Assembly: GCA_963681505.1 (NCBI GenBank)
Contig: OY811979.1
Span: forward strand, 1,225,430-1,289,429
DNA: 64,000 bases
Direction of reading: 5' to 3'
Source: Eunapius fragilis
Taxonomy: Eukaryota > Porifera > Demospongiae > Spongillida > Spongillidae
The notes beneath the pieces are model-generated. The model worked only from the letters and a program-made list of their open reading frames with translations. It made no database searches and was not told the DNA's origin. Below are positions 1 to 64,000 of the stretch, piece after piece. How positions within the stretch are numbered: the first letter of the stretch is position 1; every line of letters begins with the position of its first letter. The position numbers and the translations under genes are program-made.

Positions 1-317
1 TTCCTACCCCAAGAACACCTGCTTCGGTATGGGTTCACAAAGCGATTCAAAAGTAGGTTCCCACCCATACATTTCTATGGGAAATGTTTTTGACTATTTT
101 AGCATCGAATGTAGATGAGACATGCAATATGAGCAAACCACTGCACACTTGGAAGATAGCAGTAACCACACCTCTTTCTCTTTTTAATGCCACCCCGAGC
201 ATACCTGCCTTGGTATGGGTTTACCAAGCGATTCAAAAGTAGGTTCGCACCCATACATTTCTATGGGAAATTTTTTTGACTATTTTAGCATCGAGGTGTA
301 GATGAGACAGGCAATAT

Positions 318-526
318 GAGCAAACCACTGCACACTTGGAAGATAGCAGTAACCACTCCTCTATCTCTTTTAATTCCTACCCCAGGAACACCTGCTTCGG
401 TATGGGTTCACTAAGCGATTCAGAAGTAGGTTCCCAACCATACGTTCCTATGGGAAACCACCCAATACATCTCTATAGGATGTATTGACTACATTAGCAT
501 TGAGGTGTTAATGAGACTTGCAATAT
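318..526 (+). repeat. Representative long (209-bp) satellite A monomer
   Basis: Relative to the 185-187 bp monomers, this type has about 22 extra bases. After CCATACGTTCCTATGGGAA it reads ACCACCCAATACATC, then TCTATAGGA, before returning to TTGACTACATTAGC. The added part resembles the CCCATACATTTCTATGGGAA segment just before it, so the long type looks like a local duplication of that segment followed by divergence. It also recurs in the other arm in reverse complement (for example near 11,341-11,372). Confidence 0.8.
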
Positions 527-711
527 GAGCAAACCACTGCATACATGGAAGATAGCAGTAACCACTCCTCTATCTCCTTTTAATGCCACCCCGAGCATAC
601 CTGCTTTGGGATGGGTTTACCAAGCGATTCAAAAGTAGGTTCCCACCCATACATTTCAATGGGAAATTTTTGACTATCTTAGCATCGAGGTGTTGATGAG
701 ACATGCAATGG

Positions 712-896
712 GAGCAAACCACTGCACACATGGAAGATAGCAGTAACCACTCCTCTATCTCCTTTTAATGCCACCCCGAGCATACCTGCTTTGGTATGGG
801 TTTACCAAGCGATTCAAAAGTAGGTTCCCACCCATACATTTCTATGGGAAATTTTTGACTATCTTAGCATCGAGGTGTTGATGAGACATGCAATAT
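712..896 (+). repeat. Representative short (185-bp) satellite A monomer
   Basis: A typical short monomer, measured from one GAGCAAACC to the next. It contains small dyads. One is CCCATA and TATGGG around a 6-base loop, seen in standard copies of the segment CCCATACATTTCTATGGG. Another, in copies with the TTTACCAAG form, is TTGGTA and TACCAA around TGGGTT. A longer-range pair, GTATGGGT and ACCCATAC, lies about 28 bases apart. Such short dyads are common in satellites and could form weak hairpins; no function is shown by sequence alone. Confidence 0.8.
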
Positions 897-3800
897 GAGC
901 AAACCACTGCACACATGGAAGATAGCAGTAACCACTCCTCTATCTCCTTGTAATGCCACCAAGAGCATACCTGCTTTGGTATGGGATTACCAAGCGATTC
1001 AAAAGTAGGTTCCCACCCATACATTTCTATGGGAAATTTTTTTGACTATTTTAGCATCGAGGTGTAGATGAGACAGGCAACATGAGCAAACCACTGCACA
1101 CTTGGAAGATAGCAGTAACCACTCCTCTATCTCTTTTAATTCCTACCCCAAGAACACCTCCTTCGGTATGGGTTCACTAAGCGATTCAAAAGTAGGTTCC
1201 CAGCCATACATTCCTATGGGAAACCATCCAATACATCTCTATAGGAAGTATTGACTACATTAGCATCGAGGTGTTAATGAGACTTGTAATATGAGCAAAC
1301 CACAGCACACATGGAAGATAGCAGTAACCACACCTCTATCTCTTTTAATTCCTACCCCAAGAACACCTGCTCCGGTATGGGTTCACTAAGCGATTCAAAA
1401 GTAGGTTCCCACCCATACATTTCTATGGGAAATGTTTTTGACTATTTTAGCATCGAGATGTAGATGAGACATGCAATATGAGCAAACCACTGCACACTTG
1501 GAAGATAGCAGTAACCACACCTCTTTCTGTTTTTAATGCCACCCCGAGCATACCTGCCTTGGTATGGGTTTACCAAGCGATTCAAAAGTAGGTTCGCACC
1601 TATACATTTCTATGGGAAATTTTTTTGACTATTTTAGCATCGAGGTGTAGATGAGACAGGCAATATGAGCAAACCACTGCACACTTGGAAGATAGCAGTA
1701 ACCACTCCTCTAAGTCTTTTAATTCCTACCCCAAGAACACCTGCTTCGGTATGGGTTCACTAAGCGATTCAAAAGTAGGTTCCCAACCATACATTCCTAT
1801 GGGAAACCACCCAATACATCTCTATAGGATGTATTGACTACATTAGCATTGAGGTGTTAATGAGACTTGCAATATGAGCAAACCACTGCATACATGGAAG
1901 ATAGCAGTAACCACACCTCTATCTCTTTTAATTCCTACCCCAAGAACACCTGCTTCGGTATGGGTTCACAAAGCGATTCAAAAGTAGGTTCCCACCCATA
2001 CATTTCTATGGGAAATGTTTTTGACTATTTTAGCATCGAATGTAGATGAGACATGCAATATGAGCAAACCACTGCACACTTGGAAGATAGCAGTAACCAC
2101 ACCTCTTTCTCTTTTTAATGCCACCCCGAGCATACCTGCCTTGGTATGGGTTTACCAAGCGATTCAAAAGTAGGTTCGCACCCATACATTTCTATGGGAA
2201 ATTTTTTTGACTATTTTAGCATCGAGGTGTAGATGAGACAGGCAATATGAGCAAACCACTGCACACTTGGAAGATAGCAGTAACCACTCCTCTATCTCTT
2301 TTAATTCCTACCCCAGGAACACCTGCTTCGGTATGGGTTCACTAAGCGATTCAGAAGTAGGTTCCCAACCATACGTTCCTATGGGAAACCACCCAATACA
2401 TCTCTATAGGATGTATTGACTACATTAGCATTGAGGTGTTAATGAGACTTGCAATATGAGCAAACCACTGCATACATGGAAGATAGCAGTAACCACTCCT
2501 CTATCTCCTTTTAATGCCACCCCGAGCATACCTGCTTTGGGATGGGTTTACCAAGCAATTCAAAAGTAGGTTCCCACCCATACATTTCAATGGGAAATTT
2601 TTGACTATCTTAGCATCGAGGTGTTGATGAGACATGCAATGGGAGCAAACCACTGCACACATGGAAGATAGCAGTAACCACTCCTCTATCTCCTTTTAAT
2701 GCCACCCCGAGCATACCTGCTTTGGTATGGGTTTACCAAGCGATTCAAAAGTAGGTTCCCACCCATACATTTCTATGGGAAATTTTTGACTATCTTAGCA
2801 TCGAGGTGTTGATGAGACATGCAATATGAGCAAACCACTGCACACATGGAAGATAGCAGTAACCACTCCTCTATCTCCTTGTAATGCCACCAAGAGCATA
2901 CCTGCTTTGGTATGGGATTACCAAGCGATTCAAAAGTAGGTTCCCACCCATACATTTCTATGGGAAATTTTTTTGACTATTTTAGCATCGAGGTGTAGAT
3001 GAGACAGGCAACATGAGCAAACCACTGCACACTTGGAAGATAGCAGTAACCACTCCTCTATCTCTTTTAATTCCTACCCCAAGAACACCTCCTTCGGTAT
3101 GGGTTCACTAAGCGATTCAAAAGTAGGTTCCCAGCCATACATTCCTATGGGAAACCATCCAATACATCTCTATAGGAAGTATTGACTACATTAGCATCGA
3201 GGTGTTAATGAGACTTGTAATATGAGCAAACCACAGCACACATGGAAGATAGCAGTAACCACTCCTCTATCTTCTTTCAATGCCATCCCTAGCATACCTG
3301 CTTCGGTATGGGTTTACCAAGCGATTCAAAAGTAGGTTCCCACCCATACTTTTCTATGGGAAATTTATGACTATCTTAGCATCGAGGTGTTGATGAGACA
3401 TGCAATATGAGCAATCCACTGCACACTTGGAAGATAGCAGTAACCACACCTCTATCTCTTTTAATTCCTACCCCAAGAACACCTGCTTCGGTATGGGTTC
3501 ACTATGCGATTCAAAAGTAGGTTCCCACCCATACATTTCTATGGGAAATGTTTTTGACTATTTTAGCATCGAGATGTAGATGAGACATGCAATATGAGCA
3601 AACCACTGCACACTTGGAAGATAGCAGTAACCACACCTCTTTCTCTTTTTAATGCCACCCCGAGCATACCTGCCTTGGTATGGGTTTACCAAGCGATTCA
3701 AAAGTAGGTTCGCACCCATACATTTCTATGGGAAATTTTTTTGACCATTTTAGCATCGAGGTGTAGATGAGACAGGCAATATGAGCAAACCACTGCACAC

Positions 3801-4079
3801 TTGGAAGATAGCAGTAACCACTCCTCTATCTCTTTTAATTCCTACCCCAAGAACACCTGCTTCGGTATGGGTTCACTAAGCGATTCAAAAGTAGGTTCCC
3901 AACCATACATTCCTATGGGAAACCACCCAATACATCTCTATAGGATGTATTGACTACATTAGCATTGAGGTGTTAATGAGACTTGCAATATGAGCAAACC
4001 ACTGCATACATGGAAGATAGCAGTAACCACTCCTCTATCTCCTTTTAATGCCACCCCGAGCATACCTGCTTTGGTATGG

Positions 4080-5390
4080 GTTAACCAAGCGATTCAAAAG
4101 TAGGTTCCAGCCCATACATTCCTATGGGAAACCACAAATACATCTCTATGGGAAAGATTGACTATCTTAGCATCGAGGTGTTGATGAGACATGCAATATG
4201 AGCAAACCACTGCACACATGGAAGATAGCAGTAACCACTCCCCTATCAGTTTTAAATGCCACCCTGAGCATACCTGCTTCGGTATGGGTTAACCAAGCGA
4301 TTCAAAAGTAGGTTCCAACCCATACATTCCTATGGGAAACCACCCATACATCTCAATGGTAAAGATTGACTATCTTAGCATCGAGGTGTTGATGAGACAT
4401 GCAATATGAGCAAACCACTGCACACATGGAAGATAGCAGTAACCACTCCTCTATCAGTTTTAAATGCCACCCTGAGCATACCTGCTTCGGTATGGGTTAA
4501 CCAAGCGATTCAAAAGTAGGTTCCAACCCATACATTCCTAAGGGAAACCACCCATGCATCTCAATGGTAAAGATTGACTATCTTAGCATCGAGGTGTTGA
4601 TGAGACATGCAATATGAGCAAACCACTGCACACATGGAAGATAGCAGTAACCACTCCTCTATCAGTTTTAAATGCCACCCTGAGCATACCTGCTTCGGTA
4701 TGGGTTAACCAAGCGATTCAAAAGTAGGTTCCAACCCATACATTCCTATGGGAAACCACCCATACATCTCTTTGGGAAAGATTGACTATCTTAGCATCGA
4801 GGTGTTGATGAGACATGCAATATGAGCAAACCACTGCACACATGGAAGATAGCTGTAACCACACCTCTCTCTATTTTAAATGCGACCCTGAGCATACCTG
4901 CTTCGGTATGGGTTAACCAAGCGATTCAAAAGTAGGTTCCAACCCATACATTCTTATGGGAAACAACCCATCCATCTCAATGGGAAAGATTGACTATTTT
5001 AGCATCGAGGTGTTGATGAGACATGCAATAAGAGCAAACGACTGCACACATGGAAGATAGCTGTAACCATTCCTCTATCTGTTTTAAATGCCACCCCGAG
5101 CATACCTGCTTCGGTATGGGTTAACCAAGCGATTCAAAAGTAGGTTCCAACCCATACATTCCTATGGGAAACCACAAATACATCTCTATGGGAAAGATTG
5201 ACTATCTTAGCATCGAGGTGTTGATGAGACATGCAATATGAGCAAACCACTGCACACATGGAAGATAGCAGTAACCACTCCTCTATCAGTTTTAAATGCC
5301 ACCCTGAGCATACCTGCTTCGGTATGGGTTAACCAAGCGATTCAAATGTAGGTTCCAACCCATACATTCCCATGGGAAGCCACCCAATTC
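4080..5390 (+). repeat. Satellite A subfamily block of consecutive 208-bp monomers (first block)
   Basis: Here the monomers change character: successive GAGCAAACC landmarks at 4,408, 4,616 and 4,824 are each 208 bp apart, so long monomers occur back to back rather than alternating with short ones. Diagnostic bases are CAGTTTTAAATGCC in place of CTCTTTTTAATGCC, GGTATGGGTTAACCAAG, AGGTTCCAACCCATAC, and CATCTCAATGGTAAAG. The variant ACCACAAATACATC appears at about 4,132 and again at about 5,172, which marks a five-monomer internal period of about 1,040 bp. Both ends grade back into the ordinary subfamilies. Confidence 0.85.
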
Positions 5391-6459
5391 ATCTCTATGG
5401 GAAATATTGACTATATTATCATCGAGGTGTTGATGAGACTTGAAATATGAGCAAACCACACAACACTTGGAAGATAGCAGTAACCACACCTCTATCTCTT
5501 TTTATTGCCACCCCAAGCATACCTGCTTCGGTATGGGTTTACCAAGCGATTCAAAAGTAGGTTCCCACCCATACTTTTCTATGGGAAATTTTTGACTATC
5601 TTAGCATCGAGGTGTTGATGAGACATGCAATATGAGCAAACCACTGCACACTTGGAAGATAGCAGTAACCACACCTCTATATCTTTTATTTCCTACCCCA
5701 AGAACACCTGCTTCGGTATGGGTTCACTAAGCGATTCAAAAGTAGGTTCCCACCCATACATTTCTATGGGAAATGTTTTTGACTATTTTAGCATCGAGAT
5801 GTAGATGAGACATGAAATATGAGCAAACCACTGCACACTGGGAAGATAGCAGTAACCACACCTCTATCTCTTTTTAATGCCACCCCGAGCATACCTGCCT
5901 TGGTATGGGTTTACCAAGCGATTCAAAAGTAGGTTCGCACCCATACATTTCTATGGGAAATTTTTTTGACTATATTAGCATCGAGGTGTAGATGAGACAG
6001 GCAATATGAGCAAACCACTGCACACTTGGAAGATAGCAGTAACCACTCCTCTATCTCTTTTAATTCCTACCCCAAGAACACCTGCTTCGGTATGGGTTCA
6101 CTAAGCGATTCAAAAGTAGGTTCCCAGCCATACATTCCTATGGGAAACCACCCAATACATCTCTATAGGAAGTATTGACTACATTAGCATCGAGGTGTTA
6201 ATGAGACTTGTAATATGAGCAAACCACAGCACACATGGAAGATAGCAGTAACCACTCCTCTATCTTCTTTCAATGCCATCCCTAGCATACCTGCTTCGGT
6301 ATGGGTTTACCAAGCGATTCAAAAGTAGGTTCCCACCCATACATTTATATGGGGAATGTTTTTGACTATTTTAGCATCGAGGTGTTGATGAGACATGCAA
6401 TATGAGCTAACCACTGCACACATGGAAGATAGCAGTAACCATTCCTCTATCTTCTTTCA

Positions 6460-8020
6460 ATGCCATCCCTAGCATACCTGCTTCGGAATGGGTTAACCAA
6501 GCGATTCAAAAGTAGGTTCCAACCCATACATTCCTATGGGAAACCACCCATACATCTCAATGGTAAAGATTGACTATCTTAGCATCGAGGTGTTGATGAG
6601 ACATGCAATATGAGCAAACCACTGCACACATGGAAGATAGCAGTAACCACTCCTTTATCAGTTTTAAATGCCACCCTGAGCATACCTGCTTCGGTATGGG
6701 TTAACCAAGCGATTCAAAAGTAGGTTCCAACCCATACATACCAATGGGAAACCACCCATACATCTCTTTGGGAAAGATTGACTATCTTAGCATCGAGGTG
6801 TTGATGAGACATGCAATATGAGCAAACCACTGCACACATGGAAGATAGCAGTAACCACACCTCTCTCTATTTTAAATGCGACCCTGAGCATACCTGCTTC
6901 GGTATGGGTTAACCAAGCGATTCAAAAGTAGGTTCCAACCCATACATTCTTATGGGAAACAACCCATCCATCTCTATGGGACAGATTGACTATCTTAGCA
7001 TCGAGGTGTTGATGAGACATGCAATAAGAGCAAACGACTGCACACATGGAAGATAGCAGTAACCATTCCTCTATCTGTTTTAAATGCCACCCCGAGCATA
7101 CCTGCTTCGGTATGGGTTAACCAAGCGATTCAAAAGTAGGTTCCAACTCATACATTTCTATGGGAAACCACAAATGCATCTCTATGGGAAAGATTGACTA
7201 TCTTAGCATCGAGGTGTTGATGAGACATGCAATATGAGCAAACCACTGCACACATGGAAGATAGCAGTAACCACTCCTCTATCAGTTTTAAATGCCACCC
7301 TGAGCATACCTGCTTCGGTATGGGTTAACCAAGCGATTCAAAAGTAGGTTCCAACCCATACATTCCTATGGGAAACCACCCATACATCTCAATGGTAAAG
7401 ATTGACTATCTTAGCATCGAGGTGTTGATGAGACATGCAATATGAGAAAACCACTGCACACATGGAAGATAGCAGTAACCACTCCTCTATCAGTTTTAAA
7501 TGCCACCCTGAGCATACCTGCTTCGGTATGGGTTAACCAAGCGATTCAAAAGTAGGTTCCAACCCATACTTTGTTATGGGAAACAACCCATACATCTCAA
7601 TGGTAAAGATTGACTATCTTAGCATCGAGGTGTTGATGAGACATGCAATATGAGCAAACCACTGCACACATGGAAGATAGCAGTAACCACTCCTCTATCA
7701 GTTTTAAATGCCACCCTGAGCATACCTGCTTCGGTATGGGTTAACCAAGCGATTCAAAAGTAGGTTCCAACCCATACATTCCTATGGGAAACCACCCATA
7801 CATCTCAATGGTAAAGATTGACTATCTTAGCATCGAGGTGTTGATGAGACATGCAATATGAGCAAACCACTGCACACATGGAAGATAGCAGTAACCACTC
7901 CTCTATCAGTTTTAAATGCCACCCTGAGCATACCTGCTTCGGTATGGGTTAACCAAGCGATTCAAAAGTAGGTTCCAACCCATACTTTGTTATGGGAAAC
8001 AACCCATCCATCTCTATGGG
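6460..8020 (+). repeat. Satellite A subfamily block of consecutive 208-bp monomers (second block)
   Basis: A second run of the same 208-bp subfamily seen near 4.1-5.4 kb, with the same diagnostics: CAGTTTTAAATGCC, GGGTTAACCAAG, CTCAATGGTAAAG, and ACCACAAATGCATC near 7,168. The two runs are separated by about 1.1 kb of mixed short and long monomers. This pattern suggests that a block of the subfamily was copied as a unit within the left arm. Confidence 0.85.
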
Positions 8021-8639
8021 AAATTTTTTTGACTATATTAGCGTCGAGGTGTAAATGAGACAGGCAATATGAGCAAACCACTGCACACTTGGAAGATAGC
8101 AGTAACCACTCCTCTATCTCTTTTAATTCCTACCCCAAGAACACCTGCTTCGGTATGGGTTCACTAAGCGATTCAAAAGTAGGTTCCCAGCCATACATTC
8201 CTATGGGAAACCACCCAATACATCTCTATAGGAAGTATTGACTACATTAGCATCGAGGTGTTAATGAGACTTGTAATATGAGCAAACCACAGCACACATG
8301 GAAGATAGCAGTAACCACTCCTCTATCTTCTTTCAATGCCATCCCTAGCATACCTGCTTCGGTATGGGTTAACCAAGCGATTCAAAAGTAGGTTCCCACC
8401 CATACTTTTCTATGGGAAATTTTTGACTACCTTAGCATCGAGGTGTTGATGAGACATGCAATATGAGCAAACCACTGCACACTTGGAAGATAGCAGTAAC
8501 CACACCTCTATCTCTTTTAATTCCTACCCCAAGAACACCTGCTTCGGTATGGGTTCACTAAGCGATTCAAAAGTAGGTTCCCACCCATACATTTCTATGG
8601 GAAATGTTTTTGACTATTTTAGCATCGAGATGTAGATGA

Positions 8640-9960
8640 GACATGCAATATGAGCAAACCACTGCACACTTGGAAGATAGCAGTAACCACACCTCTTTCT
8701 CTTTTTAATGCCACCCCGAGCATACCTGCCTTGGTATGGGTTTACCAAGCGATTCAAAAGTAGGTTCGCACCTATACAGTTCTATGGGAAATTTTTTTGA
8801 CTTTTTTAGCATCGAGGTGTAGATGAGACAGGCAATATGAGCAAACCACTGCACACTTGGAAGATAGCAGTAACCACTCCTCTAAGTCTTTTAATTCCTA
8901 CCCCAAGAACACCTGCTTCGGTATGGGTTCACTAAGCGATTCAAAAGTAGGTTCCCAACCATACATTCCTATGGGAAACCACCCAATACATCTCTATAGG
9001 ATGTATTGACTACATTAGCATTGAGGTGTTAATGAGACTTGCAATATGAGCAAACCACTGCATACATGGAAGATAGCAGTAACCACACCTCTATCTCTTT
9101 TAATTCCTACCCCAAGAACACCTGCTTCGGTATGGGTTCACAAAGCGATTCAAAAGTAGGTTCCCACCCATACATTTCTATGGGAAATGTTTTTGACTAT
9201 TTTAGCATCGAATGTAGATGAGACATGCAATATGAGCAAACCACTGCACACTTGGAAGATAGCAGTAACCACACCTCTTTCTCTTTTTAATGCCACCCCG
9301 AGCATACCTGCCTTGGTATGGGTTTACCAAGCGATTCAAAAGTAGGTTCGCACCCATACATTTCTATGGGAAATTTTTTTGACTATTTTAGCATCGAGGT
9401 GTAGATGAGACAGGCAATATGAGCAAACCACTGCACACTTGGAAGATAGCAGTAACCACTCCTCTATCTTCTTTCAATGCCATCCCTAGCATACCTGCTT
9501 CGGTATGGGTTAACCAAGCGATTCAAAAGTAGGTTCCCACCCATACTTTTCTATGGGAAATTTTTGACTATCTTAGCATCGAGGTGTTGATGAGACATGC
9601 AATATGAGCAAACCACTGCACACTTGGAAGATAGCAGTAACCACACCTCTATCTCTTTTAATTCCTACCCCAAGAACACCTGCTTCGGTATGGGTTCACT
9701 AAGCGATTCAAAAGTAGGTTCCCACCCATACATTTCTATGGGAAATGTTTTTGACTATTTTAGCATCGAGATGTAGATGAGACATGCAATATGAGCAAAC
9801 CACTGCACACTTGGAAGATAGCAGTAACCACACCTCTTTCTCTTTTTAATGCCACCCCGAGCATACCTGCCTTGGTATGGGTTTACCAAGCGATTCAAAA
9901 GTAGGTTCGCACCTATACAGTTCTATGGGAAATTTTTTTGACTTTTTTAGCATCGAGGTG
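8640..9960 (+). repeat. Satellite A block re-using the 1.9-kb higher-order repeat segment
   Basis: Bases about 9,039-9,221 match about 1,867-2,049 in phase (offset 7,172 bp), including the private CATCGAATGTAGATG deletion variant near 9,207 and 2,035. A second internal duplication is visible: the variant CTATACAGTTCTATGGG with GACTTTTTTAGC occurs near 8,772-8,806 and again near 9,914-9,948, about 1,142 bp apart. This is further evidence of repeated block duplication within the arm. Confidence 0.75.
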
Positions 9961-10984
9961 TAGATGAGACAGGCAATATGAGCAAACCACTGCACACTTG
10001 GAAGATAGCAGTAACCACTCCTCTATCTCTTTTAATTCCTACCCCAAGAACACCTGCTTCGGTATGGGTTCACTAAGCGATTCAAAAGTAGGTTCCCAAC
10101 CATACATTCCTATGGGAAACCACCCAATACATCTCTGTAGGATGTATTGACTACATTAGCATTGAGGTGTTAATGAGACTTGCAATATGAGCAAACCACT
10201 GCATACATGGAAGATAGCAGTAACCACACCTCTATCTCTTTTAATTCCTACCCCAAGAACACCTGCTTCGGTATGGGTTCACTAAGCGATTCAAAAGTAG
10301 GTTCCCACCCATACATTTCTATGGGAAATGTTTTTGACTATTTTAGCATCGAGATGTAGATGAGACATGCAATATGAGCAAACCACTGCACACTTGGAAG
10401 TTAGCAGTAACCACACCTCTTTCTCTTTTTAATGCCACCCCGAGCATACCTGTTTTGGGATGGGTTTACCAAGCGATTCAAAAGTAGGTTCCCACCCATA
10501 CATTTCAATGGGAAATTTTTGACTATCTTAGCATCGAGGTGTTGATGAGACATGCAATAGGAGCAAACCACTGCACACATGGAAGATAGCAGTAACCACT
10601 CCTCTATCTCCTTTTAATGCCACCCCGAGCATACCTGCTTTGGTATGGGTTAAGCAAGCGATTCAAAAGTAGGTTCCCACCCATACATTTCTATGGGAAA
10701 TTTTTTACTATCTTAGCATCGAGGTGTTGATGAGACAAGCAATATAAATAAACCACTGCACACATGGAAGATAGCAGTAGCCATTCCTCTATCTGTTTTA
10801 AATGCCACCGAGAGCATACCTGCTTCGGTATGGGTTAACCAAGCGATTCAAAAGTAGGTTCCCACCCATACTTTTCTATGGGAAATTTTTGACTATCTTA
10901 GCATCGAGGTGTTGATGAGACATGCAATATGAGCAAACCACTGCACACATGGAAGTTTGCAGTAACCACTCCTCAATCTGTTTT

Positions 10985-11049
10985 AAATGCCACCCCGAGA
11001 ATACCTGGTAAACCCATACCAACGCAGGTATGCTCGGGGTTGCATTAAA
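10985..11049. other. Orientation switch (inversion breakpoint) in satellite A
   Basis: The array reverses direction here. The left arm runs AAATGCCACCCCGAG, AATACCTG, ending at 11,007. A 17-base spacer, 11,008-11,024, reads GTAAACCCATACCAACG. The right arm then starts CAGGTATG, CTCGGGGTTGCATTAAA, the reverse complement of the left arm with two mismatches in the first 23 bases. All monomers to the left read GCAATATGAGCAAACC; all to the right read GGTTTGCTCATATTGC. The spacer itself is reverse-orientation monomer sequence, so the true breakpoint is close to 11,007-11,008 and about 11-17 bases of the left-orientation monomer are missing. No mobile element lies at the join. A long-read assembly artefact cannot be excluded from sequence alone. 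Confidence 0.93.
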
Positions 11050-14000
11050 AGGAGATAGAGGAGTGGTTACTGCTATCTTCCATGTGTGCAGTGGTTTGCT
11101 CATATTCCATGTCTCATCAACACCTCGATACTAAGATAGTCTATTATTTCCTATAGAAATGCATGGGTGGGAACCTACTTTTGAATCGCTTGGTGAAACC
11201 ATACCAAACCAGGTATGCTCGGGGTGGCATTAAAAGGAGATAGAGGAGTGGTTACTGCTATCTTCCATGTGTGCAGTGGTTTGCTCTTATTGCATGTCTC
11301 ATCAACACCTCGATGCTAAGGTAGTCAATATTTCCCATAGAGATGTATGGGTGGTTTCCCATAGGAATGTGTGGGTGGGAACCTACTTTTGAATCGATTG
11401 GTTGACCTATACCAAAGCAGGTGTGCTCGGGGTGGCATTAAAACAACATAGAGGAGTGGTTACTGCTATCTTCCAAGTGTGCAGTGGTTTGCTCATGTTG
11501 CCTGTCTCATCTACACCTCGATGCTAAAATAGTCAAAAAAATTTCCCATAGAAATGTATGGGTGGGAACCTACTTTTGAATCGCTTGGTAAACCCATACC
11601 AAAGCAGGTATGCTCGGGGTGGCATTAAAAGGAGATAGAGGAGTGGTTACTGCTATCTTCCATGTGTGCAGTGGTTTGCTCATATTGCATGTCTCATCAA
11701 CACCTCGATGCTAAGATAGTCAAAAATTTACCATTAAAATGTATGGGTGGGAACCTACTTTTGAATCGCCTGGTAAACCCATACCAAAGCAGGTATGCTC
11801 GGGGTGGCATTAAAAGGAGATAGAGGAGTGGTTACTGCTATCTTCCATGTGTGCAGTGGTTTGCTCATATTGCATGTCTCATCAACACCTCGATGCTAAG
11901 ATAGTCAAAAATTTCCCATAGAAATGTATGGGTGGGAACCTACTTTTAAGTCGCTTGGTAAACCCATACCAAAGCAGGTATGCTCGGGGTGGCATTAAAA
12001 GGAGATAGAGGAGTGGTTACTGCTATCTTCCATGTGTGCAGTGGTATGCTCATATTGCTTGTCTCATCAACACCTCTATGCTAAGATGGTCAATATTCCC
12101 CATAGAGATGAGTGGGTGGTTTCCCATAGGAATGTATAGGTAGGAACCTACTTTTGAATCGATTGGTTAACCATACCAAAGCAGGTATAATTGGGGTGGA
12201 ATTTAAAAGAGATAGAGGAGTGGCTACTGCTATCTTCCAAGTGTGCAGTGGTTTGCTCATGTTGCCTGTCTCATCTACACCTCGATGCTAGAATAGTCAA
12301 AAAAAATTCCCATAGAAATGTATGCGTGGGAACCTACTTTTGAATCGCTTGGTAAACCCATACCAAAGCAGGTATGCTCGGGGTGGCATTACAAGGAGAT
12401 AGAGGAGTGGTTACTGCTATCTTCCATGTGTGCAGTGGTTTGCTCATATTGCATGTCTCATCAACACCTCGATGCTAAGATAGTCAAAAATTTACCATAG
12501 AAATGTATGGGTGGGAACCTACTTTTGAATCGCTTGGTAAACCCATACCAAAGCAGGTATGATCGGGGTGGCATTAAAAGGAGAAAGAGGTGTGGTTACT
12601 GCTATCTTCCATGTGTGCAGTGGTTTGCTCATATTGCCTGTCTCATCTACACCTCGATGCTAAAATAGTCAAAAAAATTTCCCATAGAAATGTATGGGTG
12701 GGAACCTACTTTTGAATCGCTTGGTAAACCCATACCAAAGCAGGTATGCTCGGGGTGGCATTAAAAGGAGATAGAGGAGTGGTTACTGCTATCTTCCATG
12801 TGTGCAGTGGTTTGCTCATATTGCATGTCTCATCAACACCTCGATGCTAAGATAGTCAAAAATTTACCATTGAAATGTATGGGTGGTAACCTACTTTTGA
12901 ATCGCCTGGTAAACCCATACCAAAGCAGGTATGCTCGGGGTGGCATTAAAAGGAGATAGAGGAGTGGTTACTGCTATCTTCCATGTTTGCAGTGGTTTGC
13001 TCATATTGCATGTCTCATCAACTCCTTGATGCTAAGATAGTCAAAAATTTCCCATAGAAATGTATGGGTGGGAACCTACTTTTAAATCGCTTGGTAAACC
13101 CATACCAAAGCAGGTATGCTCGGGGTGGCATTAAAAGCAGATAGAGGAGTGGTTACTGCTATCTTCCATGTGTAAAGTGGTATGCTCATATTGCTTGTCT
13201 CATCAACACCTCTATGCTAAGATGGTCAATATTTCCCACAGAGATGTGTGGGTGGTTTCCCATAGGAATGTATAGGTAGGAACCTACATTTGAATCGATT
13301 GGTTAACCATACCAAAGCAGGTATGATTGGGGTGGAATTTAAAAGAGATAGAGGAGTGGTTACTGCTATCTTCCAAGTGTGCAGTGGTTTGCTCATGTTG
13401 CCTGTCTCATCTACACCTCGATGCTAAAATAGTCAAAAAAATTTCCCATAGAAATGTATGCGTGGGAACCTACTTTTGAATCGCTTGATAAACCCATACC
13501 AAAGCAGGTATGCTCGGGGTGGCATTACAAGGAGATAGAGGAGTGGTTACTGCTATCTTCCATGTGTGCAGTGGTTTGCTCATATTGCATGTCTCTTCAA
13601 CACCTCGATGCTAAGATAGTCAAAAATTTACCATAGAAATGTATGGGTGGGAACCTACTTTTGAATCGCTTGGTGAACCCATACCAAAGTAGGTATGATC
13701 GGGGTGGCATTAAATGGAGAAAGAGGTGTGGTTACTGCTATCTTCCATGTGTGCAGTGGTTTGCTCATATTGCATGTCTCATCAACACCTCGATGCTAAG
13801 ATAGTCAAAAATTTCCCATTGAAATGTAAGGGTGGGAACCTACATTTGAATCGCCTGGTAAACCCATACCAAAGCAGGTATGCTCGGGGTGGCATTAAAA
13901 GGAGTTAGAGGAGTGGTTACAGCTATCTTCCATGTGTGCAGTGGTTTGCTCATATTGCATTTCTCATCAACACCTCGATGCTAAGATAGTCAAGAATTTC

Positions 14001-15720
14001 CTATAGAAATGTATGAGTGGGAACCTACTTTTAAATCGCTTGGTAAACCCATACCAAAGCAGGTATGCTCGGGGTGGCATTAAAAGGAGATAGAGGAGTG
14101 GTTACTGCTATCTTCCATGTGTGCAGTGGTATGCTCATATTGCTTGTCTCATCAACACCTCTATGCTAAGATAGTCAAAGATTTCCCATAGCAATGTATG
14201 GGTGGGAACCTACTATTGAATCGCTTGGTAAACCCATACCAAAGCAGGTATGATTGGGGTGGAATTTTAAAGAGATAGAGGAGTGGTTACTGCTATCTTC
14301 CAAGTGTGCAGTGGTTTGTTCATGTTGCCTGTCTCATCTACACCTCGATGCTAAAATAGTCAAAAAAATTTCCCATAGAAATGTATGCGTGGGAACCTAC
14401 TTTTGAATCGCTTGGTAAACCCATACCAAAGCAGGTATGCTCGGGGTGGCATTACAAGGAGATAGATGAGTGGTTACTGCTATCTTCCATGTGTGCAGTG
14501 GTTTGCTCATATTGCATGTCTCATCAGCACCTCGATGCTAAGATAGTCAAAAATTTCCCATAGAAATGTATGAGTGGGAACGTACTTTTAAATCCCTTGG
14601 TAAACCCATACCAAAGCAGGTATGCTCGGGGTGGCATTAAAAGGAGATAGAGGAGTGGTTACTGCTATCTTCCATGTGTGCAGTGGTATGCTCATATTGC
14701 TTGTCTCATCAACACCATCTATGCTAAGATAGTCAAAGATTTCCCATAGAAATGTATGGGTGGGAACCTACTATTGAATCTCTTGGTAAACCCATACCAA
14801 AGCAGGTATGATTGGGGTGGAATTTAAAAGAGATAGAGGAGTGGTTACTGCTATCTTCCAAGTGTGCAGTGGTTTGCTAATGTTGCCTGTCTCATCTACA
14901 CCTCGATGCTAAAATAGTCAAAAAAATTTCCCATAGAAATGTATGCGTGGGAACCTACTTTTGAATCGCTTGGTAAACCCATACCAAAGCAGGTATGCTC
15001 GGGGTGGCATTACAAGGAGATAGAGGAGTGGTTACTGCTATCTTCCATGTGTGCAGTGGTTTGCTCATATTGCATGTCTCTTCAACACCTCGATGCTAAG
15101 ATAGTCAAAAATTTACCATAGAAATGTATGGGTGGGAACCTACTTTTGAATCGCCTGGTAAACCCATACCAAAGCAGGAATGCTCGGGGTGGCTTTAAAA
15201 GGAGATAGAGGAGTGGTTACTGCTATCTTCCATGTGTGCAGTGGTTTGCTCATATTGCATGTCTCATCAACACCTCGATGCTAAGATAGTCAAAAATTTC
15301 CCATAGAAATGTATGGGTGGGAACCTACTTTTGAATCGCCTGGTAAACCCATACCAAAGCAGGTATGCTCGGGGTGGCATTAAAAGGAGATAGAGGAGTG
15401 GTTACTGCTATCTTCCATGTGTGCAGTGGTATGCTCATATTGCTTGTCTCATCAACACCTCTATGCTAAGATGGTCAATATTTCCCATAGAGATGTGTGG
15501 GTGGTTTCCCATAGGAATGTATAGGTAGGAACCTACTTTAGAATCGATTGGTTAACCATACCAAAGCAGGTATGCTCGGGGTGGCAATAAAAGGAGATAG
15601 AGGGGTGGTTACTGCTCTCTTCCATGTGTGCAGTGGTATGCTCATATTGCTTGTCTCATCAACACCTCTATGCTAAGATAGTCAAAGATTTCCCATAGAA
15701 ATGTAAGGGTGGGAACCTAC

Positions 15721-18047
15721 TTTTGAATCGCTTGGTGAACCCATACCAAAGCAGGTATGATCGGGGTGGCATTAAAAGGAGAAAGAGGTGTGGTTACTGC
15801 TATCTTCCATGTGTGCAGTGGTTTGCTCATATTGCATGTCTCATCAACACCTCGATGCTAAGATAGTCAAAAATTTCCCATTGAAATGTAAGGGTGGGAA
15901 CCTACTTTTGAATCGCCTGGTAAACCCATACCAAAGCAGGTATGCACGGGGTGGCATTAAAAGGAGTTAGAGGAGTGGTTACTGCTATCTTCCATGTGTG
16001 CAGTGGTTTGCTCATATTGCATGTCTCATCAACACCTCGATGCTAAGATAGTCAAAAATTTCCTATAGAAATGTATGAGTGGGAACCTACTTTTAAATCG
16101 CTTGGTTTACCCATACCAAAGCAGGTATGCTCGGGGTGGCATTAAAAGGAGATAGAGGAGTGGTTACTGCTATCTTCCATGTGTGCAGTGGTATGCTCAT
16201 ATTGCTTGTCTCATCAACACCTCTATGCTAAGATAGTCAAAGATTTCCCGTAGAAATGTATGGGTGGGAACCTACTATTGAATCGCTTGGTAAACCCATA
16301 CCAAAGCTGGTATGATTGGGGTGGAATTTAAAAGAGATAGAGGAGTGGTTACTGCTATCTTCCAAGTGTGCAGTGGTTTGCTAATGTTGCCTGTCTCATC
16401 TACACCTCGATGCTAAAATAGTCAAAAAAATTTCCCATAGAAATGTATGCGTGGGAACCTACTTTTGAATCGCTTGGTAAACCCATACCAAAGCAGGTAT
16501 GCTCGGGGTGGCATTACAAGGAGATAGAGGAGTGGTTACTGCTATCTTCCATGTGTGCAGTGGTTTGCTCATATTGCATGTCTCTTCAACACCTCGATGC
16601 TAAGATAGTCAAAAATTTACCATAGAAATGTATGGGTGGGAACCTACTTTTGAATCGCTTGGTGAACCCATACCAAAGCAGGTATGATCGGGGTGGCATT
16701 AAAAGGAGAAAGAGGTGTGGTTACTGCTATCTTCCATGTGTGCAGTGGTTTGCTCATATTGCATGTCTCATCAACACCTCGATGCTAAGATAGTCAAAAA
16801 TTTCCCATTGAAATGTAAGGGTGGGAACCTAGTTTTGAATCGCCTGGTAAACCCATACCAAAGCAGGTATGCACGGGGTGGCATTAAAAGGAGTTAGAGG
16901 AGTGGTTACTGCTATCTTCCATGTGTGCAGTGGTTTGCTCATATTGCATGTCTCATCAACACCTCGATGCTAAGATAGTCAAAAATTTCCCATAGAAATG
17001 TATGAGTGGGAACCTACTTTTAAATCGCTTGGTTTACCCATACCAAAGCAGGTATGCTCGGGGTGGCATTAAAAGGAGATAGAGGAGTGGTTACTGCTAT
17101 CTTCCATGTGTGCAGTGGTATGCTCATATTGCTTGTCTCATCAGCACCTCTATGCTAAGATAGTCAAAGATTTCCCATAGAAATGTATGGGTGGGAACCT
17201 ACTATTGAATCGCTTGGTAAACCCATACCAAAGCAGGTATGATTGGGGTGGAATTTAAAAGAGATAGAGGAGTGGTTACTGCTATCTTCCAAGTGTGCAG
17301 TGGTTTGCTAATGTTGCCTGTCTCATCTACACCTCGATGCTAGAATAGTCAAAAAAATTTCCCATAGAAATGTATGCGTGGGAACCTACTTTTGAATCGC
17401 TTGGTAAACCCATACCAAAGCAGGTATGCTCGGGGTGGCATTACAAGGAGATAGATGAGTGGTTACTGCTATCTTCCATGTGTGCAGAGGTTTGCTCATA
17501 TTGCATGTCTCTTCAACACCTCGATGCTAAGATAGTCAAAAATTTACCATAGAAATGTATGGGTGGGAACCTACTTTTGAATCGCTTGGTGAACCCATAC
17601 CAAAGCAGGTATGATCGGGGTGGCATTAAAAGGAGAAAGAGGTGTGGTTACTGCTATCTTCCATGTGTGCAGTGGTTTGCTCATATTGCATGTCTCATCA
17701 ACACCTCGATGCTAAGATAGTCAAAAATTTCCCATTGAAATGTAAGGGTGGGAACCTACTTTTGAATCGCCTGGTAAACCCATACCAAATCAGGTATGCA
17801 CGGGGTGGCATTTAAAAGGAGTTAGAGGAGTGGTTACTGCTATCTTCCATGTGTGCAGTGGTTTGCTCATATTGCATGTCTCATCAACACCTCGATGCTA
17901 AGATAGTCAAAAATTTCCCATAGAAATGTATGAGTGGGAACCTACTTTTAAATCGCTTGGTTTACCCATACCAAAGCAGGTATGCTCGGGGTGGCATTAA
18001 AAGGAGATAGAGGAGTGGTTACTGCTATCTTCCATGTGTGCAGTGGT
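15721..18047 (-). repeat. Satellite A higher-order repeat, 927-bp period (5 monomers)
   Basis: The motif TTTTGAATCGCTTGGTGAAC, which carries a private TGAAC variant, begins at 15,721, 16,648 and 17,575, exactly 927 bp apart each time. Associated private variants travel with it: GGAGAAAGAGGTGTGG, CCCATTGAAATGTAAGGG, GGTATGCACGGGG, GGAGTTAGAGG, and CGCTTGGTTTACCC. The third copy is broken off near 18,047 where TATGCTC is replaced by TTTGCTC. Related but less regular copies lie upstream from about 13,454, where segments at 13,454 and 14,381 are also 927 bp apart. Confidence 0.88.
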
Positions 18048-18459
18048 TTGCTCATATTGCATGTCTCATCAACACCTCGATGCTAAGATAGTCAAAAATT
18101 TACCATTGAAATGTATGGGTGGGAACCTACTTTTGAATCGCCTGGTAAACCCATACCAAAGCAGGTATGCTCGGGGTGGCATTAAAAGGAGATAGAGGAG
18201 TGGTTACTGCTATCTTCCATGTGTGCAGTGGTTTGCTCATATTGCACGTCTCATCAACACCTCGATGCTAAGATAGTCAAAAATTTCCCATAGAAATGTA
18301 TGGGTGGGAACCTACTTTTGAATCGCCTGGTAAACCCATACCAAAGCAGGTATGCTCGGGGTGGCATTAAAAGGAGATAGAGGAGTGGTTACTGCTATCT
18401 TCCATGTGTGCAGTGGTATGCTCATATTGCTTGTCTCATCAACACCTCTATGCTAAGAT

Positions 18460-21400
18460 GGTCAATATTTCCCATAGAGATGTGTGGGTGGTTTCCCATA
18501 GGAATGTATAGGTAGGAACCTACTTTAGAATCGATTGGTTAACCATACCAAAGCAGGTATGCTCGGGGTGGCATTAAAAGGAGATAGAGGGGTGGTTACT
18601 GCTATCTTCCATGTGTGTAGTGGTATGCTCATATTGCTTGTCTCATCAACACCTCTATGCTAAGATAGTCAAAGATATCCCATAGAAATGTATGGGTGGG
18701 AACCTACTATTGAATCGCTTGGTCAACCCATACCAAAGCAGGTATGATTGGGGTGGAATTTAAAAGAGATAGAGGAGTGGTTACTGCTATCTTCCAAGTG
18801 TGCAGTGGTTTGCTCATGTTGCCTGTCTCATCTACACCTCGATGCTAAAATAGTCAAAAAAATTTCCCATAGAAATGTATGCGAGGGAACCTACTTTTGA
18901 ATCGCTTGGTAAACCCATACCAAAGCAGGTATGCTCGGGGTGGCATTACAAGGAGATAGAGGAGTGGTTACTGCTATCTTCCATGTGTGCAGTGGTTTGC
19001 TCATATTGCATGTCTCATCAACACCTTGATGCTAAGATAGTCAAAAATTTACCATAGAAATGTATTGGTGGGAACCTACTTTTGAATCGCTTGGTAAACC
19101 CATACCGAAGCAGGTATGCTCGGGGTGGCATTAAAAGGAGATAGAGGAGTGGTTACTGCTATCTTCCATGTGTGCAGTGGTTTGCTCATATTGCATGTCT
19201 CATCAACACCTCGATGCTAAGATAGTCAAAAATTTACCATTGAAATGTTTAGGTGGGAACCTACTTTTGAATCGCCTGGTAAACCCATACCAAAGCAGGT
19301 ATGCTCGGGGTGGCATTAAAAGGAGATAGATGAGTGGTTACTGCTATCTTCCATGTGTGCAGTGGTATGCTCATATTGCTTGTCTCATCAATACCTCTAT
19401 GCTAAGATAGTCAAAGATTTCCCATAGAAATGTATGGGTGGGAACCTACTATTGAATCGCTTGGTAAACCCATACCAAAGCAGGTATGATTGGGGTGGAA
19501 TTTAAAAGAGATAGAGGAGTGGTTACTGCTATCTTCCAAGTGTGCAGTGGTTTGCTAATGTTGCCTGTCTCATCTACACCTCGATGCTAAAATAGTCATA
19601 AAAATTTTCCATAGAAATGTATGCGTGGGAACCTACTTTTGAATCGCTTGGTAAACCCATACCAAAGCAGGTATGCTCGGGGTGGCATTACAAGGAGATA
19701 GAGGAGTGGTTACTGCTATCTTCCATGTGTGCAGTGGTTTGCTCATATTGCATGTCTCATCAACACCTCGATGCTAAGATGGTCATTATTTCCCATAGAG
19801 ATGTGTGGGTGGTTTCCCATAGGAATGTATAGGTAGGAACCTACTATGGAATCGATTGGTTAACCATACCAAAGCAGGTATGCTCGGGGTGGCATTAAAA
19901 GGAGATAGAGGAGTGGTTACTGCTATCTTCCATGTGTGCAGTGGTATGCTCATATTGCTTGTCTCATCAACACCTCTATGCTAAGATAGTCAAAGATTTC
20001 CCATAGAAATGTATGGGTGGGAACCTACTATTGAATCGCTTGGTAAACCCATACCAAAGCAGGTATGATTGGGGTGGAATTTAAAAGAGATAGAGGAGTG
20101 GTTACTGCTATCTTCCAAGTGTGCAGTGGTTTGCTCTTGTTGCCTGTCTCATCTACACCTCGATGCTAAAATAGTCAAAAAAATTTCCCATAGAAATGTA
20201 TGCGTGGGAACCTACTTTTGAATCGCTTGGTAAACCCATACCAAAGCAGGTATGCTCGGGGTGGCATTACAACGAGATAGAGGAGTGGTTACTGCTATCT
20301 TCCATGTGTGCAGTGGTTTGCTCATATTGCATGTCTCATCAACACCTCGATGCTAAGATAGTCAAAAATTTACCATAGAAATGTATTGGTGGGAACCTAC
20401 TTTTGAATCGCTTGGTAAACCCATACCAAAGCAGGTATGCTCGGGGTGGCATTAAAAGGAGATAGAGGAGTGGTTACTGCTATCTTCCATGTGTGCAGTG
20501 GTTTGCTCATATTGCATGTCTCATCAACACCTCGATGCTAAGATAGTCAAAAATTTACCATTGAAATGTTTAGGTGGGAACCTACTTTTCAATCGCCTGG
20601 TAAACCCATACCAAAGCAGGTATGCTCGGGGTGGCATTAAAAGGAGATAGATGAGTGGTTACTGCTATCTTCCATGTGTGCAGTGGTATGCTCATATTGC
20701 TTGTCTCATCAATACCTCTATGCTAAGATAGTCAAAGATTTCCCATAGAAATGTATGGGTGGGAACCTACTATTGAATCGCTTGGTAAACCCATACCAAA
20801 GCAGGTATGATTGGGGTGGAATTTAAAAGAGATAGAGGAGTGGTTACTGCTATCTTCCAAGTGTGCAGTGGTTTGCTAATGTTGCCTGTCTCATCTAAAC
20901 CTCGATGCTAAAATAGTCATAAAAATTTCCCATAGAAATGTATGCGTGGGAACCTACTTTTGAATCGCTTGGTAAACCCATACCAAAGCAGGTATGCTCG
21001 GGGTGGCATTAAAAGGAGATAGAGGAGTGGTTACTGCTATCTTCCATGTGTGCAGTGGTTTGCTCATATTGCATGTCTCATCAACACCTCGATGCTAAGA
21101 TGGTCATTATTTCCCATAGAGATGTGTGGGTGGTTTCCCATAGGAATGTATAGGTAGGAACCTACTATAGAATCGATTGGTTAACCATACCAAAGCAGGT
21201 ATGCTCGGGGTGGCATTAAAAGGAGATAGAGGAGTGGTTACTGCTATCTTCCATGTGTGCAGTGGTATGCTCATATTGCTTGTCTCATCAACACCTCTAT
21301 GCTAAGATAGTCAAAGATTTCCCATAGAAATGTATGGGTGGGAACCTACTATTGAATCGCTTGGTAAACCCATACCAAAGCAGGTATGATTGGGGTGGAA

Positions 21401-21900
21401 TTTAAAAGAGATAGAGGAGTGGTTACTGCTATCTTCCAAGTGTGCAGTGGTTTGCTCTTGTTGCCTGTCTCATCTACACCTCGATGCTAAAATAGTCAAA
21501 AAAATTTCCCATAGAAATGTATGCGTGGGAACCTACTTTTGAATCGCTTGGTAAACCCATACCAAAGCAGGTATGCTCGGGGTGGCATTACAAGGAGATA
21601 GAGGAGTGGTTACTGCTATCTTCCATGTGTGCAGTGGTTTGCTCATATTGCATGTCTCATCAACACCTCGATGCTAAGATAGTCAAAAATTTACCATAGA
21701 AATGTATTGGTGGGAACCTACTTTTGAATCGCTTGGTAAACCCATACCAAAGCAGGAATGCTCGGGGTGGCATTAAAAGGAGATAGAGGAGTGGTTACTG
21801 CTATCTTCCATGTGTGCAGTGGTTTGCTCATATTGCATGTCTCATCAACACCTCGATGCTCAGATAGTCAAAAATTTACCATTGAAATGTATGGGTGGGA
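18460..21900 (-). repeat. Satellite A higher-order repeat, 1,321-bp period (about 7 monomers)
   Basis: The landmark GGTCA(A/T)TATTTCCC followed by ATAGAGATGTGTGGG lies at 18,460, 19,781 and 21,102, a constant 1,321 bp. Other private variants keep the same offset: CATCAATACCTC at about 19,387 and 20,708, GAAATGTTTAGGTGG at about 19,243 and 20,564, and GCTCTTGTTGCCTG at about 20,132 and 21,453. Small differences between copies (such as CTATGGAATCG versus CTATAGAATCG) show slight divergence since duplication. The third copy is incomplete and runs into the 762-bp repeat. Confidence 0.87.
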
Positions 21901-22775
21901 ACCTACTTTTGAATCGCCTGGTAAACCCATACCAAAGCAGATATGCTCGGGGTGGCATTAAAAGGAGATAGAGGAGTGGTTACTGCTATCTTCCATGTGT
22001 GCAGTGGTTTGCTCATATTGCTTGTCTCATCAACACCTCTATGCTAAGATGGTCATTATTTCCCATAGAGATGTGTGGGTGGTTTCCCATAGGAATGTAT
22101 AGGTAGGAACCTACTATAGAATCGATTGGTTAACCATACCAAAGCAGGTATGCTCGGGGTGGCATTAAAAGGAGATAGAGGAGTGGTTACTGCTATCTTC
22201 CATGTGTGCAGTGGTATGCTCATATTGCTTGTCTCATCAACACCTCTATGCTAAGATAGTCAAAGATTTCCCATAGAAATGTATGGGTGGGAACCTACTT
22301 TTGAATCGCTTGGTAAACCCATACCAAAGCAGGTATGCTCGGGGTGGCATTACAAGGAGATAGAGGAGTGGTTACTGCTATCTTCCATGTGTGCAAAGGT
22401 TTGCTCATATTGCATGTCTCATCAACACCTCGATGCTAAGATAGTCAAAAATTTACCATAGAAATGTATTGGTGGGAACCTACTTTTGAATCGCTTGGTA
22501 AACCCATACCAAAGCAGGTATGCTCGGGGTGGCATTAAAAGGAGATAGAGGAGTGGTTACTGCTATCTTCCATGTGTGCAGTGGTTTGCTCATATTGCAT
22601 GTCTCATCAACACCTCGATGCTCAGATAGTCAAAAATTTACCATTGAAATGTATGGGTGGGAACCTACTTTTGAATCGCCTGGTAAACCCATACCAAAGC
22701 AGATATGCTCGGGGTGGCATTAAAAGGAGATAGAGGAGTGGTTACTGCTATCTTCCATGTGTGCAGTGGTTTGCT
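21517..22775 (-). repeat. Satellite A local duplication, 762-bp offset
   Basis: Bases from about 21,517 recur from about 22,279. Shared private changes include ATTGGTGGGAACC at about 21,706 and 22,468, CGATGCTCAGATAGTC at about 21,853 and 22,615, and AAGCAGATATGCTCGG at about 21,935 and 22,697. The block holds four monomers and overlaps the end of the 1,321-bp repeat, so it formed by a later, shorter-range exchange. Confidence 0.82.
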
Positions 22776-25700
22776 CATATTGCATGTCTCATCAACACCT
22801 CGATGCTAAGATAGTCAAAAATATCCCATAGAAATGTATGGGTGGGAACCTACTTTTAAATCGCTTGGTAAACCCATACCAAAGCAGGTATGCTCGGGGT
22901 GGCATTACAAGGAGATAGAGGAGTGGTTACTGCTATCTTCCATGTGTGCAGTGGTTTGCTCATATTGCATGTCTCATCAACACCTCGATGCTAAAATAGT
23001 AAAAAATTTACCATAGAAATGTATGGGTGGGAACCTACTTTTGAATCGCTTGGTAAACCCATACCAAAGCAGGTATGATCGGGGTGGCATTAAAACGAGA
23101 AAGAGGTGTGGTTACTGCTATCTTACATGTGTGCAGTGGTTTGCTCATATTGCATGTCTCATCAACACCTCGATGCTAAGATAGTCAAAAATTTACCATT
23201 GAAATGTATGGGTGGGAACCTACTTTTGAATCGCCTGGTAAACCCATAGCAAAGCAGGTATGCTCGGGGTGGCATTAAAAGGAGATAGAGGAGTGGTTAC
23301 TGCTATCTTCCATGTGTGCAGTGGTATGCTCATATTGCTTGTCTCATCAACACCTCTATGCTAAGATGGTCAATATTTCCCATAGAGATGTGTGGGTGGT
23401 TTCCCATAGGAATGTATAGGTAGGAACCTACTGTTGAATCGATTGGTTAACCCATACCAAAGCAGGTATGAATGGGATGGAGTTTAAAAGAGATAGAGGA
23501 GTGGTTACTGCTATCTTCCAAGTGTGCAGTGGTTTGCTCATGTTGCCTGTCTCATCTACACCTCGATGCTCAAATAGTCAAAAAAATTTCCCATAGAAAT
23601 GTATGGGTGGGAACCTACTTTTGAATCGCTTGGTAAACCCATACCAAAGCAGGTATGCTCGGGGTGGCATTAAAAGGAGATAGAGGAGTGGTTACTGCTA
23701 TCTTCCATGTGTGTAGTGGTTTGCTCATATTGCATGTCTCATCAACACCTCGATGCTAAGATAGTCAAAAATTTCCCATAGAAATGTATGGGTGGGAACC
23801 TACTTTTGAATCGCTTGGTAAACCCATACCAATGCAGGTATGCTCGGGGTGGAATAAAAGGAGATAGAGGAGTGGTTACTGCTATCTTCCATGTGTGCAG
23901 TGGTATGCTCATATTGCTTGTCTCATCAACACCTCTATGCTAAGATGGTCAATATTTCCCATAGAGATGTGTGGGTGGTTTCCCATAGGAATGTATAGGT
24001 AGGAAACAACTGTTGAATCGATTGGTTAACCCATACCAAAGCAGGTATGATTGGGATGGAATTTAAAAGAGATAGAGGAGTGGTTCCTGCTATCTTCCAA
24101 GTGTGCAGTGGTTTGCTCATGTTGCCTGTCTCATCTACACCTCGATGCTAAAATAGTCAAAAAAATTTCCCATAGAAATGTATGCTTGGGAACCTACTTT
24201 TGAATCGCTTGGTAAACCCATACCAAAGCAGGTATGCTCGGGGTGGCATTCCAAGGAGATAGAGGAGTGGTTACTGCTATCTTCCATGTGTGCAGTGGTT
24301 TGCTCATACTGCATGTCTCATCAACACCTCGATGCTAAGATAGTCAAAAATTTACCATAGAAATGTATGGGTGGGAACCTACTTTTGAATCGCTTGGTAA
24401 ACCCATACCAAAGCAGGTATGGTCGGGGTGGCATTAAATGGAGATAGAGGAGTGGTTACTGCTATCTTCCATGTGTGCAGTGGTATGCTCATATTGCTTG
24501 TCTCATCAACACCTCTATGCTAAGATGGTCATTATTTCCCATAGAGATGTGTGGGTGGTTTCCCATAGGAATGTATAGGTAGGAACCTACTGTTGAATCG
24601 ATTGGTTAACCCATACCAAAGCAGGTATGATTGGGGTGGAATTTAAAAGAGATGGAGGAGTGGTTACTGCTATCTTCCAAGTGTGCAGTGGTTTGCTCAT
24701 GTTGCCTGTCTCATCTACACCTCGATGCTAAAATAGTCAAAAAAATTTCCCATAGAAATGTATGGGTGCGAACCTACTTTTGAATCGCTTGGTAAACCCA
24801 TACCAAGGCAGGTATGCTCGGGGTGGCATTTAAAAGAGGAAGAGGTGTGGTTACTGCTATCTTCCAAGTGAGCAGTGGTTTGCTCATATTGCATGTCTCA
24901 TCTACATCTCGATGCTAAAATAGTCAAAAACATTTCCCATAGAAATGTATGGGTGGGAACCTACTTTTGAATCGCTTAGTGAACCCATACCGAAGCAGGT
25001 GTTCTTGGGGAAGGAATTAAAAGAGATAGAGGTGTGGTTCCTGCTATCTTCCAAGTGTGCAGTGGTTTGCTCATATTGCATGTCTCATCAACACCTCGAT
25101 GCTAAGATAGTCAAAAATTTCCCATAGAAAAGTTTGGGTGGGAACCTACATTTACTTTTGAATCGCTTGGTAAACCCATACCGAAGCAGGTATGCAAGGG
25201 ATGGCATTGAAAGAAGATAGAGGAGTGGTTACTGCTATCTTCCATGTGTGCTGTGGTTTGCTCATATTACAAGTCTCATTAACACCTCGATGCTAATGTA
25301 GTCAATACTTCCTATAGAGATGCATTGGGTGGTTTCCCATAGGAATGTAAGGCTGGGAACCTACTTTTGAATCGCTTATTGACCCATACCGAAGCAGGTG
25401 TTCTTGGGGTAGGAATTAAAAGAGATAGAGGAGTGGTTACTGCTATCTTCCAAGTGTGCAGTGGTTTGCTCATGTTGCCTGTCTCATCTACACCTCGATG
25501 CTAAAATAGTCAAAAAAATTTCCCATAGAAATGTATGGGTGGGAACCTACTTTTGAATCGCTTGGTAAACCCATACCAAAGCAGGTATGCTCCGGGTGGC
25601 ATTACAAGGAGATAGAGGAGTGGTTACTGCTATCTTCCATGTGTGCAGTGGTTTGCTCACATTGCATGTCTCATCAACACCTCGATGCTAAGATAGTCAA

Positions 25701-27059
25701 AAATTTCCCATAGAAATGTATGGGTGGGAACCTTCTTTTGAATCGCTTGGTAAACCCATACCAAAGCAGGTATGCTCGGGGTGGCATTACAAGGAGATAG
25801 AGGAGTGGTTACTGCTATCTTCCTTGTGTGCAGTGGTTTGCTCATATTGCATGTCTCATCAACACCTCGATGCTAAGATAGTCAAAAATTTCCCATAGAA
25901 CTGTATGGGTGGGAACCTACTTTTGAATCGCTTGGTAAACCCATACCAAAGCAGGTATGCTCGGGGTGGCATTAAAAGGAGATAGAGGAGTGGTTACTGC
26001 TATCTTCCATGTGTGCAGTGGTTTGCTCATATTGCTTGTCTCATCAACACCTCTATGCTTAAATGGTTAATATTTCCCATAGAGATGTGTGGGTGGTTTC
26101 CCATAGGAATGTATAGGTAGGAACCTACTTTTGAATCGATTGGTTAACCCATACCAAAGCAGGTATGATTGGGGTGGAATTTAAAAGAGATAGAGGAGTT
26201 GTTACTGCTATCTTCCAAGTGTGCAGTGGTTTGCTCATGTTGCCTGTCTAATCTACACCTCGATGCTAAAATAGTCAAAAAAATTTCCCATAGAAATGTA
26301 TGGGTGGGAACCTACTTTTGAATCGCTTGGTAAACCCATACCAAAGCAGGTATGCTCGGGGTGGCATTAAAAGGAGATAGAGGAGTGGTTACTGCTATCT
26401 TCCATGTGTGCAGTGGTTTGCTCATATTGCTTGTCTCATCAACACCTCTATGCTAAGATGGTCAATATTTCCCATAGAGATGTGTGGGTGGTTTCCCATA
26501 GGAATGTATAGTTTGGAACCTACTTTTGAATCGATTGGTTAACCATACCAAAGCAGGTATGATTGGGGTGGAATTTAAAAGAGATAGAGGAGTGGTTACA
26601 GCTATATTCCAAGTGTGCAGTGGTTTGCTCATGTTGCCTGTCTCATCTACACCTCGATGCTAAAAGAGTCAAAAAAACTTCCCATAGAAATGTATGGGTG
26701 GGAACCAACTTTTTAATCGCTTGGTAAACCCATACCAAAGCAGGTATGCTCGGGGTGGCATTACAAGGAGATAGAGGAGTGGTTACTGCTATCTTCCATG
26801 TGTGCAGTGGTTTGCTCATGTTGCATGTCTCATCAACACCTCGATGCTGAGATAGTCAAAAATTTCCCATAGAAATGTATGGGTGGGAACCTACTTTTGA
26901 ATCGCTTGGTAAACCCATACCAAAGCAGGTATGCTCGGGGTGGCATTAAAAGGAGATAGAGGAGTGGTTACTGCTATCTACCATGTGTGCAGTGGTTTGC
27001 TCCTATTGCATGTCTCATCAACACCTCGATGCTAAGATAGTCAAAAATTTCCCATTGAA

Positions 27060-27085
27060 ATGTATGGGTGCTATTCGTTTGGACC
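27060..27085. other. Satellite A / satellite B junction
   Basis: Satellite A runs unaltered to CATTGAAATGTATGGGTG (ending at 27,070), where the next expected bases are GGAACCTAC. Instead the sequence reads CTATTCGTTTGGACCAATTG, which is satellite B in its ordinary phase (B has a GGGAGCTATTCG variant elsewhere). The shared short run TGGG at the join is possible microhomology. There is no spacer, target-site duplication or transposon end, so the boundary looks like a direct end-joining or recombination junction between two mature arrays. Confidence 0.92.
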
Positions 27086-27137
27086 AATTGCTCCCAATTG
27101 CTCCCGCGGGAGCAATTCGGAGCAATTCGTTTGGACC

Positions 27138-27172
27138 AATTGCTCCCAATTGCTCCCGCATTCGTTTGGACC
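27138..27172. repeat. Example of the 35-bp truncated satellite B unit
   Basis: The first of many short units, recognised by CTCCCGCATTCGTTTGG. It keeps both left-arm decamers and the GC centre but lacks the next 17 bp, which are nearly the entire right arm of the palindrome. The remaining bases are ATTCGTTTGGACC. Identical truncations recur throughout the array (for example near 27,710, 28,308, 28,951, 30,107, 31,050, 36,240, 42,915, 44,500, 60,905 and 63,020). Confidence 0.93.
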
Positions 27173-28377
27173 AATTGCTCCCAATTGCTGCCGCGGGAGC
27201 GATTGGGAGCAAGTCGTTTGGACCAATTGCTCCCAATTGCTCCCGCGGGAGCGATTGGGAGCAATTCGTTTGGACCAATTGCTCCCAATTGCTCCCGCGG
27301 GAGCGATTGGGAGCAATTCGTTTGGACCAATTGCTCACAATTGCTCCCGCGGGAGCGATTCGGAGCAATTCGTTTGGACCAATTGCTCACAATTGCTCCC
27401 GCGGGAGCGATTGGGAGCAATTTGTTTGGACCAATTGCTCCCAATTGCTCCCGCGAGAGCGATTGGGAGCAATTCGTTTGGACCAATTGCTCCCAATTGC
27501 TCCCGCGGGAGCGATTGGGAGCAATTCGTTTGGACCAATTGCTCCCAATTGCTCCCGCGGGAGCGATTGGGAGCAATTCGTTTGGACCAATTGCTCCCAA
27601 TTGCTCCCGCGGGAGCAATTCGGAGCAATTCGTTTGGACCAATTGCTCTCAATTGCTCCCGCGGGAGCAATTCGGAGCAATTCGTTTGGACCAATTGCTC
27701 CCAATTGCTCCCGCATTCGTTTGGACCAATTGCTCCCAATTGCTCCCGCGGGAGCGATTGGGAGCAATTCGTTTGGACCAATTGCTCCCAATTGCTCCCG
27801 CGGGAGCATTTCGGAGCAATTCGTTTGGACCAATTGCTCCTAATTGCTCCCGCGGGAGCGATAGGGAGCAATTCGTTTGGACCAATTCTTCCCAATTGCT
27901 CCCGCGGGAGCGATTGGGAGCAATTCGTTTGGACCAATTGCTCCCAGTTGCTCCCGCGGGAGCGATTGGGAGCATTTCGTTTGGACAAGTTGCTCCCAAT
28001 TGATCCCGCGCGAGCGATTGGGAGCTATTCGTTTGGACCAATTGCTCCCAATTGCTCCCGCGGGAGCAATTCTGAGCAATTCGTTTGGACCAATTGCTCC
28101 CAATTGCTCCCGCTTTCGTTTGGAACAATTGCTCCCAATTGCTCCCGCGGGAGCGATTCGGAGCATTTCGTTTGGACCAATTGCTCCCAATTGCTCCCGC
28201 GCGAGCGATTGGGAGCAATTCGTTTGGACCAATTGCTCCCAATTGCTCCCGCGGGAGCAATTCTGAGCTATTCGTTTGGACCAATTGCTCCCAATTGCTC
28301 CCGCATTCGTTTGGACCAATTGCTCCCAATTGCTCCCGCGGGAGCGATTCGGAGCAATTCGTTTGGACCAATTGCTC

Positions 28378-29720
28378 GCGCGGGAGCGATTCCGAGCAAT
28401 TCGTTTCGACCAATTGCTCCTAATTGCTCCCGTGGGAGCGATTCGGAGCAATTCGTCTGGACCATTTGCTCCCAATTGCTCCCGCGGGAGCGATTCGGAG
28501 CATTTAGTTTGGACCAATTGCTCCCAAATGTTCCCGCAGGAGCGATTGGGAGCAATTCGTTTGGACCAGTTGCTCCCAATTGCTCCCGCGCGAGCGATTG
28601 GGAGCAATTCGTTTGGACCAATTGCTCCCAATTGCTCCCGGGGAGCAATTCTGAGCAATTCGTTTGGACCAATTGCTCCCAATTGCTCCCGCGGGAGCGA
28701 TTGGGAGTAATTCGTTTGGACCAATTGCTCCCAATTGCTTCCGCGGGAGCAATTCGGAGCAATTCGTTTGGACCAATTGCTCCCAATTGCTCCGGCGGGA
28801 GCGATTGGGAGCAATTCGTTTGGACCAATTGCTCCCAATTGCTCCCGCTGGAGCGATTGGGAGCAATTCGTTTGGACCAATTGCTCCCAATTGCTCCCGC
28901 GGGAGCAATTCGGAGCAATTCGTTTGGACCAATTGCTCCCAATTGCTCCCGCATTCGTTTGGACCAATTGCTCCCAATTGCTCCCGCGGGAGCGATTGGG
29001 AGCAATTCGTTTGGACCAATTGCTCCCAATTGCTCCCGTGGGAGCGATTGGGAGCAATTCGTTTGGACCAATTGCTCCCAATTGCTCCCGGGGGAGCGAT
29101 TGGGAGCAATTTGTTTGGACCAATTGCTCGCGTTGGAGCGATTCCGAGCAATTCGTTTCGACCAATTGCTCCTAATTGCTCCCGTGGGAGCGATTCGGAG
29201 CAATTCGTCTGGACCAATTGCTCCCAATTGCTCCCGCGGGAGCGATTCGGAGCATTTAGTTTGGACCAATTGCTCCCAATTGTTCCCGCAGGAGCGATTG
29301 GGAGCAATTCGTTTGGACCAGTTGCTCCCAATTGCTCCCGCGCGAGCGATTGGGAGCAATTCGTTTGGACCAATTTCTCCCAATTGCTCCCGGGGAGCAA
29401 TTCTGAGCAATTCGGTTGGACCAATTGCTCCCAATTGCTCCCGCGGGAGCGATTGGGAGCAATTCGTTTGGTCCAATTGCTCCCAATTGCTTCCGCGGGA
29501 GCAATTCGGAGCAATTCGTTTGGACCAAATGCTCCCAATTGCTCCGGCGGGAGCGATTGGGAGCAATTCGTTTGGACCAATTGCTCCCAATTGCTCCCGC
29601 TGGAGCGATTGGGAGCAATTCGTTTGGACCAATTGCTCCCAATTGCTCCCGCGGGAGCAATTCGGAGCAATTCGTTTGGACCAATTGCTCCCAATTGCTC
29701 CCGCATTCGTTTGGACCAAT
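28378..29720. repeat. Satellite B duplication, 752-bp offset
   Basis: Bases about 28,378-28,968 recur at about 29,130-29,720. Copy-specific markers shared by both: GAGCGATTCCGAGC near 28,385 and 29,137, CATTTAGTTTGGACC near 28,501 and 29,253, TTCCCGCAGGAGCG near 28,531 and 29,283, and TCCCGGGGAGCAATTCTG near 28,636 and 29,388. A scatter of single-base differences (for example CCAATTGCTC versus CCAATTTCTC near 28,619 and 29,371) shows this copy pair is older than those at 42-57 kb. Confidence 0.85.
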
Positions 29721-30437
29721 AGCTCCCAATTGCTCCCGCGGGAGCGATTGGGAGCAATTCGCTTGGACCAATTCTTCCCAATTGCTCCCGCGGGAGCGAT
29801 TGGGACCAATTCGTTTGGACCATTTGCTCCCAATTGCTCCAGCGGGAGCGATTGGGAGCAATTCGTTTGGACCAATTGCTCCCAATTGCTCCCGCGGGAG
29901 CGATTGGGAGCAATTCGTTTGGACCAATTGCTTCCAATTGCTCCCGCGGGAGCGATTGGGAGCAATTCGTTTGAACCGATTGCTCCTAATTGCTCCCGCG
30001 GGAGCGATTGGGAGCAATTCGTTTGGACCAATTGCTCCCAATTGCTCCCGCTGGAGCAATTCGGAGCAATTCGTTTGGACCAATTGCTCCCAATTGCTCC
30101 CGCATTCGTTTGGACCAATTGCTCCCAATTGCTCCAGCGGGAGCGATTGGGAGCAATTCGTTTGGACCAATTGCTCCCAATTGCTCCCGCGGGAGCGATT
30201 GGGAGCAATTCGTTGGACCATTTGCTCCCAATTGCTCCCGCTGGAGCGATTGGGAGCAATTTGTTTGGACCAATTGCTCCCAATAGCTCCCGCGAAAGCG
30301 ATTGGGAGCAATTCGTTTGGACCAATTGCACCCAATTGCTCCCGCACGAGCAATTCGGAGCAATTCGTTTTGATCAATTGCTCCCAATTGCTCCCGTATT
30401 CGTTTGGACCAATTGCTCCCAATTGCTCCCGTGGACC

Positions 30438-30479
30438 AATTGCTCCCAATTGCTCCCGCGGGAGCAATTGGGAGCAATT
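30438..30479. repeat. Perfect 42-bp palindrome within satellite B
   Basis: In this unit the right arm reads GGGAGCAATTGGGAGCAATT instead of the usual GCGATT form, so both 21-bp arms are exactly complementary around the CCGCGG centre (between 30,458 and 30,459). Most units carry one mismatch in the arms; this shows the fully self-complementary form also exists. Confidence 0.9.
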
Positions 30480-32349
30480 CGTTTGGACCAATTGCTCTCG
30501 CGGGAGCGATTGGGAGCAATTCGTATGGACCAATTGCTCCCAATTGCTCCCGCGGGAGCAATTCGGAGCATTTCGTTTGGACCAATTGCTCCTAATTGCT
30601 CCCGCCGGAGCGATTGGGAGCAATTCGTTTGGACCAATTGCTCCCAATTGCTCCCGCGGGAGCAATTCGGAGCAGTTGGTTTGGACCAATTGCTCCCAAT
30701 TGCTCCCGCATTCGTTTGGACCAATTGCTCCCAATTGCTCACGTGGGAGCGATTGGGAGCAATTCGTTTGGACCAATTGCTCCCAATTGCTCCCGCGGGA
30801 GCGATTGGGAGCAATTCGTTTGGACCAATTCCTCCTAATTGCTCCCGCGGGAGCGATTGGGAGCTATTCGTTTGGACCAATTGCTCCCAATTGCTCCCGC
30901 GGGAGCGATTGGGAGCAATTCGTTTGGACCAAATGCTCCCACTTGCTCCCGCGGCAGCGATTGGGAGCAATTCGTTTGGACCAATTGCTCCCAATTGCTC
31001 CCGCGGGAGCAATTCGGAGCAATTCGTTTGGACCAATTGCTCCCAATTGCTCCCGCATTCGTTTGGACCAATTGCTCCCAATAGCTCCCGCGGACCAATT
31101 GCTCCCAATTGCTCCCGCGGGAGCGATTGGGAGCAATTCGTTTGGACCAATTGCTCCCAATTGCTGCAGCGGGAGCGATTCGGAGTAATTCGTTTGGACC
31201 AATTGCTCCCAATTGCTCCCGCGGGAGCGATTCGGAGCAATTCGTTTGGACCAATTGCTCCCAATTGCTCCCGCATTCGTTTGGACCAATTGCTCCCAAT
31301 TGCTCCCGCGGGAGCGATTCGGAGGAATTCGTTTGGACCAAATGCTCCCAATTGCTCCCGCGGGAGCGATTGGGAGCAATTCGTTTGGACCAATTGCTCC
31401 CAATTGCTCCCGCTGGAGCAATTGGGAGCAATTCGTTTGGACCAATAGCTCCCAATTGCTCCCGCGGGAGCGATTGGGAGCAATTCGTTTGGACCAATTG
31501 CTCCCAATTGCTCCCGCGGGTGCAATTCGGAGCAATTCGTTTGGACCAATTGCTCCCAATTTCTCCCGCATTCGTTTGGACCAATTGCTCCCAATAGCTC
31601 CCGCGGGAGCGATTCGGAGCAATTTGTTTGGACCAATTGCTCCCAAATGCTCTCGCGGGAGCGATTCGGAGCAATTCGTTTCGACCAATTGCTCCCAATT
31701 GCTCCCGTGGGAGCGATTCGGAGCAATTCGTCTGGACCAATTGCTCCCTATTGCTCCAGCGGGAGCGATTCGGAGCAATTCGTTTGGACCAATTGCTCCC
31801 AGTTGTTCCCGCGGGAGCGATTCGGAGCAATTCGTTTGGACCAATTGCTCCCAATTGCTCCCGCGGGAGCGATTGGGAGCTATTCGTTTGGACCAATTGC
31901 TCCCAATTGCTCCCGCGGCAGCGATTGGGAGCAATTCGTTTGTACCAATTGCTCAAAATTGCTCCCGCGGGAGCGATTGGGAGCAATTCGTTTGGACCAA
32001 TTGCTCCCGGGGGAGCGATTGGGAGCAATTCGTTTGGACCAATTGCTCCCAATTGCTCCCGTGGGAGCGATTGGGAGCAATTCGTTTGGACCAAATGCTC
32101 CCAATTGCTCCCGCGGCAGCGATTGGGAGCAATTCGTTTGGACCAATTGCTCCCAATTGCTCCCGCGGGAGCAATTCGGAGTAATTCGTTTGGACCAATT
32201 GCTCAAAATTGCTCCCGCGGGAGCGATTGGGAGCAATTCGTTTGGACCAATTGCTCCCGGGGGAGCGATTGGGAGCAATTCGTTTGGACCAATTGCTCCC
32301 AATTGCTCCTGCTGGAGCGATTTTGAGCAATTCGTTTGGACCAGTTGCT

Positions 32350-34610
32350 CCCAATTGCTCCCGCGGGAGCAATTCGGAACAATTCGTTTCGACCAATTGC
32401 TCCCAATTGCTCCCGTGGGAGCGATTCGGAGCAATTCGTCTGGACCAATTGCTCCCTATTGCTCCAGGGGGAGCGATTCGGAGCAATTCGTTTGGACCAA
32501 TTGCTCCCAATTGTTCCCGCGGGAGCGATTGGGAGCAATTCGTTTGGACCAATTGCTCCCAATTGCTCCCGCGGAAGCGAATGGGAGCAATTCGTTAGGA
32601 CCAATTGCTCCCAATTGCCCCCGCGGGAGCGATTGGGAGCAATTGGTTTGGACCAATTGCTCAAAATTGCTCCCGCGGGAGCCATTGGGAGCAATTCGTT
32701 TGGACCAATTGCTCCCAATTGCTCCCGCGGGTGCAATTCGGAGCAATTCGTTTGGACCAATTGCTCCCAATTGCTCCCGCATTCGTTTGTACCAATTGCT
32801 CCCAATTGCTCCCGCGGGAGCGATTGGGAGCAATTCGTTTGGACCAATTGCTCCCAATTGCTCCCGCGGGAGCAATTCTGAGCAATTCGGTGGACCAATT
32901 GCTCCCAATTGCTCCCGCATTCGTTTGGACCAATTGCTCCCAATTTCTCCCGCATTCGTTTGGACAAATTGCTCCCAATTGCTCCCGCGGGAGCGATTCG
33001 GAGCAATTTTTTTGGACCAATTGCTCCCAAATGCTCCCGCGGGAGCGATTCGGAGCAATTCGTTTCGACCAATTGCTCCCAATTGCTCCAGCGGGAGCGA
33101 TTGGGAGCAATTCGTCTGGACCATTTGCTCAAAATTGCTCCCGCGGAAGCGATTTTGAGCAATTCGTTTGGACCAGTTGCTCCCAATTGCTCCCGCGGGA
33201 GCAATTCGGAGCAATTCGTTTCGACCAATTGCTCCCAATTGCTCCCGTGGGAGCGATTCGGAGCAATTCGTCTGGACCAATTGCTCCCTATTGCTCCAGG
33301 GGGAGCGATTCGGAGCAATTCGTTTGGACCAATTGCTCCCAATTGTTCCCGCGGGAGCGATTGGGAGCAATTCGTTTGGACCAATTGCTCCCAATTGCTC
33401 CCGCGGAAGCGATTGGGAGCAATTCGTTAGGACCAATTGCTCCCAATTGCCCCCGCGGGAGCGATTGGGAGCAATTCGTTTGGACCAATTGCTCAAAATT
33501 GCTCCTGCGGGAGCGATTGGGAGCAATTCGTTTGGACCAATTGCTCCCAATTGCTCCCGCTGGAGCGATTGGGAGCAATTCGTTTGGACCAATTGCTCCC
33601 AATTGCTCCCGCTGGAGCGATTGGGAGCAATTCGTTTGGACCAATAGCTCCCAATTGCTCCCGCGGGAGCGATTGGGAGCAATTCGTTTGGACCAATTGC
33701 TCCCAATTGCTCCCTCGGGAGCGATTGGGAGCAATTCGTTTGGACCAATTGCTCCCAATTGCTCCCGCGGGAGCGATTGGGAGCATTTCGTTTGGACCAA
33801 TTGCTCCCAATTGCTCCCTCGGGAGTGATTGGGAGCAATTCGTTTGGACCAATTGCTCCCAAGTGCTCCCGCGGCAGCGATTGGGAGCAATTCGTTTGGA
33901 CCAATTGCTCCCAATTGCTCCCGCGGGTGCAATTCGGAGCAATTCGTTTGGACCAATTGCTCCCAATTTCTCCCGCATTCGTTTGGACCAATTGCTCCCA
34001 ATAGCTCCCGCGGGAGCGATTCGGAGCAATTTGTTTGGACCAATTGCTCCCAAATGCTCTCGCGGGAGCGATTCGGAGCAATTCGTTTCGACCAATTGCT
34101 CCCAATTGCTCCCGTGGGAGCGATTCGGAGCAATTCGTCTGGACCAATTGCTCCCTATTGCTCCAGCGGGAGCGATTCGGAGCAATTCGTTTGGACCAAT
34201 TGCTCCCAGTTGTTCCCGCGGGAGCGATTGGGAGCCATTCGTTTGGACCAATTGCTCCCAATTGCTCCCGCGGGAGCGATTGGGAGCAATTCGTTAGGAC
34301 CAATTGCTCCCAATTGCTCCCGCGGGAGCGATTGGGAGCAATTCGTTTGGACCAATTGCTCCCAATTGCTCCCGCTGGAGCGATTTTGAGCAATTCGTTT
34401 GGACCAGTTGCTCCCAATTGCTCCCGCGGGAGCAATTCGGAGCAATTCGTTTCGACCAATTGCTCCCATTTGCTCCCGTGGGAGCGATTCTGAGTAATTC
34501 GTCTGGACCAATTGCTCCCTATTGCTCCAGGGGGAGCGATTCGGAGCAATTCGTTTGGACCAATTGCTCCCAATTGTTCCCGCGGGAGCGATTGGGAGCA
34601 ATTCGTTTGG
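32350..34610. repeat. Satellite B segment related to the 2,063-bp repeat at 53-57 kb
   Basis: This stretch matches 53,027-55,287 in order and spacing (offset 20,677 bp), including the run GCTCAAAATTGCTCC, GCGGGTGCAATTCGG, CATTCGTTTGTACC, GAGCAATTCGGTGGACC, and GCTCCCTCGGGAGTG. Single-base differences are scattered (for example GGAGCAATTGG versus GGAGCAATTCG near 32,640 and 53,317). It is therefore a slightly diverged relative of the repeat that was later amplified further along the array. Confidence 0.8.
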
Positions 34611-36256
34611 ACCAATTGCTCCCAATTGCTCCCGCGGAAGCGAATGGGAGCAATTCGTTAGGACCAATTGCTCCCAATTGCCCCCGCGGGAGCGATTGGG
34701 AGCAATTCGTTTGGACCAATTGCTCAAAATTGCTCCCGCGGGAGCCGTTGGGAGCAAATCGTTTGGACCAATTGCTCCCAATTGCTCCCGCGGGTGCAAT
34801 TCGGAGCAATTCGTTTGGACCAATTGCTCCCAATTGCTCCCGCATTCGTTTGTACCAATTGCTCCCAATTGCTCCCGCGGGAGCGATTGGGAGCAATTCG
34901 TTTGGACCAATTGCTCCCAATTGCTCCCGCGGGAGCAATTCTGAGCAATTCGGTGGACCAATTGCTCCCAATTGCTCCCGCATTCGTCTGGACCAATTGC
35001 TCCCAATTGCTCCCGCTGGAGCGATTTTGAGCAATTCGTTTGGACCAGTTGCTCCCAATTGCTCCCGCGGGAGCAATTCGGAGCAATTCGTTTCGACCAA
35101 TTGCTCCCAATTGCTCCCGCGGGAGCGATTCGGAGCAACTCGTCTGGACCAATTGCTCCCTATTGCTCCAGGGGGAGCGATTCGGAGCAATTCAATTGGA
35201 CCAATTGCTCCCAATTGTTCCCGCGGGAGCGATTGGGAGCAATTCGTTTGGACCAATTGCTCCCAATTGCTCCCGCGGAAGCGAATGGGAGCAATTCGAT
35301 AGGACCAATTGCTCCCAATTGCCCCTGCGGGAGCGATTGGGAGCAATTCGTTTGGACCAATTGCTCAAAATTGCTCCCGCGGGAGCCATTGGGAGCAATT
35401 CGTTTGGACCAATTGCTCCCAATTCCTCCCGGGGGAGCGATTGGGAGCAATTCGTTTGGACCAATTGCTCCCAAATGCTCCCGCGGTAGCGTTTGGGAGC
35501 AATTCGTTTGGACCAATTGCTCCCAATTGCTCCCGCGGGAGCGATTGGGAGCTATTCGTTTGGACCAATTGCTCCCAATTGCTCCCGCGGGAGCGATTGG
35601 GAGCAATTCGTTTGGACCAATTGCTCAAAATTGCTCCCGCGGGAGCGATTGGGAGCAATTCGTTTGGACCAATTGCTCCCGGGGGAGCGATTGGGAGCAA
35701 TTCGTTTGGACCAATTGCTCCCAATTGCTCCCGCGGGAGCGATTGGGAGCAATTCGTTTGGACCAAATGCTCCCAATTGCTCCCGCGGCAGCGATTGGGA
35801 GCAATTCGTTTGGACCAATTGCTCCCAATTGCTCCCGCGGGAGCAATTCGGAGTAATTCGTTTGGACCAATTGCTCAAAATTGCTCCCGCGGGAGCGATT
35901 GGGAGCAATTCGTTTGGACCAATTGCTCCCGGGGGAGCGATTGGGAGCAATTCGTTTGGACCAATTGCTCCCAATTGCTCCCGCGGGAGCGATTGGGAGC
36001 AATTCGTTTGGACCAATTGCTCCCAATTGCTCCCGCGGGAGCGATTGGGAGCAATTCGTTTGGACCAAATGCTCCCAATTGCTCCCGCGGGAGCGATTGG
36101 GAGCAATTCGTTTGGACCAATTGCTCCCAATTGCTCCCGCGGGAGCGATTGGGAGCAATTCGTTTGGACCAATTGCGCCCAATTGCTCCCGTGGGAGCAA
36201 TTCGGAGCAATTCGTTTGGACCAATTGCTCCCAATTGCTCCCGCATTCGTTTGGAC

Positions 36257-36720
36257 CAATTGCTCCCAATTGCTCCCGCGGGAGCGATTGGGAGCAATTC
36301 GATTGGACCAATTGCTCCCAATTGCTCCCGCTGGAGCGATTGGGAGCAATTCGTTTGGACCAATTGCTCCCAATTGCTCCCGCTGGAGCGATTGGGAGCA
36401 ATTCGTTTGGACCAATTGCTCCCAATTGCTCCCGCGGGAGCGATTGGGAGCAATTCGTTTGGACCAATTGCTCCCAATTGCTCCCGCGGGAGCGATTGGG
36501 AGCAATTCGTTTGGACCAATTGCTCCCAATTGCTCCCGCGGGAGCGATTGGGAGCAATTCGTTTGGACCAATTGCTCCCAATTGCTCCCGCGGGAGCGAT
36601 TGGGAGCAATTCGTTTGGACCAATTGCTCCCAATTGCTCCCGCGGGAGCGATTGGGAGCAATTCGTTTGGACCAATTGCTCCCAATTGCTCCCGCGGCAG
36701 CGATTGGGAGCAATTCGTTT
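36257..36720. repeat. Near-consensus run of 52-bp satellite B units
   Basis: About nine consecutive full-length units match the consensus almost exactly (one typical unit is 36,518-36,569). Only scattered changes occur, such as CGCTGGAGCG for CGCGGGAGCG, and GCGGCAGCG at the end. This homogeneous patch contrasts with the more mutated units at 27-31 kb next to satellite A. A similar run lies at about 63,490-63,720. Confidence 0.85.
36518..36569. repeat. Type unit of satellite B (52 bp, consensus)
   Basis: Reads in order AATTGCTCCC, AATTGCTCCC, GC, GGGAGCGATT, GGGAGCAATT, CGTTTGGACC. The unit has two direct decamers on the left, two inverted decamers on the right, and a CCGCGG centre. The spacer contributes a second, alternative hairpin: GGGAGCAATT, loop CGTTTGGACC, AATTGCTCCC of the next unit, with TTGG-A-CCAA inside the loop region. 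There is no TAA, TAG or TGA in any frame on either strand, including across the unit boundary. Confidence 0.95.
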
Positions 36721-37361
36721 GGACCAGTTGCTCCCAATTGCTCCCGCGCGAGCGATTGGGAGCAATTCGTTTGGACCAATTGCTCCCAATTGCTCCCGCG
36801 GGAGCAATTCGGAGCAATTCGTTTGGACCAATTGCTCCCAATTGCTCCCGCTGGGGCGATTGGGAGCCATTCGTTTGGACCAATTGCTCCCAATTGCTCC
36901 GGCGGGAGCGATTCGGAGAAATTCGTTTGGACCAATTGCTCCCAATTGCTCCCGCATTCGTTTGGACCAATTGCTCCCAATTGCTCCCGCGGGAGCGATT
37001 CGGAGGAATTCGTTTGGACCAATTGCTCCCAATTGCTCCCGCGGGAGCGATTGGGAGCAATTCGTTTGGACCAATTGCTCCCAATTGCTCCCGCGGGAGC
37101 GATTGGGAGCAATTCGTTTGGACCAATTGCTCCCGCGGGAGCGATTGGGAGCAATTCGTCTGGACCAATTGCTCCCATTTGCTCCCGCGGGAGCGATTGG
37201 GAGCAATTCGTTTGGACCAATTGCTCCCAATTGCTCCCACGGGAGCGATTGGGAGCAATTCGTCTGGACCAATTGCTCCCAATTGCTCCCGCGTGAGCGA
37301 TTCGGAGCAATTCGTTAGGACCAATTGCTCCCAATTGCTCCCGCGGGAGCGATTGGGAGCA

Positions 37362-40300
37362 TTTCGTTTGGACCAATTGCTCCCAATTGCACCCGCATTC
37401 GTTTGGAACAATTGCTCCCAATTGCTCCTGCGGGAGCGATTCGGAGCAATTCGTTTCGACCAACTGCTCCCAATTGCTCCCGTGGGAGCGATTCGGAGCA
37501 ATTCGTCTGGACCAATTGCTCCCTATTGCTCCAGCGGGAGCGATTCGGAGCAATTCGTTTGGACCAATTGCTCCCAATTGTTCCCGCGGGATCGATTGGG
37601 AGCAATTCGTTTGGACCAATTGCTCCCAATTGCTCCCGCGGGAGCGATTGGGAGCAATTCGTTTGGAACATATGCTCCCAATTGCTCCCACGGGAGCGAT
37701 TGGGAGCAATTCGTTTGGACCAATTGCTCCCAATTGCTCCCGCGGGAGCGATTCGGAGCAATTCGTTTGGACCAATTGCTCCCAATTGCTCCCGCATTCG
37801 TTTGGACCAATTGCTCCCAATTGCTCCCGCGGGAGCAATTCGGAGCAATTCGTTTCGACCAATTGCTCCCAATTGCTCCCGCGGGAGCGATTGGGAGCAA
37901 TTCGTTTGGACCAATTGCTCAAAATTGCTCCCGCGGGAGCGATTGGGAGCAATTCGTTTGGACCAATTCGTCCCAATTGCTCCCGCTGGAGCGATTGGGA
38001 GCAATTCGTTTGGACCAATTGCTCCCAATTGCTCCCGCTGGAGCGATTGTGAGCAATTCGTTTGGACCAATTGCTCCCAATCGCTCCCGCGGGAGCGATT
38101 GGGAGCAATTCGTTTGGACCAATTGCTCGCAATTGCTCCCTCGGGAGCGATTGGGAGCAATTCGTTTGGACCAATTGCTCCCATTTGCTCCCGCGGGATC
38201 GATTGGGAGCATTTCGTTTGAACCAATTGCTCCCAATTGCTCCCGCGGGAGCGATTGGGAGCAATTCGTTTGGACCAATTGCTCCCAAGTGCTCCCGCGG
38301 CAGCGATTGGGAGCAATTCGTTTGGACCAGTTGCTCCCAATTGCTCCCGCGCGAGCGATTGGGAGCAATTCGTTTGGACCAATTGCTCCCAATTGCTCCC
38401 GCGGGTGCAATTCGGAGCAATTCGTTTGGACCAATTGCTCCCAATTGCTCCCGCATTCGTTTGTACCAATTGCTCCCAATTGCTCCCGCGGGAGCGATTG
38501 GGAGCAATTCGTTTGGACCAATTGCTCCCAATTGCTCCTGCGGGAGCAATTCTGAGCAATTCGGTGGACCAATTGCTCCCAATTGCTCCCGCATTCGTTT
38601 GGACCAATTGCTCCCAATTGCTCCCGCATTGGTTTGGACCAATTGCTCCCAATTGCTCCCGCGGGAGCGATTCGGAGCAATTTGTTTGGACCAATTGCTC
38701 CCAAATGCTCCCGCGGGAGCAATTCGGAGCAATTCGTTTCGACCAATTGCTCCCAATTGCTCCCGTGGGAGCGATTCGGAGCAATTCGTCTGGACCAATT
38801 GCTCCCTATTGCTCCAGCGGGAGCGATTCGGAGCAATTCGTTTGGACCAATTGCTCCCAGTTGTTCCCGCGGGAGCGATTGGGAGCCATTCGTTTGGACC
38901 AATTGCTCCCAATTGCTCCCACGGGAGCGATTGGGAGCAATTCGTTAGGACCAATTGCTTCCATTTGCTCCCGCGGGAGCGATTGGGAGCAATTCGTTTG
39001 GACCAATTGCTCCCAATTGCACCCGCATTCGTTTGGAACAATTGCTCCCAATTGCTCCTGCGGGAGCGATTCGGAGCAATTCGTTTCGACCAACTGCTCC
39101 CAATTGCTCCCGTGGGAGCGATTCGGAGCAATTCGTCTGGACCAATTGCTCCCTATTGCTCCAGCGGGAGCGATTCGGAGCAATTCGTTTGGACCAATTG
39201 CTCCCAATTGTTCCCGCGGGATCGATTGGGAGCAATTCGTTTGGACCAATTGCTCCCAATTGCTCCCGCGGGAGCGATTGGGAGCAATTCGTTTGGAACA
39301 TATGCTCCCAATTGCTCCCACGGGAGCGATTGGGAGCAATTCGTTTGGACCAATTGCTCCCAATTGCTCCCGCGGGAGCGATTCGGAGCAATTCGTTTGG
39401 ACCAATTGCTCCCAATTGCTCCCGCATTCGTTTGGACCAATTGCTCCCAATTGCTCCCGCGGGAGCAATTCGGAGCAATTCGTTTCGACCAATTGCTCCC
39501 AATTGCTCCCGCGGGAGCGATTGGGAGCAATTCGTTTGGACCAATTGCTCAAAATTGCTCCCGCGGGAGCGATTGGGAGCAATTCGTTTGGACCAATTCG
39601 TCCCAATTGCTCCCGCTGGAGCGATTGGGAGCAATTCGTTTGGACCAATTGCTCCCAATTGCTCCCGCTGGAGCGATTGGGAGCAATTCGTTTGGACCAA
39701 TTGCTCCCAATCGCTCCCGCGGGAGCGATTGGGAGCAATTCGTTTGGACCAATTGCTCGCAATTGCTCCCTCGGGAGCGATTGGGAGCAATTCGTTTGGA
39801 CCAATTGCTCCCATTTGCTCCCGCGGGATCGATTGGGAGCATTTCGTTTGAACCAATTGCTCCCAATTGCTCCCGCGGGAGCGATTGGGAGCAATTCGTT
39901 TGGACCAATTGCTCCCAAGTGCTCCCGCGGCAGCGATTGGGAGCAATTCGTTTGGACCAGTTGCTCCCAATTGCTCCCGCGCGAGCGATTGGGAGCAATT
40001 CGTTTGGACCAATTGCTCCCAATTGCTCCCGCGGGTGCAATTCGGAGCAATTCGTTTGGACCAATTGCTCCCAATTGCTCCCGCATTCGTTTGTACCAAT
40101 TGCTCCCAATTGCTCCCGCGGGAGCGATTGGGAGCAATTCGTTTGGACCAATTGCTCCCAATTGCTCCTGCGGGAGCAATTCTGAGCAATTCGGTGGACC
40201 AATTGCTCCCAATTGCTCCCGCATTCGTTTGGACCAATTGCTCCCAATTGCTCCCGCATTGGTTTGGACCAATTGCTCCCAATTGCTCCCGCGGGAGCGA

Positions 40301-40650
40301 TTCGGAGCAATTTGTTTGGACCAATTGCTCCCAAATGCTCCCGCGGGAGCAATTCGGAGCAATTCGTTTCGACCAATTGCTCCCAATTGCTCCCGTGGGA
40401 GCGATTCGGAGCAATTCGTCTGGACCAATTGCTCCCTATTGCTCCAGCGGGAGCGATTCGGAGCAATTCGTTTGGACCAATTGCTCCCAGTTGTTCCCGC
40501 GGGAGCGATTGGGAGCCATTCGTTTGGACCAATTGCTCCCAATTGCTCCCGCGGGAGCGATTGGGAGCAATTCGTTAGGACCAATTGCTTCCATTTGCTC
40601 CCGCGGGAGCGATTGGGAGCAATTCGTTTGGACCAATTGCTCCCAATTGC
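37362..40650. repeat. Satellite B higher-order repeat, 1,630-bp period
   Basis: Two adjacent copies: 37,362 to about 39,020 matches 38,992 to about 40,650. Shared markers include TTGCACCCGCATTCG near 37,387 and 39,017, GGAACATATGCTCCC near 37,666 and 39,296, GGACCAATTCGTCCC near 37,960 and 39,590, CCCAATCGCTCCC near 38,077 and 39,707, and CCGCATTGGTTTGG near 38,625 and 40,255. A third, rearranged copy follows to about 42,050: its first part sits at an offset of about 1,647 bp and its later part at 1,387 bp, a shift of 260 bp or five units, as if a five-unit block had been deleted. Confidence 0.88.
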
Positions 40651-41757
40651 TCCCGCTGGAGCGAATTTGAGCAATTCGTTTGGACCAGTTGCTCCCAATT
40701 GCTCCCGCGGGAGCAATTCGGAGCAATTCGTTTCGACCAATTGCTCCCAATTGCTCCCTTGGGAGCGATTCGGAGCAATTCGTCTGGACCAATTGCTCCC
40801 TATTGCTCCAAGGGGAGCGATTCGGAGCAATTCGTTTGGACCAATTGCTCCCAATTGTTCCCGCGGGAGCGATTGGGAGCAATTCGTTTGGACCAATTGC
40901 TCCCAATTGCTCCCGCGGGAGCGATTGGGAGCAATTCGTTTGGAACATATGCTCCCAATTGCTCCCACGGGAGCGATTGGGAGCAATTCGTTTGGACCAA
41001 TTGCTCCCAATTGCTCCCGCGGGAGCGATTCGGAGCAATTCGTTTGGACCAATTGCTCCCAATTGCTCCCGCATTCGTTTGGACCAATTGCTCCCAATTG
41101 CTCCCGCGGGAGCAATTCGGAGCAATTCGTTTCGACCAATTGCTCCCAATTGCTCCCGCGAGAGCGATTGGGAGCAATTCGTTTGGACCAATTGCTCAAA
41201 ATTGCTCCCGCGGGAGCGATTGGGAGCAATTCGTTTGGACCAATTCGTCCCAATTGCTCCCGCTGGAGCGATTGGGAGCAATTCGTTTGGACCAATTGCT
41301 CCCAATTGCTCCCGCTGGAGCGATTGGGAGCAATTCGTTTGGACCAATTGGTCCCAATCGCTCCCGCGGGAGCGATTGGGAGCAATTCGTTTGGACCAAT
41401 TGCTCGCAATTGCTCCCTCGGGAGCGATTGGGAGCAATTCGTTTGGACCAATTGCTCCTAATTGCTCCCGCATTCGTTTGTACCAATTGCTCCCAATTGC
41501 TCCCGCGGGAGCCATTGGGAGCAATTCGTTTGGACCAATTGCTCCCAATTGCTCCCGCGGGAGCAATTCTGAGCAATTCGGTGGACCAATTGCTCCCAAT
41601 TGCTCCCGCATTCGTTTGGACCAATTGCTCCCAATTGCTCCCGCATTGGTTTGGACCAATTGCTCCCAATTGCTCCCGCGGGAGCGATTCGGAGCAATTT
41701 GTTTGGACCAATTGCTCCCAAATGCTCCCGCGGGAGCAATTCGGAGCAATTCGTTTC

Positions 41758-44700
41758 GACCAATTGCTCCCATTTGCTCCCGTGGGAGCGATTCGGATCA
41801 ATTCGTCTGGACCAATTGCTCCCTATTGCTCCAGCGGGAGCGATTCGGAGCAATTCGTTTGGACCAATTGCTCCCAGTTGTTCCCGCGGGAGCGATTGGG
41901 AGCCATTCGTTTGGACCAATTGCTCCCAATTGCTCCCGCGGGAGCGATTGGGAGCAATTCGTTAGGACCATTTGCTCCCAATTGCTCCTGCGGGAGCGAT
42001 TGGGAGCAATTCGTTTGGACCAATTGCTCCCAATTGCTCCCGCTGGAGCGAATTTGAGCAATTCGTTTGGACCAGTTGCTCCCAATTGCTCCCGCGGGAG
42101 CAATTCGGAGCAATTCGTTTCGACCAATTGCTCCCAATTGCTCCCTTGGGAGCGATTCGGAGCAATTCGTCTGGACCAATTGCTCCCTATTGCTCCAGGG
42201 GGAGCGATTCGGAGCAATTCGTTTGGACCAATTGCTCCCAATTGTTCTCGCGGAAGCGATTGGGAGCAATTCATTAGGACCAATTGCTCCCAATTGCCCC
42301 CGCGGGAGCGATTGGGAGCAATTCGTTTGGACCAATTGCTCAAAATTGCTCCCGCGGGAGCGATTGGGAGCAATTCGTTTGGACCAATTGCTCCCAATTG
42401 CTCCCGGGGGAGCGATTGGGAGCAATTCGTTTGGACCAATTGCTCCCAAATGCTCCCGCGGTAGCGTTTGGGAGAAATTCGTTTGGACCAAATGCTCCCA
42501 ATTGCTCCCGCGGGAGCGATTGGGAGCTATTCGTTTGGACCAATTGCTCCCAATTGCTCCCGCGGGAGCGATTGGGAGCAATTCGTTTGGACCAATTGCT
42601 CAAAATTGCTCCCGCGGGAGCGATTGGGAGCAATTCGTTTGGACCAATTGCTCCCGGGGGAGCGATTGGGAGCAATTCGTTTGGACCAATTGCTCCCAAT
42701 TGCTCCCGCGGGAGCGATTGGGAGCAATTCGTTTGGACCAAATGCTCCCAATTGCTCCCGCGGCAGCAAATGGGAGCAATTCGTTTGGACCAATTGCTCC
42801 CAATTGCTCCCGCGGGAGCGATTGGGAGCAATTCGTTTGGACCAATTGCTCCCAATTGCTCCCGTGGGAGCAATTTGGAGCAATTCGTTTGGACCAATTG
42901 CTCCCAATTGCTCCCGCATTCGTTTGGACCAATTGCTCCCAATTGCTCCCGCATTCGTTTGGACCAATTGCTCCCAATTGCTCCCGCGGGAGCGATTGGG
43001 AGCATTTCGTTTGGACCAATTGCTCCCGGGGGAGCGATTGGGAGCAATTCGTTTGGACCTATTGCTCCCAATTGCTCCCGCGGGAGCGATTGGGAGCAAT
43101 TCGTTTGGACCAAATGCTCCCAATTGCTCCCGCGGCAGCGATTGGGAGCAATTCGTTTGGACCAATTGCTCCCAATTGCTCCCGCGGGAGCAATTCGGAG
43201 CAATTCGTTTGGACCAATTGCTCCCAATTGCTCCCGCTGGGGCGATTGGGAGCAATTCGTTTGGACCAATTGCTCCCAAATGCTCCCGCGGGAGCAATTC
43301 GGAGCAATTCGTTTGGACCAATTGCTCCCAATTGCTCCCGCATTCGTTTGGACCAATTGCTCCCAATAGCTCCCGCGGGAGCGATTGGGAGCAATTTGTT
43401 TGGACCAATTGCTCCCAATTGCTCCCGCGGGAACGATTGGGAGCAATTCGTTTGGACCAATTGCTCCCAATTGCTCCCGCTGGAGCGATTGGGAGCAATT
43501 TGTTTGGACCAATTGCTCCCAATTGCTCCCGCGGGAGCGATTGGGAGCAATTCGTTTGGACCAATTGCTCCCAATTGCTCCCACGGGAGCAATTCGGAGC
43601 AATTCGTTTATGACCAATTGCTCCCAATTGCTCCCGCGGTAGCGATTGGGAGCAATTCGTATGGACCAATTGCTCCCAATTGCTCCCGCGGGAGCGATTC
43701 GGAGCAATTCGTTTGGACCAATTGCTCCCAATTGCTCCCGCATTAGTTTGGACCAATTGCTCCCAATTGCTCCCGCAGGAGCGATTCGGAGGAATTCGTT
43801 TGGACCAAATGCTCCCAATTGCTCCCGCGGGAGCGATTGGGAGCAATTCGTTTGGACCAATTGCTCCCAATTGCTCCCGCGGGAGCGATTGGGAGCAATT
43901 CGTCTGGACCAATTGCTCAAAATTGCTCCCGCGGAAGCGATTTTGAGCAATTCGTTTGGACCAGTTGCTCCCAATTGCTCCCGCGGGAGCAATTCGGAGC
44001 AATTCGTTTCGACTAATTGCTCCCAATTGCTCCCGTGGGAGCGATTCGGAGCAATTTGTCTGGACCAATTGCTCCCTAAGGCTCCAGGGGGAGCGATTGG
44101 GAGCAATTCGTTTGGACCAATTGCTCCCAATTGCTCCCGCGGGAGCGATTGGGAGCAATTCGTTTGGACCAATTGCTCCCAATTGCTCCAGCGGGAGCGA
44201 TTGGGAGCAATTCGTTTGGACCAATTGCTCCCAATTGCTCCCGCGGGAGCGATTGGGAGCAATTCGTTTGGACCAGTTGCTCCCAATTGCTCCCGCGCGA
44301 GCGATTGGGAGCAATTCGTTTGGACCAATTGCTCCCAATTGCTCCCGCGGGAGCAATTCGGAGCAATTCGTTTGGACCAATTGCTCCCAATTGCTCCCGC
44401 TGGGGCGATTGGGAGCAATTCGTTTGGACCAATTGCTCCCAAATGCTCCCGCGGGAGCGATTCGGAGCAATTCGTTTGGACCAATTGCTCCCAATTGCTC
44501 CCGCATTCGTTTGGACCAATTGCTCCCAATTGCTCCGGCGGGAGCGATTCGGAGGAATTCGTTTGGACCAATTGCTCCCAATTGCTCCCGCGGGAGCGAT
44601 TGGGAGCAATTCGTTTGGACCAATTGCTCCCAATTGCTCCCGCGGGAGCGATTGGGAGCAATTCGTTTGGACCAATTGCTCCCGCGGGAGCAATTGGGAG

Positions 44701-47392
44701 CAATTCGTCTGGACCAATTGCTCCCATTTGCTCCCGCGGGAGCGATTGGGAGCAATTCGTTTGGACCAATTGCTCCCAATTGCTCCCACGGGAGCGATTG
44801 GGAGCAATTCGTTTGGACCAATTGCTCCCAATTGCTCCCGCGGGAGCAATTCGTTTTGACCAATTGCTCCCAATTGCTCCCGCATTCGTTTGGACCAATT
44901 GCTCCCAATTGCTCCCGCGTGAGCGATTCGGAGCAATTCGTTAGGACCAATTGCTCCCAATTGCTCCCGCGGGAGCGATTGGGAGCATTTCGTTTGGACC
45001 AATTGCTCCCAATTGCTCCCACGGGAGCGATTGGGAGCAATTCGTTTGGACCAATTGCTCCCAATTGCTCCCGCGGGAGCGATTGGGAGCAATTCGTTTG
45101 GACCAATTGCTCAAAATTGCTCCCGCGGGAGAGATTGGGAGCATTTCGATTGGACCAATTGCTCCCGGGGGAGCGATTGGGAGCAATTCGTTAGGACCAA
45201 TTGCTCCCAATTGCTCCCGCCGGAGCGATTGGGAGCAATTCGTTTGGACCAATTGCTCCCAATTGCTCCCGCTGGAGCGATTTTGAGCAATTCGTTTGGA
45301 CCAGTTGCTCCCAATTGCTCCCGCGGGAGCAATTCGGAGCAATTCGTTTCGACTAATTGCTCCCAATTGCTCCCGTGGGAGCGATTCGGAGCAATTCGTC
45401 TGGACCAATTGCTCCCTATTGCTCCAGGGGGAGCGATTCGGAGCAATTCGTTTGGACCAATTGCTCCCAATTGTTCCCGCGGGAGCGATTGGGAGCAATT
45501 CGTTTGGACCAATTGCTCCCAATTGCTCCTGCGGAAGCGAATGGGAGCAATTCGTTTGGACCAATTGCTCCCAATTGCTCCCGCGGGAGCGATTGGGAGC
45601 AATTCGTTTGGACCACTTGCTCCCAATTGCTCCCGCGGGAGCGATTGGGAGCAATTCGTTTGGACCAATTGCTCCCAATTGCTCCCGTGGGAGCAATTCG
45701 GAGCAATTCGTTTGGACCAATTGCTCCCAATTGCTCCCGCATTCGTTTGGACCAATTGCTCCCAATTGCTCCCGCGGGAGCGAATGGGAGCATTTCGTTT
45801 GGACCAATTGCCCCCGGGGGAGCGATTGGGAGCAATTCGTTTGGACCTATTGCTCCCAATTGCTCCCGCGGGAGCGATTGGGAGCAATTCGTTTGGACCA
45901 AATGCTCCCAATTGCTCCCGCGGCAGCGATTGGGAGCAATTCGTTTGGACCAATTGCTCCCAATTGCTCCCGCGGGAGCAATTCGGAGCAATTCGTTTGG
46001 ACCAATTGCTCCCAATTGCTCCCGCTGGGGCGATTGGGAGCAATTCGTTTGGACCAATTGCTCCCAATTGCTCCCGCGGGAGCAATTCGGAGGAATTCGT
46101 TTGGACCAATTGCTCCCAACAGCTCCCGCGGGAGCGATTGGGAGCAATTCGTTTGGACCAATTGCTCCCAATTGCTCCCGCGGGAACGATTGGGAGCAAT
46201 TCGTTTGGACCAATTGCTCCCAATTGCTCCCGCTGGAGCGATTGGGAGCAATTTGTTTGGACCAATTGCTCCCAATTGCTCCCGCGGGAGCGATTGGGAG
46301 CAATTCGTTTGGACCAATTGCTCCCAATTGCTCCCACGGGACAATTCGGAGCAATTCGTTTATGACCAATTGCTCCCAATTGCTCCCGCGGTAGCGATTG
46401 GGAGCAATTCGTATGGACCAATTGCTCCCAATTGCTCCCGCGGGAGCGATTCGGAGCAATTCGTTTGGACCAATTGCTCCCAATTGCTCCCGCATTCGTT
46501 TGGACCAATTGCTCCCAATTGCTCCCGCGGGAGCGATTCGGAGGAATTCGTTTGGACCAAATGCTCCCAATTGCTCCCGCGGGAGCGATTGGGAGCAATT
46601 CGTCTGGACCAATTGCTCCCAATTGCTCCCGCGGGAGCGATTGGGAGCAATTCGTCTGGACCAATTGCTCAAAATTGCTCCCGCGGAAGCGATTTTGAGC
46701 AATTCGTTTGGACCAGTTGCTCCCAATTGCTCCCGCGGGAGCAATTCGGAGCAATTCGTTTCGACCAATTGCTCCCAATTGCTCCCGTGGGAGCGATTCG
46801 GAGCAATTCGTCTGGACCAATTGCTCCCTATTGCTCCAGCGGGAGCGATTCGGAGCAATTCGTTTGGACCAATTGCTCCCAGTTGTTCCCGCGGGAGCGA
46901 TTGGGAGCCATTCGTTTGGATCAATTGCTCCCAATTGCTCCCGCGGGAGCGATTGGGAGCAATTCGTTAGGACCAATTGCTCCCAATTGCTCCCGCGGGA
47001 GCGATTGGGAGCAATTCGTTTGGACCAATTGCTCCCAATTGCTCCCGCTGGAGCGATTTTGAGCAATTCGTTTTGACCAGTTGCTCCCAATTGCTCCCGC
47101 GGGAGCAATTCGGAACAATTCGTTTCGACCAATTGCTCCCAATTGCTCCCGTGGGAGCGATTCGGAGCAATTCGTCTGGACCAATTGCTCCCTATTGCTC
47201 CAGGGGGAGCGATTCGGAGCAATTCGTTTGGACCAATTGCTCCCAATTGTTCCCGCGGGAGCGATTGGGAGCAATTCGTTTGGACCAATTGCTCCCAATT
47301 GCTCCCGCGGAAGCGAATGGGAGCAATTCGTTAGGACCAATTGCTCCCAATTGCCCCCGCGGGAGCGATTGGGAGCAATTCGTTTGGACCAA
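41758..47392. repeat. Large satellite B duplication, copy 1 (5,635 bp)
   Basis: This block recurs at 47,699-53,333 with a constant offset of 5,941 bp. The left limit is set by TCGTTTCGAC (41,751-41,760) versus TCGTTTGGAC (47,692-47,701); the right limit by ACCAAATGCTCC (from 47,390) versus ACCAATTGCTCA (from 53,331). Sampled positions across the whole block are identical, including rare markers such as GCGGTAGCGTTTGGGAG at 42,459 and 48,400, CTCCCTAAGGCTCC at 44,073 and 50,014, and GGGACAATTCGG at 46,338 and 52,279. Near-identity over 5.6 kb implies a very recent event, or an assembly duplication. Confidence 0.92.
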
Positions 47393-47698
47393 ATGCTCCC
47401 AATTGCTCCCGCGGCAGCAAATGGGAGCAATTCGTTTGGACCAATTGCTCCCAATTGCTCCCTTGGGAGCGATTCGGAGCAATTCGTCTGGACCAATTGC
47501 TCCCTATTGCTCCAGGGGGAGCGATTCGGAGCAATTCGTTTGGACCAATTGCTCCCAATTGTTCTCGCGGAAGCGATTGGGAGCAATTCATTAGGACCAA
47601 TTGCTCCCAATTGCCCCCGCGGGAGCGATTGGGAGCAATTCGTTTGGACCAATTGCTCAAAATTGCTCCCGCGGGAGCGATTGGGAGCAATTCGTTTG
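47393..47698. repeat. Unshared 306-bp satellite B linker between the two large copies
   Basis: The two 5.6-kb copies are not directly abutted. This 306-bp stretch lies between them and is made of B units that resemble other parts of the same block: 47,393-47,440 resembles 42,741-42,790 (GCGGCAGCAAATGGG), and about 47,451-47,690 resembles 42,130-42,380 (TCCCTTGGGAGCG, GTTCTCGCGGAAGCG, TTCATTAGGACC). It looks like a patchwork left at the exchange point. Confidence 0.82.
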
Positions 47699-50600
47699 GA
47701 CCAATTGCTCCCATTTGCTCCCGTGGGAGCGATTCGGATCAATTCGTCTGGACCAATTGCTCCCTATTGCTCCAGCGGGAGCGATTCGGAGCAATTCGTT
47801 TGGACCAATTGCTCCCAGTTGTTCCCGCGGGAGCGATTGGGAGCCATTCGTTTGGACCAATTGCTCCCAATTGCTCCCGCGGGAGCGATTGGGAGCAATT
47901 CGTTAGGACCATTTGCTCCCAATTGCTCCTGCGGGAGCGATTGGGAGCAATTCGTTTGGACCAATTGCTCCCAATTGCTCCCGCTGGAGCGAATTTGAGC
48001 AATTCGTTTGGACCAGTTGCTCCCAATTGCTCCCGCGGGAGCAATTCGGAGCAATTCGTTTCGACCAATTGCTCCCAATTGCTCCCTTGGGAGCGATTCG
48101 GAGCAATTCGTCTGGACCAATTGCTCCCTATTGCTCCAGGGGGAGCGATTCGGAGCAATTCGTTTGGACCAATTGCTCCCAATTGTTCTCGCGGAAGCGA
48201 TTGGGAGCAATTCATTAGGACCAATTGCTCCCAATTGCCCCCGCGGGAGCGATTGGGAGCAATTCGTTTGGACCAATTGCTCAAAATTGCTCCCGCGGGA
48301 GCGATTGGGAGCAATTCGTTTGGACCAATTGCTCCCAATTGCTCCCGGGGGAGCGATTGGGAGCAATTCGTTTGGACCAATTGCTCCCAAATGCTCCCGC
48401 GGTAGCGTTTGGGAGAAATTCGTTTGGACCAAATGCTCCCAATTGCTCCCGCGGGAGCGATTGGGAGCTATTCGTTTGGACCAATTGCTCCCAATTGCTC
48501 CCGCGGGAGCGATTGGGAGCAATTCGTTTGGACCAATTGCTCAAAATTGCTCCCGCGGGAGCGATTGGGAGCAATTCGTTTGGACCAATTGCTCCCGGGG
48601 GAGCGATTGGGAGCAATTCGTTTGGACCAATTGCTCCCAATTGCTCCCGCGGGAGCGATTGGGAGCAATTCGTTTGGACCAAATGCTCCCAATTGCTCCC
48701 GCGGCAGCAAATGGGAGCAATTCGTTTGGACCAATTGCTCCCAATTGCTCCCGCGGGAGCGATTGGGAGCAATTCGTTTGGACCAATTGCTCCCAATTGC
48801 TCCCGTGGGAGCAATTTGGAGCAATTCGTTTGGACCAATTGCTCCCAATTGCTCCCGCATTCGTTTGGACCAATTGCTCCCAATTGCTCCCGCATTCGTT
48901 TGGACCAATTGCTCCCAATTGCTCCCGCGGGAGCGATTGGGAGCATTTCGTTTGGACCAATTGCTCCCGGGGGAGCGATTGGGAGCAATTCGTTTGGACC
49001 TATTGCTCCCAATTGCTCCCGCGGGAGCGATTGGGAGCAATTCGTTTGGACCAAATGCTCCCAATTGCTCCCGCGGCAGCGATTGGGAGCAATTCGTTTG
49101 GACCAATTGCTCCCAATTGCTCCCGCGGGAGCAATTCGGAGCAATTCGTTTGGACCAATTGCTCCCAATTGCTCCCGCTGGGGCGATTGGGAGCAATTCG
49201 TTTGGACCAATTGCTCCCAAATGCTCCCGCGGGAGCAATTCGGAGCAATTCGTTTGGACCAATTGCTCCCAATTGCTCCCGCATTCGTTTGGACCAATTG
49301 CTCCCAATAGCTCCCGCGGGAGCGATTGGGAGCAATTTGTTTGGACCAATTGCTCCCAATTGCTCCCGCGGGAACGATTGGGAGCAATTCGTTTGGACCA
49401 ATTGCTCCCAATTGCTCCCGCTGGAGCGATTGGGAGCAATTTGTTTGGACCAATTGCTCCCAATTGCTCCCGCGGGAGCGATTGGGAGCAATTCGTTTGG
49501 ACCAATTGCTCCCAATTGCTCCCACGGGAGCAATTCGGAGCAATTCGTTTATGACCAATTGCTCCCAATTGCTCCCGCGGTAGCGATTGGGAGCAATTCG
49601 TATGGACCAATTGCTCCCAATTGCTCCCGCGGGAGCGATTCGGAGCAATTCGTTTGGACCAATTGCTCCCAATTGCTCCCGCATTAGTTTGGACCAATTG
49701 CTCCCAATTGCTCCCGCAGGAGCGATTCGGAGGAATTCGTTTGGACCAAATGCTCCCAATTGCTCCCGCGGGAGCGATTGGGAGCAATTCGTTTGGACCA
49801 ATTGCTCCCAATTGCTCCCGCGGGAGCGATTGGGAGCAATTCGTCTGGACCAATTGCTCAAAATTGCTCCCGCGGAAGCGATTTTGAGCAATTCGTTTGG
49901 ACCAGTTGCTCCCAATTGCTCCCGCGGGAGCAATTCGGAGCAATTCGTTTCGACTAATTGCTCCCAATTGCTCCCGTGGGAGCGATTCGGAGCAATTTGT
50001 CTGGACCAATTGCTCCCTAAGGCTCCAGGGGGAGCGATTGGGAGCAATTCGTTTGGACCAATTGCTCCCAATTGCTCCCGCGGGAGCGATTGGGAGCAAT
50101 TCGTTTGGACCAATTGCTCCCAATTGCTCCAGCGGGAGCGATTGGGAGCAATTCGTTTGGACCAATTGCTCCCAATTGCTCCCGCGGGAGCGATTGGGAG
50201 CAATTCGTTTGGACCAGTTGCTCCCAATTGCTCCCGCGCGAGCGATTGGGAGCAATTCGTTTGGACCAATTGCTCCCAATTGCTCCCGCGGGAGCAATTC
50301 GGAGCAATTCGTTTGGACCAATTGCTCCCAATTGCTCCCGCTGGGGCGATTGGGAGCAATTCGTTTGGACCAATTGCTCCCAAATGCTCCCGCGGGAGCG
50401 ATTCGGAGCAATTCGTTTGGACCAATTGCTCCCAATTGCTCCCGCATTCGTTTGGACCAATTGCTCCCAATTGCTCCGGCGGGAGCGATTCGGAGGAATT
50501 CGTTTGGACCAATTGCTCCCAATTGCTCCCGCGGGAGCGATTGGGAGCAATTCGTTTGGACCAATTGCTCCCAATTGCTCCCGCGGGAGCGATTGGGAGC

Positions 50601-53333
50601 AATTCGTTTGGACCAATTGCTCCCGCGGGAGCAATTGGGAGCAATTCGTCTGGACCAATTGCTCCCATTTGCTCCCGCGGGAGCGATTGGGAGCAATTCG
50701 TTTGGACCAATTGCTCCCAATTGCTCCCACGGGAGCGATTGGGAGCAATTCGTTTGGACCAATTGCTCCCAATTGCTCCCGCGGGAGCAATTCGTTTTGA
50801 CCAATTGCTCCCAATTGCTCCCGCATTCGTTTGGACCAATTGCTCCCAATTGCTCCCGCGTGAGCGATTCGGAGCAATTCGTTAGGACCAATTGCTCCCA
50901 ATTGCTCCCGCGGGAGCGATTGGGAGCATTTCGTTTGGACCAATTGCTCCCAATTGCTCCCACGGGAGCGATTGGGAGCAATTCGTTTGGACCAATTGCT
51001 CCCAATTGCTCCCGCGGGAGCGATTGGGAGCAATTCGTTTGGACCAATTGCTCAAAATTGCTCCCGCGGGAGAGATTGGGAGCATTTCGATTGGACCAAT
51101 TGCTCCCGGGGGAGCGATTGGGAGCAATTCGTTAGGACCAATTGCTCCCAATTGCTCCCGCCGGAGCGATTGGGAGCAATTCGTTTGGACCAATTGCTCC
51201 CAATTGCTCCCGCTGGAGCGATTTTGAGCAATTCGTTTGGACCAGTTGCTCCCAATTGCTCCCGCGGGAGCAATTCGGAGCAATTCGTTTCGACTAATTG
51301 CTCCCAATTGCTCCCGTGGGAGCGATTCGGAGCAATTCGTCTGGACCAATTGCTCCCTATTGCTCCAGGGGGAGCGATTCGGAGCAATTCGTTTGGACCA
51401 ATTGCTCCCAATTGTTCCCGCGGGAGCGATTGGGAGCAATTCGTTTGGACCAATTGCTCCCAATTGCTCCTGCGGAAGCGAATGGGAGCAATTCGTTTGG
51501 ACCAATTGCTCCCAATTGCTCCCGCGGGAGCGATTGGGAGCAATTCGTTTGGACCACTTGCTCCCAATTGCTCCCGCGGGAGCGATTGGGAGCAATTCGT
51601 TTGGACCAATTGCTCCCAATTGCTCCCGTGGGAGCAATTCGGAGCAATTCGTTTGGACCAATTGCTCCCAATTGCTCCCGCATTCGTTTGGACCAATTGC
51701 TCCCAATTGCTCCCGCGGGAGCGAATGGGAGCATTTCGTTTGGACCAATTGCCCCCGGGGGAGCGATTGGGAGCAATTCGTTTGGACCTATTGCTCCCAA
51801 TTGCTCCCGCGGGAGCGATTGGGAGCAATTCGTTTGGACCAAATGCTCCCAATTGCTCCCGCGGCAGCGATTGGGAGCAATTCGTTTGGACCAATTGCTC
51901 CCAATTGCTCCCGCGGGAGCAATTCGGAGCAATTCGTTTGGACCAATTGCTCCCAATTGCTCCCGCTGGGGCGATTGGGAGCAATTCGTTTGGACCAATT
52001 GCTCCCAATTGCTCCCGCGGGAGCAATTCGGAGGAATTCGTTTGGACCAATTGCTCCCAACAGCTCCCGCGGGAGCGATTGGGAGCAATTCGTTTGGACC
52101 AATTGCTCCCAATTGCTCCCGCGGGAACGATTGGGAGCAATTCGTTTGGACCAATTGCTCCCAATTGCTCCCGCTGGAGCGATTGGGAGCAATTTGTTTG
52201 GACCAATTGCTCCCAATTGCTCCCGCGGGAGCGATTGGGAGCAATTCGTTTGGACCAATTGCTCCCAATTGCTCCCACGGGACAATTCGGAGCAATTCGT
52301 TTATGACCAATTGCTCCCAATTGCTCCCGCGGTAGCGATTGGGAGCAATTCGTATGGACCAATTGCTCCCAATTGCTCCCGCGGGAGCGATTCGGAGCAA
52401 TTCGTTTGGACCAATTGCTCCCAATTGCTCCCGCATTCGTTTGGACCAATTGCTCCCAATTGCTCCCGCGGGAGCGATTCGGAGGAATTCGTTTGGACCA
52501 AATGCTCCCAATTGCTCCCGCGGGAGCGATTGGGAGCAATTCGTCTGGACCAATTGCTCCCAATTGCTCCCGCGGGAGCGATTGGGAGCAATTCGTCTGG
52601 ACCAATTGCTCAAAATTGCTCCCGCGGAAGCGATTTTGAGCAATTCGTTTGGACCAGTTGCTCCCAATTGCTCCCGCGGGAGCAATTCGGAGCAATTCGT
52701 TTCGACCAATTGCTCCCAATTGCTCCCGTGGGAGCGATTCGGAGCAATTCGTCTGGACCAATTGCTCCCTATTGCTCCAGCGGGAGCGATTCGGAGCAAT
52801 TCGTTTGGACCAATTGCTCCCAGTTGTTCCCGCGGGAGCGATTGGGAGCCATTCGTTTGGATCAATTGCTCCCAATTGCTCCCGCGGGAGCGATTGGGAG
52901 CAATTCGTTAGGACCAATTGCTCCCAATTGCTCCCGCGGGAGCGATTGGGAGCAATTCGTTTGGACCAATTGCTCCCAATTGCTCCCGCTGGAGCGATTT
53001 TGAGCAATTCGTTTTGACCAGTTGCTCCCAATTGCTCCCGCGGGAGCAATTCGGAACAATTCGTTTCGACCAATTGCTCCCAATTGCTCCCGTGGGAGCG
53101 ATTCGGAGCAATTCGTCTGGACCAATTGCTCCCTATTGCTCCAGGGGGAGCGATTCGGAGCAATTCGTTTGGACCAATTGCTCCCAATTGTTCCCGCGGG
53201 AGCGATTGGGAGCAATTCGTTTGGACCAATTGCTCCCAATTGCTCCCGCGGAAGCGAATGGGAGCAATTCGTTAGGACCAATTGCTCCCAATTGCCCCCG
53301 CGGGAGCGATTGGGAGCAATTCGTTTGGACCAA
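47699..53333. repeat. Large satellite B duplication, copy 2 (5,635 bp)
   Basis: This is the second copy of 41,758-47,392. Both copies preserve the exact order of 52-, 42- and 35-bp units and all rare variants that I compared. The right part of this copy (from about 53,106) is also the start of the 2,063-bp repeat, so the two duplications overlap and at least two successive events are recorded here. Confidence 0.92.
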
Positions 53334-56300
53334 TTGCTCAAAATTGCTCCCGCGGGAGCCATTGGGAGCAATTCGTTTGGACCAATTGCTCCCAATTGCT
53401 CCCGCGGGTGCAATTCGGAGCAATTCGTTTGGACCAATTGCTCCCAATTGCTCCCGCATTCGTTTGTACCAATTGCTCCCAATTGCTCCCGCGGGAGCGA
53501 TTGGGAGCAATTCGTTTGGACCAATTGCTACCAATTGCTCCCGCGGGAGCAATTCTGAGCAATTCGGTGGACCAATTGCTCCCAATTGCTCCCGCATTCG
53601 TTTGGACCAATTGCTCCCAATTTCTCCCGCATTCGTTTGGACAAATTGCTCCCAATTGCTCCCGCGGGAGCGATTCGGAGCAATTTTTTTGGACCAATTG
53701 CTCCCAAATGCTCCCGCGGGAGCGATTCGGAGCAATTCGTTTCGACCAATTGCTCCCAATTGCTCCCGCGGGAGCGATTGGGAGCATTTCGTTAGGACCA
53801 ATTGCTCAAAATTGCTCCCGCGGAAGCGATTTTGAGCAATTCGTTTGGACCAGTTGCTCCCAATTGCTCCCGCGGGAGCAATTAGGAGCAATTCGTTTCG
53901 ACCAATTGCTCCCAATTGCTCCCGTGGGAGCGATTCGGAGCAATTCGTCTGGACCAATTGCTCCCTATTGCTCCAGGGGGAGCTATTCGGAGCAATTCGT
54001 TTGGACCAATTGCTCCCAATTGTTCCCGCGGGAGCGATTGGGAGCAATTCGTTTGGACCAATTGCTCCCAATTGCTCCCGCGGAAGCGATTGGGAGCAAT
54101 TCGTTAGAACCAATTGCTCCCAATTGCCCCCGCGGGAGCGATTGGGAGCAATTCGTTTGGACCAATTGCTCAAAATTGCTCCTGCGGGAGCGATTGGGAG
54201 CAATTCGTTTGGACCAATTGCTCCCAATTGCTCCCGCTGGAGCGATTGGGAGCAATTCGTTTGGACCAATTGCTCCCAATTGCTCCCGCTGGAGCGATTG
54301 GGAGCAATTCGTTTGGACCAATAGCTCCCAATTGCTCCCGCGGGAGCGATTGGGAGCAATTCGTTTGGACCAATTGCTCCCAATTGCTCCCTCGGGAGCG
54401 ATTGGGAGCAATTCGTTTGGACCAATTGCTCCCAATTGCTCCCGCGGGAGCGATTGGGAGCATTTCGTTTGGACCAATTGCTCCCAATTGCTCCCTCGGG
54501 AGTGATTGGGAGCAATTCGTTTGGACCAATTGCTCCCAAGTGCTCCCGCGGCAGCGATTGGGAGCAATTCGTTTGGACCAATTGCTCCCAATTGCTCCCG
54601 CGGGTGCAATTCGGAGCAATTCGTTTGGACCAATTGCTCCCAATTTCTCCCGCATTCGTTTGGACCAATTGCTCCCAATTGCTCCCGCGGGAGCGATTCG
54701 GAGCAATTTGTTTGGACCAATTGCTCCCAAATGCTCTCGCGGGAGCGATTCGGAGCAATTCGTTTCGACCAATTGCTCCCAATTGCTCCCGTGGGAGCGA
54801 TTCGGAGCAATTCGTCTGGACCAATTGCTCCCTATTGCTCCAGCGGGAGCGATTCGGAGCAATTCGTTTGGACCAATTGCTCCCAGTTGTTCCCGCGGGA
54901 GCGATTGGGAGCCATTCGTTTGGACCAATTGCTCCCAATTGCTCCCGCGGGAGCGATTGGGAGCAATTCGTTAGGACCAATTGCTCCCAATTGCTCCCGC
55001 GGGAGCGATTGGGAGCAATTCGTTTGGACCAATTGCTCCCAATTGCTCCCGCTGGAGCGATTTTGAGCAATTCGTTTGGACCAGTTGCTCCCAATTGCTC
55101 CCGCGGGAGCAATTCGGAGCAATTCGTTTCGACCAATTGCTCCCATTTGCTCCCGTGGGAGCGATTCTGAGCAATTCGTCTGGACCAATTGCTCCCTATT
55201 GCTCCAGGGGGAGCGATTCGGAGCAATTCGTTTGGACCAATTGCTCCCAATTGTTCCCGCGGGAGCGATTGGGAGCAATTCGTTTGGACCAATTGCTCCC
55301 AATTGCTCCCGCGGAAGCGAATGGGAGCAATTCGTTAGGACCAATTGCTCCCAATTGCCCCCGCGGGAGCGATTGGGAGCAATTCGTTTGGACCAATTGC
55401 TCAAAATTGCTCCCGCGGGAGCCATTGGGAGCAATTCGTTTGGACCAATTGCTCCCAATTGCTCCCGCGGGTGCAATTCGGAGCAATTCGTTTGGACCAA
55501 TTGCTCCCAATTGCTCCCGCATTCGTTTGTACCAATTGCTCCCAATTGCTCCCGCGGGAGCGATTGGGAGCAATTCGTTTGGACCAATTGCTACCAATTG
55601 CTCCCGCGGGAGCAATTCTGAGCAATTCGGTGGACCAATTGCTCCCAATTGCTCCCGCATTCGTTTGGACCAATTGCTCCCAATTTCTCCCGCATTCGTT
55701 TGGACAAATTGCTCCCAATTGCTCCCGCGGGAGCGATTCGGAGCAATTTTTTTGGACCAATTGCTCCCAAATGCTCCCGCGGGAGCGATTCGGAGCAATT
55801 CGTTTCGACCAATTGCTCCCAATTGCTCCCGCGGGAGCGATTGGGAGCATTTCGTTAGGACCAATTGCTCAAAATTGCTCCCGCGGAAGCGATTTTGAGC
55901 AATTCGTTTGGACCAGTTGCTCCCAATTGCTCCCGCGGGAGCAATTAGGAGCAATTCGTTTCGACCAATTGCTCCCAATTGCTCCCGTGGGAGCGATTCG
56001 GAGCAATTCGTCTGGACCAATTGCTCCCTATTGCTCCAGGGGGAGCTATTCGGAGCAATTCGTTTGGACCAATTGCTCCCAATTGTTCCCGCGGGAGCGA
56101 TTGGGAGCAATTCGTTTGGACCAATTGCTCCCAATTGCTCCCGCGGAAGCGATTGGGAGCAATTCGTTAGAACCAATTGCTCCCAATTGCCCCCGCGGGA
56201 GCGATTGGGAGCAATTCGTTTGGACCAATTGCTCAAAATTGCTCCTGCGGGAGCGATTGGGAGCAATTCGTTTGGACCAATTGCTCCCAATTGCTCCCGC

Positions 56301-57300
56301 TGGAGCGATTGGGAGCAATTCGTTTGGACCAATTGCTCCCAATTGCTCCCGCTGGAGCGATTGGGAGCAATTCGTTTGGACCAATAGCTCCCAATTGCTC
56401 CCGCGGGAGCGATTGGGAGCAATTCGTTTGGACCAATTGCTCCCAATTGCTCCCTCGGGAGCGATTGGGAGCAATTCGTTTGGACCAATTGCTCCCAATT
56501 GCTCCCGCGGGAGCGATTGGGAGCATTTCGTTTGGACCAATTGCTCCCAATTGCTCCCTCGGGAGTGATTGGGAGCAATTCGTTTGGACCAATTGCTCCC
56601 AAGTGCTCCCGCGGCAGCGATTGGGAGCAATTCGTTTGGACCAATTGCTCCCAATTGCTCCCGCGGGTGCAATTCGGAGCAATTCGTTTGGACCAATTGC
56701 TCCCAATTTCTCCCGCATTCGTTTGGACCAATTGCTCCCAATTGCTCCCGCGGGAGCGATTCGGAGCAATTTGTTTGGACCAATTGCTCCCAAATGCTCT
56801 CGCGGGAGCGATTCGGAGCAATTCGTTTCGACCAATTGCTCCCAATTGCTCCCGTGGGAGCGATTCGGAGCAATTCGTCTGGACCAATTGCTCCCTATTG
56901 CTCCAGCGGGAGCGATTCGGAGCAATTCGTTTGGACCAATTGCTCCCAGTTGTTCCCGCGGGAGCGATTGGGAGCCATTCGTTTGGACCAATTGCTCCCA
57001 ATTGCTCCCGCGGGAGCGATTGGGAGCAATTCGTTAGGACCAATTGCTCCCAATTGCTCCCGCGGGAGCGATTGGGAGCAATTCGTTTGGACCAATTGCT
57101 CCCAATTGCTCCCGCTGGAGCGATTTTGAGCAATTCGTTTGGACCAGTTGCTCCCAATTGCTCCCGCGGGAGCAATTCGGAGCAATTCGTTTCGACCAAT
57201 TGCTCCCATTTGCTCCCGTGGGAGCGATTCTGAGCAATTCGTCTGGACCAATTGCTCCCTATTGCTCCAGGGGGAGCGATTCGGAGCAATTCGTTTGGAC
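53106..57300. repeat. Satellite B higher-order repeat, 2,063-bp period
   Basis: From 53,106 to about 55,230 the sequence matches 55,169 to about 57,290 at a constant offset of 2,063 bp. Markers: GGACCAATTGCTACC near 53,519 and 55,582, GCAATTTTTTTGGACC near 53,682 and 55,745, GGGAGCTATTCGGAGC near 53,979 and 56,042, and CTCGGGAGTGATTGG near 54,496 and 56,559. A third partial copy continues past 57,232 but differs by single bases (CTCCC instead of CTACC near 57,654) and then rearranges. The period equals 40 full units minus 17 bp net, reflecting truncated units inside the block. Confidence 0.9.
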
Positions 57301-57399
57301 CAATTGCTCCCAATTGTTCCCGCGGGAGCGATTGGGAGCAATTCGTTTGGACCAATTGCTCCCAATTGCTCCCGCGGAAGCGAATGGGAGCAATTCGTT

Positions 57400-60300
57400 A
57401 GGACCAATTGCTCCCAATTGCCCCCGCGGGAGCGATTGGGAGCAATTCGTTTGGACCAATTGCTCAAAATTGCTCCCGCGGGAGCCATTGGGAGCAATTC
57501 GTTTGGACCAATTGCTCCCAATTGCTCCCGCGGGTGCAATTCGGAGCAATTCGTTTGGACCAATTGCTCCCAATTGCTCCCGCATTCGTTTGTACCAATT
57601 GCTCCCAATTGCTCCCGCGGGAGCGATTGGGAGCAATTCGTTTGGACCAATTGCTCCCAATTGCTCCCGCGGGAGCAATTCTGAGCAATTCGGTGGACCA
57701 ATTGCTCCCAATTGCTCCCGCATTCGTTTGGACCAATTGCTCCCAATTTCTCCCGCATTCGTTTGGACCAATTGCTCCCAATTGCTCCCGCGGGAGCGAT
57801 TCGGAGCAATTTGTTTGGACCAATTGCTCCCAAATGCTCCCGCGGGAGCGATTCGGAGCAATTCGATTCGACCAATTGCTCCCAATTGCTCCCGTGGGAG
57901 CGATTCGGAGCAATTCGTCTGGACCAATTGCTCCCAATTGCTCCCGCTGGAGCGATTTTGAGCAATTCGTTTGGACCAGTTGCTCCCAATTGCTCCCGCG
58001 GGAGCAATTCGGAGCAATTCGTTTCGACCAATTGCTCCCAATTGCTCCCGTGGGAGCGATTCGGAGCAATTCGTCTGGACCAATTGCTCCCTATTGCTCC
58101 AGGGGGAGCGATTCGGAGCAATTCGTTTGGACCAATTGCTCCCAATTGTTCCCGCGGGAGCGATTGGGAGCAATTCGTTTGGACCAATTGCTCCCAATTG
58201 CTCCCGCGGAAGCGATTGGGAGCAATTCATAAGGACCAATTGCTCCCAATTGCCCCCGCAGGAGCGATTGGGAGCAATTCGTTTGGACCAATTGCTCAAA
58301 ATTGCTCCCGCGGGAGCGATTGGGAGCAATTCGTTTGGACCAATTGCTCCCAATTGCTCCCGGGGGAGCGATTGGGAGCAATTCGTTTGGACCAATTGCT
58401 CCCAAATGCTCCCGCGGTAGCGTTTGGGAGAAATTCGTTTGGACCAAATGCTCCCAATTGCTCCCGCGGGAGCTATTGGGAGCAATTCGTTAGGACCAAT
58501 TGCTCCCAATTGCCCCCGCGGGAGCGATTGGGAGCAATTCGTTTGGACCAATTGCTCAAAATTGCTCCCGCGGGAGCCATTGGGAGCAATTCGTTTGGAC
58601 CAATTGCTCCCAATTGCTCCCGCGGGTGCAATTCGGAGCAATTCGTTTGGACCAATTGCTCCCAATTGCTCCCGCATTCGTTTGTACCAATTGCTCCCAA
58701 TTGCTCCCGCGGGAGCGATTGGGAGCAATTCGTTTGGACCAATTGCTCCCAATTGCTCCCGCGGGAGCAATTCTGAGCAATTCGGTGGACCAATTGCTCC
58801 CAATTGCTCCCGCATTCGTTTGGACCAATTGCTCCCAATTTCTCCCGCATTCGTTTGGACCAATTGCTCCCAATTGCTCCCGCGGGAGCGATTCGGAGCA
58901 ATTTGTTTGGACCAATTGCTCCCAAATGCTCCCGCGGGAGCGATTCGGAGCAATTCGATTCGACCAATTGCTCCCAATTGCTCCCGTGGGAGCGATTCGG
59001 AGCAATTCGTCTGGACCAATTGCTCCCAATTGCTCCCGCTGGAGCGATTTTGAGCAATTCGTTTGGACCAGTTGCTCCCAATTGCTCCCGCGGGAGCAAT
59101 TCGGAGCAATTCGTTTCGACCAATTGCTCCCTATTGCTCCAGGGGGAGCGATTCGGAGCAATTCGTTTGGACCAATTGCTCCCAATTGTTCCCGCGGGAG
59201 CGATTGGGAGCAATTCGTTTGGACCAATTGCTCCCAATTGCTCCCGCGGAAGCGATTGGGAGCAATTCATAAGGACCAATTGCTCCCAATTGCCCCCGCA
59301 GGAGCGATTGGGAGCAATTCGTTTGGACCAATTGCTCAAAATTGCTCCCGCGGGAGCGATTGGGAGCAATTCGTTTGGACCAATTGCTCCCAATTGCTCC
59401 CGGGGGAGCGATTGGGAGCAATTCGTTTGGACCAATTGCTCCCAAATGCTCCCGCGGTAGCGTTTGGGAGAAATTCGTTTGGACCAAATGCTCCCAATTG
59501 CTCCCGCGGGAGCTATTGGGAGCTATTCGTTTGGACCAATTGCTCCCAATTGCTCCCGCGGGAGCGATTGGGAGCAATTCGTTTGGACCAATTGCTCAAA
59601 ATTGCTCCCGCGGGAGCGATTGGGAGCAATTCGTTTGGACCAATTGCTCCCGGGGGAGCGATTGGGAGCAATTCGTTTGGACCAATTGCTCCCAATTGCT
59701 CCCGCGGGAGCAATTCTGAGCAATTCGGTGGACCAATTGCTCCCAATTGCTCCCGCATTCGTTTGGACCAATTGCTCCCAATTTCTCCCGCATTCGTTTG
59801 GACCAATTGCTCCCAATTGCTCCCGCGGGAGCGATTCGGAGCAATTTGTTTGGACCAATTGCTCCCAAATGCTCCCGCGGGAGCGATTCGGAGCAATTCG
59901 ATTCGACCAATTGCTCCCAATTGCTCCCGTGGGAGCGATTCGGAGCAATTCGTCTGGACCAATTGCTCCCAATTGCTCCCGCTGGAGCGATTTTGAGCAA
60001 TTCGTTTGGACCAGTTGCTCCCAATTGCTCCCGCGGGAGCAATTCGGAGCAATTCGTTTCGACCAATTGCTCCCAATTGCTCCCGTGGGAGCGATTCGGA
60101 GCAATTCGTCTGGACCAATTGCTCCCTATTGCTCCAGGGGGAGCGATTCGGAGCAATTCGTTTGGACCAATTGCTCCCAATTGTTCCCGCGGGAGCGATT
60201 GGGAGCAATTCGTTTGGACCAATTGCTCCCAATTGCTCCCGCGGAAGCGATTGGGAGCAATTCATAAGGACCAATTGCTCCCAATTGCCCCCGCGGGAGC

Positions 60301-60500
60301 GATTGGGAGCAATTCGTTTGGACCAATTGCTCAAAATTGCTCCCGCGGGAGCGATTGGGAGCAATTCGTTTGGACCAATTGCTCCCAATTGCTCCCGGGG
60401 GAGCGATTGGGAGCAATTCGTTTGGACCAATTGCTCCCAAATGCTCCCGCGGTAGCGTTTGGGAGAAATTCGTTTGGACCAAATGCTCCCAATTGCTCCC
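57400..60500. repeat. Nested satellite B duplications of about 1.0-1.1 kb
   Basis: Segments here repeat at several offsets. About 57,408-58,070 recurs from about 58,500 (offset 1,092 bp, or 21 units). About 58,302-58,480 recurs from 59,342 (1,040 bp, or 20 units) and from 60,337 (995 bp further). The marker GCGGTAGCGTTTGGGAG followed by AAATTCG is at about 58,415, 59,454 and 60,449. The marker GGAGCAATTCATAAGG is at about 58,218, 59,258 and 60,253. The overlapping offsets imply successive exchanges with shifting breakpoints rather than one amplification. Confidence 0.82.
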
Positions 60501-62040
60501 GCGGGAGCTATTGGGAGCTATTCGTTTGGACCAATTGCTCCCAATTGCTCCCGCGGGAGCGATTGGGAGCAATTCGTTTGGACCAATTGCTCAAAATTGC
60601 TCCCGCGGGAGCGATTGGGAGCAATTCGTTTGGACCAATTGCTCCCGGGGGAGCGATTGGGAGCAATTCGTTTGGACCAATTGCTCCCAATTGCTCCCGC
60701 GGGAGCGATTGGGAGCAATTCGTTTGGACCAAATGCTCCCAATTGCTCCCGCGGCAGCAAATGGGAGCAATTCGTTTGGACCAATTGCTCCCAATTGCTC
60801 CCGCGGGAGCGATTGGGAGCAATTCGTTTGGACCAATTGCTCCCAATTGCTCCCGTGGGAGCAATTTGGAGCAATTCGTTTGGACCAATTGCTCCCAATT
60901 GCTCCCGCATTCGTTTGGACCAATTGCTCCCAATTGCTCCCGCGGGAGCGATTGGGAGCATTTCGTTTGGACCAATTGCTCCCGGGGGAGCGATTGGGAG
61001 CAATTCGTTTGGACCTATTGCTCCCAATTGCTCCCGCGGGAGCGATTGGGAGCAATTCGTTTGGACCAAATGCTCCCAATTGCTCCCGCGGCAGCGATTG
61101 GGAGCAATTCGTTTGGACCAATTGCTCCCAATTGCTCCCGCGGGAGCAATTCGGAGCAATTCGTTTGGACCAATTGCTCCCAATTGCTCCCGCTGGGGCG
61201 ATTGGGAGCAATTCGTTTGGACCAATTGCTCCCAATTGCTCCCGCGGGAGCAATTCGGAGCAATTCGTTTGGACCAATTGCTTCCAATTGCTCCCGCATT
61301 CGTTTGGACCAATTGCTCCCAATAGCTCCCGCGGGAGCGATTGGGAGCAATTCGTTTGGACCAATTGCTCCCAATTGCTCCCGCGGGAACGATTGGGAGC
61401 AATTCGTTTGGACCAATTGCTCCCAATTGCTCCCGCTGGAGCGATTGGGAACAATTTGTTTGGACCAATTGCTCCCAATTGCTCCCGCGGGAGCGATTGG
61501 GAGCAATTCGTTTGGACCAATTGCTCCCAATTGCTCCCACGGGAGCAATTCGGAGCAATTCGTTTATGACCAATTGCTCCCAATTGCTCCCGCTGTAGCG
61601 ATTGGGAGCAATTCGTATGGACCAATTGCTCCCAATTGCTCCCGCGGGAGCGATTCGGAGCAATTCTTTTGGACCAATTGCTCCCAATTGCTCCCGCATT
61701 CGTTTGGACCAATTGCTCCCAATTGCTCCCGCGGGAGCGATTCGGAGGAATTCGTTTGGACCAAATGCTCCCAATTGCTCCCGCGGGAGCGATTGGGAGC
61801 AATTCGTTTGGACCAATTGCTCCCAATTGCTCCCGCGGGAGCGATTGGGAGCAATTCGTCTGGACCAATTGCTCAAAATTGCTCCCGCGGAAGCGATTTT
61901 GAGCAATTCGTTTGGACCAGTTGCTCCCAATTGCTCCCGCGGGAGCAATTCGGAGCAATTTGTTTCGACCAATTGCTCCCAATTGCTCCCGTGGGAGCGA
62001 TTCGGAGCAATTCGTCTGGACCATTTGCTCCCTATTGTTC
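60290..62040. repeat. Third, mosaic copy of part of the 5.9-kb block
   Basis: This segment follows the unit order of 42,300-44,040 (and 48,241-49,980), including GCGGTAGCGTTTGGG, GCGGCAGCAAATGGG, GGTTCATTTATGACC-type insertion (TTCGTTTATGACC near 61,559) and the GGAGGAATTCG variant near 61,745. One of a pair of adjacent 35-bp truncated units present at 42,907-42,960 is missing near 60,905, and several single bases differ (for example GCGATTGGGAACAATTTG near 61,441). It is an older or independently edited relative of the two near-identical copies. Confidence 0.8.
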
Positions 62041-64000
62041 CAGGGGGAGCGATTCGGAGCAATTCGTTTGGACCAATTGCTCCCAATTGCTCCCGCATTC
62101 GTTTGGACCAATTGCTCCCAATTGCTCCCGCGGGAGCGATTGGGAGCATTTCGTTTGGACCAATTGCTCCCGGGGGAGCGATTGGGAGCAATTCGTTTGG
62201 ACCAATTGCTCCCAATTGCTCCCGCGGGAGCAATTCTGAACAATTCGGTGGACCAATTGCTCCCAATTGCTTCCGCATTCGTTTGGACCAATTGCTCCCA
62301 ATTTCTCCCGCATTCGTTTGGACCAATTGCTCCCAATTGCTCCCGCGGGAGCGATTCGGAGCAATTTGTTTGGACCAATTGCTCCCAAATGCTCCCGCGG
62401 GAGCGATTCGGAGCAATTCGTTTCGACCAATTGCTCCCAATTGCTCCCGTGGGAGCGATTCGGAGCAATTCGTCTGGACCAATTGCTCCCTATTGCTCCA
62501 GCGGGAGCGATTCGGAGCAATTCGTTTGGACCAATTGCTCCCAGTTGTTCCCGCGGGAGCGATTGGGAGCCATTCGTTTGGACCAATTGCTCCCAATTGC
62601 TCCCGCGGTAGCGATTGGGAGCAATTCGTTAGGAACAATTGCTCCCAATTGCTCCCGCGGGAGCGATTGGGAGCAATTCGTTAGGACCAATTGCTCCCAA
62701 TTGCTCCCGCGGGAGCGATTGGGAGCAATTCGTTTGGACCAATTGCTCCCAATTGCTCCCGCTGGAGCGATTTTGAGCAATTCGTTTGGACCAGTTGCTC
62801 CCAATTGCTCCCGCGGGAGCAATTCGGAGCAATTCGTTTGGACCAATTGCTCCCAATTGCTCCCGCGGGAGCGATTGGGAGCAATTCGTTTGGACCAAAT
62901 GCTCCCAATTGCTCCCGCGGCAGCGATTGGGAGCAATTCGTTTGGACCAATTGCTCCCAATTGCTCCCGCGGGAGCAATTCGGAGTAATTCGTTTGGACC
63001 AATTGCTCCCAATTGCTCCCGCATTCGTTTGGACCAATTGCTCCCAATTGCTCCCGCGGACCAATTGCTCCCAATTGCTCCCGCGGGAGCGATTGGGAGC
63101 AATTCGTTTGGACCAATTGCTCCCGCGGGAGCGATTGGGAGCAATTCGGTTGGACCAATTGCTCCCAATTGCTCCCGTGGGAGCAATTCGGAGCAATTCG
63201 TTTGGACAATTGCTCCCAATTGCTCCCGCATTCGTTTGGACCAATAGCTCCCAATTGCTCCCGCGGGAGCGATTGGGAGCAATTCGTTTGGACCAATTGC
63301 TCCCAATTGCTCCCGCGGGAGCGATTGGGAGCATTTCGTTTGGACCAATTGCTCCCGCGGGAGCGATTGGGAGCAATTCGTTTGGACCAATTGCTCCCAA
63401 TTGCTCCCGCTGGTGCGATTGGGAGCAATTCGTTTGGACCAATTGCTCCCAATTGCTCCCGCTGGAGCGATTGGGAGCAAATCGTTTGGACCAATTGCTC
63501 CCAATTGCTCCCGCGGGAGCGATTGGGAGAAATTCGTTTGGACCAATTGCTCCCAATTGCTCCCGCGGGAGCGATTGGGAGCAATTCGTTTGGACCAATT
63601 GCTCCCAATTGCTCCCGCGGGAGCGATTGGGAGCAATTCGTTTGGACCAATTGCTCCCAATTGCTCCCGCGGGAGCGATTGGGAGCAATTCGTTTGGACC
63701 AATTGCTCCCAATTGCTCCCGCGGCAGCGATTGGGAGCAATTCGTTTGGACCAGTTGCTCCCAATTGCTCCCGCGCGAGCGATTGGGAGCAATTCGTTTG
63801 GACCAATTGCTCCCATTTGCTCCCGCGGGAGCAATTCGGAGCAATTCGTTTGGACCAATTGCTCCCAATTGCTCCCGCATTCGTTTGGACCAATTGCTCC
63901 CAATTGCTCCCGCGGGAGCGATTGGGAGCAAGTCGTTTGGACCAATTGCTCCCAATTGCTCCCGCGGGAGCAATTCTGAGCAATTCGTTTGGATCAATTG

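What the first reader, a model, noticed from the sequence alone, without database searches (positions are those of the whole stretch)
27071..64000. Satellite B is a tandem array of near-perfect 42-bp palindromes built from one decamer
The 52-bp unit resolves into a 10-bp building block: AATTGCTCCC twice, GC, the inverted decamer twice (GGGAGCGATT, GGGAGCAATT), plus a 10-bp spacer CGTTTGGACC. The inverted repeat covers 42 of 52 bp, with one T opposite G mismatch. About 700 such palindromes in a row is unusual: long palindromes are normally unstable, yet this array expanded to at least 37 kb. It suggests origin by foldback of a decamer tandem, and a DNA able to form cruciforms every 52 bp or to shift between two alternative hairpins. 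Enrichment of dyad symmetry at centromeres in several eukaryotes is known; a centromeric role here is inference.
Basis: partly seen in the sequence, partly recalled or inferred. Interest (0 to 1): 0.85.

Follow-up and report, generated by a model that had tools for sequence, protein, structure and literature searches.

The report
Sponge chromosome-end palindromic satellite repeat
Near the ends of several chromosomes of the freshwater sponge Eunapius fragilis lies repetitive DNA whose 52-letter unit is almost its own mirror image, so a strand could fold back on itself, but nothing found here shows that this folding is selected for or that the repeat is a centromere.

Summary
Window 27,071-64,000 is the first 36.9 kb of a 58-kb tandem array (satB, 52-bp unit) on chromosome 9 of the freshwater sponge Eunapius fragilis. 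The consensus is a 42-bp near-palindrome (20 of 21 pairs) of four decamers around GC, plus a 10-bp spacer. Real units are rougher: 936 of 1,131 intervals are 52 bp; these pair 18.6 of 21 on average and 2 are perfect; 110 are 35-bp units lacking most of one arm. The same consensus recurs on chromosomes 2 and 7. SatB arrays or long hits were located on 8 of 23 chromosomes (a minimum), 9 of 9 within 1.35 Mb of an end, on chromosome 7 near both ends, which argues against a centromere marker; two short fragments are interior. Predicted fold-back is extreme (median z about -10 to -12; satellite A -0.4), but the arms mutate independently and are not clearly better conserved than the spacer: no sign that pairing is selected. 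Multi-kb blocks at 99.4-100% identity and a co-duplicated MITE show growth by segment duplication. Best reading: a subterminal dyad-symmetric satellite, new member of a known kind, with orientation switches like those reported for Tribolium.

The parts
27071..64000 (+). satB array, first 36.9 kb of 58.3 kb (continues to C9:~1,310,761): 52-bp units CGTTTGGACC AATTGCTCCC AATTGCTCCC GC GGGAGCGATT GGGAGCAATT
41758..47392 (+). 5.6-kb block of satB units, first of a duplicated pair (offset 5,941 bp, identity 1.0000 at the precision printed)
   Evidence: array position 14,688; window = array + 27,070
47699..53333 (+). second copy of the 5.6-kb satB block
42883..42987 (+). example of three consecutive 35-bp units (spacer + left arm + GC + ATT), i.e. 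units lacking most of the right palindrome arm
   Evidence: TRF period 35, 3.0 copies, 100% match
1..11008 (-). satellite A (185/208-bp monomers), one orientation; 56 monomer cores
11009..27070 (+). satellite A in the opposite orientation; 85 monomer cores; orientation switch inside a monomer at about 11,008; abuts satB

Best explanation
SatB is a non-coding subterminal satellite of Eunapius fragilis. Shown: the located arrays lie near chromosome ends (tens of kb on chromosomes 2, 7, 9 and probably 11), on chromosome 9 beside two other mostly subterminal satellites; multi-kb blocks have been duplicated, and identical units occur on different chromosomes. Inferred: unequal exchange and template switching inside arrays and between chromosome ends keep copies alike; the dyad-symmetric unit was fixed when the satellite arose and is carried along by this homogenisation, while point mutations erode both arms independently. 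Fold-back during replication or repair would explain loss of most of one arm (35-bp unit), gain or loss of decamers (42-bp and longer variants) and the orientation switches on chromosome 7. Its likely role is passive: subtelomeric heterochromatin and a buffer for exchange between chromosome ends.
For: Species and chromosome from assembly size, 23 chromosomes, mitochondrial contig and chromosome lengths. Locations: chr 2 right end, 5 right, 7 left and right, 9 left, 10 left, 11 left, 13 left, 22 right: 9 of 9 located arrays or long hits within 1.35 Mb of an end, a zone holding 28.4% of the assembly (cut-off chosen after seeing chr 9; 8 of 9 lie within 1.0 Mb, a zone of 21.0%). On chr 5 the 800 bp read (11,680,500-11,681,299 of 11,683,238) are satB throughout and the contig ends in TTAGGG repeats. 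Block duplications in the chr 9 array: 10 self-matches over 1.5 kb, identity 0.9936-1.0000, the longest 6.4 kb at 0.9998 and 5.6 kb at 1.0000. A 213-bp MITE with 8-bp flanking duplication GGACCAAT occurs three times at the same unit position, the second copy 1,591 bp after the first, matching a direct self-match at offset 1,591, identity 0.9954. Exact 52-mers shared between chromosomes: chr 9 and 7, 15; chr 9 and 2, 7; chr 2 and 7, 6 distinct units. No selection on pairing seen: 18.582 pairs against 18.565 (sd 0.010) with arms permuted, all 936 units; distinct units 18.176 against 18.153 (sd 0.024); chr 7 17.971 against 17.964 (sd 0.033); chr 2 18.200 against 18.265 (sd 0.059); doubly changed pairs 16, expected 17.2.
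Against: No chromatin, FISH, small-RNA or CENP-A data. Centromere positions of this sponge are unknown, so 0.65-1.31 Mb from an end (chr 7 left, 9, 11, 13) could still be the centromere of an acrocentric chromosome. The place lists were cut at 100, so other chromosomes and other positions are not excluded; chr 10, 13 and 22 rest on 1, 1 and 2 long exact hits. Two short satB fragments are interior (chr 1 at 14.44 Mb, chr 3 at 4.14 Mb). The permutation with all chr 9 units is 1.8 sd above the mean, so a very weak effect is not excluded; the left outer decamer is somewhat less variable than the spacer (0.036 against 0.050 in distinct units). None of the 9 full-length units read from chr 5 is shared exactly with the other arrays. 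The assembly has 802 gaps, so array lengths and near-identical blocks need read support.
Confidence: 0.68

Rival explanations
1. SatB is (part of) the centromere: the dyads extrude cruciforms or hairpins that help recruit CENP-A, as proposed for dyad-rich centromeres of other species.
For: Strong predicted non-B potential; long arrays; on chr 9 satB lies between satellites A and C in one complex at about 1.22-1.35 Mb. Dyad enrichment at some centromeres and HJURP binding of Holliday junctions are described in PMC9070824 (passages read).
Against: Near both ends of chr 7; within 2 kb of an assembled telomeric end on chr 5; located on 8 of 23 chromosomes so far, though place lists were cut. Arms do not co-vary. 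PMC9070824 itself reports that only the Y centromere of D. melanogaster is enriched in dyads.
Confidence: 0.12
2. Structure is selected at the RNA level: transcripts of one strand fold back into long dsRNA (the T/G mismatch and part of the spacer become G-U pairs) and feed a small-RNA pathway that silences chromosome ends.
For: RNA fold of 312-nt pieces is very stable and the strand carrying the T/G mismatch is more stable in 21 of 25 (chr 9), 9 of 12 (chr 7) and 11 of 12 (chr 2) pieces. A consensus trimer folds into one long stem plus a hairpin (DNA parameters).
Against: Wobble-making against A-C-making transitions are 77:47 (chr 9), 44:30 (chr 7), 12:17 (chr 2) in distinct, non-independent units: not consistent. 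No compensatory change. Neighbouring satC, also dyad-rich, shows the opposite strand preference relative to its given strand (1 of 11), so a strand difference alone means little. Expression not tested.
Confidence: 0.1
3. SatB is a coding tandem repeat: the unit has no stop codon in any of six frames and makes long open frames.
For: 57 ORFs of 400 aa or more in the window, the longest 1,462 aa; consensus is stop-free in all six frames.
Against: Open in all frames on both strands, 52 and 35 bp are not multiples of 3, and the consensus holds no ATG (read from the sequence). A shuffled unit is stop-free on both strands in 0.7% of 20,000 trials, a figure that overstates the surprise because the unit repeats one decamer about four times.
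Confidence: 0.02
4. Assembly artefact: the array, or most of its length, comes from collapsed or mis-joined repeats.
For: 802 gaps, contig N50 0.49 Mb; blocks at up to 1.0000 identity.
Against: HiFi assembly with QV 60.4; no N in the six roughly 10-kb chr 9 and chr 7 loci checked; the unit recurs on several chromosomes with different variants.
Confidence: 0.05

Closest known systems
Satellites with intra-monomer dyad symmetry: Tribolium brevicornis (1,061-bp monomer with ~470-bp inverted segments), T. madens TmSat2 (704-bp monomer, ~300-bp inverted parts), Trichogramma brassicae (385-bp monomer, 80-bp inverted repeats), all as described in passages of PMC13081366
   Same: A large part of each monomer is an inverted repeat, tandemly arrayed, with potential hairpin or cruciform; in T. 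madens arrays also switch orientation.
   Different: Here the unit is only 52 bp, arms 21 bp with no central spacer, built from one decamer; sponge, not insect; located near chromosome ends, whereas the T. madens arrays lie in putative (peri)centromeres.
Dyad-rich centromeric DNA (work by Kasinathan and Henikoff, seen here only through passages of PMC9070824)
   Same: High density of inverted repeats, predicted cruciforms.
   Different: Those surveys concern dyads under 10 bp in centromeric DNA; satB is subterminal and no centromere data exist for it.
Subtelomeric satellites (general class, recalled)
   Same: Blocks near chromosome ends, units shared between chromosomes, segment duplication.
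   Different: The unit is an almost complete palindrome.
Repetitive hairpin-forming elements of sponge mitochondrial DNA (PMC2800124, passages read)
   Same: Short hairpin-forming repeats that proliferate in sponges, freshwater Ephydatia muelleri included.
   Different: Mitochondrial and intergenic; no common origin with satB was tested.

Membership tests
satellite DNA (long tandem arrays of one unit) | head-to-tail array of many copies over tens of kb | tested here: met
   58.3 kb, 1,131 intervals on chr 9
satellite DNA (long tandem arrays of one unit) | same family on several chromosomes | tested here: met
   arrays or long hits on 8 of 23 chromosomes, a minimum; consensus identical on chr 9, 7, 2
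dyad-symmetric satellite (Tribolium brevicornis type) | inverted repeat covering much of the monomer | tested here: met
   42 of 52 bp, consensus 20 of 21 pairs
dyad-symmetric satellite (Tribolium brevicornis type) | structure forms in the cell | not testable with these tools
   only computed folds
subtelomeric satellite | arrays close to chromosome ends | tested here: met
   9 of 9 located arrays or long hits within 1.35 Mb of an end, chr 5 array within 2 kb of a TTAGGG contig end; two short interior fragments excepted; lists of places were cut
centromeric satellite | one site per chromosome, all chromosomes | tested here: not met
   chr 7 has satB near both ends; presence on all chromosomes not fully tested because place lists were cut
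centromeric satellite | CENP-A occupancy | not testable with these tools
   no chromatin data
macro-dyad satellite arrays (as in T. madens) | sub-arrays in opposite orientation | tested here: met
   satA switches at window ~11,008; satB on chr 7 switches strand 6 times among exact 84-bp hits between 649 and 702 kb (one of the blocks rests on a single hit; DNA between hits not read)
macro-dyad satellite arrays (as in T. madens) | inverted sub-arrays as the predominant arrangement, with conserved inversion sites | tested here: inconclusive
   exact 84- or 124-bp satB hits on chr 2 and chr 9 are all in one orientation; conservation of inversion sites was not examined

The most novel reading that the evidence does not exclude
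An array whose every unit is nearly self-complementary is a source of dsRNA or fold-back DNA from any start point and either strand without antisense transcription: a self-silencing chromosome-end sequence, or a substrate for fold-back recombination that spreads and inverts blocks at sponge chromosome ends (a dyad-driven subtelomere). The evidence does not exclude either.
Probability: 0.12. Interest if true: 0.75.

Novelty: new member of a known kind. Interest (0 to 1): 0.45.

Why it matters
Sponge satellites and centromeres seem hardly described: one search of the held open-licence PMC library for papers with sponge, Porifera, satellite DNA and centromere together gave none. This repeat gives a probe for chromosome ends in a freshwater sponge, a case of a palindromic unit shared across chromosomes without signs of selection for pairing, and orientation-switching satellites outside Tribolium, which a 2026 paper said had been documented exclusively in that genus (PMC13081366).

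Tried and rejected
Compensatory change between arms: tested in three arrays, none found. Strand bias of wobble-making changes: inconsistent between chromosomes. Simple precursor of the unit: the isolated chr 1 and chr 3 copies are already about two units long. satA as one large mirror palindrome: the arms around the switch are only paralogous; the best matches between arms (up to 617 bp, identity 0.981) do not start at the switch. Satellite in other collections: no exact match to a 30-mer in viral contigs or to a 22-mer in GTDB genomes; no relative of this genome is held. Coding array: rejected (and rivals). A satA pattern of 163 bp matched only once and was of no use for mapping; a two-times-35-bp pattern matched chr 9 only, 7 of 7. 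The tandem-repeat survey PMC4053949 does not mention sponges in its main text as far as a word search shows. (script) failed on a file name and was repeated.
Full report
What it is in. The window is G000:C9:1,225,430-1,289,429 of a 218,937,333-base assembly with 24 contigs. The lengths of C1-C18 and C22 agree to about 0.01 Mb, and the 28,504-bp mitochondrial contig and the total agree, with Eunapius fragilis odEunFrag1.1 (PMC12616128, passages and section 5 read). C9 is chromosome 9.

Observation. TRF gives a 52-bp period from 27,065 to the window end. Splitting at the spacer (up to 2 mismatches) gives 720 spacers; of 719 intervals 602 are 52 bp, 63 are 35 bp, 26 are 42 bp. The array continues beyond the window to about C9:1,310,761, 58,262 bp in all with 1,131 intervals: 936 of 52 bp, 110 of 35 bp, 41 of 42 bp, 44 of other lengths. 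The consensus has a 42-bp inverted repeat with 20 of 21 pairs. In single 52-bp units pairing is 18.58 of 21 on average; 2 of 936 are perfect. Across the spacer, the alternative hairpin (10-bp arms, 10-nt loop) keeps 9 or 10 pairs in 821 of 1,131 places.

More than chance. Perfect inverted repeats with arms of 10 bp or more and gap up to 20 cover 0.381, 0.356 and 0.385 of 6-kb satB stretches from chr 9, 7 and 2; 0.283 of a satC stretch; 0.0 of a satA stretch; 0.000-0.026 of seven control stretches; 0.0 of one shuffled satB stretch. DNA folding of 156-nt pieces gives median z -11.8 (31 pieces, chr 9), -9.7 (13, chr 7), -12.3 (13, chr 2), -4.6 (21, satC), -0.4 (27, satA); for 39 control pieces the median is undefined because at least one had no variance in its shuffles, and a fraction of 0.10 had z below -3. 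Computed energies: 42-nt palindrome -19.6, spacer-loop hairpin -22.7 kcal/mol; three consensus units fold into one long stem plus one hairpin. These are predictions for a single strand, not evidence of structure in cells.

Where it is. SatB 124-bp exact hits (72, all listed) lie on C2 (17.567-17.622 of 17.636 Mb), C7 (0.650-0.706 and 9.989 of 10.094), C9 (1.253-1.305 of 9.793), C10 (0.052), C11 (0.957-1.000 of 8.775) and C22 (5.467-5.470 of 5.496) (lengths). C13 (0.667 of 7.354) comes from one hit and C5. The 800 bp read at C5:11,680,500-11,681,299 are satB throughout and the contig ends in TTAGGG repeats at 11,683,238. Short fragments of about two units lie inside C1 and C3. A 30-mer with up to 3 mismatches has 6,352 matches in the genome and 994 in the chr 9 array, so roughly 0.37 Mb of satB is assembled. 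The lists of places were cut at 100, so further chromosomes may carry it. SatA and satC are also mostly near ends: satA 124-bp exact hits (85) lie on C3, C4, C8, C9, C10, C13, C17, C19 and C21, all within 1.3 Mb of an end, and the first 10 kb of C2 and C17 hold 85 and 48 satA motifs; satC 94-bp exact hits (37) lie on C8, C9, C13, C19, C22 near ends, with an interior cluster of 8 on C1 at 6.36 Mb. SatB near both ends of C7 and satA near both ends of C3 do not fit a single centromere per chromosome.

How it grows. Direct self-matches of over 1.5 kb within the chr 9 array (10 found) reach 6.4 kb at 0.9998, 5.6 kb at 1.0000, 3.0 kb at 0.998 and 2.7 kb at 0.998 identity; the lowest is 0.9936. A 213-bp foldback element with terminal repeats CAGTGATG...CATCACTG sits three times in the array with the same 8-bp flanking duplication GGACCAAT. 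Its first two copies lie 1,591 bp apart, in a region with a direct self-match of 1,529 bp at offset 1,591; the simplest reading is one insertion copied with its block. Exact 52-mers are shared between chr 9, 7 and 2 (15 for 9 and 7, 7 for 9 and 2, 6 for 2 and 7, distinct; none with the 9 full-length units read from chr 5), and the G/C/T variation at unit position 43 is present on all three. On chr 7 exact 84-bp hits switch strand six times between 649 and 702 kb (list cut there). Exact 84- and 124-bp hits on chr 9 and chr 2 keep one orientation; a few 22-mer hits there lie on the other strand (3 of 573 in the chr 9 array), probably units whose second arm happens to match, not checked.

Is the dyad selected? 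Permuting right arms among units hardly changes pairing: 18.582 against 18.565 (sd 0.010) for all chr 9 units, 1.8 sd; 18.176 against 18.153 (sd 0.024) for distinct units; 17.971 against 17.964 (sd 0.033) on chr 7; 18.200 against 18.265 (sd 0.059) on chr 2. Pairs changed on both sides: 16, expected 17.2, 9 of them Watson-Crick. Variant rates in distinct chr 9 units: spacer 0.050, decamers 0.036, 0.045, 0.057, 0.072, centre GC 0.093. So arms are not clearly more conserved than the spacer. The symmetry looks inherited and spread by homogenisation. The 35-bp unit lacks 17 bp beginning one base from the dyad axis, as hairpin-mediated deletion would give (inference); 42 of the 63 such units in the window have one identical sequence, so it may be few events spread by block duplication.

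Known or new. Satellites with long inverted repeats inside the monomer are known and called not so common in PMC13081366 (passages read): T. brevicornis, T. madens TmSat2, Trichogramma brassicae. The same paper says that macro-dyad arrays had been documented exclusively in Tribolium; one later paper that uses the term does so only in its reference list (PMC13427858, word search). SatB adds a very short, decamer-built, end-located case in a sponge, with orientation switches in satA and satB. Among the titles listed by the PMC searches none is on a sponge nuclear satellite; they cover open-licence papers only and most lists were cut.

Verdict. Observation confirmed with corrections; centromere inference weakened; non-B potential strong in silico, untested in cells; new member of a known kind.

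Noticed in passing
L010:7542-7754, L010:9133-9345, L011:772-984 (C9:~1,306.5-1,309.9 kb): 213-bp foldback MITE, TIR CAGTGATG..., 8-bp flanking duplication GGACCAAT (hAT-like, label recalled), three copies inside satB at the same unit position; its long inner hairpin was read by eye
   Followed up: partly
L011:3350-9900 and hits on to C9:~1,346 kb: satC, 115-bp period built of CCAATTGG/GGCCCAATTGG blocks, also strongly dyad-symmetric; same neighbourhood as satA and satB; an interior cluster on chr 1 at 6.36 Mb
   Followed up: partly
window 11,008: orientation switch of satA inside a monomer; a 24-bp hairpin motif present once or twice seems to give 185- or 208-bp monomers
   Followed up: partly
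window 27,060-64,000: satB consensus has no stop codon in any of six frames; gene predictors could call spurious long proteins here
   Followed up: partly
L011:2747-3112: 121-aa open frame with weak, below-cutoff similarity to Retrotrans_gag (E 0.021), and a weak hit to Chlamy_scaf (E 0.0017, also below its cutoff), between satB and satC
   Followed up: partly
L035:1340-1401 (chr 1, 14.437 Mb): satA-like sequence about 550 bp from an isolated two-unit satB fragment, with a 30-bp minisatellite between them
   Followed up: no
L011:2124-2398: 28-bp minisatellite CTTAAGGTGAGGTAGTTATGACTAGCAG, 9.9 copies, just beyond the satB array
   Followed up: no
L033 (mitochondrial contig), about 230-270 and 650-680: GC-rich hairpin repeats (GGCGGCATC...GATGCCGCTGG), like the hairpin elements known from freshwater sponge mtDNA
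   Followed up: no
L040 (chr 22, 5.4715 Mb): CCACTACCAAT-like minisatellite about 1.1 kb beyond the last listed satB hit
   Followed up: no
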